Shown: piece after piece, positions 1 to 64,000 of the stretch
How positions within the stretch are numbered: the first letter of the stretch is position 1
How the letters are laid out: each line of letters opens with the position of its first letter
Source of the DNA: Cladopsammia gracilis
Lineage: Eukaryota > Cnidaria > Anthozoa > Scleractinia > Dendrophylliidae
Direction: 5' to 3'
Assembly: GCA_022457155.1 (NCBI GenBank)
Contig: JAJGOT010000170.1
Location: 652,501 to 716,500 of the forward strand
DNA length: 64,000 nucleotides
Made by a program: the position numbers and the translations under genes
The notes under the pieces: model-generated
Databases searched by the model: none
The model's input: the letters and a program-made list of their open reading frames with translations, nothing else
What the model was told of the DNA's origin: nothing

Positions 1-1407
1 TTTTGTTGGATTTTTAATACTAATATCATGATTATTCATATTAATATCTGTTTCCATCACCATTTTCTGATTTTCAAAAATAAAAGGAGAATCATAAACA
101 CTTGATTCAACATCATTAACATAATTTTTTACTCCATAAATAATTAAATAAGCTTGTGCTTGTACTAATGGTGTAGTTTTTGATGCATCACAATGTAAAT
201 CAACAAAAAAATATTCAGGTGGGGAAATTTTATATTTATGCATATGAATAATAGATCTAGTATATCCTTTTTGAAAAATTTTTGTTGTTTGTTGACCAAT
301 ATTTAAACTTGTTGAAGTAGCATTAACACTAACATTATCCATAGTAACAGGAAAAAATTCTATACATATAGTATATTCTCCTTCTGGTATTTTATACATA
401 TTAAAACTTATTCTGGAAACATATTTTTGATTAAAATTTATATGAAGAAGTAAATCATAAGCTTTTTTGTTAAAAATATGTGGACTTCTAGCAAAATCAT
501 TAATACCAGTTACAGTAATATTACTTTCTGATGAACTTTCATTAACATTCTCCATTAAATATCTGAATTCATCTTTTGGATGAGAGGATGCTGAGATATG
601 AGATTTATTTACATATTTTTCTAATTCATCTTTTTGATTACTTAATTGAGTATTAACATATGTTTTACTAGCTTTTGTTGTACCAATAGCTGTTACAAGA
701 ACTCCATATCTAGTAAAAGTAGTATCAATATGAATTTTATCATATTTTTTATTATCAATTTTTGTTATTTCGTTATCTACATATTCTTTATTTGCAACTT
801 CATGATCATATGTAGGTAATTTTGATAAATTAAATATTCGATGATTATTAATATCAATATCATTTTCCATTGGAGAGACTTCTTTACGTGATAAGAAAAT
901 ATCCTTTACATCATTATAGGAAACTAAATTATTATAATGTTGAGTTAAATAACTAAAATTTTGTTGTTTACTTTGTCTAACATTAAAAAGTTCTTTCAAA
1001 TCTATATCTTTAGTAACTTCATGAGTATGTGCAGGTACATTAGGATGATATTTCTTCAAAGTAATCATATTTACAGCTGATAAATCATTATTTTCATCTG
1101 TATCCATATTTGTAATTAATTTTCGATTCATTTCAATTCCTCCAGGACGAATTATATTATTTCCTCCTAAATCAAGATGACCAGTCATATGAGTTGATCC
1201 ATCTAAGTTTAAAAAGTGTGTTTTAGCAGTACCATAATTAATAGCATCCTTTAAATTTACTGGATTATCCACATTTACTAATTTTTTGTTTTGTATATCA
1301 TAATCGCCTGAAGAAGTTAATTTAAAACCAACACCTGGTAATCCTGGTTGTACTTGAGTTGTTTTATAATTACTAGATTCTGATAATAAACCATTTGAGT
1401 AACTCAT
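1..1407 (-). CDS. Fibre-like receptor-binding protein, C-terminus cut by window edge
   Basis: An open frame starts at the ATG complementary to 1405-1407 and stays open for 469 codons to the window edge. It contains repeated blocks of the kind found in phage and virus tail-fibre proteins, in which a 'DINNHRI-x-NLSKLP' type string is followed by 'VANKEYVDN'. Related blocks occur near residues 30-60, 70-100, 195-225 and close to the edge. The middle part is less repetitive and beta-rich in character. By analogy it would be a trimeric attachment fibre on the virion; this is inference from the repeat style. It lies upstream of and in the same direction as the packaging ATPase, 15 bp apart, with an AT-rich leader (TATATAA) before the ATG. 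A general repetitive surface protein is the alternative. Confidence 0.6.
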   Translation of the reverse strand, partial: MSYSNGLLSESSNYKTTQVQPGLPGVGFKLTSSGDYDIQNKKLVNVDNPVNLKDAINYGTAKTHFLNLDGSTHMTGHLDLGGNNIIRPGGIEMNRKLITNMDTDENNDLSAVNMITLKKYHPNVPAHTHEVTKDIDLKELFNVRQSKQQNFSYLTQHYNNLVSYNDVKDIFLSRKEVSPMENDIDINNHRIFNLSKLPTYDHEVANKEYVDNEITKIDNKKYDKIHIDTTFTRYGVLVTAIGTTKASKTYVNTQLSNQKDELEKYVNKSHISASSHPKDEFRYLMENVNESSSESNITVTGINDFARSPHIFNKKAYDLLLHINFNQKYVSRISFNMYKIPEGEYTICIEFFPVTMDNVSVNATSTSLNIGQQTTKIFQKGYTRSIIHMHKYKISPPEYFFVDLHCDASKTTPLVQAQAYLIIYGVKNYVNDVESSVYDSPFIFENQKMVMETDINMNNHDISIKNPTK

Positions 1408-1422
1408 TTTTTTATTTTAAAT

Positions 1423-2076
1423 TTATATAATATCATTAAAATTTTTAAATATTTCTTTCTTTGGTTTATCAATATATAAAAAAGAATAAGGATCTTTTGT
1501 AGCTAATCTATATTTCTTTTTATCAACATTATTTTCACGACATATCATAGAAATTTCATTATTACTTGGAAATTCATAAATACAAAAATGAGAACAATTT
1601 AGTCTTATATCTTTTGGAGTTTTGTAATAACTTTGTGAAAGATAAATAACACTACAATTTTTATGCCTTCCATTAATAAAATAATCAATCAGTGGTTTTT
1701 GATTCTTTTCACAAACAAAATCATCAAATATGATTACTTTTTGATTATCATCTGATAATTCAGTAACTGGTAAAATTTCATCATTACTAGGTTCTATAAC
1801 TTCATAACCTGCTTCTTTATTAATTGATTTTTTAAATTTTTTTAATAAATACTTATATTTTGGTTGTTCTAAATTTTTAGCATATAAATATATTTTATCA
1901 TAATATAATAACCTAAGAATCATATCTAGTAAAACATTTGTTTTTCCAGAACCTGAAGGACCACAAATAAGCATTCTGAAATTTTGATTTGGCATGAAAG
2001 AATGTAATTGTTTAAAATTAGAAATTAAGTCATCATCTAGATCATAGTTTGGTATTTTCATTTTATTATAAATCAT
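1423..2076 (-). CDS. FtsK/HerA-type DNA packaging ATPase (A32-like)
   Basis: This 217-residue protein has a Walker A motif GPSGSGKT at residues 39-46 and a Walker B strand KVIIFDDF at 113-120, ending in two acidic residues. This layout and length match the genome-packaging ATPases of Polintons, virophages and NCLDV (poxvirus A32 family). It would pump the linear genome into the capsid using ATP. The frame is complete and undamaged. It is divergent from the 2119 gene, and the short AT-rich gap between them must hold both promoters. Element B carries a frameshifted counterpart at 55946-56885. Confidence 0.88.
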   Translation of the reverse strand: MIYNKMKIPNYDLDDDLISNFKQLHSFMPNQNFRMLICGPSGSGKTNVLLDMILRLLYYDKIYLYAKNLEQPKYKYLLKKFKKSINKEAGYEVIEPSNDEILPVTELSDDNQKVIIFDDFVCEKNQKPLIDYFINGRHKNCSVIYLSQSYYKTPKDIRLNCSHFCIYEFPSNNEISMICRENNVDKKKYRLATKDPYSFLYIDKPKKEIFKNFNDII

Positions 2077-2118
2077 AGATAATTTAAAAAAAAAAAAAAT
2101 ACAATCTTAATAATAAAA

Positions 2119-3237
2119 ATGAGTTTATTGAAATGGAAAGAACTTGCTAAACAAAAATCTGAGTTGGGAAATAAAATTAATTTTGTTCATGATAGAATAA
2201 CAAAGAAAAAATTAGGTGAAGAAACAAGTCAATTAGGTTATGAAAAAATGTTTAAACCTATAACAAAATTACTAGAAGAAAAACCTAAAAAAGAAGAAAA
2301 ACCTAAAAAAGAAGGAGATAGAAGAAGATTTATATGAAGGTTTGGAAGATTTTTTAGAAGATGATTTTGGATATGATATTGATGATGTTTTTAATTATGG
2401 TGAGGATATACAACCTTATGAAACTGCTGTACCCAAAGAATATGAAACTGCTGTAGCTGAAGAATATGAACTACAACCTTATGAAACTGCTGTACTCGAA
2501 GAAGAAAAACAAATACCAGAAGATATTGGTGAAGAAGTTTTTCCACAAAAAGAAAAACAAATACCTAAAGACCCTCCACCAGGATATGATCCTGGATCAT
2601 ATGTAGAATAAACACAAAGAAAAGCTTTAAATGAAAAAGAAGTATTTAAAAATTATGGTTTACCTATTCCTGAAGAAAATATTGGCAAAAAATCAAAAGA
2701 AGAATTACTTGAATCTTGGAATAAAGTAATAAATAACATTGGAAGTGTAAAAGCTAACAATACAAAAGATTTAAAAAAAATAATGAAAGAAAATTCTCCT
2801 GAAAATGGAGAAAAATTATTTAATAAATTACAAGAATTAAAGAAGAAAGAAAATTCTCCTGAAAGACAAGAAGAAATAAATATTTTAAGAAAAAATATGG
2901 ATAAAGTATTTTCTCCTGAAATACAAGAAGAAATAATTAAAAATTTAAAAGAAAGAGATAAATTAGATTTAGAAAGTAATATTATTAGTCTAAGAAGAGA
3001 TAAATTAAAAAAAAACTGGTAAAGGACTTAAAACAAAAAAAAGGTGGAAATGTTACATTTTACAATGATCCTAAAGAACTTCTTAAAAAACTTGAATTAA
3101 TTGTAGGTTCTATTATAGCTGGTAATACAAATATTGAAATGTATAATATTGGAATTGCAATTTTAGACATCCTTTTGAAAACAAAAGTAATAAATAAATC
3201 TCAACATGAAAAGATTTATAAAAATTATTTTAAATAA
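2119..3237 (+). pseudogene. Broken Polinton gene: lysine-rich N-terminus, acidic middle, conserved C-terminal domain
   Basis: Three consecutive open pieces (2119-2337, 2342-2611, 2612-3022) and a final piece ending at 3237 look like one damaged gene. The first frame passes into the second around an A-rich stretch near 2286-2312 (frameshift). A TAA at 2609-2611 interrupts the second frame, which reopens immediately after it. A run of A near 3008-3015 shifts into the frame that ends at 3235-3237. The protein is acidic in the middle with repeated 'YETAV' units. Its end, 'NDPKELLKKLELIVGSI', is of a type seen in other cnidarian Polinton proteins. Its function is unknown; it sits at the head of the capsid gene cluster. 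The ATG at 2119 follows the AATAATAAAA promoter-like string. Confidence 0.6.
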
Positions 3238-3257
3238 TAATATATTATTATTATAAA

Positions 3258-4019
3258 ATGGATAGAGAAATAGTATTATCATCATATTCTGTTAAAACAG
3301 AAAATGGTAACAAACCTGAAAATTTCACAACAAAATTTAGTAAACCAATTGTTTTAGACAACAACTCACAATATGTAATTGGTCTTAATCGTGTTATTAA
3401 TATGAGTTTTACATGGTTTAATATAAATGCTAATTGTAAAAATCAATTAATTAGATACAGTTCTGATAATGGTAGAACATTTCATGATATCAGTTTTCCA
3501 GGTGGGGTTTGGAATTATGTTTATATCAATGCATTTATTAAACATATAACTGCAATAAAACAATCTGGAAAAGAAGATGAATATCCAATTAGTATTATTT
3601 TTGATGAAACAACTTTTAGAGTAACAATAAGATTGAAAGAAAATTATCAACTGGATTTTACACAAAGTAATTTTTATGAATTACTAGGATTTGATAAGAA
3701 AATTTTAAAAGATAAAATAAATGTGGGTCCTAGAGTTCCAAATTTAAGTCAAGATACAGATATTTTAAATATACATTGTGATTTAATTAATGATTCACTT
3801 GTAGATGGTCAAGATAGTGATATTATTTATAGTTTTTCCACTTCTGTTTTAAGACCATCATTTAGTTTTACTCTTGAACCAAAAAGAATTACTTATAATC
3901 CAGTAAATAAAAATACTATTAATAGTATAAGAATTTACATTACTGATGGAAAAAGAAGATTAATTGACCTCAATGGAGCGGATACATCTTTTTCATTATT
4001 GTTGAAAAAAATAATATAA
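3258..4019 (+). CDS. Candidate minor capsid (penton-like) protein
   Basis: This intact 253-residue protein begins with 'MDREIVLSSYSV' and ends in a beta-rich domain. It contains 'ISFPGGVWNYVYINAFI' near residue 75 and 'LNIHCDLINDSLVDG' near residue 170. Element B has two proteins of the same layout (complement 48997-49662 and 49677-50292), sharing a '.YNSW.N' core and an 'IHCDL(I/V)' strand. It lies directly upstream of the small basic protein and the major capsid candidate, the usual place for a penton or minor capsid gene. The assignment to a single jelly-roll fold is inference. There is only a 20-nt gap to the previous gene and 15 nt to the next one. Confidence 0.5.
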   Translation: MDREIVLSSYSVKTENGNKPENFTTKFSKPIVLDNNSQYVIGLNRVINMSFTWFNINANCKNQLIRYSSDNGRTFHDISFPGGVWNYVYINAFIKHITAIKQSGKEDEYPISIIFDETTFRVTIRLKENYQLDFTQSNFYELLGFDKKILKDKINVGPRVPNLSQDTDILNIHCDLINDSLVDGQDSDIIYSFSTSVLRPSFSFTLEPKRITYNPVNKNTINSIRIYITDGKRRLIDLNGADTSFSLLLKKII

Positions 4020-4034
4020 ATCTAATAATAAAAA

Positions 4035-4409
4035 ATGAAATCTTACGAATTTTCTCGTTTTTATAATCCAAAATTAGGTAGATTTATGTATAAACATAAA
4101 GGTAATGGTATGGTTGTTGATAATATTTTAAAACCAATTAGAAGTGTTATGACAACTGTTTTTAAAAAATTTGCGAAACCTGTGGCTAAAAAAGCATTAG
4201 AAGCAGGGATTTCTCATACTGGAGAAAGATTAGGTAAAAAGATTTCTGAAAAATCTGGTGATTTAATAATGAAAAAATTAGGTAATATGAGAATAAATAC
4301 CCCTAAAACAAAAAGAAAATCAACATCTCCAAAAACACCCCTAAAACAAGAAGAAGATACTAACATTATTTTAAATAGATTAATATCTGGTAATGGATTA
4401 AAATTTTGA
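4035..4409 (+). CDS. Small basic virion-associated protein
   Basis: This is a 124-residue, strongly basic protein. An N-terminal block 'RFYNPKLGRFMYKHKGNG' is followed by a helical amphipathic stretch, 'VFKKFAKPVAKKALEAG', and then a lysine/serine/proline-rich tail. Such proteins are frequent between the minor and major capsid genes of cnidarian Polintons, and a core or membrane-active role like adenovirus pVI/pVII is conceivable. No catalytic motif is visible. The ATG follows TCTAATAATAAAAA, the promoter-like string shared by many genes of element A. Confidence 0.5.
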   Translation: MKSYEFSRFYNPKLGRFMYKHKGNGMVVDNILKPIRSVMTTVFKKFAKPVAKKALEAGISHTGERLGKKISEKSGDLIMKKLGNMRINTPKTKRKSTSPKTPLKQEEDTNIILNRLISGNGLKF

Positions 4410-4443
4410 AAATAAAAAATTATATAATCTTATAAAATAAAAT

Positions 4444-5712
4444 ATGGCTTTCAGATCAAGTGAATATTTAGAAAGAAATGAAATGATAAGATTTCAATTA
4501 GATGATGTGATAAGAATTCCAGCTAATACTCAACATCAAGTTAAAACTGGTTATAAATTCACAATTAATGATAGAACAGCATTATACGATTGGTATAACG
4601 CATATTTTGAAGTTGAATTTCAGTTACAAAAAAAAGCAGATGGTGCAGGTTATGCTGCAGCTGATAGAATTACAGTTTTAAATGGTTCACATAGTTTAAT
4701 TAATCATATCATGCTTAAATCTGCAGGTAAAATAATTTATGATACTAATAATTTACATAAAGTTACTTTTGTTAAAAATTTGTTAGAATATTCTGATGAT
4801 TATAGCAGATCAGTAGCTAAAAATAGTTTCTGGTATTTGGATACTGATAGTACAACAGCTAATACTAATTCAGGATATGAAGCTAGACGAGTACAAACTC
4901 AAGCTGTACAAAACGATGGTAATGGAGGTGCTAAAAATATTAATACTATTATTCCATTAAATAGATACTCTTTCTTTGAAGAACTTGAAGATAAGATGCT
5001 TGTACCTATGCAATTACAATTCAATATAGAACTTCAAAATGATGATGAATTAATTTACATGGCTAATGGTACTGATCCTGGAAGAGTTGTTGTTACAAAA
5101 TTTTTACTTTGGGTACCAAAATTATTACCAAAAGACTCTTTAGCATCTAAATTTGTTACTTCATTCATGAAAGAAACAAAATGGAAATATTTAAGGGAAA
5201 TGTATGAATCATCAGCTCCTACACGATCATCAGGATTTTTTCAAATATCAAGCAGTATTGATAATATTAAACATATTTTTGTTTACTTGAAAAATATAAA
5301 AGCTGCACAAGCTGAAGATAATCCTTATCTTATGAATACTTATGAATTGGATGCTAATTCTCACTTACAAAACTGTAGATTGGAATATGGAAATGGAGTA
5401 TTTTATCCAGAAATAGAATATGATAGTGAAGCTAAAGTAAGAATATTCAATGATGTCATGTCATACGCAATGAGGAAAAATGATTATAATACAGGAACAC
5501 AACTTAATTTAGCTAATTATAATTCTCTATATGGATTGATATATTTTGATCTTACATATCAAGCAGAAAAAATCACTAGAGATCCTAAACAATTAATTTT
5601 CAGATATACATTAAGTGCTAATGCAGCTGAAAACTTTAATGTACATGCTATAGTATTATATGAAGAAATGGTGAAAATTGATAAAATTGGAAATGAATTA
5701 GTAATTGTATAA
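4444..5712 (+). CDS. Major capsid protein candidate
   Basis: This complete 422-residue protein has no lysine runs or charged tails and is rich in beta-type segments. Examples are 'YDWYNAYFEVEFQLQ' (about 50-64), 'INHIMLKSAGKIIYD' (about 86-100) and 'SFFEELEDKMLVPMQL' (about 176-191). Size, position between minor capsid and penton/pVI-like genes, and similarity to capsid-cluster proteins of other cnidarian Polintons support a jelly-roll major capsid role. It would form the icosahedral shell. The promoter string TATATAATCTTATAAAATAAAAT stands directly before the ATG. Element B has a probable counterpart at 53725-54971. The double jelly-roll fold cannot be shown from sequence reading alone. Confidence 0.6.
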   Translation: MAFRSSEYLERNEMIRFQLDDVIRIPANTQHQVKTGYKFTINDRTALYDWYNAYFEVEFQLQKKADGAGYAAADRITVLNGSHSLINHIMLKSAGKIIYDTNNLHKVTFVKNLLEYSDDYSRSVAKNSFWYLDTDSTTANTNSGYEARRVQTQAVQNDGNGGAKNINTIIPLNRYSFFEELEDKMLVPMQLQFNIELQNDDELIYMANGTDPGRVVVTKFLLWVPKLLPKDSLASKFVTSFMKETKWKYLREMYESSAPTRSSGFFQISSSIDNIKHIFVYLKNIKAAQAEDNPYLMNTYELDANSHLQNCRLEYGNGVFYPEIEYDSEAKVRIFNDVMSYAMRKNDYNTGTQLNLANYNSLYGLIYFDLTYQAEKITRDPKQLIFRYTLSANAAENFNVHAIVLYEEMVKIDKIGNELVIV

Positions 5713-5751
5713 AATGTAAAAAATTTAATATAATCTAATAATAAAATTAAA

Positions 5752-6563
5752 ATGACAACTTATCATCCATACAAAATAAATTTATCTGACAATCAAAAAA
5801 AGAAACTTGCAAAAGCATATAAAACAAACACTCCTTTAACATTTAGATTAAAAAATAATCAAACAAGTGGAAATGATGAATTACTATTAACAACTAATCA
5901 AATAAACAAAATTAAAAAAGCTAAATCATTAGGAAAAGGAACAGACATCAAGATATCAAAAACACAAATTAGAAAAGTAATGAGGCAGGGTGGAAGTTTA
6001 TTTAGTAGTATTATTCCATTAGCTCGTACTTTTGCACCAACTTTAGCTAAAACACTTGGATTATCAGCTCTTGCTGGTTTAGCAAGTGAAGGAGCAAGTC
6101 AAATTGTTAAAAAGATAAGTGGTAATGGTCAAATAGGTGGTTTTTTAATACCACAAGATAAAATAAAAAAACTCATTGAAAATAAAAATCTACTTACAAA
6201 TAAACAAAAACAAGACATATTAAACGCTCTTCAATCTGGAGGTAAATTAGTGATAAAACCAACTAAAAAACAATCTGGTGGATTATTAGGTACATTACTA
6301 GCTAGTATTGGTATACCTCTTGCTATTGAAGCTTTTAAAAAAATTACTGGAAAAGGAGCACCAAGAGTAGGTAGACCAAAAGGAAAGGAGCACCAAGAAT
6401 AGGAATGTATGAACCACCCCCACCTTTTATAGGTCAATGGGGAAAAAATACTATTGGTATGGAAAAAAAAAAGTCAAAAAAAACTACGAAAAAAGGAAAA
6501 GGTCTTTTATTAGGGAAGGACAGTCCATTCAACAGCATTCCAATTCTCGGAACAATATTATAA
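5752..6563 (+). pseudogene. pVI-like minor virion protein, frameshifted near its C-terminus
   Basis: The protein starts with 'MTTYHPYKINLSDNQKKKL' and has a glycine/alanine-rich hydrophobic centre (residues about 80-130, 'LAKTLGLSALAGLASEG'). Two later blocks read 'KLVIKPTKKQSGG' and 'GTLLASIGIPLAIEA'. The first frame stops at 6402. A second frame covers 6403-6563 and ends in 'LLLGKDSPFNSIPILG', a C-terminal signature found at the end of intact relatives, so a frameshift near 6380-6402 is likely. The role is probably internal and membrane-active or cementing, as with adenovirus pVI; this is inference from hydrophobic helices and neighbours. Confidence 0.55.
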
Positions 6564-6604
6564 AACCAAAATTCATAAACAAACCATTAAGTAATATTGA
6601 TTTA

Positions 6605-7003
6605 ATGAAATGGATAAAATATTTAAAAATTCCAAATTTCAAAGGTATATATTCAAGAGATGAAAAAATGTCTATTAATCATAGTCCATGTATAATAAAT
6701 CTTGATTCATATGAAAACGTTGGAACTCATTGGGTTTGTTGTGTGAAAAGTCATGATAATAAATTTATATGGTATTTTGATAGTTTTGGAATGGGTTATC
6801 CTGAAGAATTTAAAAGTAATGGTAAACCAATAATTTACAACTCAAGTCAATATCAAAATATTAAAAGTGTTCTTTGTGGTTATTATTGTCTTTATTTTCT
6901 TCATCAATGGTCAATGAAAAAAAATTTTTATGATATATTAAAACCATTCAGTTTAAGTGATACTATGTTTAATGAAAGATTTATTAAAAAATACTTTGAA
7001 TAA
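6605..7003 (+). CDS. Adenain-like (Ulp1/C5) cysteine protease
   Basis: Counting from the ATG at 6605, the protein shows the adenoviral protease triad in order. His is in 'GTHWVCCV' (H42), Asp in 'WYFDSFG' (D59), then a Gln-containing region 'SSQYQ' and the nucleophile Cys in 'SVLCGYYCLYFL' (C91). In adenoviruses and Polintons this enzyme cleaves virion proteins during maturation. The frame is open back to 6437, but that upstream part overlaps the tail of the preceding gene and looks like a shadow. The true start is therefore uncertain and a start codon may have been lost. No equivalent is recognisable in element B. Confidence 0.85.
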   Translation: MKWIKYLKIPNFKGIYSRDEKMSINHSPCIINLDSYENVGTHWVCCVKSHDNKFIWYFDSFGMGYPEEFKSNGKPIIYNSSQYQNIKSVLCGYYCLYFLHQWSMKKNFYDILKPFSLSDTMFNERFIKKYFE

Positions 7004-7009
7004 TCTTTT

Positions 7010-7030
7010 TTATAACAATGATTGTTATAA
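7010..7030. terminator. Hairpin between convergent genes
   Basis: A 10-bp perfect inverted repeat (TTATAACAAT, one base, ATTGTTATAA) followed by A-runs sits exactly between the protease stop (7003) and the stop of the convergent small gene (7036). It probably marks transcript 3' ends in both directions. Confidence 0.5.
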
Positions 7031-7035
7031 AAAAA

Positions 7036-7233
7036 TCAAATATATATATTTCCCTTTATCAATCCTTTTAATATTCCAAGTTTTCTCTTTATTTTCAAAA
7101 CTAAAGTAATTATCTTTAATAATCTTTTATCTTCATTAAAATTAGTATAAACAATATGATCAAATATGCATTCTATCATTTCATTTAAGTTTTTTATTTC
7201 TTTTTGTATAAATACAGATCTACTTTCTTCCAT
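7036..7233 (-). CDS. Small hypothetical protein
   Basis: This 65-residue, mostly helical protein ('IQKEIKNLNEMIECIFDHI') is of unknown function. It is supported as a gene by its position and promoter: the ATG at 7231-7233 follows a TTATATAAATATAAAATAAAAA leader, and it forms a divergent pair with the 7269 gene. The shared 35-bp spacer carries the element's promoter string in both directions. No homology is recognised. Confidence 0.4.
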   Translation of the reverse strand: MEESRSVFIQKEIKNLNEMIECIFDHIVYTNFNEDKRLLKIITLVLKIKRKLGILKGLIKGNIYI

Positions 7234-7268
7234 TTTTTATTTTATATTTATATAATCTTAATAATAAA
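7234..7268. promoter_or_regulatory. Bidirectional promoter-like spacer of element A
   Basis: Only 35 bp separate two divergent ATGs. The + side reads TATATAATCTTAATAATAAA directly before the ATG, and the minus side reads TATATAAATATAAAATAAAA. The same T/A string (TATAATCT-AATAATAAAA) stands immediately before the ATGs at 2119, 4035, 4444 and 5752. Confidence 0.5.
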
Positions 7269-8101
7269 ATGAAATCTTATTGTGTGAAAGAAAAAAAACA
7301 AACTGATTGTGTAGAACCTAGTGGATATAAAACAACAAAAAATGGAAGATTAATGTTTTTCTGTAAATGTGCTTCTTGTGGAATAAAAAAAACACGTTTT
7401 GTTAAGAAACAGGGAAACTAAAAAAGCCTTCTTCTTCACAAACATCTCTCAAAACATCAGAAGGAGAAGGCTTTGGTGAATTAGCATTAACAGGTTTAAC
7501 TCATGCTTTACCTTGGTTAGGTAAAAAAACAGTTGAAATGGGACGATATGGAGCAAGTGAATTAATGAGAAATAAAAACATGCAAAAAAAAGCATTAGAT
7601 TATGCTTTAGACCACGCAAAACCATTTTTACAAAAAACAACTTCAGATATGATGGATCAACTAAGTACTAAAATAAGACCAAAATTAAAATATAAAACAA
7701 ATAGAAAAGATTTAGACTTTCAAGGAGGTAGTGTAGATATTCATAAACTCATTGGAAAATTGCCAAAACCAAAAGGTGGTTGGACTCCTGGAGAATATAA
7801 GTACATGGGTCCGTATAACCCTTTGAATGAACAATTAAGATATGATCCTGAAACAGGTGAAGTATTAGAATGGATGGTTAAACCATATAATAAAGTAGAT
7901 GAAATTGCTGCTTATCATGATATATGTTATGATATGGGAAAAAATAAGAATGAATGTGATAGACAAATGGTTAAATCTTTAGATCTGATTCCATACGGTG
8001 AAATACCGAAATGGGGTCAAACAGCGAGATTTATTATAAATACTAAACAGAAACTTGGTTTGGGTTTACCAAAGAAGACAAAAAACGTAAAGCGGCGTTG
8101 A
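7269..8101 (+). pseudogene. Zinc-ribbon plus phospholipase A2-like virion protein, one frameshift
   Basis: A short frame starting at the ATG at 7269 encodes a Cys-rich N-terminus with 'FCKCASCG' (about residues 35-42), and stops at 7419-7421. From 7406 the next frame is open to 8101 and supplies the rest, so a frameshift near 7406-7420 splits one gene. The C-terminal part has a parvovirus VP1-type phospholipase A2 layout: the calcium-loop-like 'YMGPYNPL' (about 7803-7826) and the catalytic 'AAYHDICYD' (about 7909-7935) with its His-Asp pair. In parvoviruses this activity breaches the endosome membrane during entry, and a similar role is inferred here. The first CxxC of the zinc ribbon is degraded (C-V-K-E). 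Confidence 0.65.
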
Positions 8102-9054
8102 GTAATAATAGTGATTGGACTCAACAATTAGCCGATGAATTACATAAACCAATCACTAGAAATTTTTCAAAGAGAACTGTAATATCAAATGGGATTGATG
8201 AAATCTGGGCTGCAGATTTGGTTGAAATGCAAAAGTTTAGTAAATGGAATAAAGGAATAAATTATTTACTGATGGTAATAGATATTTTTAGTAAATATGG
8301 ATGGATTGAACCATTGAAAAACAAAAAGACTGAAAGTGTTAGTAAAGCATTTGATGATATATTTAAAAAAAGTAAACGTAAACCAAAAATGCTTTGGACA
8401 GATAAAGGTTCTGAATTTATCAGTAAACATTTTAAGAAGGTCCTTGAAAAGAATAAAATCAAATTATATCATACAGAGAATGAAGAGAAATCAAGCATTG
8501 TTGAGAGATGGAATAAAACAATGAAAACCAGAATGTTTAAGATGTTTAGTGTAAATAACAATACTGTTTATTGGAACATCCTTGATAAATTAGTTAATGA
8601 TTATAATAAAACAAGACATTCTAGTATTAAAATGACTCCAATTCAAGCTAGTAAAAAAGAAAACGAAGAAAAAGTTTATGCTAATTTATATTCAGATTTA
8701 ATTTATTTGAAACCTGGAAAAGTAAAATTTAAGGTTGGAGATTTCGTTCGTATATCAAAATATAAGAGACCTGTATTTGATAAAGGATATACTCCAAACT
8801 GGACAGAGGAAATATTTGTGGTTAATGAAATATTAAATACAAAACCTATCACCTATAAAATTGTTGATTTAATGGGTGAAGAAGTAAAAGGATCTTTTTA
8901 TGAAAAAGAGTTACAAAAAACAAAACAAGAAATATATAGAATTGAGAAAGTATTGAAACGAGACACCAAGAAAAAGTTAGCTTTAGTTAAATGGAGTGGA
9001 TATCCTGACAAGTTTAATTCGTGGATTCCTTTGAGTGATTTAAAAGATTTTTAA
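8098..9054 (+). CDS. RVE-family integrase with C-terminal chromodomain
   Basis: The frame encodes a retroviral-type DDE integrase. Counting from a TTG at 8098, the residues are D40 ('AADLVEM'), D102 ('WTDKGSEF') and E136 ('SSIVERW'). A chromodomain follows at the C-terminus ('YRIEKVLKRD...ALVKWSGYP...NSWIPLSDL', about residues 278-317). It would insert the linear element into host DNA, and the chromodomain may steer it to modified histones. The frame is open upstream to 8047 but lacks an ATG, so either the start was mutated or translation is coupled to the preceding gene, which overlaps by 4 nt. The core is undamaged. Confidence 0.92.
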   Translation: MSNNSDWTQQLADELHKPITRNFSKRTVISNGIDEIWAADLVEMQKFSKWNKGINYLLMVIDIFSKYGWIEPLKNKKTESVSKAFDDIFKKSKRKPKMLWTDKGSEFISKHFKKVLEKNKIKLYHTENEEKSSIVERWNKTMKTRMFKMFSVNNNTVYWNILDKLVNDYNKTRHSSIKMTPIQASKKENEEKVYANLYSDLIYLKPGKVKFKVGDFVRISKYKRPVFDKGYTPNWTEEIFVVNEILNTKPITYKIVDLMGEEVKGSFYEKELQKTKQEIYRIEKVLKRDTKKKLALVKWSGYPDKFNSWIPLSDLKDF

Positions 9055-9070
9055 TACTATTGTAGTATTA
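9052..9070. terminator. Hairpin directly after the integrase
   Basis: An 8-bp perfect inverted repeat TAATACTA / TAGTATTA with a 3-nt loop overlaps the integrase stop codon. It fits a hairpin-defined transcript end for the + strand. Confidence 0.45.
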
Positions 9071-9097
9071 AAAATTGTTTCAAGCGACATAAAAAAA

Positions 9098-9113
9098 AGC
9101 CTCAAATGAGGCT
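9098..9113 (-). terminator. Hairpin plus T-run after the 9120 gene
   Basis: AGCCTC AAAT GAGGCT is a 6-bp GC-rich stem in otherwise AT-rich DNA. On the minus strand it is followed by eight T. It lies 6 nt beyond the stop of the minus-strand gene at 9120. Confidence 0.55.
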
Positions 9114-9119
9114 AATACT

Positions 9120-9887
9120 TTAATGCAACAAATTTCTAATATTACTTTCTATTATTTTAACATCTTCATCATCAGGTTCTTCATCAGATTCTTCATCAGA
9201 TTCTTTTACCATTAATAATGATTCTCTTGGTTTTAATGGTCTAACATAAACTTCATGAACTTTTACTTGAATAGATTTAACATTTCTAGAAATATAAATA
9301 CTCTCAATAATTAAAGCTAATTTTACTTTACAATATTGATTTAGGTAATCAAATGGATCAACACTCTTTTGACCTTTAGTTTTAAACAAAGAAAGAATTT
9401 TATTAGATTTTTCTGAATAAATAAGTTTTGCATATAAAACTGGTGAAACACTTTCATCATTTACTGTTTTAGGTCTTCCTTTTTTATCAATAACTTCTTT
9501 CTTTTTGTAATATAACATTTGAGATAAATCTTGAGATCTTTCTACACCAATTGTTTCTTCAAGATGATTATAACAAAGTTGTTGAATATTTTCTAATGTT
9601 TTAAAAAACTTCTTTTCTTCTTTAGTTGGTTCTTTTTCTTTTTCCCATAAACAAACAGGAATAGTATATCCAACTAATTCTTGTGATTCTTGATTCTTTC
9701 TTTCAGATACACCAAAACTAAAAAGTAAAGGTGTTTCAATTATGAGAGGACCTTTAGAACCATCAGGATAAGTTGTTTCGATTTTAACACGTTTATACTT
9801 CATTGCAGAATTCTTTACTTTATATTGTTTAGCATCATGAAAAATAAGATTTTCTTTAGAAATGTTTTCGTAATTGGTAAGTTGCAT
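9120..9887 (-). CDS. Conserved hypothetical protein, possible ssDNA-binding type
   Basis: This intact 255-residue protein has the features 'MQLTNYENISKENLIFHDA' at the start, 'FSFGVSERKNQESQEL' near residue 57, and 'DPFDYLNQYCKVKLALIIE' near residue 177. The tail is very acidic (residues 229-245, Glu/Asp/Ser). An OB-like beta-rich body with an acidic C-terminal tail recalls viral single-stranded DNA-binding proteins, and I have the impression of similarity to NCLDV proteins of unknown function. This is not provable here. It belongs to the minus-strand replication and transcription group with PolB. The ATG follows TATATATAATAAA. Confidence 0.5.
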   Translation of the reverse strand: MQLTNYENISKENLIFHDAKQYKVKNSAMKYKRVKIETTYPDGSKGPLIIETPLLFSFGVSERKNQESQELVGYTIPVCLWEKEKEPTKEEKKFFKTLENIQQLCYNHLEETIGVERSQDLSQMLYYKKKEVIDKKGRPKTVNDESVSPVLYAKLIYSEKSNKILSLFKTKGQKSVDPFDYLNQYCKVKLALIIESIYISRNVKSIQVKVHEVYVRPLKPRESLLMVKESDEESDEEPDDEDVKIIESNIRNLLH

Positions 9888-9956
9888 TTTATTATATATA
9901 AATATTTTTTTTTTAAATTTTTTTTTTTAAAAATTATAAATTTCAGCATAAAAAAA

Positions 9957-9972
9957 AGCCTCATTTGAGGCT
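9957..9972 (-). terminator. Hairpin plus T-run after the 9980 gene
   Basis: AGCCTC ATTT GAGGCT, followed on the minus strand by eight T, stands 8 nt past the stop codon of the minus-strand gene ending at 9980. The stem equals that at 9098-9113 and the flank AAATTATAAATTTCAGCAT recurs at 15424. Confidence 0.55.
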
Positions 9973-9979
9973 AATAATT

Positions 9980-10681
9980 TTAATCAGAATCAGAATCAGA
10001 ATCAGAATTAAGACCCATACATTCTTTTATATAATCAAACATACTTATTCTTTCTACTCCTTCTTCGTAAACAAAATAACTTTCAAATTTTTTAATCATT
10101 TCCTTTATTTGTTTATATATTTCTTCATTATCTTTTTTCAAAGAAAATTGACGCTGATTTTCAAAAACTTGTTCATGGTATAATTTTTCTCTATATTTTT
10201 TTTGTCTTAACAAAAGTCTTTTAATATTGTCATAACTTATATAATTAGAATGTATAAAATTTTGTAAATTTTCATGATGAGAAATTAAGAATCTATCATC
10301 ATAGTCTCCATCATAATCATATTCATTATATTTGACTTTTTTTATATATTCGTCTTTCATTAAATTTTCATTTACATATTTTATTTCACTTCTGATTCTT
10401 TTCAAATATCTTCTTTTTAGTTTGTCTTTACGTTTTATTATATTGTGAAAATATTTCTTTATATCATCGATTTTTAATTTTTTATTTGAATTAATTTTTC
10501 GCAGAAGATCATTTGATATTAACTCAAAATATTTTTGATAATTTCTAAAAATATTATAAAAATGAAGATCAATCATAAACATTTTACCATATAATATTTT
10601 ATCAGCATATCTTATGCCAAAAAGAGATATGGGAATTGCTTTGTATTGCGTATTATTAGATTTGCTTTGCGAGGACATCAT
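9980..10681 (-). CDS. Hypothetical basic protein
   Basis: This complete 233-residue frame is rich in Lys, Arg, Tyr and Asp with long predicted helices. It ends in a Ser-Asp repeat tail (about residues 223-233, alternating S and D). No domain is recognised. Gene status is supported by the element's leader TTATAAAAATAAA directly before the ATG, by the hairpin terminator just after the stop, and by its place in the minus-strand block with PolB and the VLTF3-like gene. Confidence 0.55.
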   Translation of the reverse strand: MMSSQSKSNNTQYKAIPISLFGIRYADKILYGKMFMIDLHFYNIFRNYQKYFELISNDLLRKINSNKKLKIDDIKKYFHNIIKRKDKLKRRYLKRIRSEIKYVNENLMKDEYIKKVKYNEYDYDGDYDDRFLISHHENLQNFIHSNYISYDNIKRLLLRQKKYREKLYHEQVFENQRQFSLKKDNEEIYKQIKEMIKKFESYFVYEEGVERISMFDYIKECMGLNSDSDSDSD

Positions 10682-10762
10682 TTTATTTTTATAAATATTT
10701 TTTTTTTTTAAATTATAAATTTTTTTTCCCCGCTACAACTTAATTTCAAAACTCAATTAAAA

Positions 10763-11311
10763 TTATGATATTATAATTTCTTTTTTAACTAATTCCCACC
10801 ATTCTTCATAAAAAGCTTTTGTTTCTTCTGAAAGTTTTAGTGGTAATAATTCATCAACATTACTATAACCTAGAATAATTAAAATCTTTTTTATAATAAA
10901 AGTGATATTAATAATTCTCTTTCTTCCAAATTGTGTATTTACTTTCTTAATTAAATTTGCATTATCAATTTTATAAAGTATTTCATTAATCTTAGAAATA
11001 TCATCATTTTTTATATCAAAAGTTTTTTGTATTTCATTGATCTTTTTCTTAAAAAAATACTTTCTTTGGTATACTGATTTTTTTCTATAACAACATCTTT
11101 CCCAATCAGATATATTAACATCATAATTTAATATTCTTTGAATTTGAAGACCACAATCACAACAAACTTCAGCATAATCAATAATTTCTTTATTCTCATG
11201 TTTACATTTTTCATATATTGGTTTATTTCTTTTTTTCTTTTTTTTGATTTTACTTTTTTCATAAGATCTTAATATGGAAGAATATAATTTAATCTCTTCT
11301 TCTGTATACAT
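10763..11311 (-). CDS. VLTF3-like late transcription factor (zinc ribbon)
   Basis: This 182-residue protein begins with a basic region and a zinc ribbon: C36-x-H38, then C50-C51-x-C53 in 'AEVCCDCGLQ'. After this come 'WERCCYRKKSVYQRKYFFKKKI' type residues and a helical C-terminal domain. Ribbon, following Tyr/Arg-rich helix and length are like poxvirus VLTF3 and its NCLDV relatives, which switch on late virion genes. Its ATG overlaps the stop of the upstream 52-codon ORF. Element B has a protein of the same plan (complement 47013-47663). A TFIIB-like ribbon protein is the main alternative. Confidence 0.5.
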   Translation of the reverse strand: MYTEEEIKLYSSILRSYEKSKIKKKKKRNKPIYEKCKHENKEIIDYAEVCCDCGLQIQRILNYDVNISDWERCCYRKKSVYQRKYFFKKKINEIQKTFDIKNDDISKINEILYKIDNANLIKKVNTQFGRKRIINITFIIKKILIILGYSNVDELLPLKLSEETKAFYEEWWELVKKEIIIS

Positions 11312-11469
11312 TATAATCTTTTATTTTTTTTTAAATTTTTTAAATTTTCTCTTTTATAAAATCTTTCTCTCTTATACCTTTTATATCTAATTTCTTCATC
11401 AAAATCTTCTATTAAAAAAAGTCTTCTTAAATATATTAATAAAATATCTTTTTTTGTGAAATTAATCAT
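11311..11469 (-). CDS. Very small basic ORF upstream of the VLTF3-like gene
   Basis: A 52-codon frame starts at the ATG at 11467-11469 after AATATAAAATAAA, the leader typical of this element. It ends at 11311, overlapping the next ATG by one base. The product is rich in Arg, Lys, Tyr and Phe with no known domain. It could be a leader peptide coupled to the following gene, or chance. Confidence 0.3.
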   Translation of the reverse strand: MINFTKKDILLIYLRRLFLIEDFDEEIRYKRYKRERFYKRENLKNLKKNKRL

Positions 11470-11483
11470 TTTATTTTATATTA

Positions 11484-14400
11484 TTATTTTTTAATTTTTC
11501 TCAAAGCTAAAGTATTAATTTTATTTTTACAAATCAGTCTTTTATCGTCATTTGCAGATAATGCTACTTTATTCACTTTCATTGAGTAAATTTCATGATT
11601 TTTACTTCTAATTATATTCATTTGCCGGAAGTCTTCTTTTTCTGAGAATAAACAATTTTTATAATCTTCAAATGTTATTTCCTTTTTAATAACATTCTTT
11701 TTAATTCCTTTACATTTCTTAATTTCTTCATCATCAACCTTAAAAGAATAAAGTTTAGGTCTTAATCCAACAAATTCCGTTATTTGTTTTCCACAAACTT
11801 CATCCTTAAACATTCCTATTACTTTCTTATTAACTCCTGTTTTTATTCCAGATTCATGTTTTTCTGGATAATCACTTGTATCAAACTTCTTTTTTATGTC
11901 TTTCTTTATATCATTGTAAAAATCATCTGTATGAATTTCATACATTAATGAATCTGTATCTGTAAAAAGTAATTCAGCTTTATTAGAATATTTTTTTCTT
12001 ATATAATTATAGTGAAAATCATACATATGTAATTTAGATAAATCAAGAACAGCTTGACCAACATAAATAGGTTTATTAAAATATATTTCTGTTTTTTTCA
12101 TATGAACTGCTATTAAATTTTTATCAAACATTGTTAAACGATCATAATTAGGTTTTGATGTTAATTTTTTAACAATTTCCATATTATTTACTATTTTTAT
12201 ATTTTGTCTTTTTCTAATATTTTCAATTGTTTTCCCAAATACAGAATTATTCATTAATTTAAAAAAGTCTTTTTCAAATGAATTTTTAGATTGTTTTCTT
12301 AATTCTGTATTTTTATGAATATAAGGTTTCATCCAAGTAGATTGATAAAATGATATTCCTCTATGTACTTTTTTTAGTGTAAGACCTAAATCTAAACATT
12401 GTTTAAGATTTCTATAATGTATTATATAATTCTTTTTAATATAAAAATTACCAACAAGTTTCTCTACTGAATCAAACTTTAATCTTTCAACCGCAAGTGG
12501 ATAATCATTATGTGGATCCCATAATTCCTTTGGATATTTAAGATCCACTTCAAATATATATCCATGATTTGTGATTTTCTTATTTAGTATTTTTAATACA
12601 CTTTCTTTTGTTATATCTTTCATCCATTTAAAACCATGAGTTGGAAGTCTTTGAAACATTGCATGACCATAAAGATTATTTGCATCAAGATATGTAATAA
12701 ATTTTGATGGAATATCAGGATTATAATTTTCCATATATTTATTGTTTGCTTCTGAATATCTTTTTGATATATGAGTAATTCCACCTCTAATTCCTTGATC
12801 AAACATCATTAACATATCATAATCATGTAATAATTCAAGACTTTGTTTTGTTTCTTTAAGACAAGCATCCCAAGCTAAACCAGGAGATGTATAATAATGA
12901 GCTGGATCTAAATTATAATGTTTCAAACATGTTTTACGGAAATTTTCAAAAACATCAGCTAAAAGCAATACATCAGTCTTAAGATATAAATCATGATAAT
13001 CTTTAATAGTTTTACAATTGAAAGAAGACCAAACTTTTTGTGCATGGTGGTAGTCATCTTCTGTGATGTCTTCATTATATAAATGTGAATAAAAGTCTTC
13101 TTTTAGTGGTAATTTAGTTTCTTTAAATTTTTCTAGAGAATTTACATAATCATAAGGATATACTCCTTTTCTTATTAATAAATCTGTATTATTTTTATAA
13201 TACTTTTTTATTGAATAAAAATCATTAGGTTGTAAATTATTAACAAGACCTGAAAGGGAAGTTAATAAAAATTTAAATGAATCAATAAATCGTAATTCAA
13301 AAATAACATTAACTATTTCTTCTGTCTTTTCTGATTTAAATTCATGAACTTTAATTTTCTTAGAAAATGATATATATTTCTCTTCTGTTTTAGGAATAAA
13401 AGTTAAATCATTACCTTCCATTTTTGCTAATTCTTTAATAAAAAGATGTGAATCATAACCTTGAAGATTATGAAATATTATAGGAATTATTTTAGGTTTT
13501 CTACAATTAAGATTACAAATATTATGAGCAGCTCCTCTATATTTCCCAGTAAAATGACAATGATCTCTAACTTTACTATATTTTTTATTAATATCATCTT
13601 TTATAAAAGGTTTTTCACAAATATGACAAATAGTTGAATTATTAAATTCTATTTTATCAGATTTCGTAAATATCATCATTTTTTTAAAGGTATAAAAACT
13701 AAAATTAATTTGTTTTACTATTTTTTCTAGTTTTTCTACAAAAATTAATGCAATATTTTCATCTTCTTTTTCCTTTGTATAAACAATAGGATTAGTTTTA
13801 AATATTCTATCCACACTTTCATCAAAATCAAAAGATTTAATATAAATACAAAATCCACAAGGTTCATGTTTTTGATATTCCATTGTAAAAGAAGAATTAG
13901 GATCTGGTTCACAATTATTCATTGGTTTTGTAAAACATTCAAAATCAGCATAAATAACAAATGGAAAAGGTATTTTATAATTAAAATTTTTGAAAAATGT
14001 AAATGAGTTTTTAGTAGGCATTTTTATTGCAGCTGTGGTATTATCTTTACAAAAAATAAAATGTTTCTTTAAGAGATCCTCTTTTATAAAATGAGACAAA
14101 CATTTTTTACAATAATATTTTTTTCTGGTAGTATCTTTACTAACTTGAGAATTGATTAATCTTTGAAAATTTTTAATAAAAGTATAATGTGATTTTCCAT
14201 TGTCTTCATAAAGAAACAAATCTATTGAATTATTACAATCTTTATCATTCATTCTTAAAGGATAAAATTTATTATTTTCATTAATAGAAAAAACATTAAT
14301 TCCTGGAAGACTTGGATTTAGATTTTCAAACTTTTTTATATCTGTTAATTTAATTGGAAATTTAATACCTTTAAAATTAAGTTCTTTTTTATACTGTTTC

Positions 14401-15362
14401 AAATCTGAAATCCTTTGAGGTTGACCAATTTTAGATGGATGTAAATACCTTAAAATACTCCACATGAAACATTTATTATCTTTTTTATTTTCTAAATTTA
14501 CTATAGCTTTCTTTTTTGAAATAAAATCAGGAAGTTTAATATATGAAGAACCTTTCATAGGTTTATATTTTACAGTATGAATTTCTAATGATAAAACCTC
14601 TCTAAAATACCAACCTGAACCATTTCTTAGATAAATTGAAATTTTATTAAGAATTTCTTGAAATATTTTTGTTAAAATTTCTTTAGTAATAGAGCCTTCA
14701 AGATTAATATGTGTTTCAGAATGAAAATAAGCTTTATCTGTAATAAAATTAGCTATATTTTTATCAAACACCACTTTTTCCATTAAACAAACTAATATAA
14801 ATCTAACTTTTATATTTCTATGATTTCTAAGAAAATCTTTCAATTGTGGAGTTTTTTCTTTAAAATAATCTTTAGGAAATATTTTTGGTTTCCCTTCAAT
14901 AACATATTCTTCAGCAAAATTACTAAGAGCAGATTTTACAAATTTAATTCCAACTTGATATTCCTTCATTGCTCTTTCAAGTGCTTTCTTTAAATATTTT
15001 GGTGTATCTTCTGGAATTTTTCTATTTTTTATACATTCTTTAAAATAATCATCAAATGTTTTTTTGGATTTTTGTTTTTTTGCTGATCTAAGTTTTAATA
15101 TTTTCTTTTCCTTTGATTCATATTCTTTCTCTTTCTTTAATTTTTTTATTTTTCTTTTAAGAGATTTTACTTTCTTAATTTTAGGTTTAAGTTTTATTGA
15201 TTTCTTTTTTAATCTATCATTTTCTTCTTTTTTATTTTTAATATATTCAATCAATTTTTGTTTCTTTCGTTCTTCTTTAATTTTTCTATTTTCTTTAGTT
15301 TCCTTTTTAGCTATTTTCATAAGTTCATCATATGATAAATTATTTAAATCAAATGAAGACAT
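11484..15362 (-). CDS. polB: Protein-primed DNA polymerase B (pPolB)
   Basis: This is an uninterrupted 1292-residue family-B polymerase. In order it shows a lysine-rich coiled N-terminus (about 1-130), a pre-exonuclease domain, a C2H2-type finger ('YCKKCLSHF...HFIFC', about 425-445) and an exonuclease motif ('YADFECF', about 485). A Cys/His cluster follows ('CHICEKPF' and 'RDHCHFTGKYRGAAHNICN', about 580-630). Then come 'FHNLQGYDSHLF', 'DYHDLYLKTDVLLLADVF', 'DANNLYGHAM' and the palm motif 'TDTDS' (1134-1138). It replicates the linear genome from a protein primer. It begins 111 bp from the inner terminal repeat. The ATG follows ATATATAATAAAAAGG. No stops or shifts are visible, so it could still be functional. 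Confidence 0.95.
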   Translation of the reverse strand: MSSFDLNNLSYDELMKIAKKETKENRKIKEERKKQKLIEYIKNKKEENDRLKKKSIKLKPKIKKVKSLKRKIKKLKKEKEYESKEKKILKLRSAKKQKSKKTFDDYFKECIKNRKIPEDTPKYLKKALERAMKEYQVGIKFVKSALSNFAEEYVIEGKPKIFPKDYFKEKTPQLKDFLRNHRNIKVRFILVCLMEKVVFDKNIANFITDKAYFHSETHINLEGSITKEILTKIFQEILNKISIYLRNGSGWYFREVLSLEIHTVKYKPMKGSSYIKLPDFISKKKAIVNLENKKDNKCFMWSILRYLHPSKIGQPQRISDLKQYKKELNFKGIKFPIKLTDIKKFENLNPSLPGINVFSINENNKFYPLRMNDKDCNNSIDLFLYEDNGKSHYTFIKNFQRLINSQVSKDTTRKKYYCKKCLSHFIKEDLLKKHFIFCKDNTTAAIKMPTKNSFTFFKNFNYKIPFPFVIYADFECFTKPMNNCEPDPNSSFTMEYQKHEPCGFCIYIKSFDFDESVDRIFKTNPIVYTKEKEDENIALIFVEKLEKIVKQINFSFYTFKKMMIFTKSDKIEFNNSTICHICEKPFIKDDINKKYSKVRDHCHFTGKYRGAAHNICNLNCRKPKIIPIIFHNLQGYDSHLFIKELAKMEGNDLTFIPKTEEKYISFSKKIKVHEFKSEKTEEIVNVIFELRFIDSFKFLLTSLSGLVNNLQPNDFYSIKKYYKNNTDLLIRKGVYPYDYVNSLEKFKETKLPLKEDFYSHLYNEDITEDDYHHAQKVWSSFNCKTIKDYHDLYLKTDVLLLADVFENFRKTCLKHYNLDPAHYYTSPGLAWDACLKETKQSLELLHDYDMLMMFDQGIRGGITHISKRYSEANNKYMENYNPDIPSKFITYLDANNLYGHAMFQRLPTHGFKWMKDITKESVLKILNKKITNHGYIFEVDLKYPKELWDPHNDYPLAVERLKFDSVEKLVGNFYIKKNYIIHYRNLKQCLDLGLTLKKVHRGISFYQSTWMKPYIHKNTELRKQSKNSFEKDFFKLMNNSVFGKTIENIRKRQNIKIVNNMEIVKKLTSKPNYDRLTMFDKNLIAVHMKKTEIYFNKPIYVGQAVLDLSKLHMYDFHYNYIRKKYSNKAELLFTDTDSLMYEIHTDDFYNDIKKDIKKKFDTSDYPEKHESGIKTGVNKKVIGMFKDEVCGKQITEFVGLRPKLYSFKVDDEEIKKCKGIKKNVIKKEITFEDYKNCLFSEKEDFRQMNIIRSKNHEIYSMKVNKVALSANDDKRLICKNKINTLALRKIKK

Positions 15363-15447
15363 CCTTTTTATTATATATATTATTTTTTTTTAAATCCAAA
15401 AAATTTTTTTTTCTCTACAAAAAAAATTATAAATTTCAGCATAAAAA

Positions 15448-15466
15448 AACCCCAAAAATGGGGGTT
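15448..15466 (-). terminator. Hairpin plus T-run between PolB start and terminal repeat
   Basis: AACCCC / GGGGTT-type stem, followed on the minus strand by seven T and the same flank as at 9936 (ATGCTGAAATTTATAATTT). It lies upstream of PolB, so it would stop transcripts coming in from the terminus. Confidence 0.45.
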
Positions 15467-15472
15467 AAAATT

Positions 15473-15604
15473 AGTAGTTATAAAAGTATGCTTTCTGTGT
15501 CACCCCACCACCTACTTTTCTCTATCATTTTTCTATTTATTTCTATTATAAAAATTTTTAAAAATCCAAAATTAAAAAAATTCTGTCATTTTCCTGCGAA
15601 TCCC
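15473..15604 (+). repeat. Inner arm of the terminal inverted pair of element A
   Basis: 132 bp beginning AGTAGTTATAAAAGTATGC are repeated in reverse complement at 15981-16112 with only a few differences. The arm starts exactly at AGT, on the gene-proximal side. Confidence 0.85.
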
Positions 15605-15980
15605 GCGAGCCCGAAGGGCGAGCTTATAATTTTTTTAGGATAAAGCAAATCAAGATTTTTATTAGGTTATGTAATTTTTTAGGATATTGAGTTTTTTTAG
15701 TTTAGATATCTCTTTAATTTTAATACTTATATAATTAGATTTTATTCAGAAAAAATTTTAAGTATTAAAAAGGACATTAAATTTATGAAATAATTTTTAA
15801 TACTTGTTTTTTATTCTTAAATAAATAGAAAAACAACGTTACAAACAAGAGTTGCCGTATAACTTATATTTATTTTCCGTTTTTAAAAAATTTTCTAAAA
15901 TTCAAAAAATGCCAATAATACAAAAAATTACATGAATTAATTAGGTCTTGATTTCCCTTTATTTTAAAGAATGGATAACA
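15605..15980. other. Loop between terminal arms, no gene seen
   Basis: 376 bp of AT-rich sequence without a convincing reading frame. It holds several short A/T-rich strings (ATTTTTTAGGATA appears twice with variation near 15626 and 15671). Confidence 0.6.
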
Positions 15981-16112
15981 GGGATTCGCAGGAAAATGAC
16001 AGAATTTTTTTAATTTTGGATTTTTAAAATTTTTTAATATAGAAATAAATAGAAAAATGATAGAGAAAAGTAGGTGGTGGGGTGACACAGAAAGCATACT
16101 TTTATAACTACT
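15981..16112 (-). repeat. Outer arm and right terminus of element A
   Basis: Reverse complement of 15473-15604. Its outer end (AGTAGT on the minus strand) abuts the interrupted DIRS frame at 16113, which fixes the element boundary. The 6 bp outside the two arms differ (AAAATT versus CGCGAC), so the arms are not a separate simple insertion. Confidence 0.85.
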
Positions 16113-17694
16113 CGCGACCGGAACAAGCCGTGAGAACTCGAACGGCGTCCACGACGAGACCCACCGGAGGGCAAACCCAGTTATTCTCTCTACTCCAATC
16201 CTGCACCAGGGCGTCGACACCGCTGCAACGAGGTGAAGCAAACTTGGAGTTAAAACGCGGAAGCTGAGCGTTATAATAGGAAGCGAAGCGGTCAATCGTG
16301 TGGGGACCCCAGTTGGCATCTACAAGTCGAAACGGATTAAGACGCCAATCATCCTTGTCAACGAACCGGCTTAAAAGATCAGCCCTCTCGTTGAGTGACC
16401 TTGGAATCCACTGCGCTTCCAAAGCAATACCGTGCGAAAAACAAAAACAAAAAATGCCTAGAGCCGCCGACTGAAGATGGACCTTAGAGCTACCAACGGA
16501 AACAATCCTGGCGGCACTCTGATTGTCAGTAAAAATCTTAACCCTCTTGTGCTTGAGGTGCGCAACAAAAGAAAGAAAGACATAATAAATAGTTTTCAGT
16601 TCACGAAAAGTAGAACTTTGACCCAAATCGTCAAACGTTAACATACCGCTGGCCACAGTGCCGTCCAGGGAGGCGGAAAAGCCTCCGAAAGCCGCGTCGC
16701 TTGCGTCGGAAAATACCACGGTGGACGAATCAAGGGGGGCCCGAAAGGATTCAATGTTACAAAACCAATACTTCAATTCCTCTAGCAGAGCGGGTGGGAA
16801 GAGAAAAATGTGATCCCAAGCCGACCTAGACTCTATAGCTAAGTACATCTGCCTAGTCAGAAGACGGGAAATAGGTCCAACCGCTAACGCAACCGAAATA
16901 ACGGAACCGGCGATCCTCGCTAATTCACGATAGGACGATGACTTGTTTTGAATGGCGGAATTCGAAAGCCGCTTAAGCTTGCAGACCTTCTTTTCGGGAA
17001 TATGAAACGTCATAGAAATAGTGTTGATCATAAAACCGAGCCACTCGCCAACTTGCCACGGGACCCGGTGAGACTTCTCCTTGTTAACAAGGAGACCGGA
17101 AGAGTCAAGTTCCTTTCGCTGAATAAAAGCTGCTGCGACGGCGGACGTCCTCTCTGGCTGACTACCAAAACCGTCGTCGAGATAAACAAAAGAGTTATGA
17201 CCCATAGAACGCCAGCGCTTAACCAACGGGCGCAATAATTTGGTAAAACAAAAACAGGCGCTACTGAGACCGAACGGTAAAACCGCGTGGTGGTCTGGGA
17301 AAATATCAACATGGTGGTATCCAGATTTGAGGTCCCAGGTAAAGAACCAGTGTCCTTCTTGAAGAACCTGTGACAGCGAGCGAAGGTCCTCGTACTTACA
17401 CTTAAAAAGAACGAGGTGACAATTAACATGTCGAAAATCGATCACTAAGCGAAGCTTCCTGCCCTCCGCAACTGTCAAAGGGTTAACGCAAAAAGGAGGC
17501 TCACTATGCTCCGTAATACAGCCATTGTCCAAAAGCTCTGACATTGCATGAACAACAAAGTCTGGTTGCCTAAGAGCTGACAAATTATTGCTTAAAAAAC
17601 ACGGAGCTGGATAACTGGCAAAAGGAATCCGATAGCCGTGCGAAATGGTATCGAGAGTAAACTGAGGAGCATCTGACAACGGTATGATTGTCAA
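16113..17694 (-). pseudogene. DIRS-type reverse transcriptase/RNase H, cut by element A
   Basis: An open frame of about 526 codons encodes an RT with 'RLVIDFRHVN', 'FTWDLKSGYHHVDI', 'LPFGLSSACF' and the catalytic 'FVYLDDG' box. An RNase H-like domain follows ('VFSDASDAAFGGF', 'IFTDNQSAARI') and then the DIRS-typical tail 'HTIDRFASYYNAQLPRFNS'. The frame ends abruptly where element A's terminus begins. In DIRS/Ngaro elements more sequence and a tyrosine recombinase follow; here they would lie left of element A, outside the window. Upstream of 17694 the frame is broken and meets a LINE at about 17750. The base composition is GC-richer than element A. Confidence 0.85.
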
Positions 17695-17749
17695 TGAAAC
17701 TAAACATCAGGCCTGGATCCTTGGTGATACGTAGTATACTTTCTCCTTT

Positions 17750-18629
17750 CCAGTGAAAGATTCAATCGACATATTTGGTATGAACATTGACAACAAACTT
17801 CAGTTTGATAAATACATATCTTCGGTATGCAAAAAGACTAATAATCAGTTAAATGTCATGATAAGATTTAGAAAACTGATTTCTAAAGCCACTTTGGTCA
17901 AATTGTGTAAGGCCTTTAGCCTACCGCATTTTCATTATTGTTCATCGGTGTGGCATTTCTGCAGTGCGCGTAATACCGAGAAATTAGATGCTCTTAATAA
18001 AAGGGCTCTTAGGTTCATTCTAAATGATGTTGAATCTACATACACTACTTTATTGGACAAAGTCAACTGTGTTTCTCTATTCAACAGACGTATACAAAAT
18101 ATGTTAATTTTACTTTACAAAAGCCTTTTTCTAACTAAGTATCCTATCTACATGAGGAACATGTTTAGTCTCCGTACTTCTTCCTATAATTTACGTGGTA
18201 ACTACATACTGACACTCCCAGTACCTAAAACTACTACTTATGGCCTTCGCTCTTTTTCTTATCATGCCGTTATAACAATGGAATTCACTGCCGGACAAGG
18301 TTCGAACTTTGAACCTAATGACTTTAAAAAAGCATTAGCTAGCCTTAACTCAATTTAAATTTGGAACATTCTGTTAATTAATTTTTAATTTAATACAGTA
18401 TTTTAAAATACTCAGTAAACAGATTTATTTCATTTTAGCCGTTAATTGTAAATATTGCACGGAATTGTATTTTATAATGTTATTGTATATTTTTATTGTA
18501 TATTTTGTTATTTGTTATTTTTCTCTCGGATAAATTATCTACTAAAAGCTACTCTTAAATTCGAGAAAAAATAAAGTTGATGGATGGATGGATGGATGGA
18601 CGGACGGACGGACGGACGGACGGACGGGT
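17750..18629 (+). mobile_element. 5'-truncated non-LTR retrotransposon (CR1/jockey-like)
   Basis: The 3' end of a LINE: 17753-18358 encodes the end of a reverse transcriptase ORF with 'GMNIDNKLQFDKYISSVCKKTNN' type sequence and 'LNKRALRFILND' about residue 80. An AT-rich 3' UTR and a terminal (TGGA)n/(CGGA)n microsatellite at 18579-18629 follow, the usual tail of such elements. The last part of the ORF departs from the usual 'W..LP' pattern, suggesting a frameshift. Confidence 0.8.
18579..18629 (+). repeat. (TGGA)n/(CGGA)n microsatellite at the LINE 3' end
   Basis: Five TGGA-type units followed by seven CGGA-type units, directly after AATAAAGT. Confidence 0.9.
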
Positions 18630-19851
18630 GGATGTCCTCTGAAAAACCAAAAGAAAGCAAATCACACTCAACTAAAGAATGAGAGTCCTCCCCTTCATCT
18701 AGTCAGTCGCGGCGAGGGTTGGCCTTTAAATAATCGGACGACTTTGAACAAAAAGCACTCAAGTGGTCGAACTCCCCGCACTATAAAAATAAAAACAAAA
18801 AATATTATCAATTAGCCTGATTAGCTGGAAAGGGCGAAAACATACAATAAAACAAAACGAAACTGTGGGTTGTAGGCGTTCACAGATCCGAAGGATGAAT
18901 ACGAATGAAAAAGACACTTATATAACCGTAAGCAAACTACTTAACACCACTTAAATACCGAGGCACAAACAGACACAATAAAACACCTAATTAACCGTAT
19001 GAGAACGTGCAGAAAACAAATATCTGCTAAACTACGTACCGCAGATATTTTTGCACTCTGTTGTGGAGTCATTGTTCATGTAATCAAAATAATTTTAGAA
19101 ATGATGAGTTTTTAAACTTTATCAATAACTTATATTCGTACCTTATTATGATAGGAAATCAACATTCGAAATTAACATGGCTTACATTTATGCAATTTAG
19201 AGGGAAAATTAATGCAAAAGGGAGGGTTAATTTCCTATAATAAATTAAACCATGCGCATCGTTTTTTGTTGATCCATGACAATCTTGAAAAGTGTTTCAT
19301 TTCACAAGATTCCATGCTTGAATATGACAGTTAACACTGTGCATAGTTCTCTGATAAAACAAGGCATTATAAGTGCTAATAATAAGTACATGATAATGAA
19401 ATTTATACACTTTAAGACCCTTTAAAAGTGAAATGGATGAAAAATATCAAAATAAACGTTTCGAAACCTTGAATGACCGATAGTGGGCAATTGCAATGAC
19501 GCAGCATTTCCTTTTAACATAATGAAGGAATCTATTTTCAGACATATCCTGATTAACTTAAGCTTATATTACAGTAAATTTTAACCAAATACACTTGCCA
19601 TGCATAGAGAAAACCTTAAATTTTGTCAGCATAAATAAAATAATTCCTAACTTGATCGATCGGCTCCATGGCTGAATATCTGAATCATAAGATATCTTGT
19701 AATGACACAAAAATCCGTCATATTTAAAGAATACTGCTATTCAGCTGTAATATTTATCCACACGCGCCATTTTACTGTTTCTCAGCATTGTTTACAATAA
19801 TAGTGAACAACACTCGCCATTTTGGATCGAGTTCGTCCAGTCGCTATTTTT
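18630..19851. other. No gene recognised
   Basis: Mixed AT-rich sequence with only short chance frames; no recognisable protein, RNA or repeat terminus was found. Confidence 0.5.
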
Positions 19852-20057
19852 CAACATGTCCTCGAGACTAGATTATCTCATATCAATAATTGCTATTTGA
19901 CATCGAATTAACGATTATAGTTAATTCCTAACACCGTTTGCCAGGACATTTCAGAAAAGAAGAAATAAAAAAAAAAACAACATTATTTGGACGGCGGGAT
20001 TCGAACCCGGAACTACCGCTACTGGGAACGTCTTCTTACCACTAGACTACCGAACAA
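19852..20057 (-). mobile_element. tRNA-derived SINE-like element (minus orientation)
   Basis: On the minus strand a tRNA-like head (about 20057-19988) has an A-box TAGTCTAGTGG and B-box GGTTCGAATCC, and a weak acceptor pairing. A tail shared with 20443-20525 follows, including TTAACTATAATCGTTAATTC. The head does not fold as a proper tRNA, so it is not called a tRNA gene. Confidence 0.6.
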
Positions 20058-20298
20058 CAAGGCGATGGAAATTATATCTGCAAGATATTTATTGAGTCTT
20101 GCATAGAATATCATTGATCTACAGTGATTAGCCCTAAGCGCTGATTTCAAATGGTTAGGTTTTTGTTGAGGTTTGGTGATCAAGCTTTTCAATTTACTTT
20201 CTAAAATTATTTTCAAGCGAGTGATTTTATAGGCTTACTGCAGGGTGTAGAATAAGCGCATGAATTTTATTATGTTAAAAAATTGAGGTTTGCTCAAC

Positions 20299-20525
20299 CA
20301 GCAGCGTGGTGGTCCAGTGGTTAGACGAGAGGATAAGTCAGCGAAGGGTCGTAGGATCGTAGGTTCGAGTCCTGTCCGAACACTAAGGATTGTTCCTTTT
20401 CAACAAAAATGCTGATTTCCCAGAATTCCTTTCAGACTATCAGTGTTCGGAATTAACTATTATCGTTAATTCGGTGTCAAATAGCAATTATTGATATGAG
20501 ATAATCTCGTCTCGAGGACACGTTG
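20299..20525 (+). mobile_element. tRNA-derived SINE-like element (plus orientation)
   Basis: A-box TGGTCCAGTGG and B-box GGTTCGAGTCC about 45 bp apart, then an unrelated body and a roughly 83-bp tail (20443-20525). The tail is the inverted copy of 19852-19934. With the previous element it forms a head-to-head pair. Confidence 0.6.
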
Positions 20526-21954
20526 TTTCACTTTCCGAGTATGGATTCATGATTTTATTAAAGAAACTGAAATCTGGATTCCAATTTTTGTCTAAGAACC
20601 ACACTAAGATAGAAGTGTACAATCTCCATGTGCATTCAATAATTCATTTTCTATTTAATCTTTATTCCTTCATCCTTTTTCATGACAGAAGGACTGTTAA
20701 GAGACCTTAAGATTGTTTATAATCTTCGTTCCAGACCCCTATTTTGAACTATATCAACAGTTTTCAAACACTGTAACGGTTGCGTTTGAAAATGTTTGTT
20801 GCTTAGCATACGAAATGTCGACCTTTTTTTTTATAAAAATGCGTTGGTTTACCATGTGTATCACCACTGTTTGTGTTTCATTTTTAACCCATGAATACCC
20901 GCATGCATAACGAATGAATTATCGGGAACGGCGACAGATATGCAAATGAGTCATACTCGTACCCAGTCGCTATTAATTGGTTTTGGGGTGAGAGAAGATT
21001 GGATCCTCGGGTGAATTGAGGCGCGGGGTGTCATGGGAACGGTCGAGGGAATGTTGAAGTGAAAATGCCCGACCCGCCATTTTGGAAACGGAGATGGCCT
21101 GGGGATGAAGTTGAAATTTGCGATCAGTTGCTCAAATAAATCATTTTTGGAATGAAACTAAACGTAACTAAAAAAGATGTTTTAAACATAGAAAAATCTG
21201 AGATAAAGAATTACAAGGAAAGCAAACGCGGAACTCTATTTCTTATTAAACAAAAGTTCTTGAAGCAAAACATTGACCGGTTGACTGAATACACCATACT
21301 TACCTACGGGGCGCGGAATGTTCAAGAGTTGATACCACTACTACCGCAAGATCGCCGCTTAAGTTTCAATGGATTATTTGTAAAGAAGTTTGCTTTTAGT
21401 TTGTGAAACCTTGTTTCTGTAAAACGTCAGTCGAGGTATTATTCGACCTTACTGACAAATTCAGACCACATATGATATTATTTCAAGGACTGAAGAGTTA
21501 ACCGAACAGAAAGCCGTATTTATCGTGAAACAATTTAATCGCGCTCGCAGCTCTCAACTTTCCAGAGAATCAAATCACCAAAGTAGTGAATATATCAATG
21601 GTCATCAATTTACCGGTTTTATCTCTTTGTCTGTGCCGGACAGCAATGCCTTTGTTTAAAATAACTATTAAAACTGCTGACGATATGATGCCAACTGCAA
21701 ATTGTGGCAAACAGTAGCTACGGTCTGTAATGGAAGGTTACTGATCTGTCTCGTGCGTTTCTATAATTATTCCCTCCCATCTACCCTCCACCGCCAACAA
21801 AAACCTTGTTAAATGCCCACGTACCTTTGGTGTCCGGCCTTACCTTCCGTGGGTCTGGGGCCTTTATTTCCAATTTTATTTTAATTTAATTTCTATAATT
21901 AGTCGACGACTTTTTAGACTGTTGAAGGCGGCATACTTTGTGCAAACATTTTTC
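20526..21954. other. No gene recognised
   Basis: Holds an 84-codon open frame at 21152-21406 (Lys-rich, 'RLTEYTILTYGARNVQELI') without recognisable family, codon pattern or splice context. Nothing else can be supported. Confidence 0.4.
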
Positions 21955-22455
21955 AGAACATTTTTAAATATGCTAACCCTGTACATAACTCTAATACTAG
22001 GTACGCAGCCAATCAAAATCTATATAAATCAGGAGTAAGAACAAATATAGGCAAACAAAGAATCTCTTTTGTAGCAATTGACCTTTGGAAAGATCTTCCA
22101 TCTGACCTAAAGGATCTAAATGTATTCCTCTTCTCGAAAAATTTAAAACGTTATCTACTGTCAGAACAACACATATAATTTGTCTCCTCTGTTATGTTTT
22201 TTTTTCTAATATATTGTTAAATTATTTCATTGTAAATATTTTCACTTGTTCTAATTCTTTCACCTGATGTAAATGTTTAACATACTATAGCTGGGGGCTA
22301 ACTAGAAAACTCACCCGTTAATTTAGCTCCCAGGCTCAAAATTATATTAACTATTGAAATTATCAGTATTTAGTTAATAAAATGTGTGTAGGTATTTTTA
22401 TAATATAGTTGTAAAAAATAATGAGTAAAAAAAAATAAAGTATAAAGTATAAGTG
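21955..22455 (+). mobile_element. LINE 3' fragment
   Basis: About 21955-22178 translates to a typical LINE ORF end with 'ISFVAIDLWKDLPSDLKDL' and a stop at TAA near 22177. It continues into a non-coding tail ending in AAATAAAG and TATAAAGTATAA repeats. The 5' part is missing. Confidence 0.65.
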
Positions 22456-22565
22456 TGTTTTCGTAAGCAGAGAAAATGGCCACCCTTGTCACAGATTTGA
22501 ACACATAACTGCAAAACCAAAATGTAACGCTTTGATATTAACTTATTTCCACTCTCCTAGAAATC

Positions 22566-22656
22566 ATGGCGAGGAGTCCAATCAAAGCTGAAAGTGAAAG
22601 TGACGTCGCTCAACCCGCTCATGAAACATTGGATTTTGATGACATCACTTTAAGAG
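22566..22656 (+). CDS. TPR-protein gene, exon 1
   Basis: The ATG at 22566 opens a frame 'MARSPIKAESESDVAQ...DFDDITLR' that runs into a GT donor (AG|GTAGGG) at 22657, leaving phase 1. The next exon supplies 'AIAEVYKNEGNDAY', giving an uninterrupted reading. The N-terminus is acidic and Ser-rich, probably disordered. It is the 5' end of a host gene whose later exons are at 25245, 26583, 40804 and 41099. Confidence 0.7.
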
Positions 22657-23249
22657 GTAGGGGAGCACTAAACAGTAGACTCAGTGATTTGAAATGCAAG
22701 TCACATTTCACTCAAGCAGTTACAGCGTACAACGGTAAATTATTATAATTAATTTTCCTACACAGTCCTAAAACAGCCGTAACAGAAGACATACAGAATC
22801 AGTATTAATGAACAACAGTGTTTTTTTCTAAGTGGAGACAGAGGGAAAAAACTCAAATAGATTGAACATCAAATCTAAGGCACAATGATCGGGAAGGTTT
22901 TACAAAGAACAAAACCATTCAAAGCCTTACTGTAACATTCATGATCTGAATTGCGCCAGAGGTAGTAATGCTATTGTAGTCCCCACACTCACACCCTAGG
23001 AAATAATATCAATACAGTTTGTTTCGTTTGGAAAGGTTCATACTGTGCGTGATAATTTAGTTCTCTACACTGAGGACAAGGAACTCAATAAACCGGAAGT
23101 TTGTCAACAAAACAATCATTGCGTCCATAACAACGGTTCTAATTGAACCAACCGCTGATAGCTTTGTCTAGGCCTTTGGATGGGTAAAAGAAATATTCCA
23201 CACAGTTCTAATAGATCATTATACAGTTGTGGTTTGTACCCTGGCATTT

Positions 23250-23366
23250 GAGTGAAAGTGAGGCTGGAGTTGACTTTGTTTTGATACAAACCTTCCTGCT
23301 TTTCAAACATATGTAAATCATGTTAGTTAGCATAAGAACAACATGATTTACATATGAAAAGAAGGA

Positions 23367-23401
<35 letters not shown>

Positions 23402-23405
23402 TTTC
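23250..23405. repeat. Fold-back hairpin repeat
   Basis: Two arms of about 70 bp (with GAGGCTGGAGTTGAC and CATATGTAAATCATGTT) face each other around a loop of roughly 12 bp, inside the first intron. No coding capacity. Confidence 0.7.
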
Positions 23406-24153
23406 CACACAAAGGCCGAGTTACTAAGTAGACAACTTTAAATTGGTCTATTCAAGTCTGCATGCAACTCACGTGTTCAGTTCTGTGTTTCAAGAAAACA
23501 ACACGTAAAACGATAGAGCACCCTTGGGAGTATGACCGCGTTGTTCAACAGTACAAGTTGAAAGTGAAAGAGCAATACACGTTTAACGATTCAGACAATG
23601 AACACGTAAAAATCGTAGCATGGCCGTAATAGTGTCTGTGTTTTTGGATATATTTTTACTGAAATTGGAAATCTTTGCCAACATAGCAGAGAGATTGCTA
23701 ACAAAGGGCACGATTTTGTTTTGCCTATGATGTATGTTTATTTCTTTGGCAAACGGTTTCAGGTTAAAAATTCGAAAACTCAGAACAATATTACGGCAAT
23801 ACTACAATTTTCCGTAGAAAATATTTTTGGAATCTTTGAACAAGCTTAAAAAAACAAAGGTGATCCATTGTTTTGCCTTTATTTTCTCTTGTATATTTCC
23901 AAACGGTCGACAAAAAGACAGTTATCATGAACTATTTGACTTTACCAAGACTTATCATGCGCAGTACATACATTATTACCTTGCGTGTGGGTGTGGGGAC
24001 TTTGTAGACTTTAGAAATGGGCGTGTACATGTAAGCCCAAGATGTTCCTAATTCATAGCCTAGTCAAATTTCCGTCCCTGTTCACAGAAAATGGATTCCC
24101 CATTAAAGTAACTTGTTCAGGTTATTTCCGTAGATTATTAAGAAGTTGGTTAA

Positions 24154-24738
24154 CCCTATTCGGCCTGGGGGGGGGGGGGGGGGCACAAAGTGCCCGCGCT
24201 AACTTTGAACGTTCATAACTTCTTTAATATGTATTCAAACGCCATCAAACTTTGTGACTTTTCCTAAAATTTACCTGGCAACAATTTTATATGACAATTT
24301 TTTGATCACGTGACTTGATGTTTTCATGGCAACAAGATTTTGAAAGCCATGTTTTTTGAAATTTGCATATTTGTACCTTTGAATGAAGAAAAACAATGTT
24401 TATTGGTATAACTTTTATATTTTTACGTCATTTAGCGTTTATTTATTGGTTTTGATTAATTTTGAGTCAATTTGGACGGTTTTTAAGAGGTTTTAAAAAA
24501 TTTCAGAAATCCAAGATGGCGGATCCAAGATGGCGGCCGTATAACTAATTACCTAATAACTACGTCATATGACGTCATCGTTCCATTGTGCGGACCGCAA
24601 AGGAGACAGTTTCGGACGAACTATGTACCCTCTAGGTTTCATTGTCGTAGCCTTAATGCTCTTGAAGTTACGAAGGGGGGGCACAATGTGCCCCCCCCCC
24701 AGGCTCAGGAACTCAAAAAAAGCCCAGGCCGAATAGGG
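24154..24738. mobile_element. piggyBac-like MITE with TTAA target sites
   Basis: TTAA at both sides (24150-24153 and 24739-24742) encloses terminal repeats CCCTATTCGGCCTGGG and its inverse CCCAGGCCGAATAGGG. G- and C-runs lie next to the termini. There is no transposase; 585 bp long. It sits in intron 1 of the TPR gene. Confidence 0.75.
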
Positions 24739-25244
24739 TTAACTGTGGTACTGCGTCGGCTAGCGCTCAAAACGTTAGCTTTTTAAATATTTTTAAGGTG
24801 GCAAATTTACCTTATCAACTCAGCTGATAAAACCAAATTATCAAGAAGTTGGACTTTATTGTAACTACTACGTTATAATTATAAGACTACGTCCTACACA
24901 TGTGTTTGTAATGCGTTTTCGTTTAGTTTGATGTGTTTATTGTAGTAAGAAGAGGGAGTGTAGTATTTGTACGACTTCATAAGTGATATTATGGGATACG
25001 AAAAGACTGTTTAGCACGTTTTCAGCAGCTTGTTTATTTGCCTGTGTTTCTTTAGTTAGACTGTTTGAAAAACCTTTTTCTTGTATAAAACAAAAGTGAT
25101 ATTCGTTTACTTGCGTTCTTTAAACTTAGAGAGAAAATTACAGTCCAAACAGTGGACTGCTGATTCATTTTAGGCGAAAAAAAGGTCATTAAGGTAATCA
25201 GTGGTAAACCGGCTATAAACCTTACAATTGTGTCTTCGTTCCAG

Positions 25245-25406
25245 CAATAGCAGAGGTTTACAAGAATGAAGGAAATGATGCATATGGAAAGAAAGATTTT
25301 TCCAACGCCATTTACTTCTACACTGAAGGAATTAAAGTAAACTGCAAGGATGAAGAACTGAATGGCAAGCTGTACAGCAACAGGGCAATTGCTCATTTTC
25401 ATTGTG
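25245..25406 (+). CDS. TPR-protein gene, exon 2
   Basis: CCAG acceptor before 25245 and GTAGGG donor after 25406, phase 1 at both ends. It encodes 'VYKNEGNDAYGKKDFSNA' and 'YFYTEGIKVNCKDEELNG', then 'LYSNRAIAHFHCG'. These are one full tetratricopeptide repeat and the start of a second, very close in pattern to the TPR block of TTC4 and related HSP-binding cochaperones (KxEGN, YxxGI, LYSNRA). The domain binds protein tails such as the HSP70/HSP90 C-terminus, by analogy. Confidence 0.85.
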
Positions 25407-26428
25407 GTAGGGTGCTGTTAAAACATTGTAAAACATTTGAAAATTACGTCATGTTGAAAACAGCTGTAACAGTGTCTCCTAGTTTCGTATTAGTTTTAGT
25501 TATTGATTATTCGTTGCTTTTAAGAACAATCTACGATCATCGTAACACAACAAATGTGAAAGCAGTTTATCCATAAATCGCCAAAGTAATGTTAAGTAGT
25601 AGTTGAGGAGGTGGGTTCAAATTGCACTGTGTGGTGCTATCACAGGAAGCCCAGGTTACTAGCAACAAACCTACTGTCGTCAAAATGTGTTGGAGCCTCC
25701 AAGTGAGTAATTGCGCCCCAAGCTCGCTGTGTACAGAACATTCTTTCGGTCCTAAAGGCTTTTTTCCATCAGCTTCTCTTTCATCCTACTCCAACATTTC
25801 ACGCGTACGACTCCTTTTCCTTTCACTTTAGGCACTCGTGTAAGAGCAATGCGCGAGTTTGTACTTTTACCTGCGCAAGTTTAGCATTCTTTTCAACCTC
25901 CCATGCAAAAAGTGCCATTCAATAAAAATTTCAACCCTGTACAGTAGTATGGAAATGACAGTAGAGTTGATCAGTCTTATTTTAGTCTTTCTAGTAAAGT
26001 GGCTGTTCTTCCAGATCTTTCCCAAGTTGTTGCGGGCTGCCCTGACCCTTCCTAATCTTACCTTGATGTCTTTCTCTACATTGCGCGACTTGTTGAACTT
26101 GACCTCGTCTTCTTGACGTTCATCGTTATCAAAAGTCTACTCTAGGTTGAAATTTATAACACAAATAAACCATTAACGATTGTATGAAGAGTGTTATGTA
26201 AGAGTTAATGCCTAACAGTAGCGAGATACTCTTCATACGAAACCTCAGTTAGCTTTGTTTATTTCAACTTGGTTCTCAGATACATCCCAAGTCATAATCA
26301 ATACCAAACAGCAATAAAAACACAATATTATAATTCTTACACCCCTGCATCTATTTCAGGCACAAGTGACCTGAAACCATAACAGTGGAATTTTAGTGAA
26401 CTTTGAAAGGAAGAGGTACACTTCTCGC

Positions 26429-26429
<1 letters not shown>

Positions 26430-26461
<32 letters not shown>
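26430..26461. repeat. Poly-A tract
   Basis: About 31 consecutive A in intron 2 of the TPR gene; possibly a retroposon tail, but no body was recognised upstream. Confidence 0.7.
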
Positions 26462-26462
<1 letters not shown>

Positions 26463-26582
26463 AGGGGTGAGCTGTATCATTTGATCCCCGGGAAGTTTAC
26501 CCAATGTCAGTTAAAATTTTCCGGGATGCATAGAATAGGCACAATATGTTCATTATTTCCGCGGACTGATATTTTTCTACAG

Positions 26583-26660
26583 GGAATTATCACGATTCAT
26601 TGAGTGACGCAATAGCTGCGACAACATTACAACCCACTTTCCTTCAGGCGATTGTCAGAG
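26583..26660 (+). CDS. TPR-protein gene, exon 3
   Basis: Acceptor CTACAG before 26583 and donor GTAAG after 26660, phase 1 in and out. It encodes 'GNYHDSLSDAIAATTLQP' plus 'TFLQAIVRG', the second half of TPR 2 and the first helix of TPR 3, and it follows exon 2 in register. Confidence 0.85.
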
Positions 26661-27230
26661 GTAAGAAATAAATGAAATTATTGCATTTTACACACGCCTA
26701 TGAAAAGTTCCTTTAGTGAACTATTTTCACCGGTCTCACCTGTACTTCAATAATGAGAATGGGAGCCCTGGCGTCCTTTGGCTTATGGCATCGGTGACAT
26801 GAAAGACAGGTGAAAAATGTTCTAGGCAAATAGGGTTGGAATCATCCGTTCCCAAAAACAAGGCACCCACACTCAAAACCAAACCTTCTGCAGTCTAAAA
26901 CAAGGACCCAAACTTAGCGAAAAACCCGCTACCCAAACTTAAATCTGCGAGGAGTCAGAAGAAGATCGCTTTAAGCCTGAGGAACGAGAAGGGAAAGCAC
27001 AAACGAAATTTTTCAGGGAGTCCAGAGAAGTATATTCGCTTGACACACTAGAAGCTTCTTCAGATGCGGAAGAGAGCAAATGGGGTGAAGAGCCTTGGAG
27101 GAGAACTTCCCCCAACTTCATATGTTAATGTACGAATTAAAATACAGGCCACCATTGTCCGGGGGAGGGGGAGAATACATTTGAAAACTGAAAGAAAACA
27201 TTAGGGAAAAGGTGGATCCCCGAAACCAAG

Positions 27231-27270
27231 CCCCCCCCCCCCCCCAAAAAAAAAAAAAAAAAAAAAAAAA
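27231..27270. repeat. Poly-C followed by poly-A tract
   Basis: About 15 C followed by about 25 A, in intron 3. Confidence 0.8.
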
Positions 27271-27539
27271 GAAAGAAAATGGTAATAGGTAAGATTTACC
27301 CCCCAGGGAATGGCGGCCCTAGCACCCGGTAATCCGAGAAGGTGTAAGTCACCCCTCTAGGCACCGCCATTGGGAGAGGGAACTAAATTTGGGAGGAAGA
27401 CCAAGTTGGACCGTATACCAGGGAACAAATAAACAGGCGGGAGAAATGACCCATAAAACAGAATAAAATAAATAACCTATGAGAAGCAAAGTGCTTTAAC
27501 ACGGTAAATTGTGATTATAAATTAAAACTCGAAAATTAA

Positions 27540-28530
27540 CAGAAGAATTAAATAAACAAGCGGAACCTTCTATTAACGCGCGACCTGTAAGTCCGCGAGA
27601 ATAAGAACTCCAATAAACAAGCGGGACCTTTTGCTAACCCGCGAATTAAAAATCAAGCGGGACCTTCTGTTAACCCGCGAAAATAAAAATCAAGCAGGAC
27701 TTCTGTTAACCCGCGAAAATAAAAATCAAGCGGGACCTTCTGTTAACCCGCGAAAATAAAAATCAAGCGGGACCTTCTGTTAACCCGCGAAAATAAAAAT
27801 CGAGCGGGACCTTCGTTATCCCGCGAAAATAAAATCAAGCGGGACCTTCTGTTAACCCACGAAAATAAAAATCAGGCAGGACCTCCTGTTAGCCCGCGAA
27901 AATAAAATGAGGCGGGACCTTCTGTTAACGCGCGAAAATAAAATCAGGCAGGACCTTCTGTTAACCCGCGAAAATAAAAATCAAGCGGGACCTTCTGTTA
28001 ACCCGCGAAAATAAAAATCAAGCGGGACTTCTGTTAACCCGCGAAAATAAAAATCAAGCGGGACCTTCTGTTAACCCGCGAAAATAAAAATCGAGCGGGA
28101 CCTTCTGTTATCCCGCGAAAATAAAATCAAGCGGGACCTTCTGTTAACCCACGAAAATAAAAATCAGGCAGGACCTCCTGTTAGCCCGCAAAAATAAAAT
28201 GAGGCGGGACCTTCTGTTAACGCGCGAAAATAAAATCAGGCAGGACCTTCTGTTAACCCGCGAAAATAAAAATCAAGCGGGACCTTCTGTTAACCCGCGA
28301 AAATAAAATCAGGCGGGACCTTCAGTTAACCCGCGAAAATAAAAATGAGGCGGGACCTTCCGTTAACGCGCGAAAATGAAAATGAGGCGGGACCTTATGT
28401 TAACCAGAGAAAATAAAAATCAAGCGGGACCTTCTGTTAACCCGCGAAAATTCCAATAAACAAGCGGGACCTATGTTAACCCGCTTAATAAAAACTGCGA
28501 TAAACAAGAGGGAGCGAGTGTAAACCCGAA
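27540..28530. repeat. Tandem array, 37-38-bp unit with about 291-bp higher-order period
   Basis: About 25 copies of a unit like AAATCAAGCGGGACCTTC followed by TGTTAACCCGCGAAAATA. Each unit contains a GCGGG/CCCGC pair that can form a small hairpin. A distinctive variant (TCGAGCGGGACC, then a CCTCCTGTTAGCCCGC unit) occurs at about 27801 and again at about 28092, showing that a block of eight units was duplicated. Confidence 0.9.
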
Positions 28531-28838
28531 AGTGAAAACTCGAGAGTACAAAAAACTTAAAAATGAAACGCACGCAAAAAGGCAACAAAATAAGATATAT
28601 AAATAAAATAAACAAAATACAAGTTACCGATGTGCGAAAAGCACGTGGAGAAACGTGCCATGCCGAAAATGAATACCACGAGTAAACGAGCGAACAAGAC
28701 AGAAAACAAACTCGAATGACATAATAATACTAAGCTAGAAACCGGGCAAAAACGCGTACGAGCAGTAAATAAAAACCGAAATACAACGGCGCATGCTACA
28801 TAGGTGAAACACGATAAGACAAGGAAATAATGAAATAC

Positions 28839-29009
28839 CTCCAGTTGCTCGGTCTGTGCATTTGGAAGTTGGCCTGGCGGTTGTGGAACAGGTTCTGCCG
28901 CCGGCGGTGGCGCAACTTGCGGGACAACTGCTTGAGCGGCATTAATAGCGTGCTGGTCAGCTCTTGGCCTCTGAACGGCAGGTAGTGGTTGTTGTGGTGC
29001 GTCCGCCAT
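28839..29009 (-). CDS. Possible first exon of an Ala/Pro-rich protein
   Basis: An ATG at 29007-29009 opens 57 codons of Ala-, Pro- and Gln-rich sequence ('MADAPQQPLPAVQRP...PPAAEPVPQPPG') ending at a consensus GT donor (GAG|GTATTT on the minus strand). Downstream on that strand lies the tandem array, which would be intronic. No next exon was identified. It may be a host gene start or part of a transposon. Confidence 0.25.
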
Positions 29010-29315
29010 GACGCGACGAAAACGGCACACCGCGTGTAAATGATTCTTGAGAACCGAACAACAAGATGTGTACAGGACACGGGTGTGCGAGAAAAGAGGG
29101 CGAATTTATAATGGATTATCCTTATATACGCTATGGTGAGACCGCTGACAATAGCTTAAATGGTATAGCGCTGTAACATGGGCCCCACAAATCATTCAGT
29201 GAGTAGAATCGGTAATGTTTTTGAAGGCAAGCATTTTAGAATCGAGTTGGTTTAGCTGACATAATGACTAACAATTTTAGAATCGAGTTGTTTTAGCTGA
29301 AATAAATACCTCTTA

Positions 29316-29464
29316 TTAGCCGAGTTCGAGGTCCGTACCGTAAGTTACGGACCGAGTTTTTTTCCTCGATTTATGGCCCAAGCGGGCTTCGCGCGCGGGC
29401 CATAAATCGAGGGAAAAAAACGAGGATCCGTAACTTACGGTACGGACCGAGAAAAACGAGGCTA
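29316..29464. repeat. Near-perfect palindrome (MITE-like)
   Basis: About 65-bp arms containing GTCCGTACCGTAAGTTACGG and TCGATTTATGGCC face each other around a GC-rich loop (AAGCGGGCTTCGCGCG). A shorter relative, GGTCCGTACTGTAAATTACGGACC, occurs at about 30629-30652. Confidence 0.75.
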
Positions 29465-31238
29465 ATACTGAAGATATTTATTATATCTCTAAATCGAAGG
29501 TAAAGGAAAACCTTTCAAGTCAAAAGATTGACGGCTTCATTTGACTTACGTACGTCACAAGAAAGCAAAGAGCAAATTTTATTGGCTTTCAAAAATAGTG
29601 TGATCGTCCTCGATTCGGCGTGAACTTGCGTGGCTCTTGAATGAAAACTAAGAAAACGAATTAATTTATCCATGTGTTCGATAGGACGACGGAAACCTGA
29701 CACAAGATAGTTTTCTTTGAAAAAATTCTTAGTTACTGGCGAAGACAAGTGAGGAAAAGAAGAATGAAAACGCCGCGATAAAATCGCCAAAACAAACGTG
29801 TTGTCAAACTGGAAAATGTGGCCGTGGCAGCATTTTGGTCAACAGCGGTGAACGGAGAAACTCTCAAACTTCAAAAAGGATACTGAAAATATCTCCTCAT
29901 CAAATACTGCAGGCTGTTCTTGGCTTTTCGTTGTGCTTTAGTGGCTTCATGCCAAACTTTGTGCATGGATGAGTTTGAATTTCAATCGCACCTGACAAAT
30001 TTTCAGCGTGAGCTGCAGCAAGAGCTGAGCGTATTTGCGAATTCGCAAAAATTGTTTTCGGGAAATCCACTACAAGGACAAACATTTCGCTGAGGAATCA
30101 AGGTACACTTTTAGCGTAATTCTGTAGCCTCAAGTTTGTTCTTTTTTTCTGCCACAAACCATAACTCTGAACTTAAGTTTTATATAACTAGACAAGAACT
30201 TGATCAAACTAAGCTAGCTTATGATACAGTTTACCGATGGAAGCCGTTTCAAGTTGTTTTGCAGCTTTATGTTTTTCATAGAGACGTTTTCTTAAAAGGA
30301 AAGGTACTCTTTTTTCAATGCTGAATTAAATTATTAAAGTTAAACGAATTTGCCAAGTTACTCGAGTTTTTACAAGTTACAGCCTAAAAGCTAAATACCA
30401 AAACAATAAGCAAGTAAGCTTTATACTCAAGAAAATTGTCAATGCTTTTTGATTCGCGGGTAATCGGTTTTTTGCTAAAGTTATAGCTAATTTCATCGAA
30501 GAGAGTTTTTGTAACCTGATATGTTAACCCATTTAGCTCCATACGTTTTCTCTGGATAATTTTTAATTATGTAGAAAACAACTTTTGTTAGCGGATGCTA
30601 GACCGATGCGGGACTCTCAAATTTTGCGGTCCGTACTGTAAATTACGGACCGGAAAATTGACTACATCATAGCGCGCGTACTAACTGAGAGATATAATAA
30701 TTAATCATATAGTATCACATTAGTGCATGCAAATGTATGCACGCATATTTTGCACCAACCCGGGGCTTCCGCTTATCCCTCGGTCAACCGGTTTTCAGGA
30801 ATGACGTAATCAGTAACTCCACCAAAACAACGTTACGCAGCCAACCCCCAACCCACAGTACCCTAATATTAATCTTCACATTACATATTTGTAAGGTTCC
30901 GACGAATCGCTGGTTTCCTTGTGGTAGCCTTCCTTATAAAAGCAATCAAAAATAGAAACGTGGACTTCACAGATGCGCATTAAGTGCAAGGGATAATTGT
31001 TGGGAACATGCGGGTTCTTATCGTCTTGTTGCTGTACAAAAATTGCTGATTTTTTATGTTACATTAAAACATATGACAAATGTTTCTTACACATAAGCGT
31101 GCCATACGTTTTCAGTAATTGGATCTTACTGGTGTATAAGTCAATCCTGTTATTCTCCTATCGAGGTGAACGTTGGTTTTATACACAGCATACAACTTGA
31201 GGTCAAAGTTGTTGAGGTTCTGTTCTTTCAAGGCTTAA

Positions 31239-33271
31239 GGTGGCTCGATACAGTTTTCTGGAGACCATATCAACATTTTTCAATCGGCTTTTAAGCGGTC
31301 TTCTCCAAGTCAGATCAACGTGAAATTTTCACCACTAACTGGTTTTGAATTGAAGTTTGGCAAGATATATTTTCTGGTAAAATCGATATTACCATGACGA
31401 CGATAAACAAGAAACTTAGAAATCAGTAAAAGTGAAATTTAGCGCGTTTAAGATTTCGCATTGAAAATCCCACATAGGCATCTTAAAATATGGTATATGG
31501 CATATATATTTTGCAAGAATAAAAAATTCTGTATGTTTGAATTAAAATAAATCGCGATAACATTTCAAACCTTACTATTTGTGTACTGGTATTAAATTGA
31601 TCGAAAGATTAACACTGGTTTTGTGAAATTACTTAATGATAATGACAAAAAGTAGTTTGATGTTATGTTTGTAAACTATGATAGTTTTGTTTACTTTCTC
31701 TTTTGCGATCTTGAGAACTACCTGTTTTCCTAACATCGCTTCATGTGCAATTTTTGGGTAATTTTCGATTTTAATGGCTTTTGCAAAAATCTGAGAAACG
31801 GCTCGATGGATTTTTTTAAAAAATTCACTGTGCATGCTTACCGATGTGCAAAATGTTATCTGAAAGTTTCATTGCCATTGATTCACTGGAACTTCTTTAA
31901 ATTTAAAGTTGAAGACGACGTACGAACCGGCCGAAAAAATGGTGTTACAGATTTACCTTTTAAGTTATGCTTAATAATGATTTCAAATCAATGCGCACTG
32001 CATTCCTCCGTGATTTATACTTTCGTTGTGATCTGCTGTGCATCCATTATTGTCTTTATTCGAGCATGATTGTACCTTATTACTCTCCTTGCTACCTTCC
32101 AGATTCCCTTAAGTCCCTTTTTAGGATTATTTTGAACAACAAATGCCCTTTTCGATTTGAAAACGTTTTTACAGCAGCCGTTTTGAACGCAAAAGAAAAC
32201 AGATGCAAAGAAATTTGCATCAACGAGCGTACATTGCAATGTTTCAATCACGGAAGAATGTAGTACGCATTGATTTGAAATCATTACTGAGAATAACTTA
32301 AAAAAGTTAATTTGTAACGCCTTTTTTGCGGCCGGTTTGTACGTCATCTTCATCTTTAAATAGGCCATTTGCACGATGACGTCATTTGACTACTACTACC
32401 AGAATTCATTTCGTTTTTTCTTTCTTATTTAAATTTTGTAATCCCAGTGCGGTTTAAATGCGGCCCTATGCCCCACTGGGGGCCACAAGGACTGAAGAGA
32501 GAGAGTGCGGTTTAAATAACAATAGCCCTTATTTGCACTACAAAACAAAAAACTGAAGGATTCTGGTAGTAGTAGTCAAATGACGTCATCGTGCAAATGG
32601 CTTATTTAAAGGCGTTCCAGTGAATCAATGCCAATGACACTTTCAGATAATATTTTGCACATCGGTAAGCATGCACAGTGAATGTGTTTTTAAAAAAATC
32701 CATCGAACCGTTTCTCAGATTTTTGCAAAAGCCATTAAAATCGAAAATTACCAAAAAATTGCACCTGATGCGATGTTAGGAAAAAAAAGGTAGTTCTCGA
32801 GATCGCAAAAGAGAAAGTAAACAAAACTTTCAAGATTTATAAACATAACATCAACCTACTTTTTGACATTATCCTTAAGTAATTTCACAAAACCAGTGTT
32901 AATCTTTCGATCAATTTAATACCAGTACACAAATGATAAGGTTTGAAATGTTATTGCGATTTATTTTAATTCAAACATACAGAATGTTTTTTCTTGCAAA
33001 ATATTTATGCCATATACCATATTTTAAGATGCCTATGTGGGATTTTCAATGCGAAATCTTAAACGCGCTAAATTTCACTTTTACTGATTTCTAAGTTTCT
33101 TGCTTATCGTCGTCATGGTAATATAGATTTTACCAGAAAATATATCTTGCCAAACTTCAATTCAAAACCAGTTAGTGGTGAAAATTTCACGTTGATCTGA
33201 CTTGGAGAAGACCACTTAAAAGCCGATTGAAAAATGTTGGTATGGTCTCCAGAAAACTGTATCGAACCACC
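31239..33271. mobile_element. 2-kb fold-back element with nested inverted repeats
   Basis: TTAA (31235-31238) and TTAT (33272-33275) flank termini GGTGGCTCGATACAG and its inverse. Outer arms of about 650 bp (31239-31890 and 32615-33271) are nearly identical. Inside, 31905-32010 pairs with 32245-32355, and 32360-32400 with 32555-32610. No long reading frame. The structure fits a non-autonomous TTAA-type DNA transposon. Confidence 0.75.
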
Positions 33272-34405
33272 TTATAGCGGAGCACTTGCCAGGCCGAAGG
33301 CCTGGCTGCGCAGCTCCATACTCATAGAACCATGCCCGTCATTTTTCATGGTCATGGCTAGCGGAATGTTTCGCGAGCGCGCGTGTGCCCGCCTTCCGCC
33401 GCCGCCGTCGCGCAGGACTAGCTTGCGTTCGCGCAGGACTAGCTCGCGGGCGCGTATGACGTTGCAAAACATGCGCGTACGATGTCATGTTGAAACCAAA
33501 GCGAGGCTTTGTTTTTCGCGCGGTTACACGGCCGAATGTCACGTCAGCTAGAAAAACATTTTGATGTTTTGCTGTGAATTTACTAAGCGGAGAAAATCGT
33601 TTAAATTAAAGGCGTTATTTCCCTTAATATTTCGCGGTTTGCTACTCAAGACAAGGATACTAATTAAGGGATACTCAGAAGCCGCTTTAGTGGAAAAAGA
33701 CGAGCTTTCAGGGATAAAACCTTGCTTCGAGGAACTTCATGTATTACGTTTTTATCAATGCGGGAGACGTTTGTTTTCTACGGATTTCAGAACCAAGCAA
33801 GCGAGGGACTTAAAGGTAAAACAGATTACAGTTTTCGATGAGAATTTATATTGATATCAATCTGTGAGTGACTTTTTATTGGTGTTATTGCTAGTTTTGG
33901 AGAATTGATTTTAAAACGTGCTTAAATTCAGTTGTATCGATCTCTTGAATTTCATCGAAGAAAGCTTGAACTCGATGAGCTATAATTAAATGGTACGCGT
34001 TTTGCTTTTAAACGTAAACTAATGGAGATTTGAATAAATTTTTTCGAAAGAAGATTGTGTTGTCCATTTTTGTGTTTGTTCATTCATTAGATAGTTTGAA
34101 AAGCGATTTTATGTAAACAAAACAAGACTGATTTTATAGTCAGACAGTTCTATCTTCACTCGCATCGCCTTATGCAAATATGTTTGTGTATTTTTGCATT
34201 TTTTGATTTTCAAATCAGTTTCTCGGGCAATTTTTGACAAACAAAAACTGTATTTTATTCGGAAACTAGTGGTAAAAGTTGTTTTTGTGAACTTTTGTAC
34301 GGTCTATAAAAATGTACTGTGCAGACGGTCGCGTAATACTGTTTTTGAGAATTGCTAAAATTGAAAATTGCCCGTTCGTCAATCTTAATTCTTGTGCTTC
34401 CAACC

Positions 34406-34454
34406 TTTCACCTTAGTTAAGTTTCACCTTAGTTAAGTTTCACCTTAGTTAAGC
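34406..34454. repeat. Short tandem repeat, 16-bp unit x3
   Basis: TTTCACCTTAGTTAAG is repeated three times just outside the left end of the 34502 transposon. Confidence 0.8.
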
Positions 34455-34501
34455 TTGTTCAAAGTGCGACGCTGTTAGGCTTGGGCTATCTATATATATT
34501 A

Positions 34502-37500
34502 TAGTCAGGTACACAGGAGCCCAAAATGTGAAACCCACGGGCATTTTTGTCTGATTTTTGGCAACATAGCTATTTTTACTAACTCAAGTACGCTGATTTC
34601 AAAAATCATTGTTGCCAAGCTCAATTCTTGTGTTAAGATGGTGTTTTGGGGCATTTCATTATGACGTCATTATCTAAATAAGGAGTTTTCTTTCCTTTAG
34701 CAATTTTAAGTTTAATAGATCCAGAAATTCTTTCAAAGCGTTGTTAGTGCACTGTAAAGATGATTCTAAGAATTTCTGACAATTTTAACGCTGTTTCTAT
34801 GAAGATCGAGCCGTCACGTGACAATTGACCACGCCCTGTTATGTTAAATTCACCTTATCACGGGTATAGTTTTGATTTTTGTTGAAAAACGATTGTAATT
34901 CTTGTATTAATAAAAGGTTGCAATTGAAATAAGAAAGGAAAATGTCGTCGTCATGCCACGCTGAAGCTACGAGCTAGAGAGCATCAAGAACGTTGTCATG
35001 ACAATGTCCATATATCGAGTTTTCCCTTGTTTCAGCATTTGGTTTTAGCTTTATAGTCGGAAAATGTAAATAACATCATCGTTGTTACAGTTGGAGATAA
35101 AACTTTATTGTTTGTGTTGTGCATTGCTGAATCTAAGTCATTTCATAATGCACTTTGTCTGTCACGGGCTCATGAAGGTGACGTTGGGTGAATTTATGTA
35201 AAATTAACGAATTCAAAATATCAAGACGTTGCTCCTTACTCTCAGGTTTAAATCGGTCTGTAATATTGTTAATCAATATTGTAAATATTATTATTTAAAT
35301 TCTCTAAACGCTTTCAAAAACACTGAATATTGCTTTTTATACAAGCTTCTTTAAAGCGTTTTAGCGCAGGTTGATGCAGCAATTAGTGTCGATCTTGGTG
35401 CATCCACACAGCCCAATGCACACGACATGCGACTTTCTGCATTTACAGCGAAGAGTCGCGCAGCCAGTTGTGGTGGTGCATCGGCATGAAACCATCTCCA
35501 GACAAGCCTTCGGGATTGGATCTAGTGTCATAAAGACAGGGACCAGTAAATCTTTTGCTAGCGTCCAGCCTGTCTCCTCTGGGTTCGGAAGCACGGGTTT
35601 CTGAATGTATGCCTGGCGCCACACCGCGGTTTGGTAGTGGCATCTCTTCAAGTGTTGCTTGAACGCGTCGATAGTAGGTGGTAACTTTTCTGGGCTACTG
35701 ATTTTGCCAAATAGTACAACACGAGCCAAGTCCAATGAGTCCTCCGATGTCTTATATATTCGACAAACAAACTTCTCTGCGGATGCGATGGTGTTAGCAT
35801 CGAGGACGTATTCGCCCACCGAAGAGAGAAGATGAAAGTGCTCTGTAAAAACCTTCCACGCAGTCTTCTTTGAATGTCCACAGATGAACGAGGTGCCGTC
35901 ACAGCCGGTGATGGCGTGAAATCGTACCAATGCACTTGACGAGTTACGAGGAAGATTTGCTGAGACCTCCTCCAAAGGTAAGTACTTTGGCTTCTTGGAA
36001 GTTCCTGCCCATGCATATCCACACCTTTGATGAGAGAGCTTAGCGCGATGCGCGAGGAGAAGTAATAGCACGTCTTTGTCTCGAGCGGCAACTACTACGT
36101 TGTCAACATGCCCGTTAAGACAGACTGCATGAAGAACAAACCTCGTATCGGCTTCGTGGTTGGTTCTCAAAACGGCTACATCAAGGCTATGATCCGAGCA
36201 GAGAACATCCCTTTCGTTTGAACAACCCGCCAGATACTACGATTGTAGTGTCAGCAGGTGCTTGCGCGATAAGTTTGTCTGAGAGAAACCGTGCTAATAT
36301 AAGTCCGCTTTGTTGTCTCCTAGTACCAGAAATGCTTGCCACTTCATCGGAAACGGAACCTCTCTTCCTTCAATAACTCTGCGCACAGGCAGCGCCGTGT
36401 TCTTGGAGCGTCGACTTCTTGTCGTTGCTTTGATGGAGTGCCTCCGATAACGATCGAATAACACATCGATCCTCTGGTATACAGAACCTTTCCGTAACAC
36501 AGCGTCCACGTAGCAGTCCGCAACGCCACCGAAAGTCTTTGCTTTTCCTGGTTTTCCAATAGCTGACACCAGAGCAAAGCCATCGATGAACAAAGCAGCA
36601 TTTCCTTGAAGTGTAACTGACTCCGGGCACTTGACCTTTTCTGTCAGAACGTCTGCTATAATAGACTTGTTTCCTGTTCGCATGGTGTGGTTCATTTCTG
36701 CGAGAGACAGTGGCACCGGCATTAGTTCATGCTGCAATATGGCTTGCATGTTTACCTCGCGTCCGGCTTCATACGCCGTCACTAAACGACATAAGATACT
36801 CCGGTCCGCATGCAGAATCTTTCTCTTCTCGGAGCTAGTTGCAGCACTTTCAACTTCAGAAAGGCTGGCAAATGTAGGTGGATTATTCTTGTGAATAGGG
36901 TCACGGAAGTTTTCCTCCGCCCCTTCTTCCCATTCCCGTTTCTTCTTCTCTGTCTGAAGATAGTAGCCTCCGTTCACGAATCTTTCAAGCTGGGTCTGTC
37001 CCAAAGAACGAGCTTGGACGAGAGACTGTTCAATTTCTGGAGTCGCCAGATCTTTTGTGGCAATGTTCTGCAGTGTCCCATTTGTCTGTGACGAAAACAC
37101 CCAAATTTTTGTAGTGTAGAATGTAGAGCATTCTCAGCTTCATTATCTTGCTTCTGTCTCTCCTTGGTACTCTCCTTGTGGATCAAGCGGTCGTCGTGGT
37201 GTATGTCAAACATCGCTGATGTTTGCGCAGCAATGTGGGAACGCAGGTTGTAGGATAGAGCCCGTCTGCTAAGCGCTGAAGGTGTCCTTGTGATACCGAT
37301 CCAGTCGCATTTAACCATTCCTGGGCCTGATCCGGACTTACTTGATTGAATTTGGCGCTGGAGCGCTTGACTACGAAATTGCCTCTGAAATTCTTCTAGC
37401 ATCTGTGTAGCAAGCTGGTGCATCTCCGCTAGGTATATGTGACCCCATTTGGCGTAGTTGCTTTGGTCATACCTCATGAAATCAAATATATATGTTTAGA

Positions 37501-39278
37501 AGGTAATCAGCATTTAACTACAGTTGTTCCACTCTATCTGAATGAGTAGAGATGTAAGTCCCAAAGGCCTTCCCGTTGCGCTCTCGTAAACATCAGTAAG
37601 ATGGAAACTATATCCAGATATTGCCACCAGAAAGCAAAGTTGACGTCTGCTGCAGACCGCTGAGCCACATAGCCCTGCACCACATCCTTGAATCTGCATG
37701 TAAAAGAAAAAGAGACATGCTGAGATTATTTAAACCTGCACCTCTTAGGTGACAGTAATACTTACTCTGAGCTCTTCACTAGCTCCGTAAGTTCGTCTGT
37801 GTTTTCGTCTGCCAACAGCACAGTGATTTTCTTCATGAGACGTGGGTCTTTGATTTGAACATGATCAGTCAGCGTGGGCGGTATAAGCCTCCAGAGGGCT
37901 TGGAACGTTAACTTGTGACTGCGCATGCCTTTGTTGTACGCCTTTCCTGTCATGACGTGTTTAGCGGTGCCAGCTCCGAGAATACCTGCCTCGACCCATG
38001 CCTCACAAAGCCCCGAGTCTTTCATGTGTTGGCCAATTACCTTTAGTAAGTTCATGGATATGTGGAGGCCACCTAGCCGTGGTATCAGTTTGTCCTTATA
38101 CTCCAGAATGCTCCATTTGAGGTCCATTAGTTTGAAGTAGTGCTTGGTCCACCGTCAGAACAGTATACTGTTGCCCAAGTTGACGGTGATATACATGCAG
38201 CGACGAACGACGGTATTCAGTGTGTCCAATTCGTGCGCAGGAGCCTGAATTATCGGCATGTAACCCACTTTTGGAACTTCTTGGTTATCGTTGCTCAAAC
38301 ACTGATTGAAAGTCGACCAGCTGGTACGAACTTCTTTGGTGTGTCTTTGAACAATGAATGTCATATCTACAGCTCTCGCCTGCTGAGCGACATCGGCCTC
38401 GTTCTCGTCCACAGTATACCACTCCAATGCAACAGGCTCTGTAAATACTGGGAAACTTTTACCTTCCACGGCATCAGCTGCTTGCAGTTGCTGCATTGCT
38501 TCGGGAATTACCAGAGTAGTTTTGTCAGCAGGCCTCAAGCCTGTCAAATGCGCCGTTTTTCTGGGCTTCTTTGCCAAGCAGTTACCTGTGTTGCGTGGAA
38601 AGTGTTGTGGCGTTTGCTTGTTGGAATTTTTTATTGTTTTTAATCTCCAAAACAATAACAAGTTCCAACGGGCAAATGCGACAGCAATACGCGTACGCTT
38701 CAAATAAATCCACCCTTTGTCTTTTCATTAGTTTTCACCTTTGAATTAGCCGTAAAAAGCTTTTACCTTACCTTTATTAGTGCAGGAAGGGGAAGGTTTT
38801 GCAATTGCCAAGAACTCGTGCTATTGACGATATTGAAAGGGTTGCATGTTTTCAATTGCAACTTTTTATTAATTCAAGAATCACAATCGTTTTTCGACAA
38901 AATGTCAAAACTATACCCGTGATACGGTGAATTTTATATAACAGGGCGTGGTCAATTGTCACGTGACGGCTCGATCTTCATAGAAACAGCGTTAAAACTG
39001 TCAGGAATTCTTAGAATCATCTTTACAGTACACTAACAACGCTTTGAAAGAATTTCTGGACCTATTAAACTTAAAATTGCTAAAGGAAAGAAAACTCCTT
39101 ATTTGGATAATGACGTCATAATGAAATGCCCCAAAACGCCATCTAAACACAAGAATTGAGCTTGGAAACAATGATTTTCGAAATCAGCGTACTCGAGTTA
39201 GTAAAAATAGCTATGTTGCCAAAAATCAGACAAAAATGCCCGTGGGTTTCACATTTTGGGCTCCTGTGTACCTGACTA
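34502..39278 (-). mobile_element. 4.8-kb DNA transposon with about 430-bp terminal inverted repeats
   Basis: 34502-34935 and 38845-39278 are inverted copies starting TAGTCAGGTACACAGGAGCC, with a few substitutions. The interior carries a minus-strand multi-part gene. The terminal repeats contain several CRE-like TGACGTCA strings. No clear target duplication was seen. The superfamily was not recognised. Confidence 0.8.
35361..38703 (-). pseudogene. Transposon-encoded PIN/FEN-like nuclease-domain protein, several exons or breaks
   Basis: Read on the minus strand, the parts are 38703-38155, 38127-37762 (helical 'LGGLHISMNLLKVIGQHM'), about 37699-37514, 37477-37100, 37100-36294 and 36170-35361. 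The fifth part has 'AALFIDGFALVSAIGK' and 'RIDVLFDRYRRHSIK'; the sixth has 'NHEADTRFVLHAV', 'AARDKDVLLLL' and a Cys-rich end 'CKCRKSHVVC'. The spaced acidic motifs recall FEN1/PIN nucleases. Proteins with this layout are common, unnamed products of cnidarian transposons. GT/AG sites separate some parts. At about 36230-36295 a frameshift seems to separate the last two, so this copy is probably dead. Confidence 0.55.
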
Positions 39279-40094
39279 CTTAAGCAAAACAACGATCTCT
39301 CGCGCTCGTATGCATATTGTCAATTTATTCCACATTTTATTGCCGATTCTTTACAATGCCTGTGTAGAAGCAGTCCTAGCTGTCTGTAGTGAGTAGTTTC
39401 AAGACTTTTTGAACGAATAAACAATAGAAACACGGAAAACGTCGTCGTATATACTCATTAGATTAAAAGAAATTTCGACTTCGGGACTGGACTTTTTGTC
39501 GATTTTTACTGATTAAAAGTAGTATTTTCAAATGTAACAGAAATAATTCACGGTTTGGGAAGTATTAGACGAGTGTGAATTTGATCAGAAATCAATAAAT
39601 TAAATATTCAAAGCGAGTACAGAAAAATTGATAGCTTCAATCAACGTGTCTCCGATGGTGCAATGTGTGTCACACAAAATTCGTTGGGGGAGGGGTTGCG
39701 TGACTCATTCAAAATAAACCATAAAACTTTCTTAAGCATGCGCATGAGTATAGGCTGCTGGGAGCCTCTTGTTTGTGATAAATGGCTTTCCTTACCAATG
39801 TTCCTACATTTTCTGAAAATAAATAATAAAAGACTTATGTTATGGAAGGCTGATTCATTTTTTCTTATTTGTGATCCCAACGAATTTCCCTCATATTTTA
39901 TTTATGCATGGAGCTTGCAAATGCCCTCCTCAAGGTTAAGTTTACTTAGTGGAGTCATAAAAGTTAAAATTATTTATATAATAGAATCACTTCTACAAAA
40001 TTAGACAATCCATTAAGGCCATATTGAGTTGGAGTGCCGATTTTTACGAATCTGAGTATTTTTCGCCTGTCTTATCTGCAAAACGCATTCAGTG

Positions 40095-40512
40095 ATCTCC
40101 CATTATTATTTGTTTTTATTTCTGACATGGATGGATTTGATTAGACAAGACGTACTTCAAAGGCATAATACACGTAACAAGGGCAATTTTAGATTACCAC
40201 GTGTCAAAGGAAATTGGGGGAAGCAAAGAACACAATATCATGCCGTTTCTGATTTTAACTCCCTCAGTCAGACGATCAAAGACTCAAGGAATGTAAATAG
40301 TTTTAAACGTAATGTTTTTAAGTTTTTAATATAGCTATTTACGTTTAATTTTAATTTATACTTATTTTTAATTTTTTATGCATTTTTTGTATCTTTTTAA
40401 TCCCTTTGTTTTTGTTTTTGTTTTTACATTATATATTTAGTTTTGAGGTCCTTTTTGAAAACCATATCTTTTATGAAAAAGTTTCCTCAATAAAGATGAT
40501 TATTATTTATTT
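40095..40512 (+). mobile_element. LINE 3' fragment
   Basis: 40125-40334 ends a reverse-transcriptase ORF ('HNTRNKGNFRLP', 'YHAVSDFNSLSQTIKD', 'FKRNVFKFLI'). An AT-rich UTR and AATAAAGATGATTATT repeats follow. 5' truncated. Confidence 0.6.
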
Positions 40513-40803
40513 AAGATTTTCGCGTGATCGTCCTTAAATAGGAAATTGATAGTGGCATTTGTATAATTAGGGAAAAAAATGTTCTTATAATACATGTATT
40601 TAGGTACTTATTAGAGTCAAGCCAAGTAGGGCGAAAATTGTGCTAAAAGCGGATCGAAGTTGTTTTAGAGGCTTCAGAAATTACAATCTACCTGGATTGT
40701 TAAAACGTATCTTCGGAGGAATCAGAAGTGTCCGTAAGGAGGATGTCGACAAAATTAAATTAATACTTTTTCCAACTTTTTCTTTTCTTTTCTTTATTAT
40801 TAG

Positions 40804-40871
40804 GCGCAAGTGCCTGTTTGAAGCTGAATCAGTTTGAAGAGGCTATCACGTGGTGTGATAAAGGACTATTC
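40804..40871 (+). CDS. TPR-protein gene, exon 4
   Basis: Acceptor TTATTAG before 40804, donor GTATCC after 40871. It enters in phase 1 and leaves in phase 0. It encodes 'GASACLKLNQFEEAITWCDKG', the remainder of TPR 3 with the conserved A-x-x-W-C-D/N-x-G-L pattern of TTC4-like proteins. Confidence 0.8.
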
Positions 40872-41098
40872 GTATCCTTTAGTAAATTTTATATATGTGC
40901 TACGTAGCAGCTTAAGTACCATATGAAGAAAGATAAGAAAAAGTAGCAGAAAGTGGGTATGAAATGCAGATAACCTTGATCGTAGTTCTGAAAAACACTC
41001 TTGACAGTATCTCTGACAATAATTATATAATTTACAGGAGTTGTGGGTTGGCTCACTTTTAAACTCATGTTACATTTATGTATCTTGACTTTTGTAAG

Positions 41099-41218
41099 AT
41101 TGACAAGAATAACAAAAAGCTATTAGAAATAAGAAGCTTTTCCGACAAACAACGGAATAAGCTTCAAGACAATGGAGGCGAGAAACGAAAGACCGAAACT
41201 AGCGCGGTGAAAGAGAAG
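41099..41218 (+). CDS. TPR-protein gene, exon 5
   Basis: Acceptor TTGTAAG before 41099 and donor GTGAGG after 41218, phase 0. It encodes 'IDKNNKKLLEIRS' and then a charged linker ('KQRNKLQDNGGEKRKTETS'). The gene must continue, but no further exon could be identified before 64000. In corals such N-termini precede long arrays of GPSM/TTC28-type TPRs, which would lie downstream. Confidence 0.75.
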
Positions 41219-42111
41219 GTGAGGCTGATGTACAACAAGGATTCTCATACTTTACTATTTATTAGGAATCGGCATCTCCCATTTCTCAAGGTCTTCTCTC
41301 GCCGTTATTTTGAATACCCGGAAAACACTGAGAACGGAGGTTGACGAATACTGATTGGGGGCGGGGTAGGGGAGGGGGAAGGGAGGGGCAGTGGCGGGGG
41401 GGGGGGGGGTGTCCGTGCGTTTCTGGTTAAATTGAAATGCGTTGCCATACAAATCTTCCACAAATGGAACCCAAAGATCTCCAGTTGCCATTCGCTGTGG
41501 TCATGATCAAGACGTAGAATTAACACACTGATGACAGATAACCGAAAGTTTTAATTTCGAATAACAAGCTTAGAGAGGTGCTGTTCTTAAGAAAAGTTAA
41601 ATTACAATAAAACGAGTGACGGGGACCAACTTTAGTTGTCCTTCGTAGAAAGGTGTCCGTCGTAAAGAGATGTCCGTTCAAAGGGAGTTTGCGAGAGCTG
41701 TTAGCGAGGAATTCAGGCAATCAATTGCTTATCACGAAATTACGTCGAGTTGACTTTAAAAATTATTAAATTAATATTGTGATCATCATCATCACTGTAA
41801 ATTTTAAATATCTGTTTTAGCCCCACAAATGGAGCCGTTTTGGTGTGTAAAATACAGCAATACGATAAAAGGCTAAATTTTGTCTCCACTCCACAACAAA
41901 TATAACACAACGCGTTATGACAAATAAGTTTATTTTGGGAGGGCCTGGCGTAACCAACCCGAACCATTATCCTACTAAATACAAATATTCTCATACAGAA
42001 TAAGTACAATTTACGTAGACTAGAGTTTAGCTAAACCGTCATAAACTATTTTCAGATTTACATGCCCACTAAGCTACGCGACAAAATGAAAAAAACCCAC
42101 AGGGGAACTAT
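41219..42111. other. No gene recognised; G-rich tract
   Basis: Intron-like sequence. A purine-rich G tract at about 41355-41410 contains a run of about 15 G and could form a quadruplex. Nothing else can be supported. Confidence 0.5.
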
Positions 42112-42795
42112 TCAAGCATGTTAAGGCATGGTTCGTCCCTTGGTGTAGAACCCCCGCGAAGTAACTTCATTTTTCCTTTGTAAGTAATGTTTTTTTTTAG
42201 CCCTAACAATCACAAAAGTGTACATCAAACTGGAGTTAGCATCCTTAAATTCCTCAAGGTTTAATTATTGTGGTCACGTCTCTGATGACGTCATACTTTG
42301 GACAAAAATGAAACTTCAAATGGGGTAAGGATGGTTAACTTTGGCTAAGAGAAAATCATACGCAATTTTTTGCCTTGATGCATTAAGACTATCCCTTCCC
42401 GGAATGGACAACTTTTTTTTATTTTATTGACAAGATATCAAGAGTCAAAATATGTCACGTGACCTCTTTTATAAAATAACCCTTTAACTGTAAATCATAG
42501 TCAACCATTCCGGCCAAATTCATATAAGGGAGACATACAAATACATTTACGGTTCAATTTATATCCATCATATGCCATCTCGGCACCCCATTTTCAATTT
42601 TCTTTTTGTGTAATAAAACAATGGTAACAGCTCACGTGATGCAAATATTCGACATTAAAAACAAACAGTGGTTTAAGGTTATCAAGTTTTATGCTGCTGC
42701 TAAGTTTGAGCCTGTTTAGCTAAATCACGTCAAAGTTACGATCGTTTTCAGATTTTATGCAAATTAGGCTCTGGACCATGCCTTAACATGCTTGA
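42112..42795. mobile_element. MITE with about 22-bp terminal repeats
   Basis: TTCAAGCATGTTAAGGCATGG at 42111-42131 is mirrored by CCATGCCTTAACATGCTTGA at 42776-42795. The 640-bp interior has no reading frame. Confidence 0.7.
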
Positions 42796-42907
42796 GTAGA
42801 AACTCTACTATCGCAAGCCATTCTTGTCCTGCATCATCTGCAAGTAGGCACACAGGCCTCGTGCCGGTTAGCCAGTGTCGGCTATGTCCCCGAGTAAGCA
42901 AGCATAT

Positions 42908-42998
42908 TTAGTGCCAGTTAGGCTGCCAGTTAGGCTTCCAGTAGGCTGCCAGTTAGGCTGCCAGTTAGGCTTCCAGTTAGGCTTCCAGTTAGGCTGGG
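42908..42998 (+). repeat. Short tandem array (GCCAGTTAGGCTT)n
   Basis: About seven copies of a 12-15-bp unit built on CCAGTTAGGCT, with one unit shortened to CCAGTAGGCT. Confidence 0.85.
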
Positions 42999-43984
42999 GA
43001 ACTTAGAACTTAATATACCAGGTCAGACCTGAGCTACAGTGCTGGGGAACTTGCAACTCTGACGTTACAGATCATTTTCACTTACATCCCCCAAGCGAAC
43101 TTGGAAAATTATCCCAATTATGCTGAGAAACTAACGAGTCTGACACCCTGGGTCACTCTAGACCCAACTTAGGCTGCAAATGTTGTGACTCCAACATTCC
43201 TCTTGACTATAGACCCATCCATGCTAAGCACAATGGACTTCGTGAAACATACAAAGCCATCATGAATAGGCGAACTTGTATCCGCAAACTAAGTAATATA
43301 GCCTGAATAGAGGCTACTAAGATCCTACTTGTATGACAAGTATACAAAAACCTTATTAGTAAATACCAGTAGAAAACAAATCTATTAGAACACTAAACTA
43401 GTGGAGCTGAGCAACCGCTTACAAAACAAATGCGGTTAGACGCAGGCCAGAAAAAACCTGCTAGAAAAAAACCCTGTGGGGAAAAACCTTCAGGAAATCT
43501 GGGTAGGAACCAAGGCTCAAGCTCCAGGCGTTAGAAGCCCATCCTACGAGGCTTTACAGCGAGAGAAACGGGCGAACCTACGAATGAATAGAATCTGAAA
43601 ACTAAAGAAAATAAAAAATTAAGCGAGACTAACGAAGGTTGGTTATGAAGGCCTAGATGGCCACTGCGTGCTATACTCTACCTTATATACCCCTGTATCA
43701 GTACCCATAATGCACTGGCCTGGACCAAGGCCCCGTTGTATCTCGTGCCGACAAAATATTTATTTCAGCATTCTTCGCAAACTCATTCTGGAAATTTAAT
43801 TTAATCAAGTTTCAGATAACAATTAAAAAAAAATCTGAGGTAGGCTTAAAACAGAGTACAAGACTCCTTAAAAATAAGCCACCTATATTATTACATCATA
43901 AATATATCTAAGAATTAATTAAGTAATGTAATTATCTAAAAAGTTATATTAAAAAGAAGACAATGATTATGTAAAATACAATGT
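42999..43984. other. No gene recognised
   Basis: Unclassified sequence; no convincing frame, splice pair or terminal repeat found. Confidence 0.45.
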
Positions 43985-44180
43985 AAAAATTAGAAAAAAC
44001 CTACATTAAACTTATCGTGATAAAAGGCCTTCAAATTCTTACGAAAGATTGACAAGGTATTTGACTCACTTATACTAAGAGGTAATTCATTCCACATGCG
44101 ACAAATCCGAACAAAAAAAAGAATTCTTAAAAACGTCAGTCCCACTAAAAAGGACATCAAGTGCGAAATGATACATAATC
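43985..44180 (-). mobile_element. LINE C-terminal coding fragment, minus strand
   Basis: On the minus strand this translates to 'RICRMWNELPLSISESNTL' and 'FRKNLKAFYHDKF', the signature end of CR1/jockey-type LINE ORF2. Confidence 0.65.
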
Positions 44181-44669
44181 GAAAATGTTTAACTTATATA
44201 TATTCATAAGACACTTAAAAAAGAAAACTAAATCATTAATTTCTCTGCGATACGTCAGAAATAATATTTTAACTTTTTATCCCTCGGACGTACAGCAAAG
44301 TTATACCCCTACCGTGAGTTTTTGCCATGTAGAAATATTTCGGAAATATTTTACATGTAATAGATAGCCCGTGCTCTAAAAGATAGGTAAATATTATGGG
44401 TTGTGGCGCTGCTGGGGGTCCGTGACAGGCCATCTTGGATTTTACCAATATATTTTTTGCTAGAGTTGCAAAATAACATGCAATTAAACATTTTGATGCT
44501 TTTCGTAGCATTTGATATGTTTTTTCACCGAAAAACAGATGAAAAACACGCATTTTTATTCAAAAATGGCTTGACCTCATATTTCGTTACCATAACAACC
44601 GGTTGTCACCAAAGCGAAATACTTTTATTGGCTTATAGTTAATAAAACCCACACTTGCAAACAAAATGG

Positions 44670-45440
44670 TTCCAAACGATGGGAAACCGTTGTAAAGTTA
44701 AATGATCAACAGTGGAACAACATCTACAACTCATTTAGGAAAATATGTCAAGAGAATAGACTAAATGCCGGAGTACCATTTCAAATTTATTCACAGAACT
44801 ATTATTACTAAAAAGGATCTTCACAGGTTTGGGATTAAAGCTGATGATAATTGTCTTTACTGTGGCGAACAAGATTCGATTGATCACACGTTCCTTGAAT
44901 GTCCATTCACAAAGAGCTTTGTTAAAACCTGCATAGGTTGGTTCAGTGATATAAATGACTTACAATTTAATCCAACAACTGAGGAGCTTTTATTTGGAAT
45001 TTCTTACCCCTCTTAATCCTTTCTACTTAAAAAAACTTAATTACATGCACACTCTTTTATTCATGCGTCGTTACATAAATATCAAAAAAAATAAATGAAG
45101 AAGCACTATTCCTTCCAGGTTTCATCAGTAAGATAAAGTTTAAATATCGATTGGAAAAATTTCATAGTTAGTTTTTTTTTCATTAGGTATTACAACTTAA
45201 CATCAATAAAAAATGGTCCCTCGTCGCTGCTTTACCCTATGCCATACACATTCATTTTTCCCTTCTTGTGATTTCGTTATATGTTAATGTCATTACTTTA
45301 CTCATATGTTTCGCTTAGATAGCAACATGTTCTGTTGTATCTCGTACTTTTACTTTTTTTGTGTTAGGTTATATTGTTATTGCTTGTAAATGTATTTATT
45401 TGATAAAATTTCAATAAAATATGCTATTATAAAAAAACAG
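44670..45440 (+). mobile_element. LINE 3' fragment with zf-RVT tail
   Basis: 44765-45016 encodes a Cys/His knuckle 'CLYCGEQDSIDHTFLECP' (C-x2-C, H, C), the zf-RVT end of LINE reverse transcriptases. An AT-rich tail with AATAAAATATGC follows. Confidence 0.75.
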
Positions 45441-45469
45441 ACGGTTGTCGCCAAACTTTACCAAAATAG

Positions 45470-45530
45470 CGACCTTTAGATAGGTCTATGAGTACGAGAT
45501 TGAGTACGAGTACGAGTTTTCAAACCAAAT
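45470..45530. repeat. Left half of an interrupted fold-back repeat flanking element B
   Basis: AGCGACCTTTAGAT followed by a GTACGAG-rich stretch; the inverse occurs at 63465-63517 on the other side of element B. Element B therefore landed inside an older inverted-repeat element. Confidence 0.6.
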
Positions 45531-45624
45531 TTGTGTGCCTCATATAATTTCTTATCACACCAATCTTATCCCTAACGTTTATTTATGTGTTAGTAAGCAA
45601 CAGGAAAGAGTTATAGTTCAGGGG

Positions 45625-45631
45625 ATACAAT
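45625..45631. repeat. Target-site duplication of element B (left)
   Basis: ATACAAT directly before AGTAGTATAGGGG; the same 7 bp occur at 63438-63444 directly after the right terminus. Polinton duplications are usually 6 bp, so TACAAT may be the true one. Confidence 0.65.
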
Positions 45632-45843
45632 AGTAGTATAGGGGCTTGGTGATCCGGGACCACCTCCAAACGCCCGAATAACCGCTTATTTTGGGAACTC
45701 CCGAACGCCCGAGTTACCGTGCCCCCAAGGCTCATTGCATTCGCCCTGGGGGCACGGCAACTTGGGCGTTCGGGAGTTCCCAAAATAAGCGGTTATTCGG
45801 GCGTTTGGAGGTGATCTCGGATACACCAAGCCCCTATACTACT
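45632..45843. repeat. Palindromic left terminus of element B
   Basis: Outer arm 45632-45733 (starts AGTAGTATAGGGGCTTGG) and inner arm 45735-45843 are inverted copies with a central hairpin (GTGCCCCC / GGGGGCAC, 11-nt innermost loop). The same AGTAGT start and arm orientation are seen at the right end of element A. Confidence 0.85.
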
Positions 45844-45925
45844 CAGTGCTTGTGAATGCTGGCCCGACACGAGATCGCCAATTGAAGAAACCACACCCCC
45901 GCATATACCAACCCCCACCCACATG
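45735..45925 (+). repeat. Left terminal inverted repeat of element B
   Basis: About 190 bp matching the inverse of 63253-63437. The repeat includes the inner palindrome arm, the CAATTGAAGAAACC box, a CATATACC box and the first codons' ACATGG, so the two outermost genes share one promoter. Confidence 0.85.
45879..45892 (+). promoter_or_regulatory. CAATTGAAGAAACC box before the exonuclease gene
   Basis: The box ends 30 nt before the ATG at 45923, and a CATATACC box lies between them. Copies stand before three further genes (47681-47693, 58187-58200, 63281-63294). Confidence 0.6.
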
Positions 45926-47029
45926 GCGAACGTGAAAGCTTTCAAGGCCTTCCTTAAATCACGCGAGACTGGTCTGATTCAAAGGAGCGAAGAATGGGTC
46001 AAAGCCAGACAAAATACAATCGGAGCCTCGGAGATCTCTGCCTTGACAGGGTCTTCGCCATTTGAGAGTCAGTCAAGTCTAATTCGCAAAAAAGTAAACC
46101 CCATCGACATGAGCAAAAATGTGGCCTGCGCTTGGGGCACATTGTTTGAGTTTCTAGTCCGTGAATACTTTGAGAAGAAACATTCTGTCAAAGTTTTCGG
46201 ATATAAGGGCTCTATAAATCTTCCAAAGGATCACCCTCTTTTTGGAAAAGTTTCTTTCAGCCCAGACGGATATTTCTCACACAAAGACGAGACAATTGTC
46301 TTGCTAGAGTTTAAGTGCCCTTACACCAGAAAGATCGCATGCAAAAAAATTCCTAAACAGTATCGTGATCAAATACAAACCGGCCTTGCTCTCAGCGGAG
46401 AGAGAGTTAACAAAGGCTCGTTTGTAGATGCCTATTTCAGAATGTGTTCTTTGAAGCAGCTTGGCCTTAGCCTTGAACATAATTCCTTTCCAAACAAAGG
46501 GGTTGTACACAAAACGAAAAAACCATCAGCACGTGCATGGGGTATTTATCTTCTATCTTCCAAACAAAAATTATTTCCGGATCAGACAAAATTACTTGAC
46601 CTCGGCGCAACAAAATCAACAGCTATGTTTGAAAAAATTATGAAAGGAATTTCATCTGGAGATTTCGTGTGTAGCGGTGATTGGTTTTATATGAGCTATA
46701 ATGAGGATCAGAAACGAAGCGATTTAGATTTTTTGAAGGAAATAAACAGAATGACATTCAGTGAAGCTTGGACCCCACACTATTATAAGACAGTTGCCTT
46801 CTTTTCATGGAAGCTTCTTGATATAACAACAATTTGGGAAACAAAACAATTAAATTTCTTAGAAAATATTCACGAATCGATCAACCGGTTTCATGAAAAT
46901 TTATCAAAACAAAAACACCTTGACAAAACCATACCTGGTGAAACTTTTGAAGACAACATCGGCGATGACAGTGCCATGTTGGAAGCCTTTCTGAATGAGA
47001 AAGCGGCAACTCTTACTCCAGATCTTTGA
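45923..47029 (+). CDS. YqaJ/lambda-type exonuclease (viral alkaline nuclease-like)
   Basis: This intact 368-residue PD-(D/E)XK nuclease reads 'IGASEISALTGSSPF' (33-47), 'WGTLFEFLVREYFE' (71-84, E76), 'FSPDGYF' (D115), 'LLEFKCPY' (E129-x-K131) and 'YRDQIQTGLAL' (147-157). These are the motifs of YqaJ/lambda exonuclease in order. Such enzymes resect DNA 5'-3' for single-strand annealing recombination and genome maturation in phages, baculoviruses and herpesviruses. It is the first gene inside the left terminal repeat and its ATG is part of the repeat. It ends tail-to-tail with the VLTF3-like gene, overlapping it by 17 nt. It is not found in element A. Confidence 0.88.
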   Translation: MANVKAFKAFLKSRETGLIQRSEEWVKARQNTIGASEISALTGSSPFESQSSLIRKKVNPIDMSKNVACAWGTLFEFLVREYFEKKHSVKVFGYKGSINLPKDHPLFGKVSFSPDGYFSHKDETIVLLEFKCPYTRKIACKKIPKQYRDQIQTGLALSGERVNKGSFVDAYFRMCSLKQLGLSLEHNSFPNKGVVHKTKKPSARAWGIYLLSSKQKLFPDQTKLLDLGATKSTAMFEKIMKGISSGDFVCSGDWFYMSYNEDQKRSDLDFLKEINRMTFSEAWTPHYYKTVAFFSWKLLDITTIWETKQLNFLENIHESINRFHENLSKQKHLDKTIPGETFEDNIGDDSAMLEAFLNEKAATLTPDL

Positions 47030-47663
47030 AAGCATTGCTCCATAAATGTTCGTTTTTAATTATCATATTGTTTGACATCTGTTGTCTCATGTAATTCACA
47101 AGCGCTCGTTGCGGGGCTTCAAGCGGTGTTGTAATGTCCATGATTTTGTAGATCACAAACGTATAAGAGATTCTCGGAAGCCGAGCTTCTATATGTTTGA
47201 AGATGTGTTTCGTGTCATTGATTTGGTCTAGAGTCAATTTCACAGGCAGCAATTCGAGCTTCTTTATAAGCCATTTAAAAGCATACCCAAACGCATAACA
47301 TCGCGCCGACTGCCTTTGCCTTGGCCTGTAAAAAATGTTTTGATCCGTATATGCCGGAGCATAATCCTCTAGCACTTCCACGCGACCGCATTTTTTGCAA
47401 TAAAGTTCACAAGAATCGATTGATCGCAAAAATGCGCCACCGCAATAATAACAAGACAGAAATCTTCGGTCCCAACGTTCACGCTGCAAGCCGTTATTAT
47501 ATTCTTGTAGAAATTGTTTACCCATCTCTGCCTGCCCCATATCTTCGTACATCTGATAAAGTTTGTCCGGCAGGCACAAGCGGTGTATTTCTTTTCTGTA
47601 ATCGCTGCCGCATAGCGAACGAAGTTTGTCAAGTTCATTGAGCCGTGCGGTGAAGTCAGTCAT
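47013..47663 (-). CDS. VLTF3-like late transcription factor (zinc ribbon)
   Basis: Starting at the ATG at 47661-47663 ('MTDFTARLNELDKL'), the protein has 216 residues. It has a zinc ribbon C71-x2-C74 ... C89-x2-C92 ('CYYCGG', 'LYCKKCGRV'), then 'YRPRQRQSARCYAFGYAFKW' and a helical C-terminal half. The order ribbon, Tyr/Arg helix, helical domain is that of poxvirus VLTF3 and of the element A protein at 10763-11311. It would recruit RNA polymerase to late virion promoters. A CAATTGAAAAAAC box is placed 17 nt upstream. The frame is intact. Confidence 0.5.
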   Translation of the reverse strand: MTDFTARLNELDKLRSLCGSDYRKEIHRLCLPDKLYQMYEDMGQAEMGKQFLQEYNNGLQRERWDRRFLSCYYCGGAFLRSIDSCELYCKKCGRVEVLEDYAPAYTDQNIFYRPRQRQSARCYAFGYAFKWLIKKLELLPVKLTLDQINDTKHIFKHIEARLPRISYTFVIYKIMDITTPLEAPQRALVNYMRQQMSNNMIIKNEHLWSNAFKDLE

Positions 47664-47680
47664 GCTTAAACAATAGAATT

Positions 47681-47693
47681 GTTTTTTCAATTG
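47681..47693 (-). promoter_or_regulatory. CAATTGAAAAAAC box before the VLTF3-like gene
   Basis: On the minus strand ACGAGATCACCCAATTGAAA matches the terminal-repeat version ACGAGATCACCAATTGAAGA almost exactly. Confidence 0.55.
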
Positions 47694-47865
47694 GGTGATC
47701 TCGTGATTTCCGGTATCATTAAGTAAAGGCCGTATTTAGAAAAATACAACTTTTCGGCCATATTTGCGCATGCGTAGTTCTTTATGAGTTACCACATGTG
47801 AAAGCACGGCAATTAGCTCGAATATAAAAGACCTTTTCGCACCATATATTATATTAAGTCTGTAA

Positions 47866-48165
47866 TTCGGTATAGCTCAGGGAGGTGTGGTTGGCCCCCA
47901 CTGAATCCTGCTTACGGCTAATGCGATGTCAGACCAGGGGTAGTGGGGTTGCTGAGTCAGTTAGTGACCTCCTGGTGAACCAGCCCCGGCCCAACTGATA
48001 CAGGGGGGTGCTCGAACAGAGATCTCCTAGGAGAACTCGACCTCGCTCCCAGAGGCTAAATGGAAAATGACAACTCCCTTGTCAGGAGTTAAAAGTCCTA
48101 GCCTAGGCTAGGCAAACGGAAACAGCCGCCAGAGCACCCCCTGACTAGGGTTTTGTCCCTTTTCG
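47866..48165 (+). ncRNA. Candidate structured RNA or SINE inside element B
   Basis: About 300 bp without a reading frame lie between the VLTF3-like gene and the next gene. A TATAAAAG box at about 47824 precedes it by about 40 bp. A TAGCTCAGGGAGG string at about 47873 resembles a Pol III A-box. Strong stems are present: GGGGGTGCTC (48004-48013) pairs with GAGCACCCCC (48132-48141), AACTCC/GGAGTT near 48070-48087, and CTCCTAGGAG. A TTTT run is at 48154-48162. It could be a viral Pol III RNA, or a SINE that jumped in. Confidence 0.35.
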
Positions 48166-48264
48166 TTATGTGTCACGCATGACAGTCACGCACAATGTCA
48201 CGTCATGTGTCACGCTTTGTCACACAATTGCGTTCTTTTGTTAGATAAAGCGAGAAACCCGAGT

Positions 48265-48941
48265 TTACTCTTTCAAATCCGACTTGGACACGGCAGCAAG
48301 ACGATTGAGTTTTTTTTGAAATTCTTCTTTGACTTCTTTGCGAAGCTCGCCTCTGAGTTTTTCAAGATCTGGAGTTTGAGTTTGCTTGTTTACTTTGGTG
48401 GCCTTTGCTTCACCAGACCGTATTTCGTTCTTAAGTTCATAATAGCTCTCAACTTCAGGGAGGATTATTTTGAACTCTGAACACTGATACTCTTGTCAGT
48501 TAGAGCTTTTGAAACCAGCTCAAAGACAGAGTTTCGTTTTGCAAGGGCGAGTGTGTGTATTTTTTCGTGTTTCCTGATCTTTTTCTCAAGCCGCCTGCTA
48601 AACAAAGTGGTGCCGGCCGCCGAAAAACCTGTCATAGCTGCCACGCCGGCAATAACAGGGCTGGCTATGAGCCCGGCTCCGGTCAGAGCTGTGGCGATTG
48701 TGGCTGTAGACAAGCCTGTAGAAATGAAACCAAAACTTACTGCGGTTCCGTGAACAATGGTTTGTGTTCGCTTGTATTTCTTAGCAACTTGTCTGTAATG
48801 ATTAGCCTCCGACTCAAGCTCCTTTTGCAAGTCAGAGATTTTTTTGAGTCTGAAGTCTTCGCCGTTGGATAAGACTGGGTAAATTGATTGAGACTCGCTG
48901 TATTCAGGGGCTGATGGCAACACGTTAGCCGAGCTCATCAT
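48265..48941 (-). pseudogene. Coiled-coil/transmembrane protein, frameshifted
   Basis: The ATG at 48939-48941 lies next to a (TA)n array. The first frame encodes 'MMSSANVLPSAPEYSES', a coiled segment ('ISDLQKELESEANHYRQ') and a Gly/Ala-rich hydrophobic part with two possible membrane helices ('FGFISTGLSTATIATALTG', 'GLIASPVIAGVAAMTGFSA'). It stops at 48465. A second frame continues to 48265 ('FKIILPEVESYYELKNEI') and carries the rest of the protein, so there is a frameshift near 48480-48490. It is probably a virion membrane or core component; family function unknown. Confidence 0.55.
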
Positions 48942-48942
48942 T

Positions 48943-48944
<2 letters not shown>

Positions 48945-48995
<51 letters not shown>
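48945..48995. repeat. (TA)n array between two genes
   Basis: About 25 TA units between the 48941 start and the stop of the 48997 gene, at the place where other genes of the element have a single TATATA box. Confidence 0.9.
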
Positions 48996-48996
<1 letters not shown>

Positions 48997-48998
<2 letters not shown>

Positions 48999-49662
48999 AA
49001 TTGATCTCAAGTTCAAATTCAAGCGGCATGTTATTGAAGTCAAAAAGGTCATTGTTCTCATCCCTCACAGACAGTGTTATGCTGTTTACATAATCACCAG
49101 ACGAGACGTCACGCAAGATGTTCTGCTGTGTTGTTTCATAGAAAACTCTCTCATAGGCCTTTCCACGAAGAGCAAATTTAGCCAAAACTGTAGAAGGCTT
49201 ACCATTGAGTAGGTTTTGTTCTTTATCGACCAGATCACAGTGGATAAAGTAAGTGCTTGGTGATGTTAATCCTTTGACGAATGTTATAAAGAGCAATTTA
49301 GGACTTATACCAAGCAATTCAGACAGATCGCGGTCAAGCTTCACCCCCGCAGAATAATGTTTGGCAATTGTCATCTGGCGAAATGGAGCATTTGTTTCGG
49401 TTTTTAATTTAAAGTTACCTTCGAAGGCTTCTTCAAATTCTTTTGCCAATCTATCAATAGTGTAATGCCCTTCAAGTATTCTTCTGGTAGTCTTGTGCTC
49501 ATTAGGGTTAGTAGTTAATGTAATCTCACCTCTTTGTTTTAGATTAAACCACGAATTATAAATCGTGGTGGATAAGAATCGTATGTAACTCGGTTTCTGA
49601 AGCGGGTGATCGAAATAGATGGTTTGAGGGTTCGAAGGCGCGACGATTGTTAGCACAACCAT
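48997..49662 (-). CDS. Candidate minor capsid (penton-like) protein, copy 1
   Basis: This intact 221-residue protein has the features 'IYNSWFNLKQRGEITL' (33-48), 'ILEGHYTIDRLAKEFEEAF' (62-80), 'LSELLGISPKLLF' (about 113-125) and 'YFIHCDLVDKEQNLLNGKP' (about 139-157). The plan resembles the 3258 gene of element A and it has a damaged tandem copy next door. It is compact and beta-rich with no signal or membrane segment. The ATG follows CTATATATACACA. Penton or vertex function is inferred from size, capsid-cluster position and the correspondence to element A. Confidence 0.5.
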
Positions 49663-49676
49663 TGTGTATATATAGT

Positions 49677-50292
49677 TTATATTATTTCTATTTCAAAAAA
49701 TAAAGGTAAGCCATTAAAATCAAAAAGCTCTCCGTGTTCGCCCTTGACTGAAATTGTTAAACTGTTTACAAATTCACCAGACGATGTTTTAAGATATGCA
49801 GCATGTTCTCTGTTCTCAGAAGCTGGACCAATATCCGTCTATAATTTCCGCCATCCCCAAAACATCTGAAGGCTTTCCATTGAGTAAGGTTTGTTCTTTA
49901 TCGATAAGATCACAGTGAACGTAATACATCGCCGGTGATGTAAGTTTTTTAATGCATGTATCTCTCTGTAATTTAGTACTTATACCTAACAATTTAGCCA
50001 AATTAGGACTAAGTTCTACATCATTAGGAAAATGTTTTTTCACATGCATTCTCGCAAAGGGTTCATCGGCTACGATATGTACCTTTACTGGTTGACCCTT
50101 AAATAACTCCGTTACCCAATTCTTCAGAGTGTCTGCAGTGTAATGTCCTTCGGGTATTTTCAAGACAGTTCCTTTTTTATTTTCGCCAGTTGTATACCAT
50201 GTTATTGTTGCGTCTTCTTTCAAATTATACCACGAATTATAAAGCCAGATTGTGTGAGGGTTCGAAGGTGCGACGATTCTTAGCATAACCAT
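49677..50292 (-). pseudogene. Candidate minor capsid protein, copy 2, frameshifted
   Basis: A paralogue of the 48997 gene: 'MVMLRIVAPSNPHTI', 'ILKIPEGHY'-type region, 'LSPNLAKLLGISTKLQ' and 'YYVHCDLIDKEQTLLNGKP'. The first frame stops at 49816. A second frame ending at 49677 encodes the expected C-terminus ('SSGEFVNSLTISVKGEHGEL'), so there is a frameshift near 49850. It is shorter in the N-terminal loop than copy 1. The ATG at 50290-50292 borders a long (TA)n array. Confidence 0.6.
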
Positions 50293-50293
50293 G

Positions 50294-50296
<3 letters not shown>

Positions 50297-50385
<89 letters not shown>
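50297..50385. repeat. (TA)n array in a divergent promoter
   Basis: About 44 TA units fill the space between the divergent genes starting at 50292 and 50406. Confidence 0.9.
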
Positions 50386-50387
<2 letters not shown>

Positions 50388-50405
50388 AATTATATTTATA
50401 TAACC

Positions 50406-52208
50406 ATGTTTGGCAGACGTGGTTCAAATCTCGGTCTAGACATTGGCGGCCACGATTACGGACCTCCGCCCCCGTTTTTTCCTCGTCCCCAAAATCCCCT
50501 CTATCAACATCCTAGAACAACACAACCCGCAGTAAATCCGCAACTGGCTTGGATGAGTTCTCCGGAGGCTGCAAAACTCTCTACAGCTGCCAAGGCTAAG
50601 GCAATCTCAGACTTCAAAAGGCGTTTCCCGCACGCTGATATGTCAAGATTTACAACAGAAGTTTCTTTCGACGAAAAGCACAAAGCCTCAGCAGTAGTTC
50701 TTTTCCCAGAGGGGCAAGGCTCCTGGGCTATGCCCTCAGACATACCGCACAAGAATTGGACACAAGCCCTGAAAGACGCCCTTGGCTTAGAGTATATTGG
50801 CGGTTTCCCCTATCAGTTGACGTTAAACCGAAACACACAAAAACCAATCCCTGCTGTTGAATTCTCCACATCAATCGATAAAGACATGATGATTGGCTCT
50901 GTCTTGAACGATGAAGCGCAAAAGATCTATGTCACGCCAACTGATTATTTCACAACGAAATACAGAAACATTTTCAGAGACACACAAATTTCGTTCACAA
51001 CCGCGAAATATGGGAGAAAGTGGCTCGGCGGTCCGCATATGAGTTTCTGGCCACAACAACTGAACTTCGCCCTGTGGTGTGCAACAACCGGCTGCGGGAT
51101 CTCGCGTGACCTTCTGTTTGATAAGAACTCTACTCTCTCCCTAACCCCGCAGCTTCGGTCATTTTACAGGTTTCACGTCTATTTCACAACAAGACGAATA
51201 CTCTACAAGCTGGGTGGGGAACAGAGCGTGAGTGCTTTGCCAGACGACCCTACATTCAACCAGAAAGACAACAAGTTCAACATCGATGCATACAAGAGGA
51301 TTTGTCAAGAGTTCGGTGTCGACCCCAATTCTGACTTCCGTTTCACATACGGCAAAAACCACGGTCTTGGCAATGTGTACATTTGGGTCGCATATGATGG
51401 GCCCAGTTCTACTGATTACAACTATCCTGATCCCGATCTAGCCCTGTTTGATGACGAGCGCGTCACAGACAGAAAAGACCCAAACTATCGCGCAAACGGC
51501 ATATACTTCGTTCGTAACGACCAAGGCGCGGTTAGTCAGTTTGAACACTTTGTGCCGAATTATGCACAAGGGTTAACACAGTCAGGGCTCGCGCGTATGA
51601 ACCAATCAATCGAGGCCTTTGTGTACTGCATTCTGGGTGCACAAGCCAAAACCCGCAGCAGCATCATTGGAAGAGGAGGCCGGGCGTTCGAAACGCAGAG
51701 AGTATTCCTCACCCATCTAGAGGAGGCCATAATACTGAACGACATCGCAACAAGCGTACAGCGATATCAGCTTGCCATCCAAGCAACGAAAGTGCGCTTA
51801 GACTTTGCGACAGCGCCCGGAAGCTGGCTCATGCCATCACGCATGATTATCAACACAGAGAGCGTGGTGGGGTACAACAACAATCTCAAGGAGGCAACGC
51901 AAGGTATGAAGCTGGGTGTGAACAACGATGTTAACCTGGGCACAAAAAAAGCCTCCCTTCGCCCCATGGATGGGGGACCAACAAAAATAAATCCACCAAA
52001 CAGTCATCCATCAAACCCGATACATAAACAGGCCACACAGGCACAGGGCATCGCAAAGACCACACCACATCCCACACCACAACCCACTCCACAGCCCAAA
52101 CCACAACCAGCCCCAACAACACCACAGCCCGACTCACATCACGTAAACAAGGCACTCATTGGTGCGGGTGCGATTGCTTTAGCAGGCGTTATCGTTTGGT
52201 TTAGATAA
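50406..52208 (+). CDS. Large virion-type protein with C-terminal membrane anchor
   Basis: This intact 600-residue protein starts at the ATG at 50406, after TATTTATATAACC. The open frame reaches further upstream through the TA array but that part is artefactual. Its parts are a Pro-rich N-terminus ('GPPPPFFPRPQNP'), a globular body (about 50-500) with 'FWPQQLNFALWCATTGCG' and 'LRSFYRFHVYFTTRRILYKL', a long Pro/Thr/Gln low-complexity spacer (about 545-575), and a terminal hydrophobic helix ('ALIGAGAIALAGVIVWF'). The family is widespread in coral elements by my recollection but has no known function. Length is in the range of double jelly-roll capsids, but the membrane anchor argues for a spike or membrane-associated structural protein. 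Confidence 0.6.
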   Translation: MFGRRGSNLGLDIGGHDYGPPPPFFPRPQNPLYQHPRTTQPAVNPQLAWMSSPEAAKLSTAAKAKAISDFKRRFPHADMSRFTTEVSFDEKHKASAVVLFPEGQGSWAMPSDIPHKNWTQALKDALGLEYIGGFPYQLTLNRNTQKPIPAVEFSTSIDKDMMIGSVLNDEAQKIYVTPTDYFTTKYRNIFRDTQISFTTAKYGRKWLGGPHMSFWPQQLNFALWCATTGCGISRDLLFDKNSTLSLTPQLRSFYRFHVYFTTRRILYKLGGEQSVSALPDDPTFNQKDNKFNIDAYKRICQEFGVDPNSDFRFTYGKNHGLGNVYIWVAYDGPSSTDYNYPDPDLALFDDERVTDRKDPNYRANGIYFVRNDQGAVSQFEHFVPNYAQGLTQSGLARMNQSIEAFVYCILGAQAKTRSSIIGRGGRAFETQRVFLTHLEEAIILNDIATSVQRYQLAIQATKVRLDFATAPGSWLMPSRMIINTESVVGYNNNLKEATQGMKLGVNNDVNLGTKKASLRPMDGGPTKINPPNSHPSNPIHKQATQAQGIAKTTPHPTPQPTPQPKPQPAPTTPQPDSHHVNKALIGAGAIALAGVIVWFR

Positions 52209-52212
52209 GTGT

Positions 52213-53683
52213 TCAAGACTTCGCACGCTTGCTGACCCTTTCAACAAGGAAGGCCACCACGGCAAGGATGAGCAGCCAGGCGTGTTGACCCAGAAAAAAG
52301 ATGACCGACCCAGCAGCTTTGAAGATGAAGCTCACAATTGACCCAAGCAAGCCAGGCAGGGCGTTGGCTGCCTTTTTGCCAAGCTCTTTAAGTCCATTTC
52401 CAATAGCCTTGGTGGCCTTTGCAAAGCTGTTCAAGGTGGCGAGTACCACAGCGCTGATGGTGATGCCAGCTGCCAGAACAATCGCTTGCAGGGTCCATCC
52501 GTATTTCTTGAAGATTTCTCTAACCCGCTCTCTCAAAGACATGCCCCTCTCACGCACCTCAATTTCTGTGTTGACCCTTGCTAGCTCTTCTTCACGTTCA
52601 GCAACCCGGGCTTCCGCGGCTTCTCTTTCAGAGGGAGAAGTGTTCTCATCCTCTATGACGCGCTTGTCTTCAGCGTTCTGCCGTTCAAGCTCTTCTTTGT
52701 TCTGTTTCAGTTCGTCCAGTGGTTTCACAGCGTCCTGTTTTCCTCTAAGCTCCTCTCGGCGTCTGTCTAATCCCCTACTGTCAAGTTTTAGTTTGTCGAT
52801 TTGCTTTTTTAGTTTGTCTGCGTGTTGGGCAGTTTTTTGCGCATTGTCCAGTTGTTTTCGTTTAGCTTGATGCTCAGCTTCAACAGCTCTTTTCATTTTT
52901 TAGTCTTTGTATTTCCTCCGTATTCAGTGGCCCATGTGCATCTTCCTTCTCTTGAATCTGGTCATTAACATCTTTGATTCTATTTCTGAGGGCATCCGTG
53001 TCGCGGCGAAGTTTTTGTGCATCCGCACCCCTTTGTTCCATTTGTTGTAGTTCATTTTGTTTTGCTTCCAGTTCTTTTTGAGTTGCTTCAAATGCAGCAT
53101 TTGTCTCATTGAACTCTTCAGGCAAAGACTTTCCGAGAGCAGCTTTTATCTCTTTGGGAAGAGAAGCGTTGAGAGTCTTTTCGGAAGCCCCACGGCTTCT
53201 TGTGTAAAGAGGATACCATTTGTCTCTAGTATGATATTTCACCTCGATGATGGCCCCACCTGATTTTGGTTTCGTCTCGTACCGAAAATTAAGTTGATTT
53301 CTGTCTACGCTGGTAAACTCGTTCTTAACCTCGTCAAAGGCCATATCATCCATTGTTAACAATCGCCGGTCTTGAGTAGCCCCTGTAATGAAAGAGGTTT
53401 CTTCAGTGTGGGAGCCTTGTTGTTCTGGGGGCAACCTTGTTCTTGGGATCATAGGCACTTGTTCACCAGATGGTGTGGAAGCAGCCCCTAGTTCAAAGGG
53501 GTTCGTGGTGTCACCTGGTTTAAAGGGTTGCGTGGTGTCGGTGTCTTTTAAGGACTGTACCCACTGATTGAATTCTTCTTCTGTCATCTGTTTATCCCAT
53601 GTGTTGTCACCGCCATCCCCTGTGTCTGGGATGAGAGGGTCTGTGTCAGTTGCCTCGTCAGGTATATATCCGCCTTCTGCCAT
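52213..53683 (-). pseudogene. Coiled-coil protein with C-terminal membrane helices, one frameshift
   Basis: The N-terminal piece (53683-52880) begins at 'MAEGGYIPDEATDTDPLIP' and is acidic, becoming coiled-coil ('FEATQKELEAKQNELQQ', 'IQEKEDAHGPLNTEEIQ'). The C-terminal piece (52896-52213) continues the coiled coil ('LKKQIDKLKLDSRGLDRRRE') and ends with two or three hydrophobic helices ('AIVLAAGITISAVVLAT', 'LLILAVVAFLV'). They overlap by 17 nt in different frames at an A-rich site, which fits a single gene of about 490 codons broken by a frameshift near 52890. Programmed frameshifting is possible but less likely. Probably a virion membrane scaffold; function unknown. Confidence 0.6.
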
Positions 53684-53724
53684 GATGATATATAAATATA
53701 AGTTTAAAAACACAAATATATACC

Positions 53725-54971
53725 ATGGCTGTGCAACTGAATCTACTTCCATCTCACAGTGAAAAGACAGTGGGTGCCATGAAGGCAGAGCAGCGAACCG
53801 TTAAGCGCATCACATTCAACCCTTCTGAGGCCAATCCCAGCGAGACACTGTACGTCTCGGTGCCCAAGCTGGGCGAGCATGATGTCCTTGTGTCCGGCTC
53901 GCTTGCACTTGTGTTCAACATCAACCTAGCTGGGGGCCACGTAACAACTTTCTCGTGCAAAATGTTTCTAGGGCCCTGGTGGACAGGCTAGTTGTAAGGT
54001 TTGGCGCCACCACCGTCGAGGACACAGTTGGGTACGACATCTATAAGATCTTCGAAGACCTTTTCAAATCAACCGATGAGCGGGACAACATGCTTATGGA
54101 GGGCATCCAGAGTGTGGATTTGTGTAAGATTTGATCTGTTGCTGGCGACAAGAAGACTTCCGGCGTGGATGCAGAGAACAAGCTTGAGTCAATATACAAG
54201 AATAAGTACCGCATCAAACTGGATCACCAAATCTTAACTGATCACGGAATCATGTACCCTCAGGCCCTATACAGTGATCTGGTCTTCGAACTAACCCTAG
54301 CCCCCGCAAGCCAAGTTGTCCGAGGCTCAGACACAAGCAAGCTCGTGTACAAGTTGGAAAACATCCAGCTGGAGTACGAGACGATCAGAAGTAAGGAGCT
54401 GGCCGACGAAGCAACAAGCACTTATACTAGCGGCAAGGGGTTCGCCTATGACTTCGTAATGCGAGATCGGGTGCATCCCTTCTCAAAAAGCGGGGACACT
54501 CGGATGAATCTTCGGGTAAACCCACAGCGCCGGTCTCTCAAGGGCATCCTCTTGCTGTTCATCAACCCCTATGTTGCGGGCGCAAGGGACTCTGAGAATT
54601 ATTTTAATCCCGACATCACCAAAGTGAAGGTCACCGTAAATGGGGTTCCAAACAGGGTCTACAACGAGGGTATCGCCGGCAGTGATATGTGGAGTGAAAT
54701 CTCCCGACACTTTCACACGCGCGGCAGGCCCAACATGAACCTGACCAAATATCTCACAGGCAACAAGTTTGGTCTCTGGATTGACCTGCGGTCCATGGCT
54801 GACCCAGCTCTGCACGGCAACGGCCAACGGCTAGTCAACACACAGGATGGCGTGCAACTCCAGATTGAACGAAACGGCACAGGCTCGGTAAATGCAAACT
54901 GCCACATCTTCACCATCTCAGACTCACAGTTGAACATCATTAGCAGGCAGCTGGAATCTGTACAGTACTAA
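53725..54971 (+). pseudogene. Major capsid protein candidate of element B, frameshift and nonsense
   Basis: The first frame covers 53725-53945 ('MAVQLNLLPSHSEKT', 'LVSGSLALVFNINLAGG'). Near 53945-53957 the coding shifts to the frame that runs to 54971. That frame is interrupted by a TGA at 54132-54134 and reopens at once ('KKTSGVDAENKLE'). Further blocks are 'LDHQILTDHGIMYPQALY', 'DLVFELTLAPASQVVRG', 'NPQRRSLKGILLLFINPY' and 'FGLWIDLRSMADPALHG'. About 415 residues long with strand-rich content, comparable in length to element A's capsid candidate, and divergent from the coiled-coil gene. The start follows AAATATATACC. Capsid identity is an inference. Confidence 0.6.
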
Positions 54972-54975
54972 GACA

Positions 54976-54978
<3 letters not shown>

Positions 54979-55067
<89 letters not shown>
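54979..55067. repeat. (TA)n array
   Basis: About 44 TA units directly after the capsid candidate. Confidence 0.9.
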
Positions 55068-55068
<1 letters not shown>

Positions 55069-55177
55069 CCGTAGAACTTGTGAGGGGTCTCGCAAACAAT
55101 GCAAATCCTTAACCAACGTTAAATGCTTGCTGGAGGATCACTAAAGCGATCGTGGACACTTGAAATAATCGTAAATA

Positions 55178-55414
55178 AAACCGAAAATGTGAGGGTCAAG
55201 AGTCCAACTCCAATGTAGCTTTGCTGGTTTATTCGCTCGACGTTTCGACCATAACGGTCTTCATCAGGAGCATCTGAGGTATATACTAACTGTTACAACA
55301 TTCGAAATTTAAAAAGCTTAACGGAAAGAACACACGTGACATGCTGGTCGAAACGTCGAGCGAATAAACCAGCAAAGCTACATTGGAGTTGGACTCTTGA
55401 CCCTCACATTTTCG

Positions 55415-55415
<1 letters not shown>
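55178..55415. mobile_element. Inverted-repeat insertion resembling Penelope-type ends
   Basis: Arms of about 72 bp (55178-55250 and 55344-55415) contain AGCTTTGCTGGTTTATTCGC and GACGTTTCGACC. The spacer has the GGTCTTCATCAG string often seen at Penelope-like element ends. It is flanked by TA arrays on both sides. Confidence 0.5.
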
Positions 55416-55482
<67 letters not shown>

Positions 55483-55483
<1 letters not shown>

Positions 55484-55853
55484 GCTCACTGCTTGCAGTT
55501 TGAGCACTCTCGTGACTCCACAATGCAATCCAACAATGTGTAACCGTACATCCTGTGCCCAAGTTCAGGAGTTGCCATAAAGCCATTGTGGTAATAACCG
55601 GGAGGGCACATTGTATACATAATTGTATATTACGCTCACTGTTCATACAGTTTGAGCACTCTCTGGATTGGGTGGAGAGCCTCGTAAGAGGTGTTCATTA
55701 TTGGCATATTGCTTCGCTCACTGCTTGCAGTTTGAGCACTCTCGTGACTCCACAATGCAATCCAACAATGTGTAACCGTACATCCTGTGCCCAAGTTCAG
55801 GAGTTGCCATAAAGCCATTGTGGTAATAACCGGGAGGGCACATTGTATACATA

Positions 55854-55860
<7 letters not shown>
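55483..55860 (+). repeat. 232-bp tandem duplication
   Basis: CGCTCACTGCTTGCAGTTTG at 55483 and 55715 starts two nearly identical segments running to TACATAATTGTATAT. The gap between them contains a diverged partial third copy (CGCTCACTGTTCATACAG). Confidence 0.8.

Positions 55861-55940
<80 letters not shown>
55857..55940. repeat. (TA)n array before the ATPase gene
   Basis: About 42 TA units immediately upstream of the broken ATPase frame; its expansion may have removed the start codon. Confidence 0.9.
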
Positions 55941-55942
<2 letters not shown>

Positions 55943-55945
55943 ACG

Positions 55946-56885
55946 TCTATGATAAACCGGCTCCCCTACCATCCACCGGACCATTATCACACAATGAAAT
56001 AGAAAAACTTCTGGCAAAGGCGCCCTCTCCACCGACACATGAGCCAATTGTTTGCAAACCAACTAATATAGGCGTTGGCTATGGACCCAATAAAGCTGCC
56101 ATTCAACGCACTAATCGTGGGCCCCACTAACTCTGGCAAGACACAGTATCTTCTAAACCAACTGCGAGGCCCCTTTAGGGGTTGTTTTGATTACATCGTT
56201 TTATTGTCCCACATTTGTCAAGAACAAGACATACGATGGCTTCGTGGACCGCGATCCGCACATCTTTGTGATTATCTGCCAACAGCATGAAATCGAAGAC
56301 TGGTTGAAGGAGGCGAGCTTCTTTTTCACAGGCACTAACACTTTATTCATTCTCGATGACTGCGCCGCCTCCAAAGATGTCAAAGGCCGCACGAGCCAGC
56401 TGGTCAATCTGGGGTTCAGTGCAAGGCATGATGGCATATCCGTATGGGTCTTGACACAGCAGAGCACCAGCATTGCCAAGCCATATCGTGACAACATTGC
56501 AGCGATCGTGCTCTTCAAAAGATACGAGGCCTATGTCGGCAACAAGACAACAGAATCCCTAGTTGATTCAGCCATAATGCTCTTGTCCAAAGGAGTTGGC
56601 ATGGTGGTCGACCTTGATGATGTCAAGGAATTACAGAAAGAACTCAAAAATGATTACATCATCTATCAGGAGCTGTCAAATCTTGCTGGAGGTCTTGCCC
56701 TGAGATGTGGACGATGGCTGGCGCTTGCCAATGCTGCTCTCATCACAACAAAACACGTCAAGTTTGAACGAAAGCCTGATCACAAGCCTGACTTAATAGA
56801 ATTGGAAGCACAACCCACACATCCAAGCAGAGACAGTGAAGGTTATCCACTTGAGGGCTTTGATGAAGTTGGGCTGGGACCTTGA
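55946..56885 (+). pseudogene. FtsK/HerA-type packaging ATPase, two frameshifts
   Basis: The N-terminal frame ('PLPSTGPLSHNEIEKLL', no ATG left) reaches about 56075. A second frame contains Walker A GPTNSGKT (about 56120-56143). Near 56200-56210 it shifts again into the frame that ends at 56885. That frame carries Walker B 'TLFILDDCAAS', 'GRTSQLVNLGFSARHDG' and a sensor-like 'WVLTQQ'. This is the A32/FtsK packaging ATPase that loads DNA into the capsid, and the counterpart of 1423-2076 in element A. As it stands it cannot give a full protein. Confidence 0.8.
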
Positions 56886-56950
56886 AGGAACCTGGCTGGA
56901 ACCTGGGCGGAACCTGGCTGGAACCTAGGTGGAACCTAGGTGGAACCTGT
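56886..56950 (+). repeat. Short tandem repeat (GGAACCTGGCT)n
   Basis: Six units of 10-11 bp built on TGGAACCT follow the ATPase stop. Confidence 0.85.
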
Positions 56951-56991
56951 CAGCACACTTGTCAAATTTTCAAAGCATATATATATCCACT

Positions 56992-57444
56992 ATGGCCACA
57001 CCACTCGAGGCGATCCCTGAAGAAACGCCAACTCCAACACCTGCACGTGTTACCTCTGAGGCCCCGAAAACAAAGCCTGCAACAGAAAAGAACCCCGGCC
57101 GCGTTGCTTCTGGCAAAAGGCTAGCAGAACGCAACCGCCTGGCCCGTGAAGCAAAGAAAAAGGCCGAAGCACAAAAGTCCGCACCCTCAACAAGTGACAC
57201 CAGTACTGCAAACCAACCCTCAACAAGTGACATAACAACTGACACCAACAGCAACTCAATCTTTTATATTCTGGGGAATGGAGGGTTGATTGTCTCTGTT
57301 ATGGGTTTGTATTACCAAAGCGAAGCCATAATGCAAAAGCTTAACCGCAAACCACCAGCAACACCAGCAAACACACCGACCCCACCACCAGAACAACCCC
57401 CATCTCGAATTCCGGTAAGACAAGGAATCAAAAAAATGGAATAA
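56992..57444 (+). CDS. Single-pass membrane protein
   Basis: The ATG at 56992 follows CATATATATATCCACT. The 150-residue product has a Pro/Thr-rich start, a basic Lys/Arg/Ala helix (about 35-62, 'RLAERNRLAREAKKKAE'), one hydrophobic segment (about 91-108, 'FYILGNGGLIVSVMGLYY') and a Pro-rich tail. This plan is common among short virion membrane proteins of coral Polinton-class elements, but no function is known. It is the first of four small genes in a row. Confidence 0.55.
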   Translation: MATPLEAIPEETPTPTPARVTSEAPKTKPATEKNPGRVASGKRLAERNRLAREAKKKAEAQKSAPSTSDTSTANQPSTSDITTDTNSNSIFYILGNGGLIVSVMGLYYQSEAIMQKLNRKPPATPANTPTPPPEQPPSRIPVRQGIKKME

Positions 57445-57477
57445 AAAACAAACACATATGTATACTGGACACAAACC

Positions 57478-57699
57478 ATGGCTGACAATAAGTTTGTGAA
57501 GTCTATCCTCGACGCCGCAACAATAACTGGCCTTGTCGCTGGTATTGGTTGGATTGGTAAAAAGACCGTCAAAGAAAACTTCACTGCCGACCCCAGTGCA
57601 AGCTTTATGAACTACGTCAAGTTCACAGCCGTCATGGCTGGCAGCATCGCGCTGAAGAAATATCTTGAGGACCAGAAAATCCTCCCAGACAACATGTAA
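57478..57699 (+). CDS. Small hydrophobic protein
   Basis: 73 residues with two moderately hydrophobic helices ('AATITGLVAGIGWIG', 'YVKFTAVMAGSIALKKYL'). The ATG follows ACATATGTATAC by 13 nt. Probably membrane-associated virion component; unknown family function. Confidence 0.5.
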   Translation: MADNKFVKSILDAATITGLVAGIGWIGKKTVKENFTADPSASFMNYVKFTAVMAGSIALKKYLEDQKILPDNM

Positions 57700-57724
57700 A
57701 ACCATATGTATACACACCACCACA

Positions 57725-58162
57725 ATGGCCAGCATTGCAATAATGGCCCTTGGCGCTGTTTTGAATGCTGCAGCTTTCACTGGCGGCAATTATCTCGCGA
57801 AGTATCTATCTGGTGATAACGGAAAGGCAGCAATGGATGAGAAAATCCGGCATGACCACGCTCTGGAACAATACCAAGCGGCTTACGCCAAATACCAGAA
57901 GGACCGCACTAAGCTCCTCGACTGGATTGCAGCCAACGATCGGATAAAACACCAAGCTAGCCAAAACTTTCAAACCACCAACCAAGCCCTGGTCTTGTAT
58001 AACCAGATGCATAAATCACAACCAGATAAACAAATCAAAGATTACAAAGAACCTCAGTTCTCGGACTTCTACAGACCCAGCCCACAACAGCAGACTGGTG
58101 AACTTGCGTTCATTGGAGGCACCCTGCTTGCGGGTGGGTATGCAGCATATCGCCTTCTGTAA
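57725..58162 (+). CDS. Small membrane/coiled protein
   Basis: 145 residues. An N-terminal hydrophobic stretch ('IAIMALGAVLNAAAFTGG'), a charged helical middle ('EQYQAAYAKYQKDRTKLL') and a C-terminal hydrophobic helix ('LAFIGGTLLAGGYAAYRLL') give a membrane-helix-coil-membrane plan. The ATG follows CATATGTATACACACCACCAC. Start chosen there rather than at the longer frame. Function unknown. Confidence 0.5.
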   Translation: MASIAIMALGAVLNAAAFTGGNYLAKYLSGDNGKAAMDEKIRHDHALEQYQAAYAKYQKDRTKLLDWIAANDRIKHQASQNFQTTNQALVLYNQMHKSQPDKQIKDYKEPQFSDFYRPSPQQQTGELAFIGGTLLAGGYAAYRLL

Positions 58163-58186
58163 AAAATCGGCAAGGGGAGACATAAC

Positions 58187-58200
58187 CAATTGAAGAAACC
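58187..58200 (+). promoter_or_regulatory. CAATTGAAGAAACC box before the 58224 gene
   Basis: Identical 14-mer to the terminal repeat copies, followed by CCTTCCCC, TATATTC and the ATG 23 nt downstream. Confidence 0.6.
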
Positions 58201-58223
58201 CCTTCCCCTTAGGTATATTCAAC

Positions 58224-58466
58224 ATGTCTAAGATCTGTGCGAAGGAAAAGTTACCAGACTTCTCAGAATGGTCTGATCACTTTATCAATGAAAACATTGG
58301 AAACTTGGTTGATTCATTTCATGAATGTATTCAACTTTTTGAAGAAATTGCAAAGAGCGATTCCGCGACTCCATCGGAAAAATCTAAAGCTTCAAAAGCT
58401 ATACGAAAATTTGCTTTTGCTCGTGACCATCTCATTGACGTGATGATGAAAGTAGAAGAACAATAA
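58224..58466 (+). CDS. Small helical protein of the CAATTGAAG-box group
   Basis: 80 residues, acidic/helical ('FSEWSDHFINENIGNLVD', 'HECIQLFEEIAKSDS'). No family recognised. Its promoter carries the same 14-bp box as the exonuclease, VLTF3-like and PolB genes, so it is probably an early replication-stage or regulatory protein; this is inference from context. Confidence 0.5.
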   Translation: MSKICAKEKLPDFSEWSDHFINENIGNLVDSFHECIQLFEEIAKSDSATPSEKSKASKAIRKFAFARDHLIDVMMKVEEQ

Positions 58467-58487
58467 CTGCTTAAATATATATACACA

Positions 58488-59477
58488 ATGGACTCCAAAC
58501 TCTCAAAGATCTATTACAGCCCCAAAGGCTACCGGAAAGGTCTTGCCGCTGTAAAAAAGCTAGCTGCAGCAGCCAAGGTCTCTGAGGAGGTGGCAAAGAA
58601 ATGGCTGGCCAAACAAGCCCTTTGGCAAGTTTACCTCCCAGCGCCACGCCATATACCTCGCCCAAAGTTTGATGTCCAGACTCCTAATGCGGTGCATCAA
58701 GCTGATCTACTTTTTTTGCCACACGACAAACTTCCACACGGTAGAAAGATTTACAAATATGCTTTGACAGTTGTTGATGTAGCTAGCCGTTACAAAGCAG
58801 CAGAGCCCTTGACTTTGAAAGAGTCTGATGAATTTTCAAAGGCGTTGGCCCGGGTATATAGGCGTGGGCCTTTGAAATGGCCACAACTGTTGCAAGTCGA
58901 TCCGGGGACAGAGTTTATGGGAGCTGTGACTAAAGAGACTGGGGCCCATAAAACAACCATTCGCCGTGGGCGCGTTGATATCCACAGAGACCAAGGGATT
59001 GTTGAAAGATTCAACAGAATCCTGGCTGAACGATTGTTTGGTTACCAGTACGCTGTTGAAATGAATCTGCCCTCTGGCCGTTCGACTGCTTGGGTTAAAA
59101 GATTGCCAGATGTTATCTCGGCTTTGAACAATGAAGTGACACAACTCACTGGCAAGAAGCCTGCGCAGGCGATCAAAGAGAAAGCTACCTCAGCCAAACC
59201 AGCAACCCCATATTTAAGACCAGTGGGGGTGAATGAGAAGAAGCTCCCTCCTCGGGTTAATTTGCGATATCTGTATTACCCCGGTGAGCTTGAGGGTGGT
59301 AGTCGACGAGCGACTGATCCAATCTGGTCTTTGAAAGTCTACCAAATACAAAGGATTGTCACCAAGCCAGATGCACCGGCCGTCTATTATCTGTACGACG
59401 GACCCAAGCGCGGGTTTGTCCGTGAGGAGTTGATGCTTGTGCCGCCGGGCACTCAGTTGCCTCCGATGTCTTTGTGA
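58488..59477 (+). CDS. RVE-family integrase without chromodomain
   Basis: This intact 329-residue integrase has an N-terminal helical domain, the DDE core D73 ('QADLLFL'), D138 ('QVDPGTEFMG') and E173 ('QGIVERFNR') with D-E spacing of 35, and a C-terminal SH3-like basic region ('YQIQRIVTKPDAPAVYYLYD'). It joins the linear element to host DNA. Unlike element A's enzyme it has no chromodomain. The ATG follows AAATATATATACACA. Its end overlaps the 3' end of PolB by 25 nt, tail to tail. Confidence 0.92.
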   Translation: MDSKLSKIYYSPKGYRKGLAAVKKLAAAAKVSEEVAKKWLAKQALWQVYLPAPRHIPRPKFDVQTPNAVHQADLLFLPHDKLPHGRKIYKYALTVVDVASRYKAAEPLTLKESDEFSKALARVYRRGPLKWPQLLQVDPGTEFMGAVTKETGAHKTTIRRGRVDIHRDQGIVERFNRILAERLFGYQYAVEMNLPSGRSTAWVKRLPDVISALNNEVTQLTGKKPAQAIKEKATSAKPATPYLRPVGVNEKKLPPRVNLRYLYYPGELEGGSRRATDPIWSLKVYQIQRIVTKPDAPAVYYLYDGPKRGFVREELMLVPPGTQLPPMSL

Positions 59478-62400
59478 CCATATGCAAGCGTATGGACGCC
59501 ATCGTCTTTTATCCAGCGCTTTGAATCAAACGGAGAGAGCGTTGTCTTGGTGATGTGCTCACCGAAGATTTGGTGGCCTTTGCTTCGGAGTCTGTCCATC
59601 CCATGCTTGAAGGTTCGCCGGTCGAAAAAAGCTTCCTTGTAATTCTGGTGGATGATCTCTTTCTTTGTGACAACCTTTGTGGTGCCCTTTGCTTTCTTGA
59701 TGTCCAGCTTAGCTTTGATTTCTTTACCGTCCTTGTCCTTTTTCTTCATACACCTACTGTCGTCTTTCAAGATGCTGTACATCTTCGAGCGAAGACATAC
59801 AACCTCTGAGATGGGCACACCTTCGCACTCGTCCTTCATCTTCCCAATGACCTTCTTGTTAAGCTGGCTGTGGAGTGGATGGTCCTTGGGATAGTCACTT
59901 GTGTCGTAGAGTTCATCCCGAAGGTTCTCCATGCCTTTGTAAACATCATCCGTCTTGATCTCGAGGAGCAGAGAGTCTGTGTCTGTGTAAAGTAGGTCTA
60001 CGCGTGGACCATATTTCAGCTTGAGATGTTTGTAATAGAAGTCATACATCAGTGTTTTGGAAAGATCATGGATGCACATGCCTGTGTAGACTGGGCGGTT
60101 GAAGAGGATTTTCTCCCTGTGCATCTGGATCCCCGCCATGTTAGCTCCAAAGACTGTTGCTCTGGAAAACAGCGGGCTTGCGATTAGCTTTCTAATCTTG
60201 TCTTGCTCGTGCGATCGGACAAGCTTCATGTCGATTCGATTTCGGAGGTTCTCCATTGTCTTACCGAAGACTGAGTTGTTCATGAGCTTAAAGAAGTTCT
60301 TCTCAAAATCGGAAGTGGCCTTCTTTCTGAGCTCGGTGTTCGGGGAGATCTATGGCTCCATCCAAGCCCTCTGCTCGAACTTGAGCATTTTGTGGATTTT
60401 CGTCAACTTCATTCCCAGATCCAGGTACTGCTGGAGATTTCTGTAATGCAACACCTACCGGGATTTCTTGTTTAGGGTAAGGAGCAGCTTCTGTGTCTTG
60501 TCTTCTGACTGTCCCTCTGCCAAGGCCCTTTGATATGGAGACATCCATGCCTTAGGTACGACCTGACTTTCTGGGCAAAGAGGATAAGCGTTGTGCTCAT
60601 CGTGCAGCTCCTCGGGGTACTCAAGATCAACCTCGAGGATGTAACCGATCTTTCTGTTTGGCCTCCACTTTCTTATCTGGTGTTGTGTTGGAAAGACAGG
60701 GCACCATGCGAAGTTGCCAACTGGGAGAGGCTGACTCATGGCCAATCCATAGAGATTGTTCGCGTCTATGTAACTTGACTCTTCGTTGGGGTTGTGATCA
60801 CGAAGATAGGGGTTGTTAGCCTTGCAGTACCGCCTGCTCTCCATGGATATGCCACCTCGCAAGCCTCTTTCAACAAAGAGATGCATGTCAACATCTGTGA
60901 GCAGCTCCAGGTTGATGCCCGTATACCTAAGAAGAGCGTCCCATGAGAGGCCAGGACTTGTGTAATAATGTGCCGGGTCAAGTTTGTAATGTTGCAGACA
61001 TGTTTTTCTGAAGTTCTCGAAAACATCGGCCAGAAGAAGCACATCTGTCATGAGGTAGAGATCGTGGTAATCTCCAAGCGTCTTGCATCCAAATACCTCC
61101 CACACTTTTTGCGCGTGGGCGTATTCCTTATCTGAGATGCCTTCCTTCTTGAGCTCGCTGTAGAAGGCATCCTTCGGCGGGAGAGAGGTCTCCTCGAATC
61201 GAGCCCATGAGTCCATGTATTCGTATGGGTAAATCCCTTTTTGCAGGAGAAGGTTGCGTTTGGCTTGGTTCTTCTCATAGTTTGCCGTGATTGTTAAGGG
61301 CTCTGGCTTGTTTGCTTCAACCAGGGCACTGAGGCTTGACTGCATGAACTGCAAGCTGTCAATGAACCTCAGCTTGCCGAGAGAGAAAGAGATGTATTTC
61401 TCCATGTTGTTTGGGATGCATTTCAAATCGGAGTGAATGTTTGCAATTCCACTCATGATGTGGTGCGCATCATAACCCCTCAAGTTGTGAAAGATTACGG
61501 GGACTATTTCGGTTTTCGGGTTGGTTCAGAAGTAGTTGATGTTGCAAAAACTGTGAGCCGCGCCCCGATATTTGCCTGTGATGTGACAATGATCTTTAAC
61601 TGCGTCTCGAACAGAGTCTTGTATTAGAGATCCCCCGCAGAAAAGGCAGTCGACCTGCTCGAATAAATTGTCTGTGATGGACTTCCACTTGCTTCTTGGC
61701 CCAACAAATGGGAACTCTTTTAATTCACCATCCTCGCCCTGGATGAAAGTTTTGAATGCCTTTTGGTAACATTTGTTGGTGAAACGATGAACAAAGCCCG
61801 CGTATTCTCCAGTGTTGGGATCATAGACCGCAACGGCGTCCCTGTGGTTCCTCTTGGTGAGAGACTTGTTACAGATGTGGGAGTCAGTTGCACAGTTGAA
61901 TTCAATCCATTCCTCTCTCGTCATTGAATAAGGCTTCTTGTGTTGTAGTTCGTCTCTGATCACTCCTTCCAGCTGTTGAAGGCTGTTAAGAAAGACCGGC
62001 ACCGCGTCCTCTCCTCTGTATAGGTAAGGGCCCTTTGTCTCCCCATCAGAGCGAACAGCTAACATGCAGAACCCACAGGGTTTGTGTACGGATGTCGCAG
62101 TGGTGCTGCTCTGTTGGGGATCTGGTATGCATCCATGGACTTTTTCGACAATGCTTTCGAAGTCAGCATAAATAACCCAAGGCTTCTTCATCTGGTTCTG
62201 AAAGTTCTCAAAGAGGAAGTTTTCACCTTCTTTGGGCATTTCAACTCGTGCCGGCCTGCCTTTGACTCCCCTGCAATAGAAGAGATGGTCGGTGAGAACC
62301 CTTTCTGAAGAGAAGGGTTGGAGACACCTGTCACAGTGATGCATGCGGCGTCCAACGTTGAACTCACTATGTAGAAGTCTGCTGATGCTCTTGATGTAAC

Positions 62401-63256
62401 AATAATGCGAAGTGTGTGTCTGTGAGCAACATCAGATTAATCCTTCGCAGATTGGGATCCTCTTGCTCACTGACTCTGATTACAACCACCTTGTTGTTTT
62501 TCCAGCCATAAACGTTGATGCAAGGTTGTTTTGGCGTTCAACCTTAGAAATCTGACTCAATGGCGTTGGAAAATCAACTCCAGTGCAGTCTAGGCCATCA
62601 TCAATGGGATAACTTCCTGGTCTGTCTGAATGCACCTCGGCAGGGAACAATGCCGATCGCAGTGCCCAACGTAGACACTGATTGTCTCTGTTCTTTACAT
62701 TGATGATTGCCTGCTTCGACCTGAGTTTTGATGGTGTTGGGATAAATGTGCCGCCTCGTAGAGGCTTGTACACCCCGAACTCAAGGTAAACAGTTTTGAT
62801 TTTATCAACCACCCAACCTGAACCCATCTGCTGCCATCTAGAAATCTCTTCCTTAAAACCATTCACAATGTCTTCCAGAATGCCCTCCTCTCGCAGCTTA
62901 TAGAGATGTGTCACAATCAGTGGTTTGTCGTTCCAAAAGAAGTGATTCATTTCTCGATTGTTATCACCTGCCATTGAAAAGTGAACATCGAATGACAAAG
63001 TGACCTTCACCTCGCCAAGCTCTGTGACTTCGCGTGCAATTCTCTGGAGAATGGCCCCCTTATTAGTTATGAAGAATGAATTCAGGTCCTTGATTTGGTA
63101 ATCATCAGGGACATTCATCTTATAACCATGCAGCGAATTACCGAAGTAATCGTGGTTCCTTGGATTGAAGTCAAGGCGTTGAGCCTCCATGTTATATACA
63201 GGGATTTCATTTTCTCCAATTGCTGGTCTCGCATCGGGCCTCTGTGCCATTGCCAT
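59453..63256 (-). pseudogene. polB: Protein-primed DNA polymerase B, decayed
   Basis: Read from the ATG at 63254-63256, this is an N-terminal domain ('SFDVHFSMAG', 'LRSKQAIINVKNRDNQCLRW'), a Cys/His finger ('HHCDRCLQPF'), exonuclease motif 'YADFESI', the 'KDHCHITGKYRGAAHSFCN' cluster, 'FHNLRGYDAHHIM', 'DYHDLYLMTDVLLLADVF', 'DANNLYGLAMSQ', 'LMNNSVFGKTMENLR' and 'YTDTDSLLLEI'. Damage: two mutually compensating frameshifts near 62510 and 62420, and in-frame stops at 61526-61528 (TGA), 60455-60457 (TAG) and 60350-60352 (TAG). It once replicated the element by protein priming; no full product is possible now. Confidence 0.9.
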
Positions 63257-63437
63257 GTGGGTTGGTATATGTGGGGGTGGGGTTTCTTCAATTGGTGATC
63301 TCGTGTCGGGCCAGCATTCACAAGCACTGAGTAGTATAGGGGCTTGGTGTATCCGAGATCACCTCCAAACGCCCGAATAACCGCTTATTTTGGGAACTCC
63401 CGAACGCCCGAGTTGCCGTGCCCCCAGGGCGAATGCA
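63253..63437 (-). repeat. Right terminal inverted repeat of element B
   Basis: Inverse of 45735-45925, containing PolB's start codon, CATATACC and the CAATTGAAGAAACC box. It has only the gene-proximal palindrome arm (63329-63437); the outer arm is absent. Confidence 0.85.
63281..63294 (-). promoter_or_regulatory. CAATTGAAGAAACC box before PolB
   Basis: 24 nt upstream of the PolB ATG on the minus strand, inside the terminal repeat. Confidence 0.6.
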
Positions 63438-63444
63438 ATACAAT
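63438..63444. repeat. Target-site duplication of element B (right)
   Basis: ATACAAT, matching 45625-45631. Confidence 0.65.
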
Positions 63445-63464
63445 TATCTCGAAATTCCAAAGTC

Positions 63465-63517
63465 GTACTCTTACTCGATTTCGTACTCGTAGTCAAATCT
63501 AAAGGTCGCTAATGTGT
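63465..63517. repeat. Right half of the interrupted fold-back repeat around element B
   Basis: Inverse of the 45470-45530 segment (CTCGTACTC stretch, ATCTAAAGGTCGCTA). Confidence 0.6.
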
Positions 63518-63565
63518 CTTAAGGGTAAACGAACAGCTACTGAAGACGGCATGTGCTAATCTTAA

Positions 63566-64000
63566 GGTGGCTCCATATTGTTCAGCCCTCTCGTCTTTTG
63601 CATCCCATTACAGCTAGCCCGATGGTGTGGCTAAAAATCTTTTACTTGAAACCAGTAAATCTTTTATTAGTCAACAAAGTGGTATCCAAACGACGTCATC
63701 ATTCGTTGCCATGGCAACGCGAAAAGAGGTCAAAAATACGCTATTTTGGACCATTTGAGGCTAATAACTTATAAACTACACGGTGAAAGTTTTTGTTTTA
63801 GATATATTTTTCTTTAATTGGCAAGAGAAACATTTTAACAATTTTTTAAAAAATTCTGTACATAGAGTTCAGAGCTACCTTAAATTTATGTAAAAATGTC
63901 ATATCTCTGAATCCTATGTGCAGATTGTTTTCAAAATTGGCACAAATGTTTGTTATGTTTATAACACGAAAATATATAAAATCAAAAAATTTCACCGAGC
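63566..64000. mobile_element. Start of another TTAA-flanked repeat, cut by window edge
   Basis: TTAA at 63562-63565 is followed by GGTGGCTCC, the same terminal string as the fold-back element at 31239. The other end is not in the window. No gene is seen in this stretch. Confidence 0.4.

What the first reader, a model, noticed from the sequence alone, without database searches (positions are those of the whole stretch)
45632..63437. Element B: a Polinton-class provirus with an unusual gene set
It has PolB, RVE integrase, ATPase and capsid-type genes like a Polinton. It also carries a YqaJ/lambda-type exonuclease at the very left end, no recognisable adenain-like protease, no integrase chromodomain, and at least five membrane-helix proteins (48265, 50406, 52213, 56992, 57725 genes). 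The set suggests a virus lineage with a membrane-containing virion and recombination-based replication, distinct from element A.
Basis: partly seen in the sequence, partly recalled or inferred. Interest (0 to 1): 0.85.

Follow-up and report, generated by a model that had tools for sequence, protein, structure and literature searches.

The report
Inactivated exonuclease-bearing Polinton-lineage provirus
A worn-out 17.8-kb DNA virus copy sits in this genome; it belongs to an abundant branch of the Polinton viruses that carries a phage-type recombination exonuclease, and its genes fall into two groups with two different control signals and a hairpin-forming end.

Summary
Element B spans 45632-63438, flanked by an exact 6-bp duplication TACAAT. 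It has PolB, an RVE integrase without chromodomain, an A32/FtsK-type ATPase, two penton-type genes, a probable double-jelly-roll capsid gene, and an intact YqaJ/lambda-type exonuclease beside the left terminus. No adenain-like protease was found. PolB, capsid, ATPase and second penton genes are broken.

The gene set looks like a lineage: 254 exonuclease relatives, at least 2180 of the 600-aa protein and 2253 of the capsid fragment, a third of the listed exonuclease hits on contigs of equal length with another set. My searches showed no paper naming it.

Two further features. (1) Two promoter classes: CAATTGAARAAAC before exonuclease, VLTF3-like gene, gene 58 and PolB; TATATA boxes beginning 8-12 nt before eight other genes. 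(2) The left end is a 212-nt palindrome bounded by AGTAGT...ACTACT; element A ends in a palindrome with the same boundaries; B's right end stops at the palindrome's centre.

Verdict: new variant of a known kind. Membrane virion and recombination-based replication stay inferred. Structure models failed; the genome search tool did not complete (15 tries).

The parts
45626..45631 (.). target-site duplication TACAAT (left)
   Evidence: repeated at 63439-63444
45632..45731 (.). outer arm of the terminal palindrome, begins AGTAGTATAGGGG
45732..45742 (.). 11-nt centre of the palindrome
45743..45843 (.). inner arm of the palindrome, ends CCCCTATACTACT
   Evidence: single-strand fold z -26.4
45734..45917 (+). 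left terminal inverted repeat (shared part)
45879..45891 (+). early-type motif CAATTGAAGAAAC, beginning 44 nt before the exonuclease ATG
45923..47029 (+). YqaJ/lambda-type exonuclease, 368 aa, intact
47013..47663 (-). zinc-ribbon protein, VLTF3-like (weak)
   Evidence: Pox_VLTF3 E 0.023, below cut-off
47681..47693 (-). early-type motif before the VLTF3-like gene
48465..49061 (-). membrane protein gene; likely start at 48941 after the (TA)n array
48997..49662 (-). penton-type gene 1
   Evidence: E 9e-5 / 1e-3 to A's penton-type protein
49680..50292 (-). penton-type gene 2, 47% identical to gene 1, C-terminal part in another frame (read by eye and from a weak hit of A's protein)
50406..52208 (+). 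600-aa protein of unknown function with C-terminal hydrophobic segment, intact
52213..52896 (-). coiled-coil protein with membrane segments
52880..53752 (-). coiled-coil-rich gene; likely start 53683
53725..54971 (+). major capsid protein gene, broken (a frameshift and an in-frame stop)
55930..56885 (+). packaging ATPase (A32/FtsK type), broken by frameshifts; start uncertain
56992..57444 (+). small gene
57478..57699 (+). small gene, TATGTATAC beginning at -21
57725..58162 (+). small membrane gene, TATGTATAC beginning at -20
58187..58199 (+). early-type motif before gene 58
58224..58466 (+). gene 58, 80 aa, unknown
58488..59477 (+). RVE-type integrase, 329 aa, no chromodomain
59453..63256 (-). 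protein-primed-type PolB, broken in four pieces; the two N-terminal pieces match A's PolB 238-358 and 400-628
63282..63294 (-). early-type motif before PolB
63256..63439 (-). right terminal inverted repeat; ends at the palindrome's centre (last base also first base of the TSD)
63439..63444 (.). target-site duplication TACAAT (right)
15473..16112 (.). element A's right end: palindrome with 132-nt arms, same AGTAGT...ACTACT boundaries

Best explanation
Element B is a mutated, integrated copy of a linear double-stranded DNA virus of the Polinton supergroup, from an abundant lineage marked by a YqaJ exonuclease, a 600-aa virion-type protein and its own capsid gene. Proposed working: the RVE integrase inserted the linear genome (shown: TSD and TIRs). 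Four genes (exonuclease, VLTF3-like factor, gene 58, PolB) share one promoter motif and would be expressed first (motif shown, timing inferred). The VLTF3-like factor would then switch on genes with a TATATA box just before the start codon, i.e. capsid, pentons, 600-aa, membrane and integrase genes (box shown, switch inferred). PolB copies the genome; the exonuclease resects ends for annealing or concatemer joining (inferred). The genome ends can fold into hairpins bounded by AGTAGT (palindrome shown; role in replication or end resolution inferred). The virion is a double-jelly-roll capsid, probably over a membrane and without adenain-type maturation (inferred).
For: Exact TSD and 184-nt TIR. 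Domain hits for exonuclease, PolB, integrase, ATPase. Exonuclease alignment of 24 (B's and 23 relatives): E76, E129, K131 in 24 of 24, D115 in 23 of 24; its profile hits solved lambda-type exonucleases, best mimivirus R354 at 1e-7. Capsid relatives: Capsid_N in 18 and P2_C in 17 of 26 at E <= 1, N- and C-terminal in the right order in P0320. Shared contig lengths: 41 of the 120 listed exonuclease hits (of 254) lie on a contig of the same length as a listed 600-aa or capsid hit. Promoters: CAATTGAARAAAC occurs 4 times in 64 kb, each beginning 30-44 nt before one of the four early-type genes; TAT[AG]TA within 20 nt of the start in 9 of 15 genes against 15 of 587 other ATGs, Fisher 2e-10, or 7e-7 without the three genes next to long (TA)n arrays, or 7 of 15 and 3e-7 with first-ATG starts throughout. 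Palindromes: z -26 and -32.
Against: Both AlphaFold models failed (mean pLDDT 36), so the capsid fold rests on weak Pfam matches below cut-off in 26 closely similar relatives; unrelated families reach like E-values in fewer members (MoaF_C, 4 of 26, best 0.0033). VLTF3 match is weak (0.023) and absent in NCBIfam. No annealing protein found. The exonuclease sequence alone finds nothing in the PDB at E <= 0.1. Contig-length coincidence is indirect: long contigs can hold several elements. Motifs were found by looking at this one copy and the box pattern was settled after seeing it (a first pattern gave 8 of 15 against 24 of 587); no relative's DNA could be tested. With 1 mismatch allowed, 4 of 100 shuffles gave 4 or more early-motif matches, and the exonuclease and PolB copies are one TIR sequence. 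Element A shows no early-type motif.
Confidence: 0.65

Rival explanations
1. An ordinary Polinton that lost its protease by decay and picked up an exonuclease; no distinct lineage.
For: Several genes of this copy are broken; a protease was identified in 74% of surveyed Polintons, so it was not found in about a quarter.
Against: 254 exonuclease relatives, among the 120 listed up to 63% identical over 90% or more of the query and up to 72% over shorter parts; exonuclease, 600-aa and capsid hits on contigs of the same length; exonuclease intact with conserved catalytic residues.
Confidence: 0.15
2. A chimera: Polinton-type replication and integration genes joined to virion and expression genes of nucleocytovirus type (capsid, VLTF3, YqaJ), like the meldvirus Meld23486.
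For: Capsid_N and VLTF3 hints, mimivirus R354 as best solved exonuclease relative of the profile; Meld23486 joins Beta-type PolB and integrase to poxvirus-like virion genes (PMC11071296, legend passage).
Against: All these links are weak; the exonuclease also matches a phage RecE-type family at 3e-23; a VLTF3 is reported in adintovirus-type insertions of Amoebidium (PMC11244446, passage), so it is not a nucleocytovirus-only mark.
Confidence: 0.25
3. The palindromic left end and half-palindrome right end are products of assembly error or later deletion, not of the virus's end structure.
For: Only one integrated copy seen; long palindromes are hard to sequence; the window holds other large inverted repeats.
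Against: An exact 6-bp TSD abuts both ends; the arms differ by 5 substitutions and a 1-nt gap, so they are not a fold-back read artefact; element A's end has a palindrome with the same AGTAGT...ACTACT boundaries and a decayed centre.
Confidence: 0.25
4. The AGTAGT-bounded palindromes are small non-autonomous inserts (MITE-like) that use Polinton ends.
For: Element A's 640-nt unit has 132-nt inverted ends and could be a separate insert.
Against: In B the inner half belongs to both TIRs.
Confidence: 0.15

Closest known systems
Polintons/Mavericks (Polintoviricetes)
   Same: PolB with N-terminal extension, RVE integrase, A32/FtsK ATPase, penton-type protein, TIRs
   Different: YqaJ exonuclease, no adenain-type protease found, capsid not recognisable from element A's, duplicated penton (the last has precedent)
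Adintoviruses (now Eupolintoviridae), as element A appears to be
   Same: PolB 43-51% identical over its C-terminal half
   Different: no integrase chromodomain; no PLA2 or protease hit as in A
Meldvirus Meld23486 (PMC11071296, section 16 and passages seen)
   Same: Polinton-type PolB and integrase with unusual virion genes
Mriyaviruses/Nucleocytoviricota (PMC11253617, passages)
   Same: possible VLTF3, PDDEXK/YqaJ-type nuclease, A32-like ATPase
   Different: Polinton-type PolB and RVE integrase, 17.8 kb against 35-45 kb
Lambda/RecE-type phage exonucleases and mimivirus R354
   Same: YqaJ/PDDEXK domain and, by alignment, catalytic residues (active-site identity recalled)
   Different: a C-terminal region of about 200 aa outside the matched domain; sits in an integrating eukaryotic virus

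Membership tests
Polinton/Maverick | protein-primed-type PolB | tested here: met
Polinton/Maverick | RVE-type integrase | tested here: met
   (rve below cut-off, 2e-13 to A's integrase)
Polinton/Maverick | TIRs and 6-bp target-site duplication | tested here: met
   that 6 bp is typical is recalled
Polinton/Maverick | packaging ATPase | tested here: met
   (Pox_A32 8e-5, just below cut-off; P-loop GPTNSGKT)
Polinton/Maverick | adenain-type cysteine protease (identified in 74% of Polintons) | tested here: not met
   positive control weak
Polinton/Maverick | double jelly-roll capsid protein | tested here: inconclusive
   weak co-linear Pfam hits; fold prediction failed
Adintoviruses | integrase with C-terminal chromodomain (definition in PMC11071296, section 16) | tested here: not met
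   with A as positive control
Adintoviruses | hexon recognisable by BLASTp | tested here: inconclusive
   no match to A's capsid; reference hexons not available
Nucleocytoviricota/mriyaviruses | VLTF3 | tested here: inconclusive
   E 0.023, none in NCBIfam
Nucleocytoviricota/mriyaviruses | RuvC-like resolvase and VLTF2 | tested here: inconclusive
   no such hit in 20 translations; broken genes could be missed
Virophages | primase-superfamily 3 helicase and cysteine protease | tested here: not met
   no such hit in 20 translations

The most novel reading that the evidence does not exclude
A widespread, unnamed Polinton lineage runs a giant-virus-like programme: an early promoter (CAATTGAARAAAC) for exonuclease, PolB and a VLTF3-type factor, a late TATATA-ATG promoter for virion genes and integrase, and hairpin-forming termini bounded by AGTAGT that replace or supplement plain protein-primed ends and are processed with a lambda-type exonuclease.
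Probability: 0.25. Interest if true: 0.8.

Novelty: new variant of a known kind. Interest (0 to 1): 0.58.

Why it matters
Polintons are proposed ancestors of many eukaryotic DNA viruses. A common lineage with a lambda-type exonuclease, no adenain-type protease, two promoter classes and palindromic ends would bear directly on how Polintons replicate and on the link to giant viruses. The promoter partition gives a concrete, testable prediction of early and late genes. I saw no report of one for Polintons, but one search gave only a listing (10 of 11 papers) and I read none of them.

Tried and rejected
Related DNA: six scans of viral contigs with exonuclease, ATPase, capsid and PolB queries and two of genome contigs with capsid and 600-aa alignments gave no relative. 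Structures: 600-aa and capsid models too poor to search with, so no fold search was run. PDB sequence searches: nothing for the 600-aa profile, the exonuclease sequence alone, or the PolB piece 61529-62431; only signal recognition particle chance hits for the capsid profile. Phage search: 17 records with exonuclease domain matches, all under 60% identity. The recombination endonuclease VII-like stretch in PolB (E 9e-5 in B; 3.5e-4 in A; both below cut-off) was considered as a resolvase for the palindromes but set aside, since homing-endonuclease insertions in Polinton PolB are known (PMC11071308, passage). Tail-length and other weak Pfam/PHROG hits on coiled-coil genes were taken as chance. 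The host was not identified; 'cnidarian' was not tested. Literature searches: (listings; passages seen only of the papers cited with a call). Starrett 2021 and Koonin 2024 were not held; Repbase was not searchable.
Full report
Observation. Element B occupies 45632-63438. TACAAT stands directly before its first base and directly after its last. The TIR pair 45734-45917 / 63256-63439 is 184 nt with 5 mismatches.

Genes. Left to right: YqaJ exonuclease (+, intact); zinc-ribbon, weakly VLTF3-like protein (-); a membrane protein (-); two penton-type genes (-), 47% identical to each other and matching element A's penton-type protein; a 600-aa protein (+, intact); two coiled-coil genes (-), one with membrane segments; the capsid gene (+, broken by a frameshift and a stop); a broken packaging ATPase (+); three small genes (+); gene 58 (+); the integrase (+); PolB (-, four pieces).. 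Duplicated pentons have precedent in adintoviruses (PMC11071296, section 16).

What is missing. The integrase has no chromodomain hit, whereas the same library finds one in element A. No adenain-like protease was found in 20 translations, which are 19 distinct ORFs, or in 362 stop-to-stop ORFs compared with A's protease. The control is weak: Pfam sees A's protease only at 0.022, and does not list PF03175 for A's whole PolB at E <= 10, which is known as PolB here by its match to B. PolB's N-terminal piece in B aligns with A's PolB 238-358, the part where a vOTU-type protease domain is expected from PMC11071308 (abstract and passages); that domain was not tested separately.

Lineage. Searches of 5.8 billion proteins gave 2180 relatives of the 600-aa protein among the 7989 candidates scored (a lower bound), 254 of the exonuclease and 2253 of the capsid fragment. 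The best 120 of each were listed. Among these, 22 contig lengths are shared by exonuclease and 600-aa hits, 22 by exonuclease and capsid, 17 by 600-aa and capsid, 7 by all three; 41 of 120 exonuclease hits share a length with another set, 79 do not. Some shared contigs are short (21,911; 44,201; 89,951). The length shown is that of a cluster's longest contig, and equal length is taken as same contig; that is an inference. The hits carry no organism names, so host range is unknown.

Capsid. Intact relatives are about 418 aa. In 18 of 26 a Capsid_N match and in 17 of 26 a P2_C match appears at E <= 1 (best 0.0074 and 0.0037); in P0320 they lie at 39-132 and 371-411, in the order of a double jelly-roll. 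All are below the curated cut-offs in the proteins whose scores were shown, member 1 has none, the members are 83-90% identical to the first and so not independent, and MoaF_C reaches 0.0033 in 4 members. The AlphaFold model was useless. Profile comparison with A's capsid found nothing.

Exonuclease. Residues E76, E129 and K131 are kept in 24 of 24 aligned sequences (B's and 23 relatives) and D115 in 23 of 24. The profile matches mimivirus R354 (1e-7), exonuclease 3syy (4e-6) and lambda exonuclease (6e-3) in the PDB; B's sequence alone matches none at E <= 0.1 but matches phage RecE-type family phrog_434 at 3e-23. Origin cannot be told. No annealing partner was recognised.

Two promoter classes. 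CAATTGAARAAAC occurs four times in the 64-kb window, beginning 44, 30, 37 and 38 nt before the start codons of exonuclease, VLTF3-like gene, gene 58 and PolB. Two of these lie in the TIRs and are one sequence; the other two are independent. Allowing one mismatch gives the same 4 matches, with 1.24 expected and 4 of 100 shuffles reaching 4. The last TATATA-type box begins 8-12 nt before the start codons of the membrane gene 48465, both pentons, 600-aa, second coiled-coil gene, capsid, 56992 gene and integrase; TATGTATAC begins at -21 and -20 in two further small genes. TAT[AG]TA lies within 20 nt in 9 of 15 genes against 15 of 587 other ATGs (Fisher 2e-10; 7e-7 without the three genes beside (TA)n arrays). 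That pattern was settled after seeing the sequences; a first one gave 8 of 15 against 24 of 587. Two start codons (48941, 53683) are not the first ATG of their frame and were chosen partly for their nearness to the box; with the first ATG instead the count is 7 of 15 against 17 of 587, Fisher 3e-7. In this table no gene has both motifs; the 52896 gene, which overlaps its upstream neighbour, has neither; the ATPase was left out because its start is uncertain. Of five (TA)n arrays, two stand directly before late-type starts and one at the ATPase's uncertain start; two lie between capsid and ATPase without a start beside them. The AATTGA core resembles the mimivirus early promoter (recalled, not tested).

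Termini. The left end is a 212-nt imperfect palindrome, AGTAGTATAGGGG...CCCCTATACTACT, arms 100 and 101 nt, centre 11 nt. The right TIR holds only the inner arm and ends at the centre, directly against TACAAT. Element A's right end is a 640-nt palindrome, AGTAGTTATAA...TTATAACTACT, outer arms 132 nt and 98% complementary, centre decayed but still roughly concentric. In both, the inner boundary lies 74-111 nt from the first start codon. Element A's left end is outside the window. I read this as hairpin-capable termini, with B integrated from a molecule whose right end had been cut at the palindrome's centre; a deletion or assembly fault remains possible.

Comparison. B meets the core Polinton tests but the protease test, and fails the chromodomain test for adintoviruses. 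VLTF3 was called diagnostic of Nucleocytoviricota (PMC11253617, passages), but adintovirus-type insertions with VLTF3 are reported in Amoebidium (PMC11244446, passages). Meld23486 (PMC11071296, passages) may be a relative; its sequence was not at hand.

Verdict. A real, decayed provirus of a common Polinton-type lineage for which I found no name in the papers searched. The gene set is probably ordinary within that lineage; the promoter partition and palindromic ends are the parts most worth pursuing.

Noticed in passing
window 1423-16112: Element A looks like an adintovirus-type element with long open frames: A32 ATPase 6e-17, chromodomain integrase, PLA2-like domain 4e-7, DUF2738 protein 4e-35, weak adenain and a 1301-aa PolB known by its match to B's. 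Its left end is outside the window.
   Followed up: partly
window 10763-11320: Element A has a zinc-ribbon protein that looks VLTF3-like by eye, but Pfam gave nothing and NCBIfam only a weak ZntR match.
   Followed up: partly
window 48945-48994, 50298-50383, 54980-55067, 55419-55482, 55858-55939: Five long (TA)n arrays in element B, in intergenic stretches; two stand directly before late-type start codons, as if TATATA boxes had expanded.
   Followed up: partly
window 55474-55630 and 55706-55862: 157-nt direct duplication, 97% identical, between capsid and ATPase genes.
   Followed up: no
window 31236-33274: A roughly 2-kb set of concentric inverted repeats outside the two elements.
   Followed up: no
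window 34502-39278: A 4.8-kb unit with 388-nt inverted ends, 95% complementary, probably another DNA transposon.
   Followed up: no
window 27575-28531: Tandem array with a 36-37 nt spacing.
   Followed up: no
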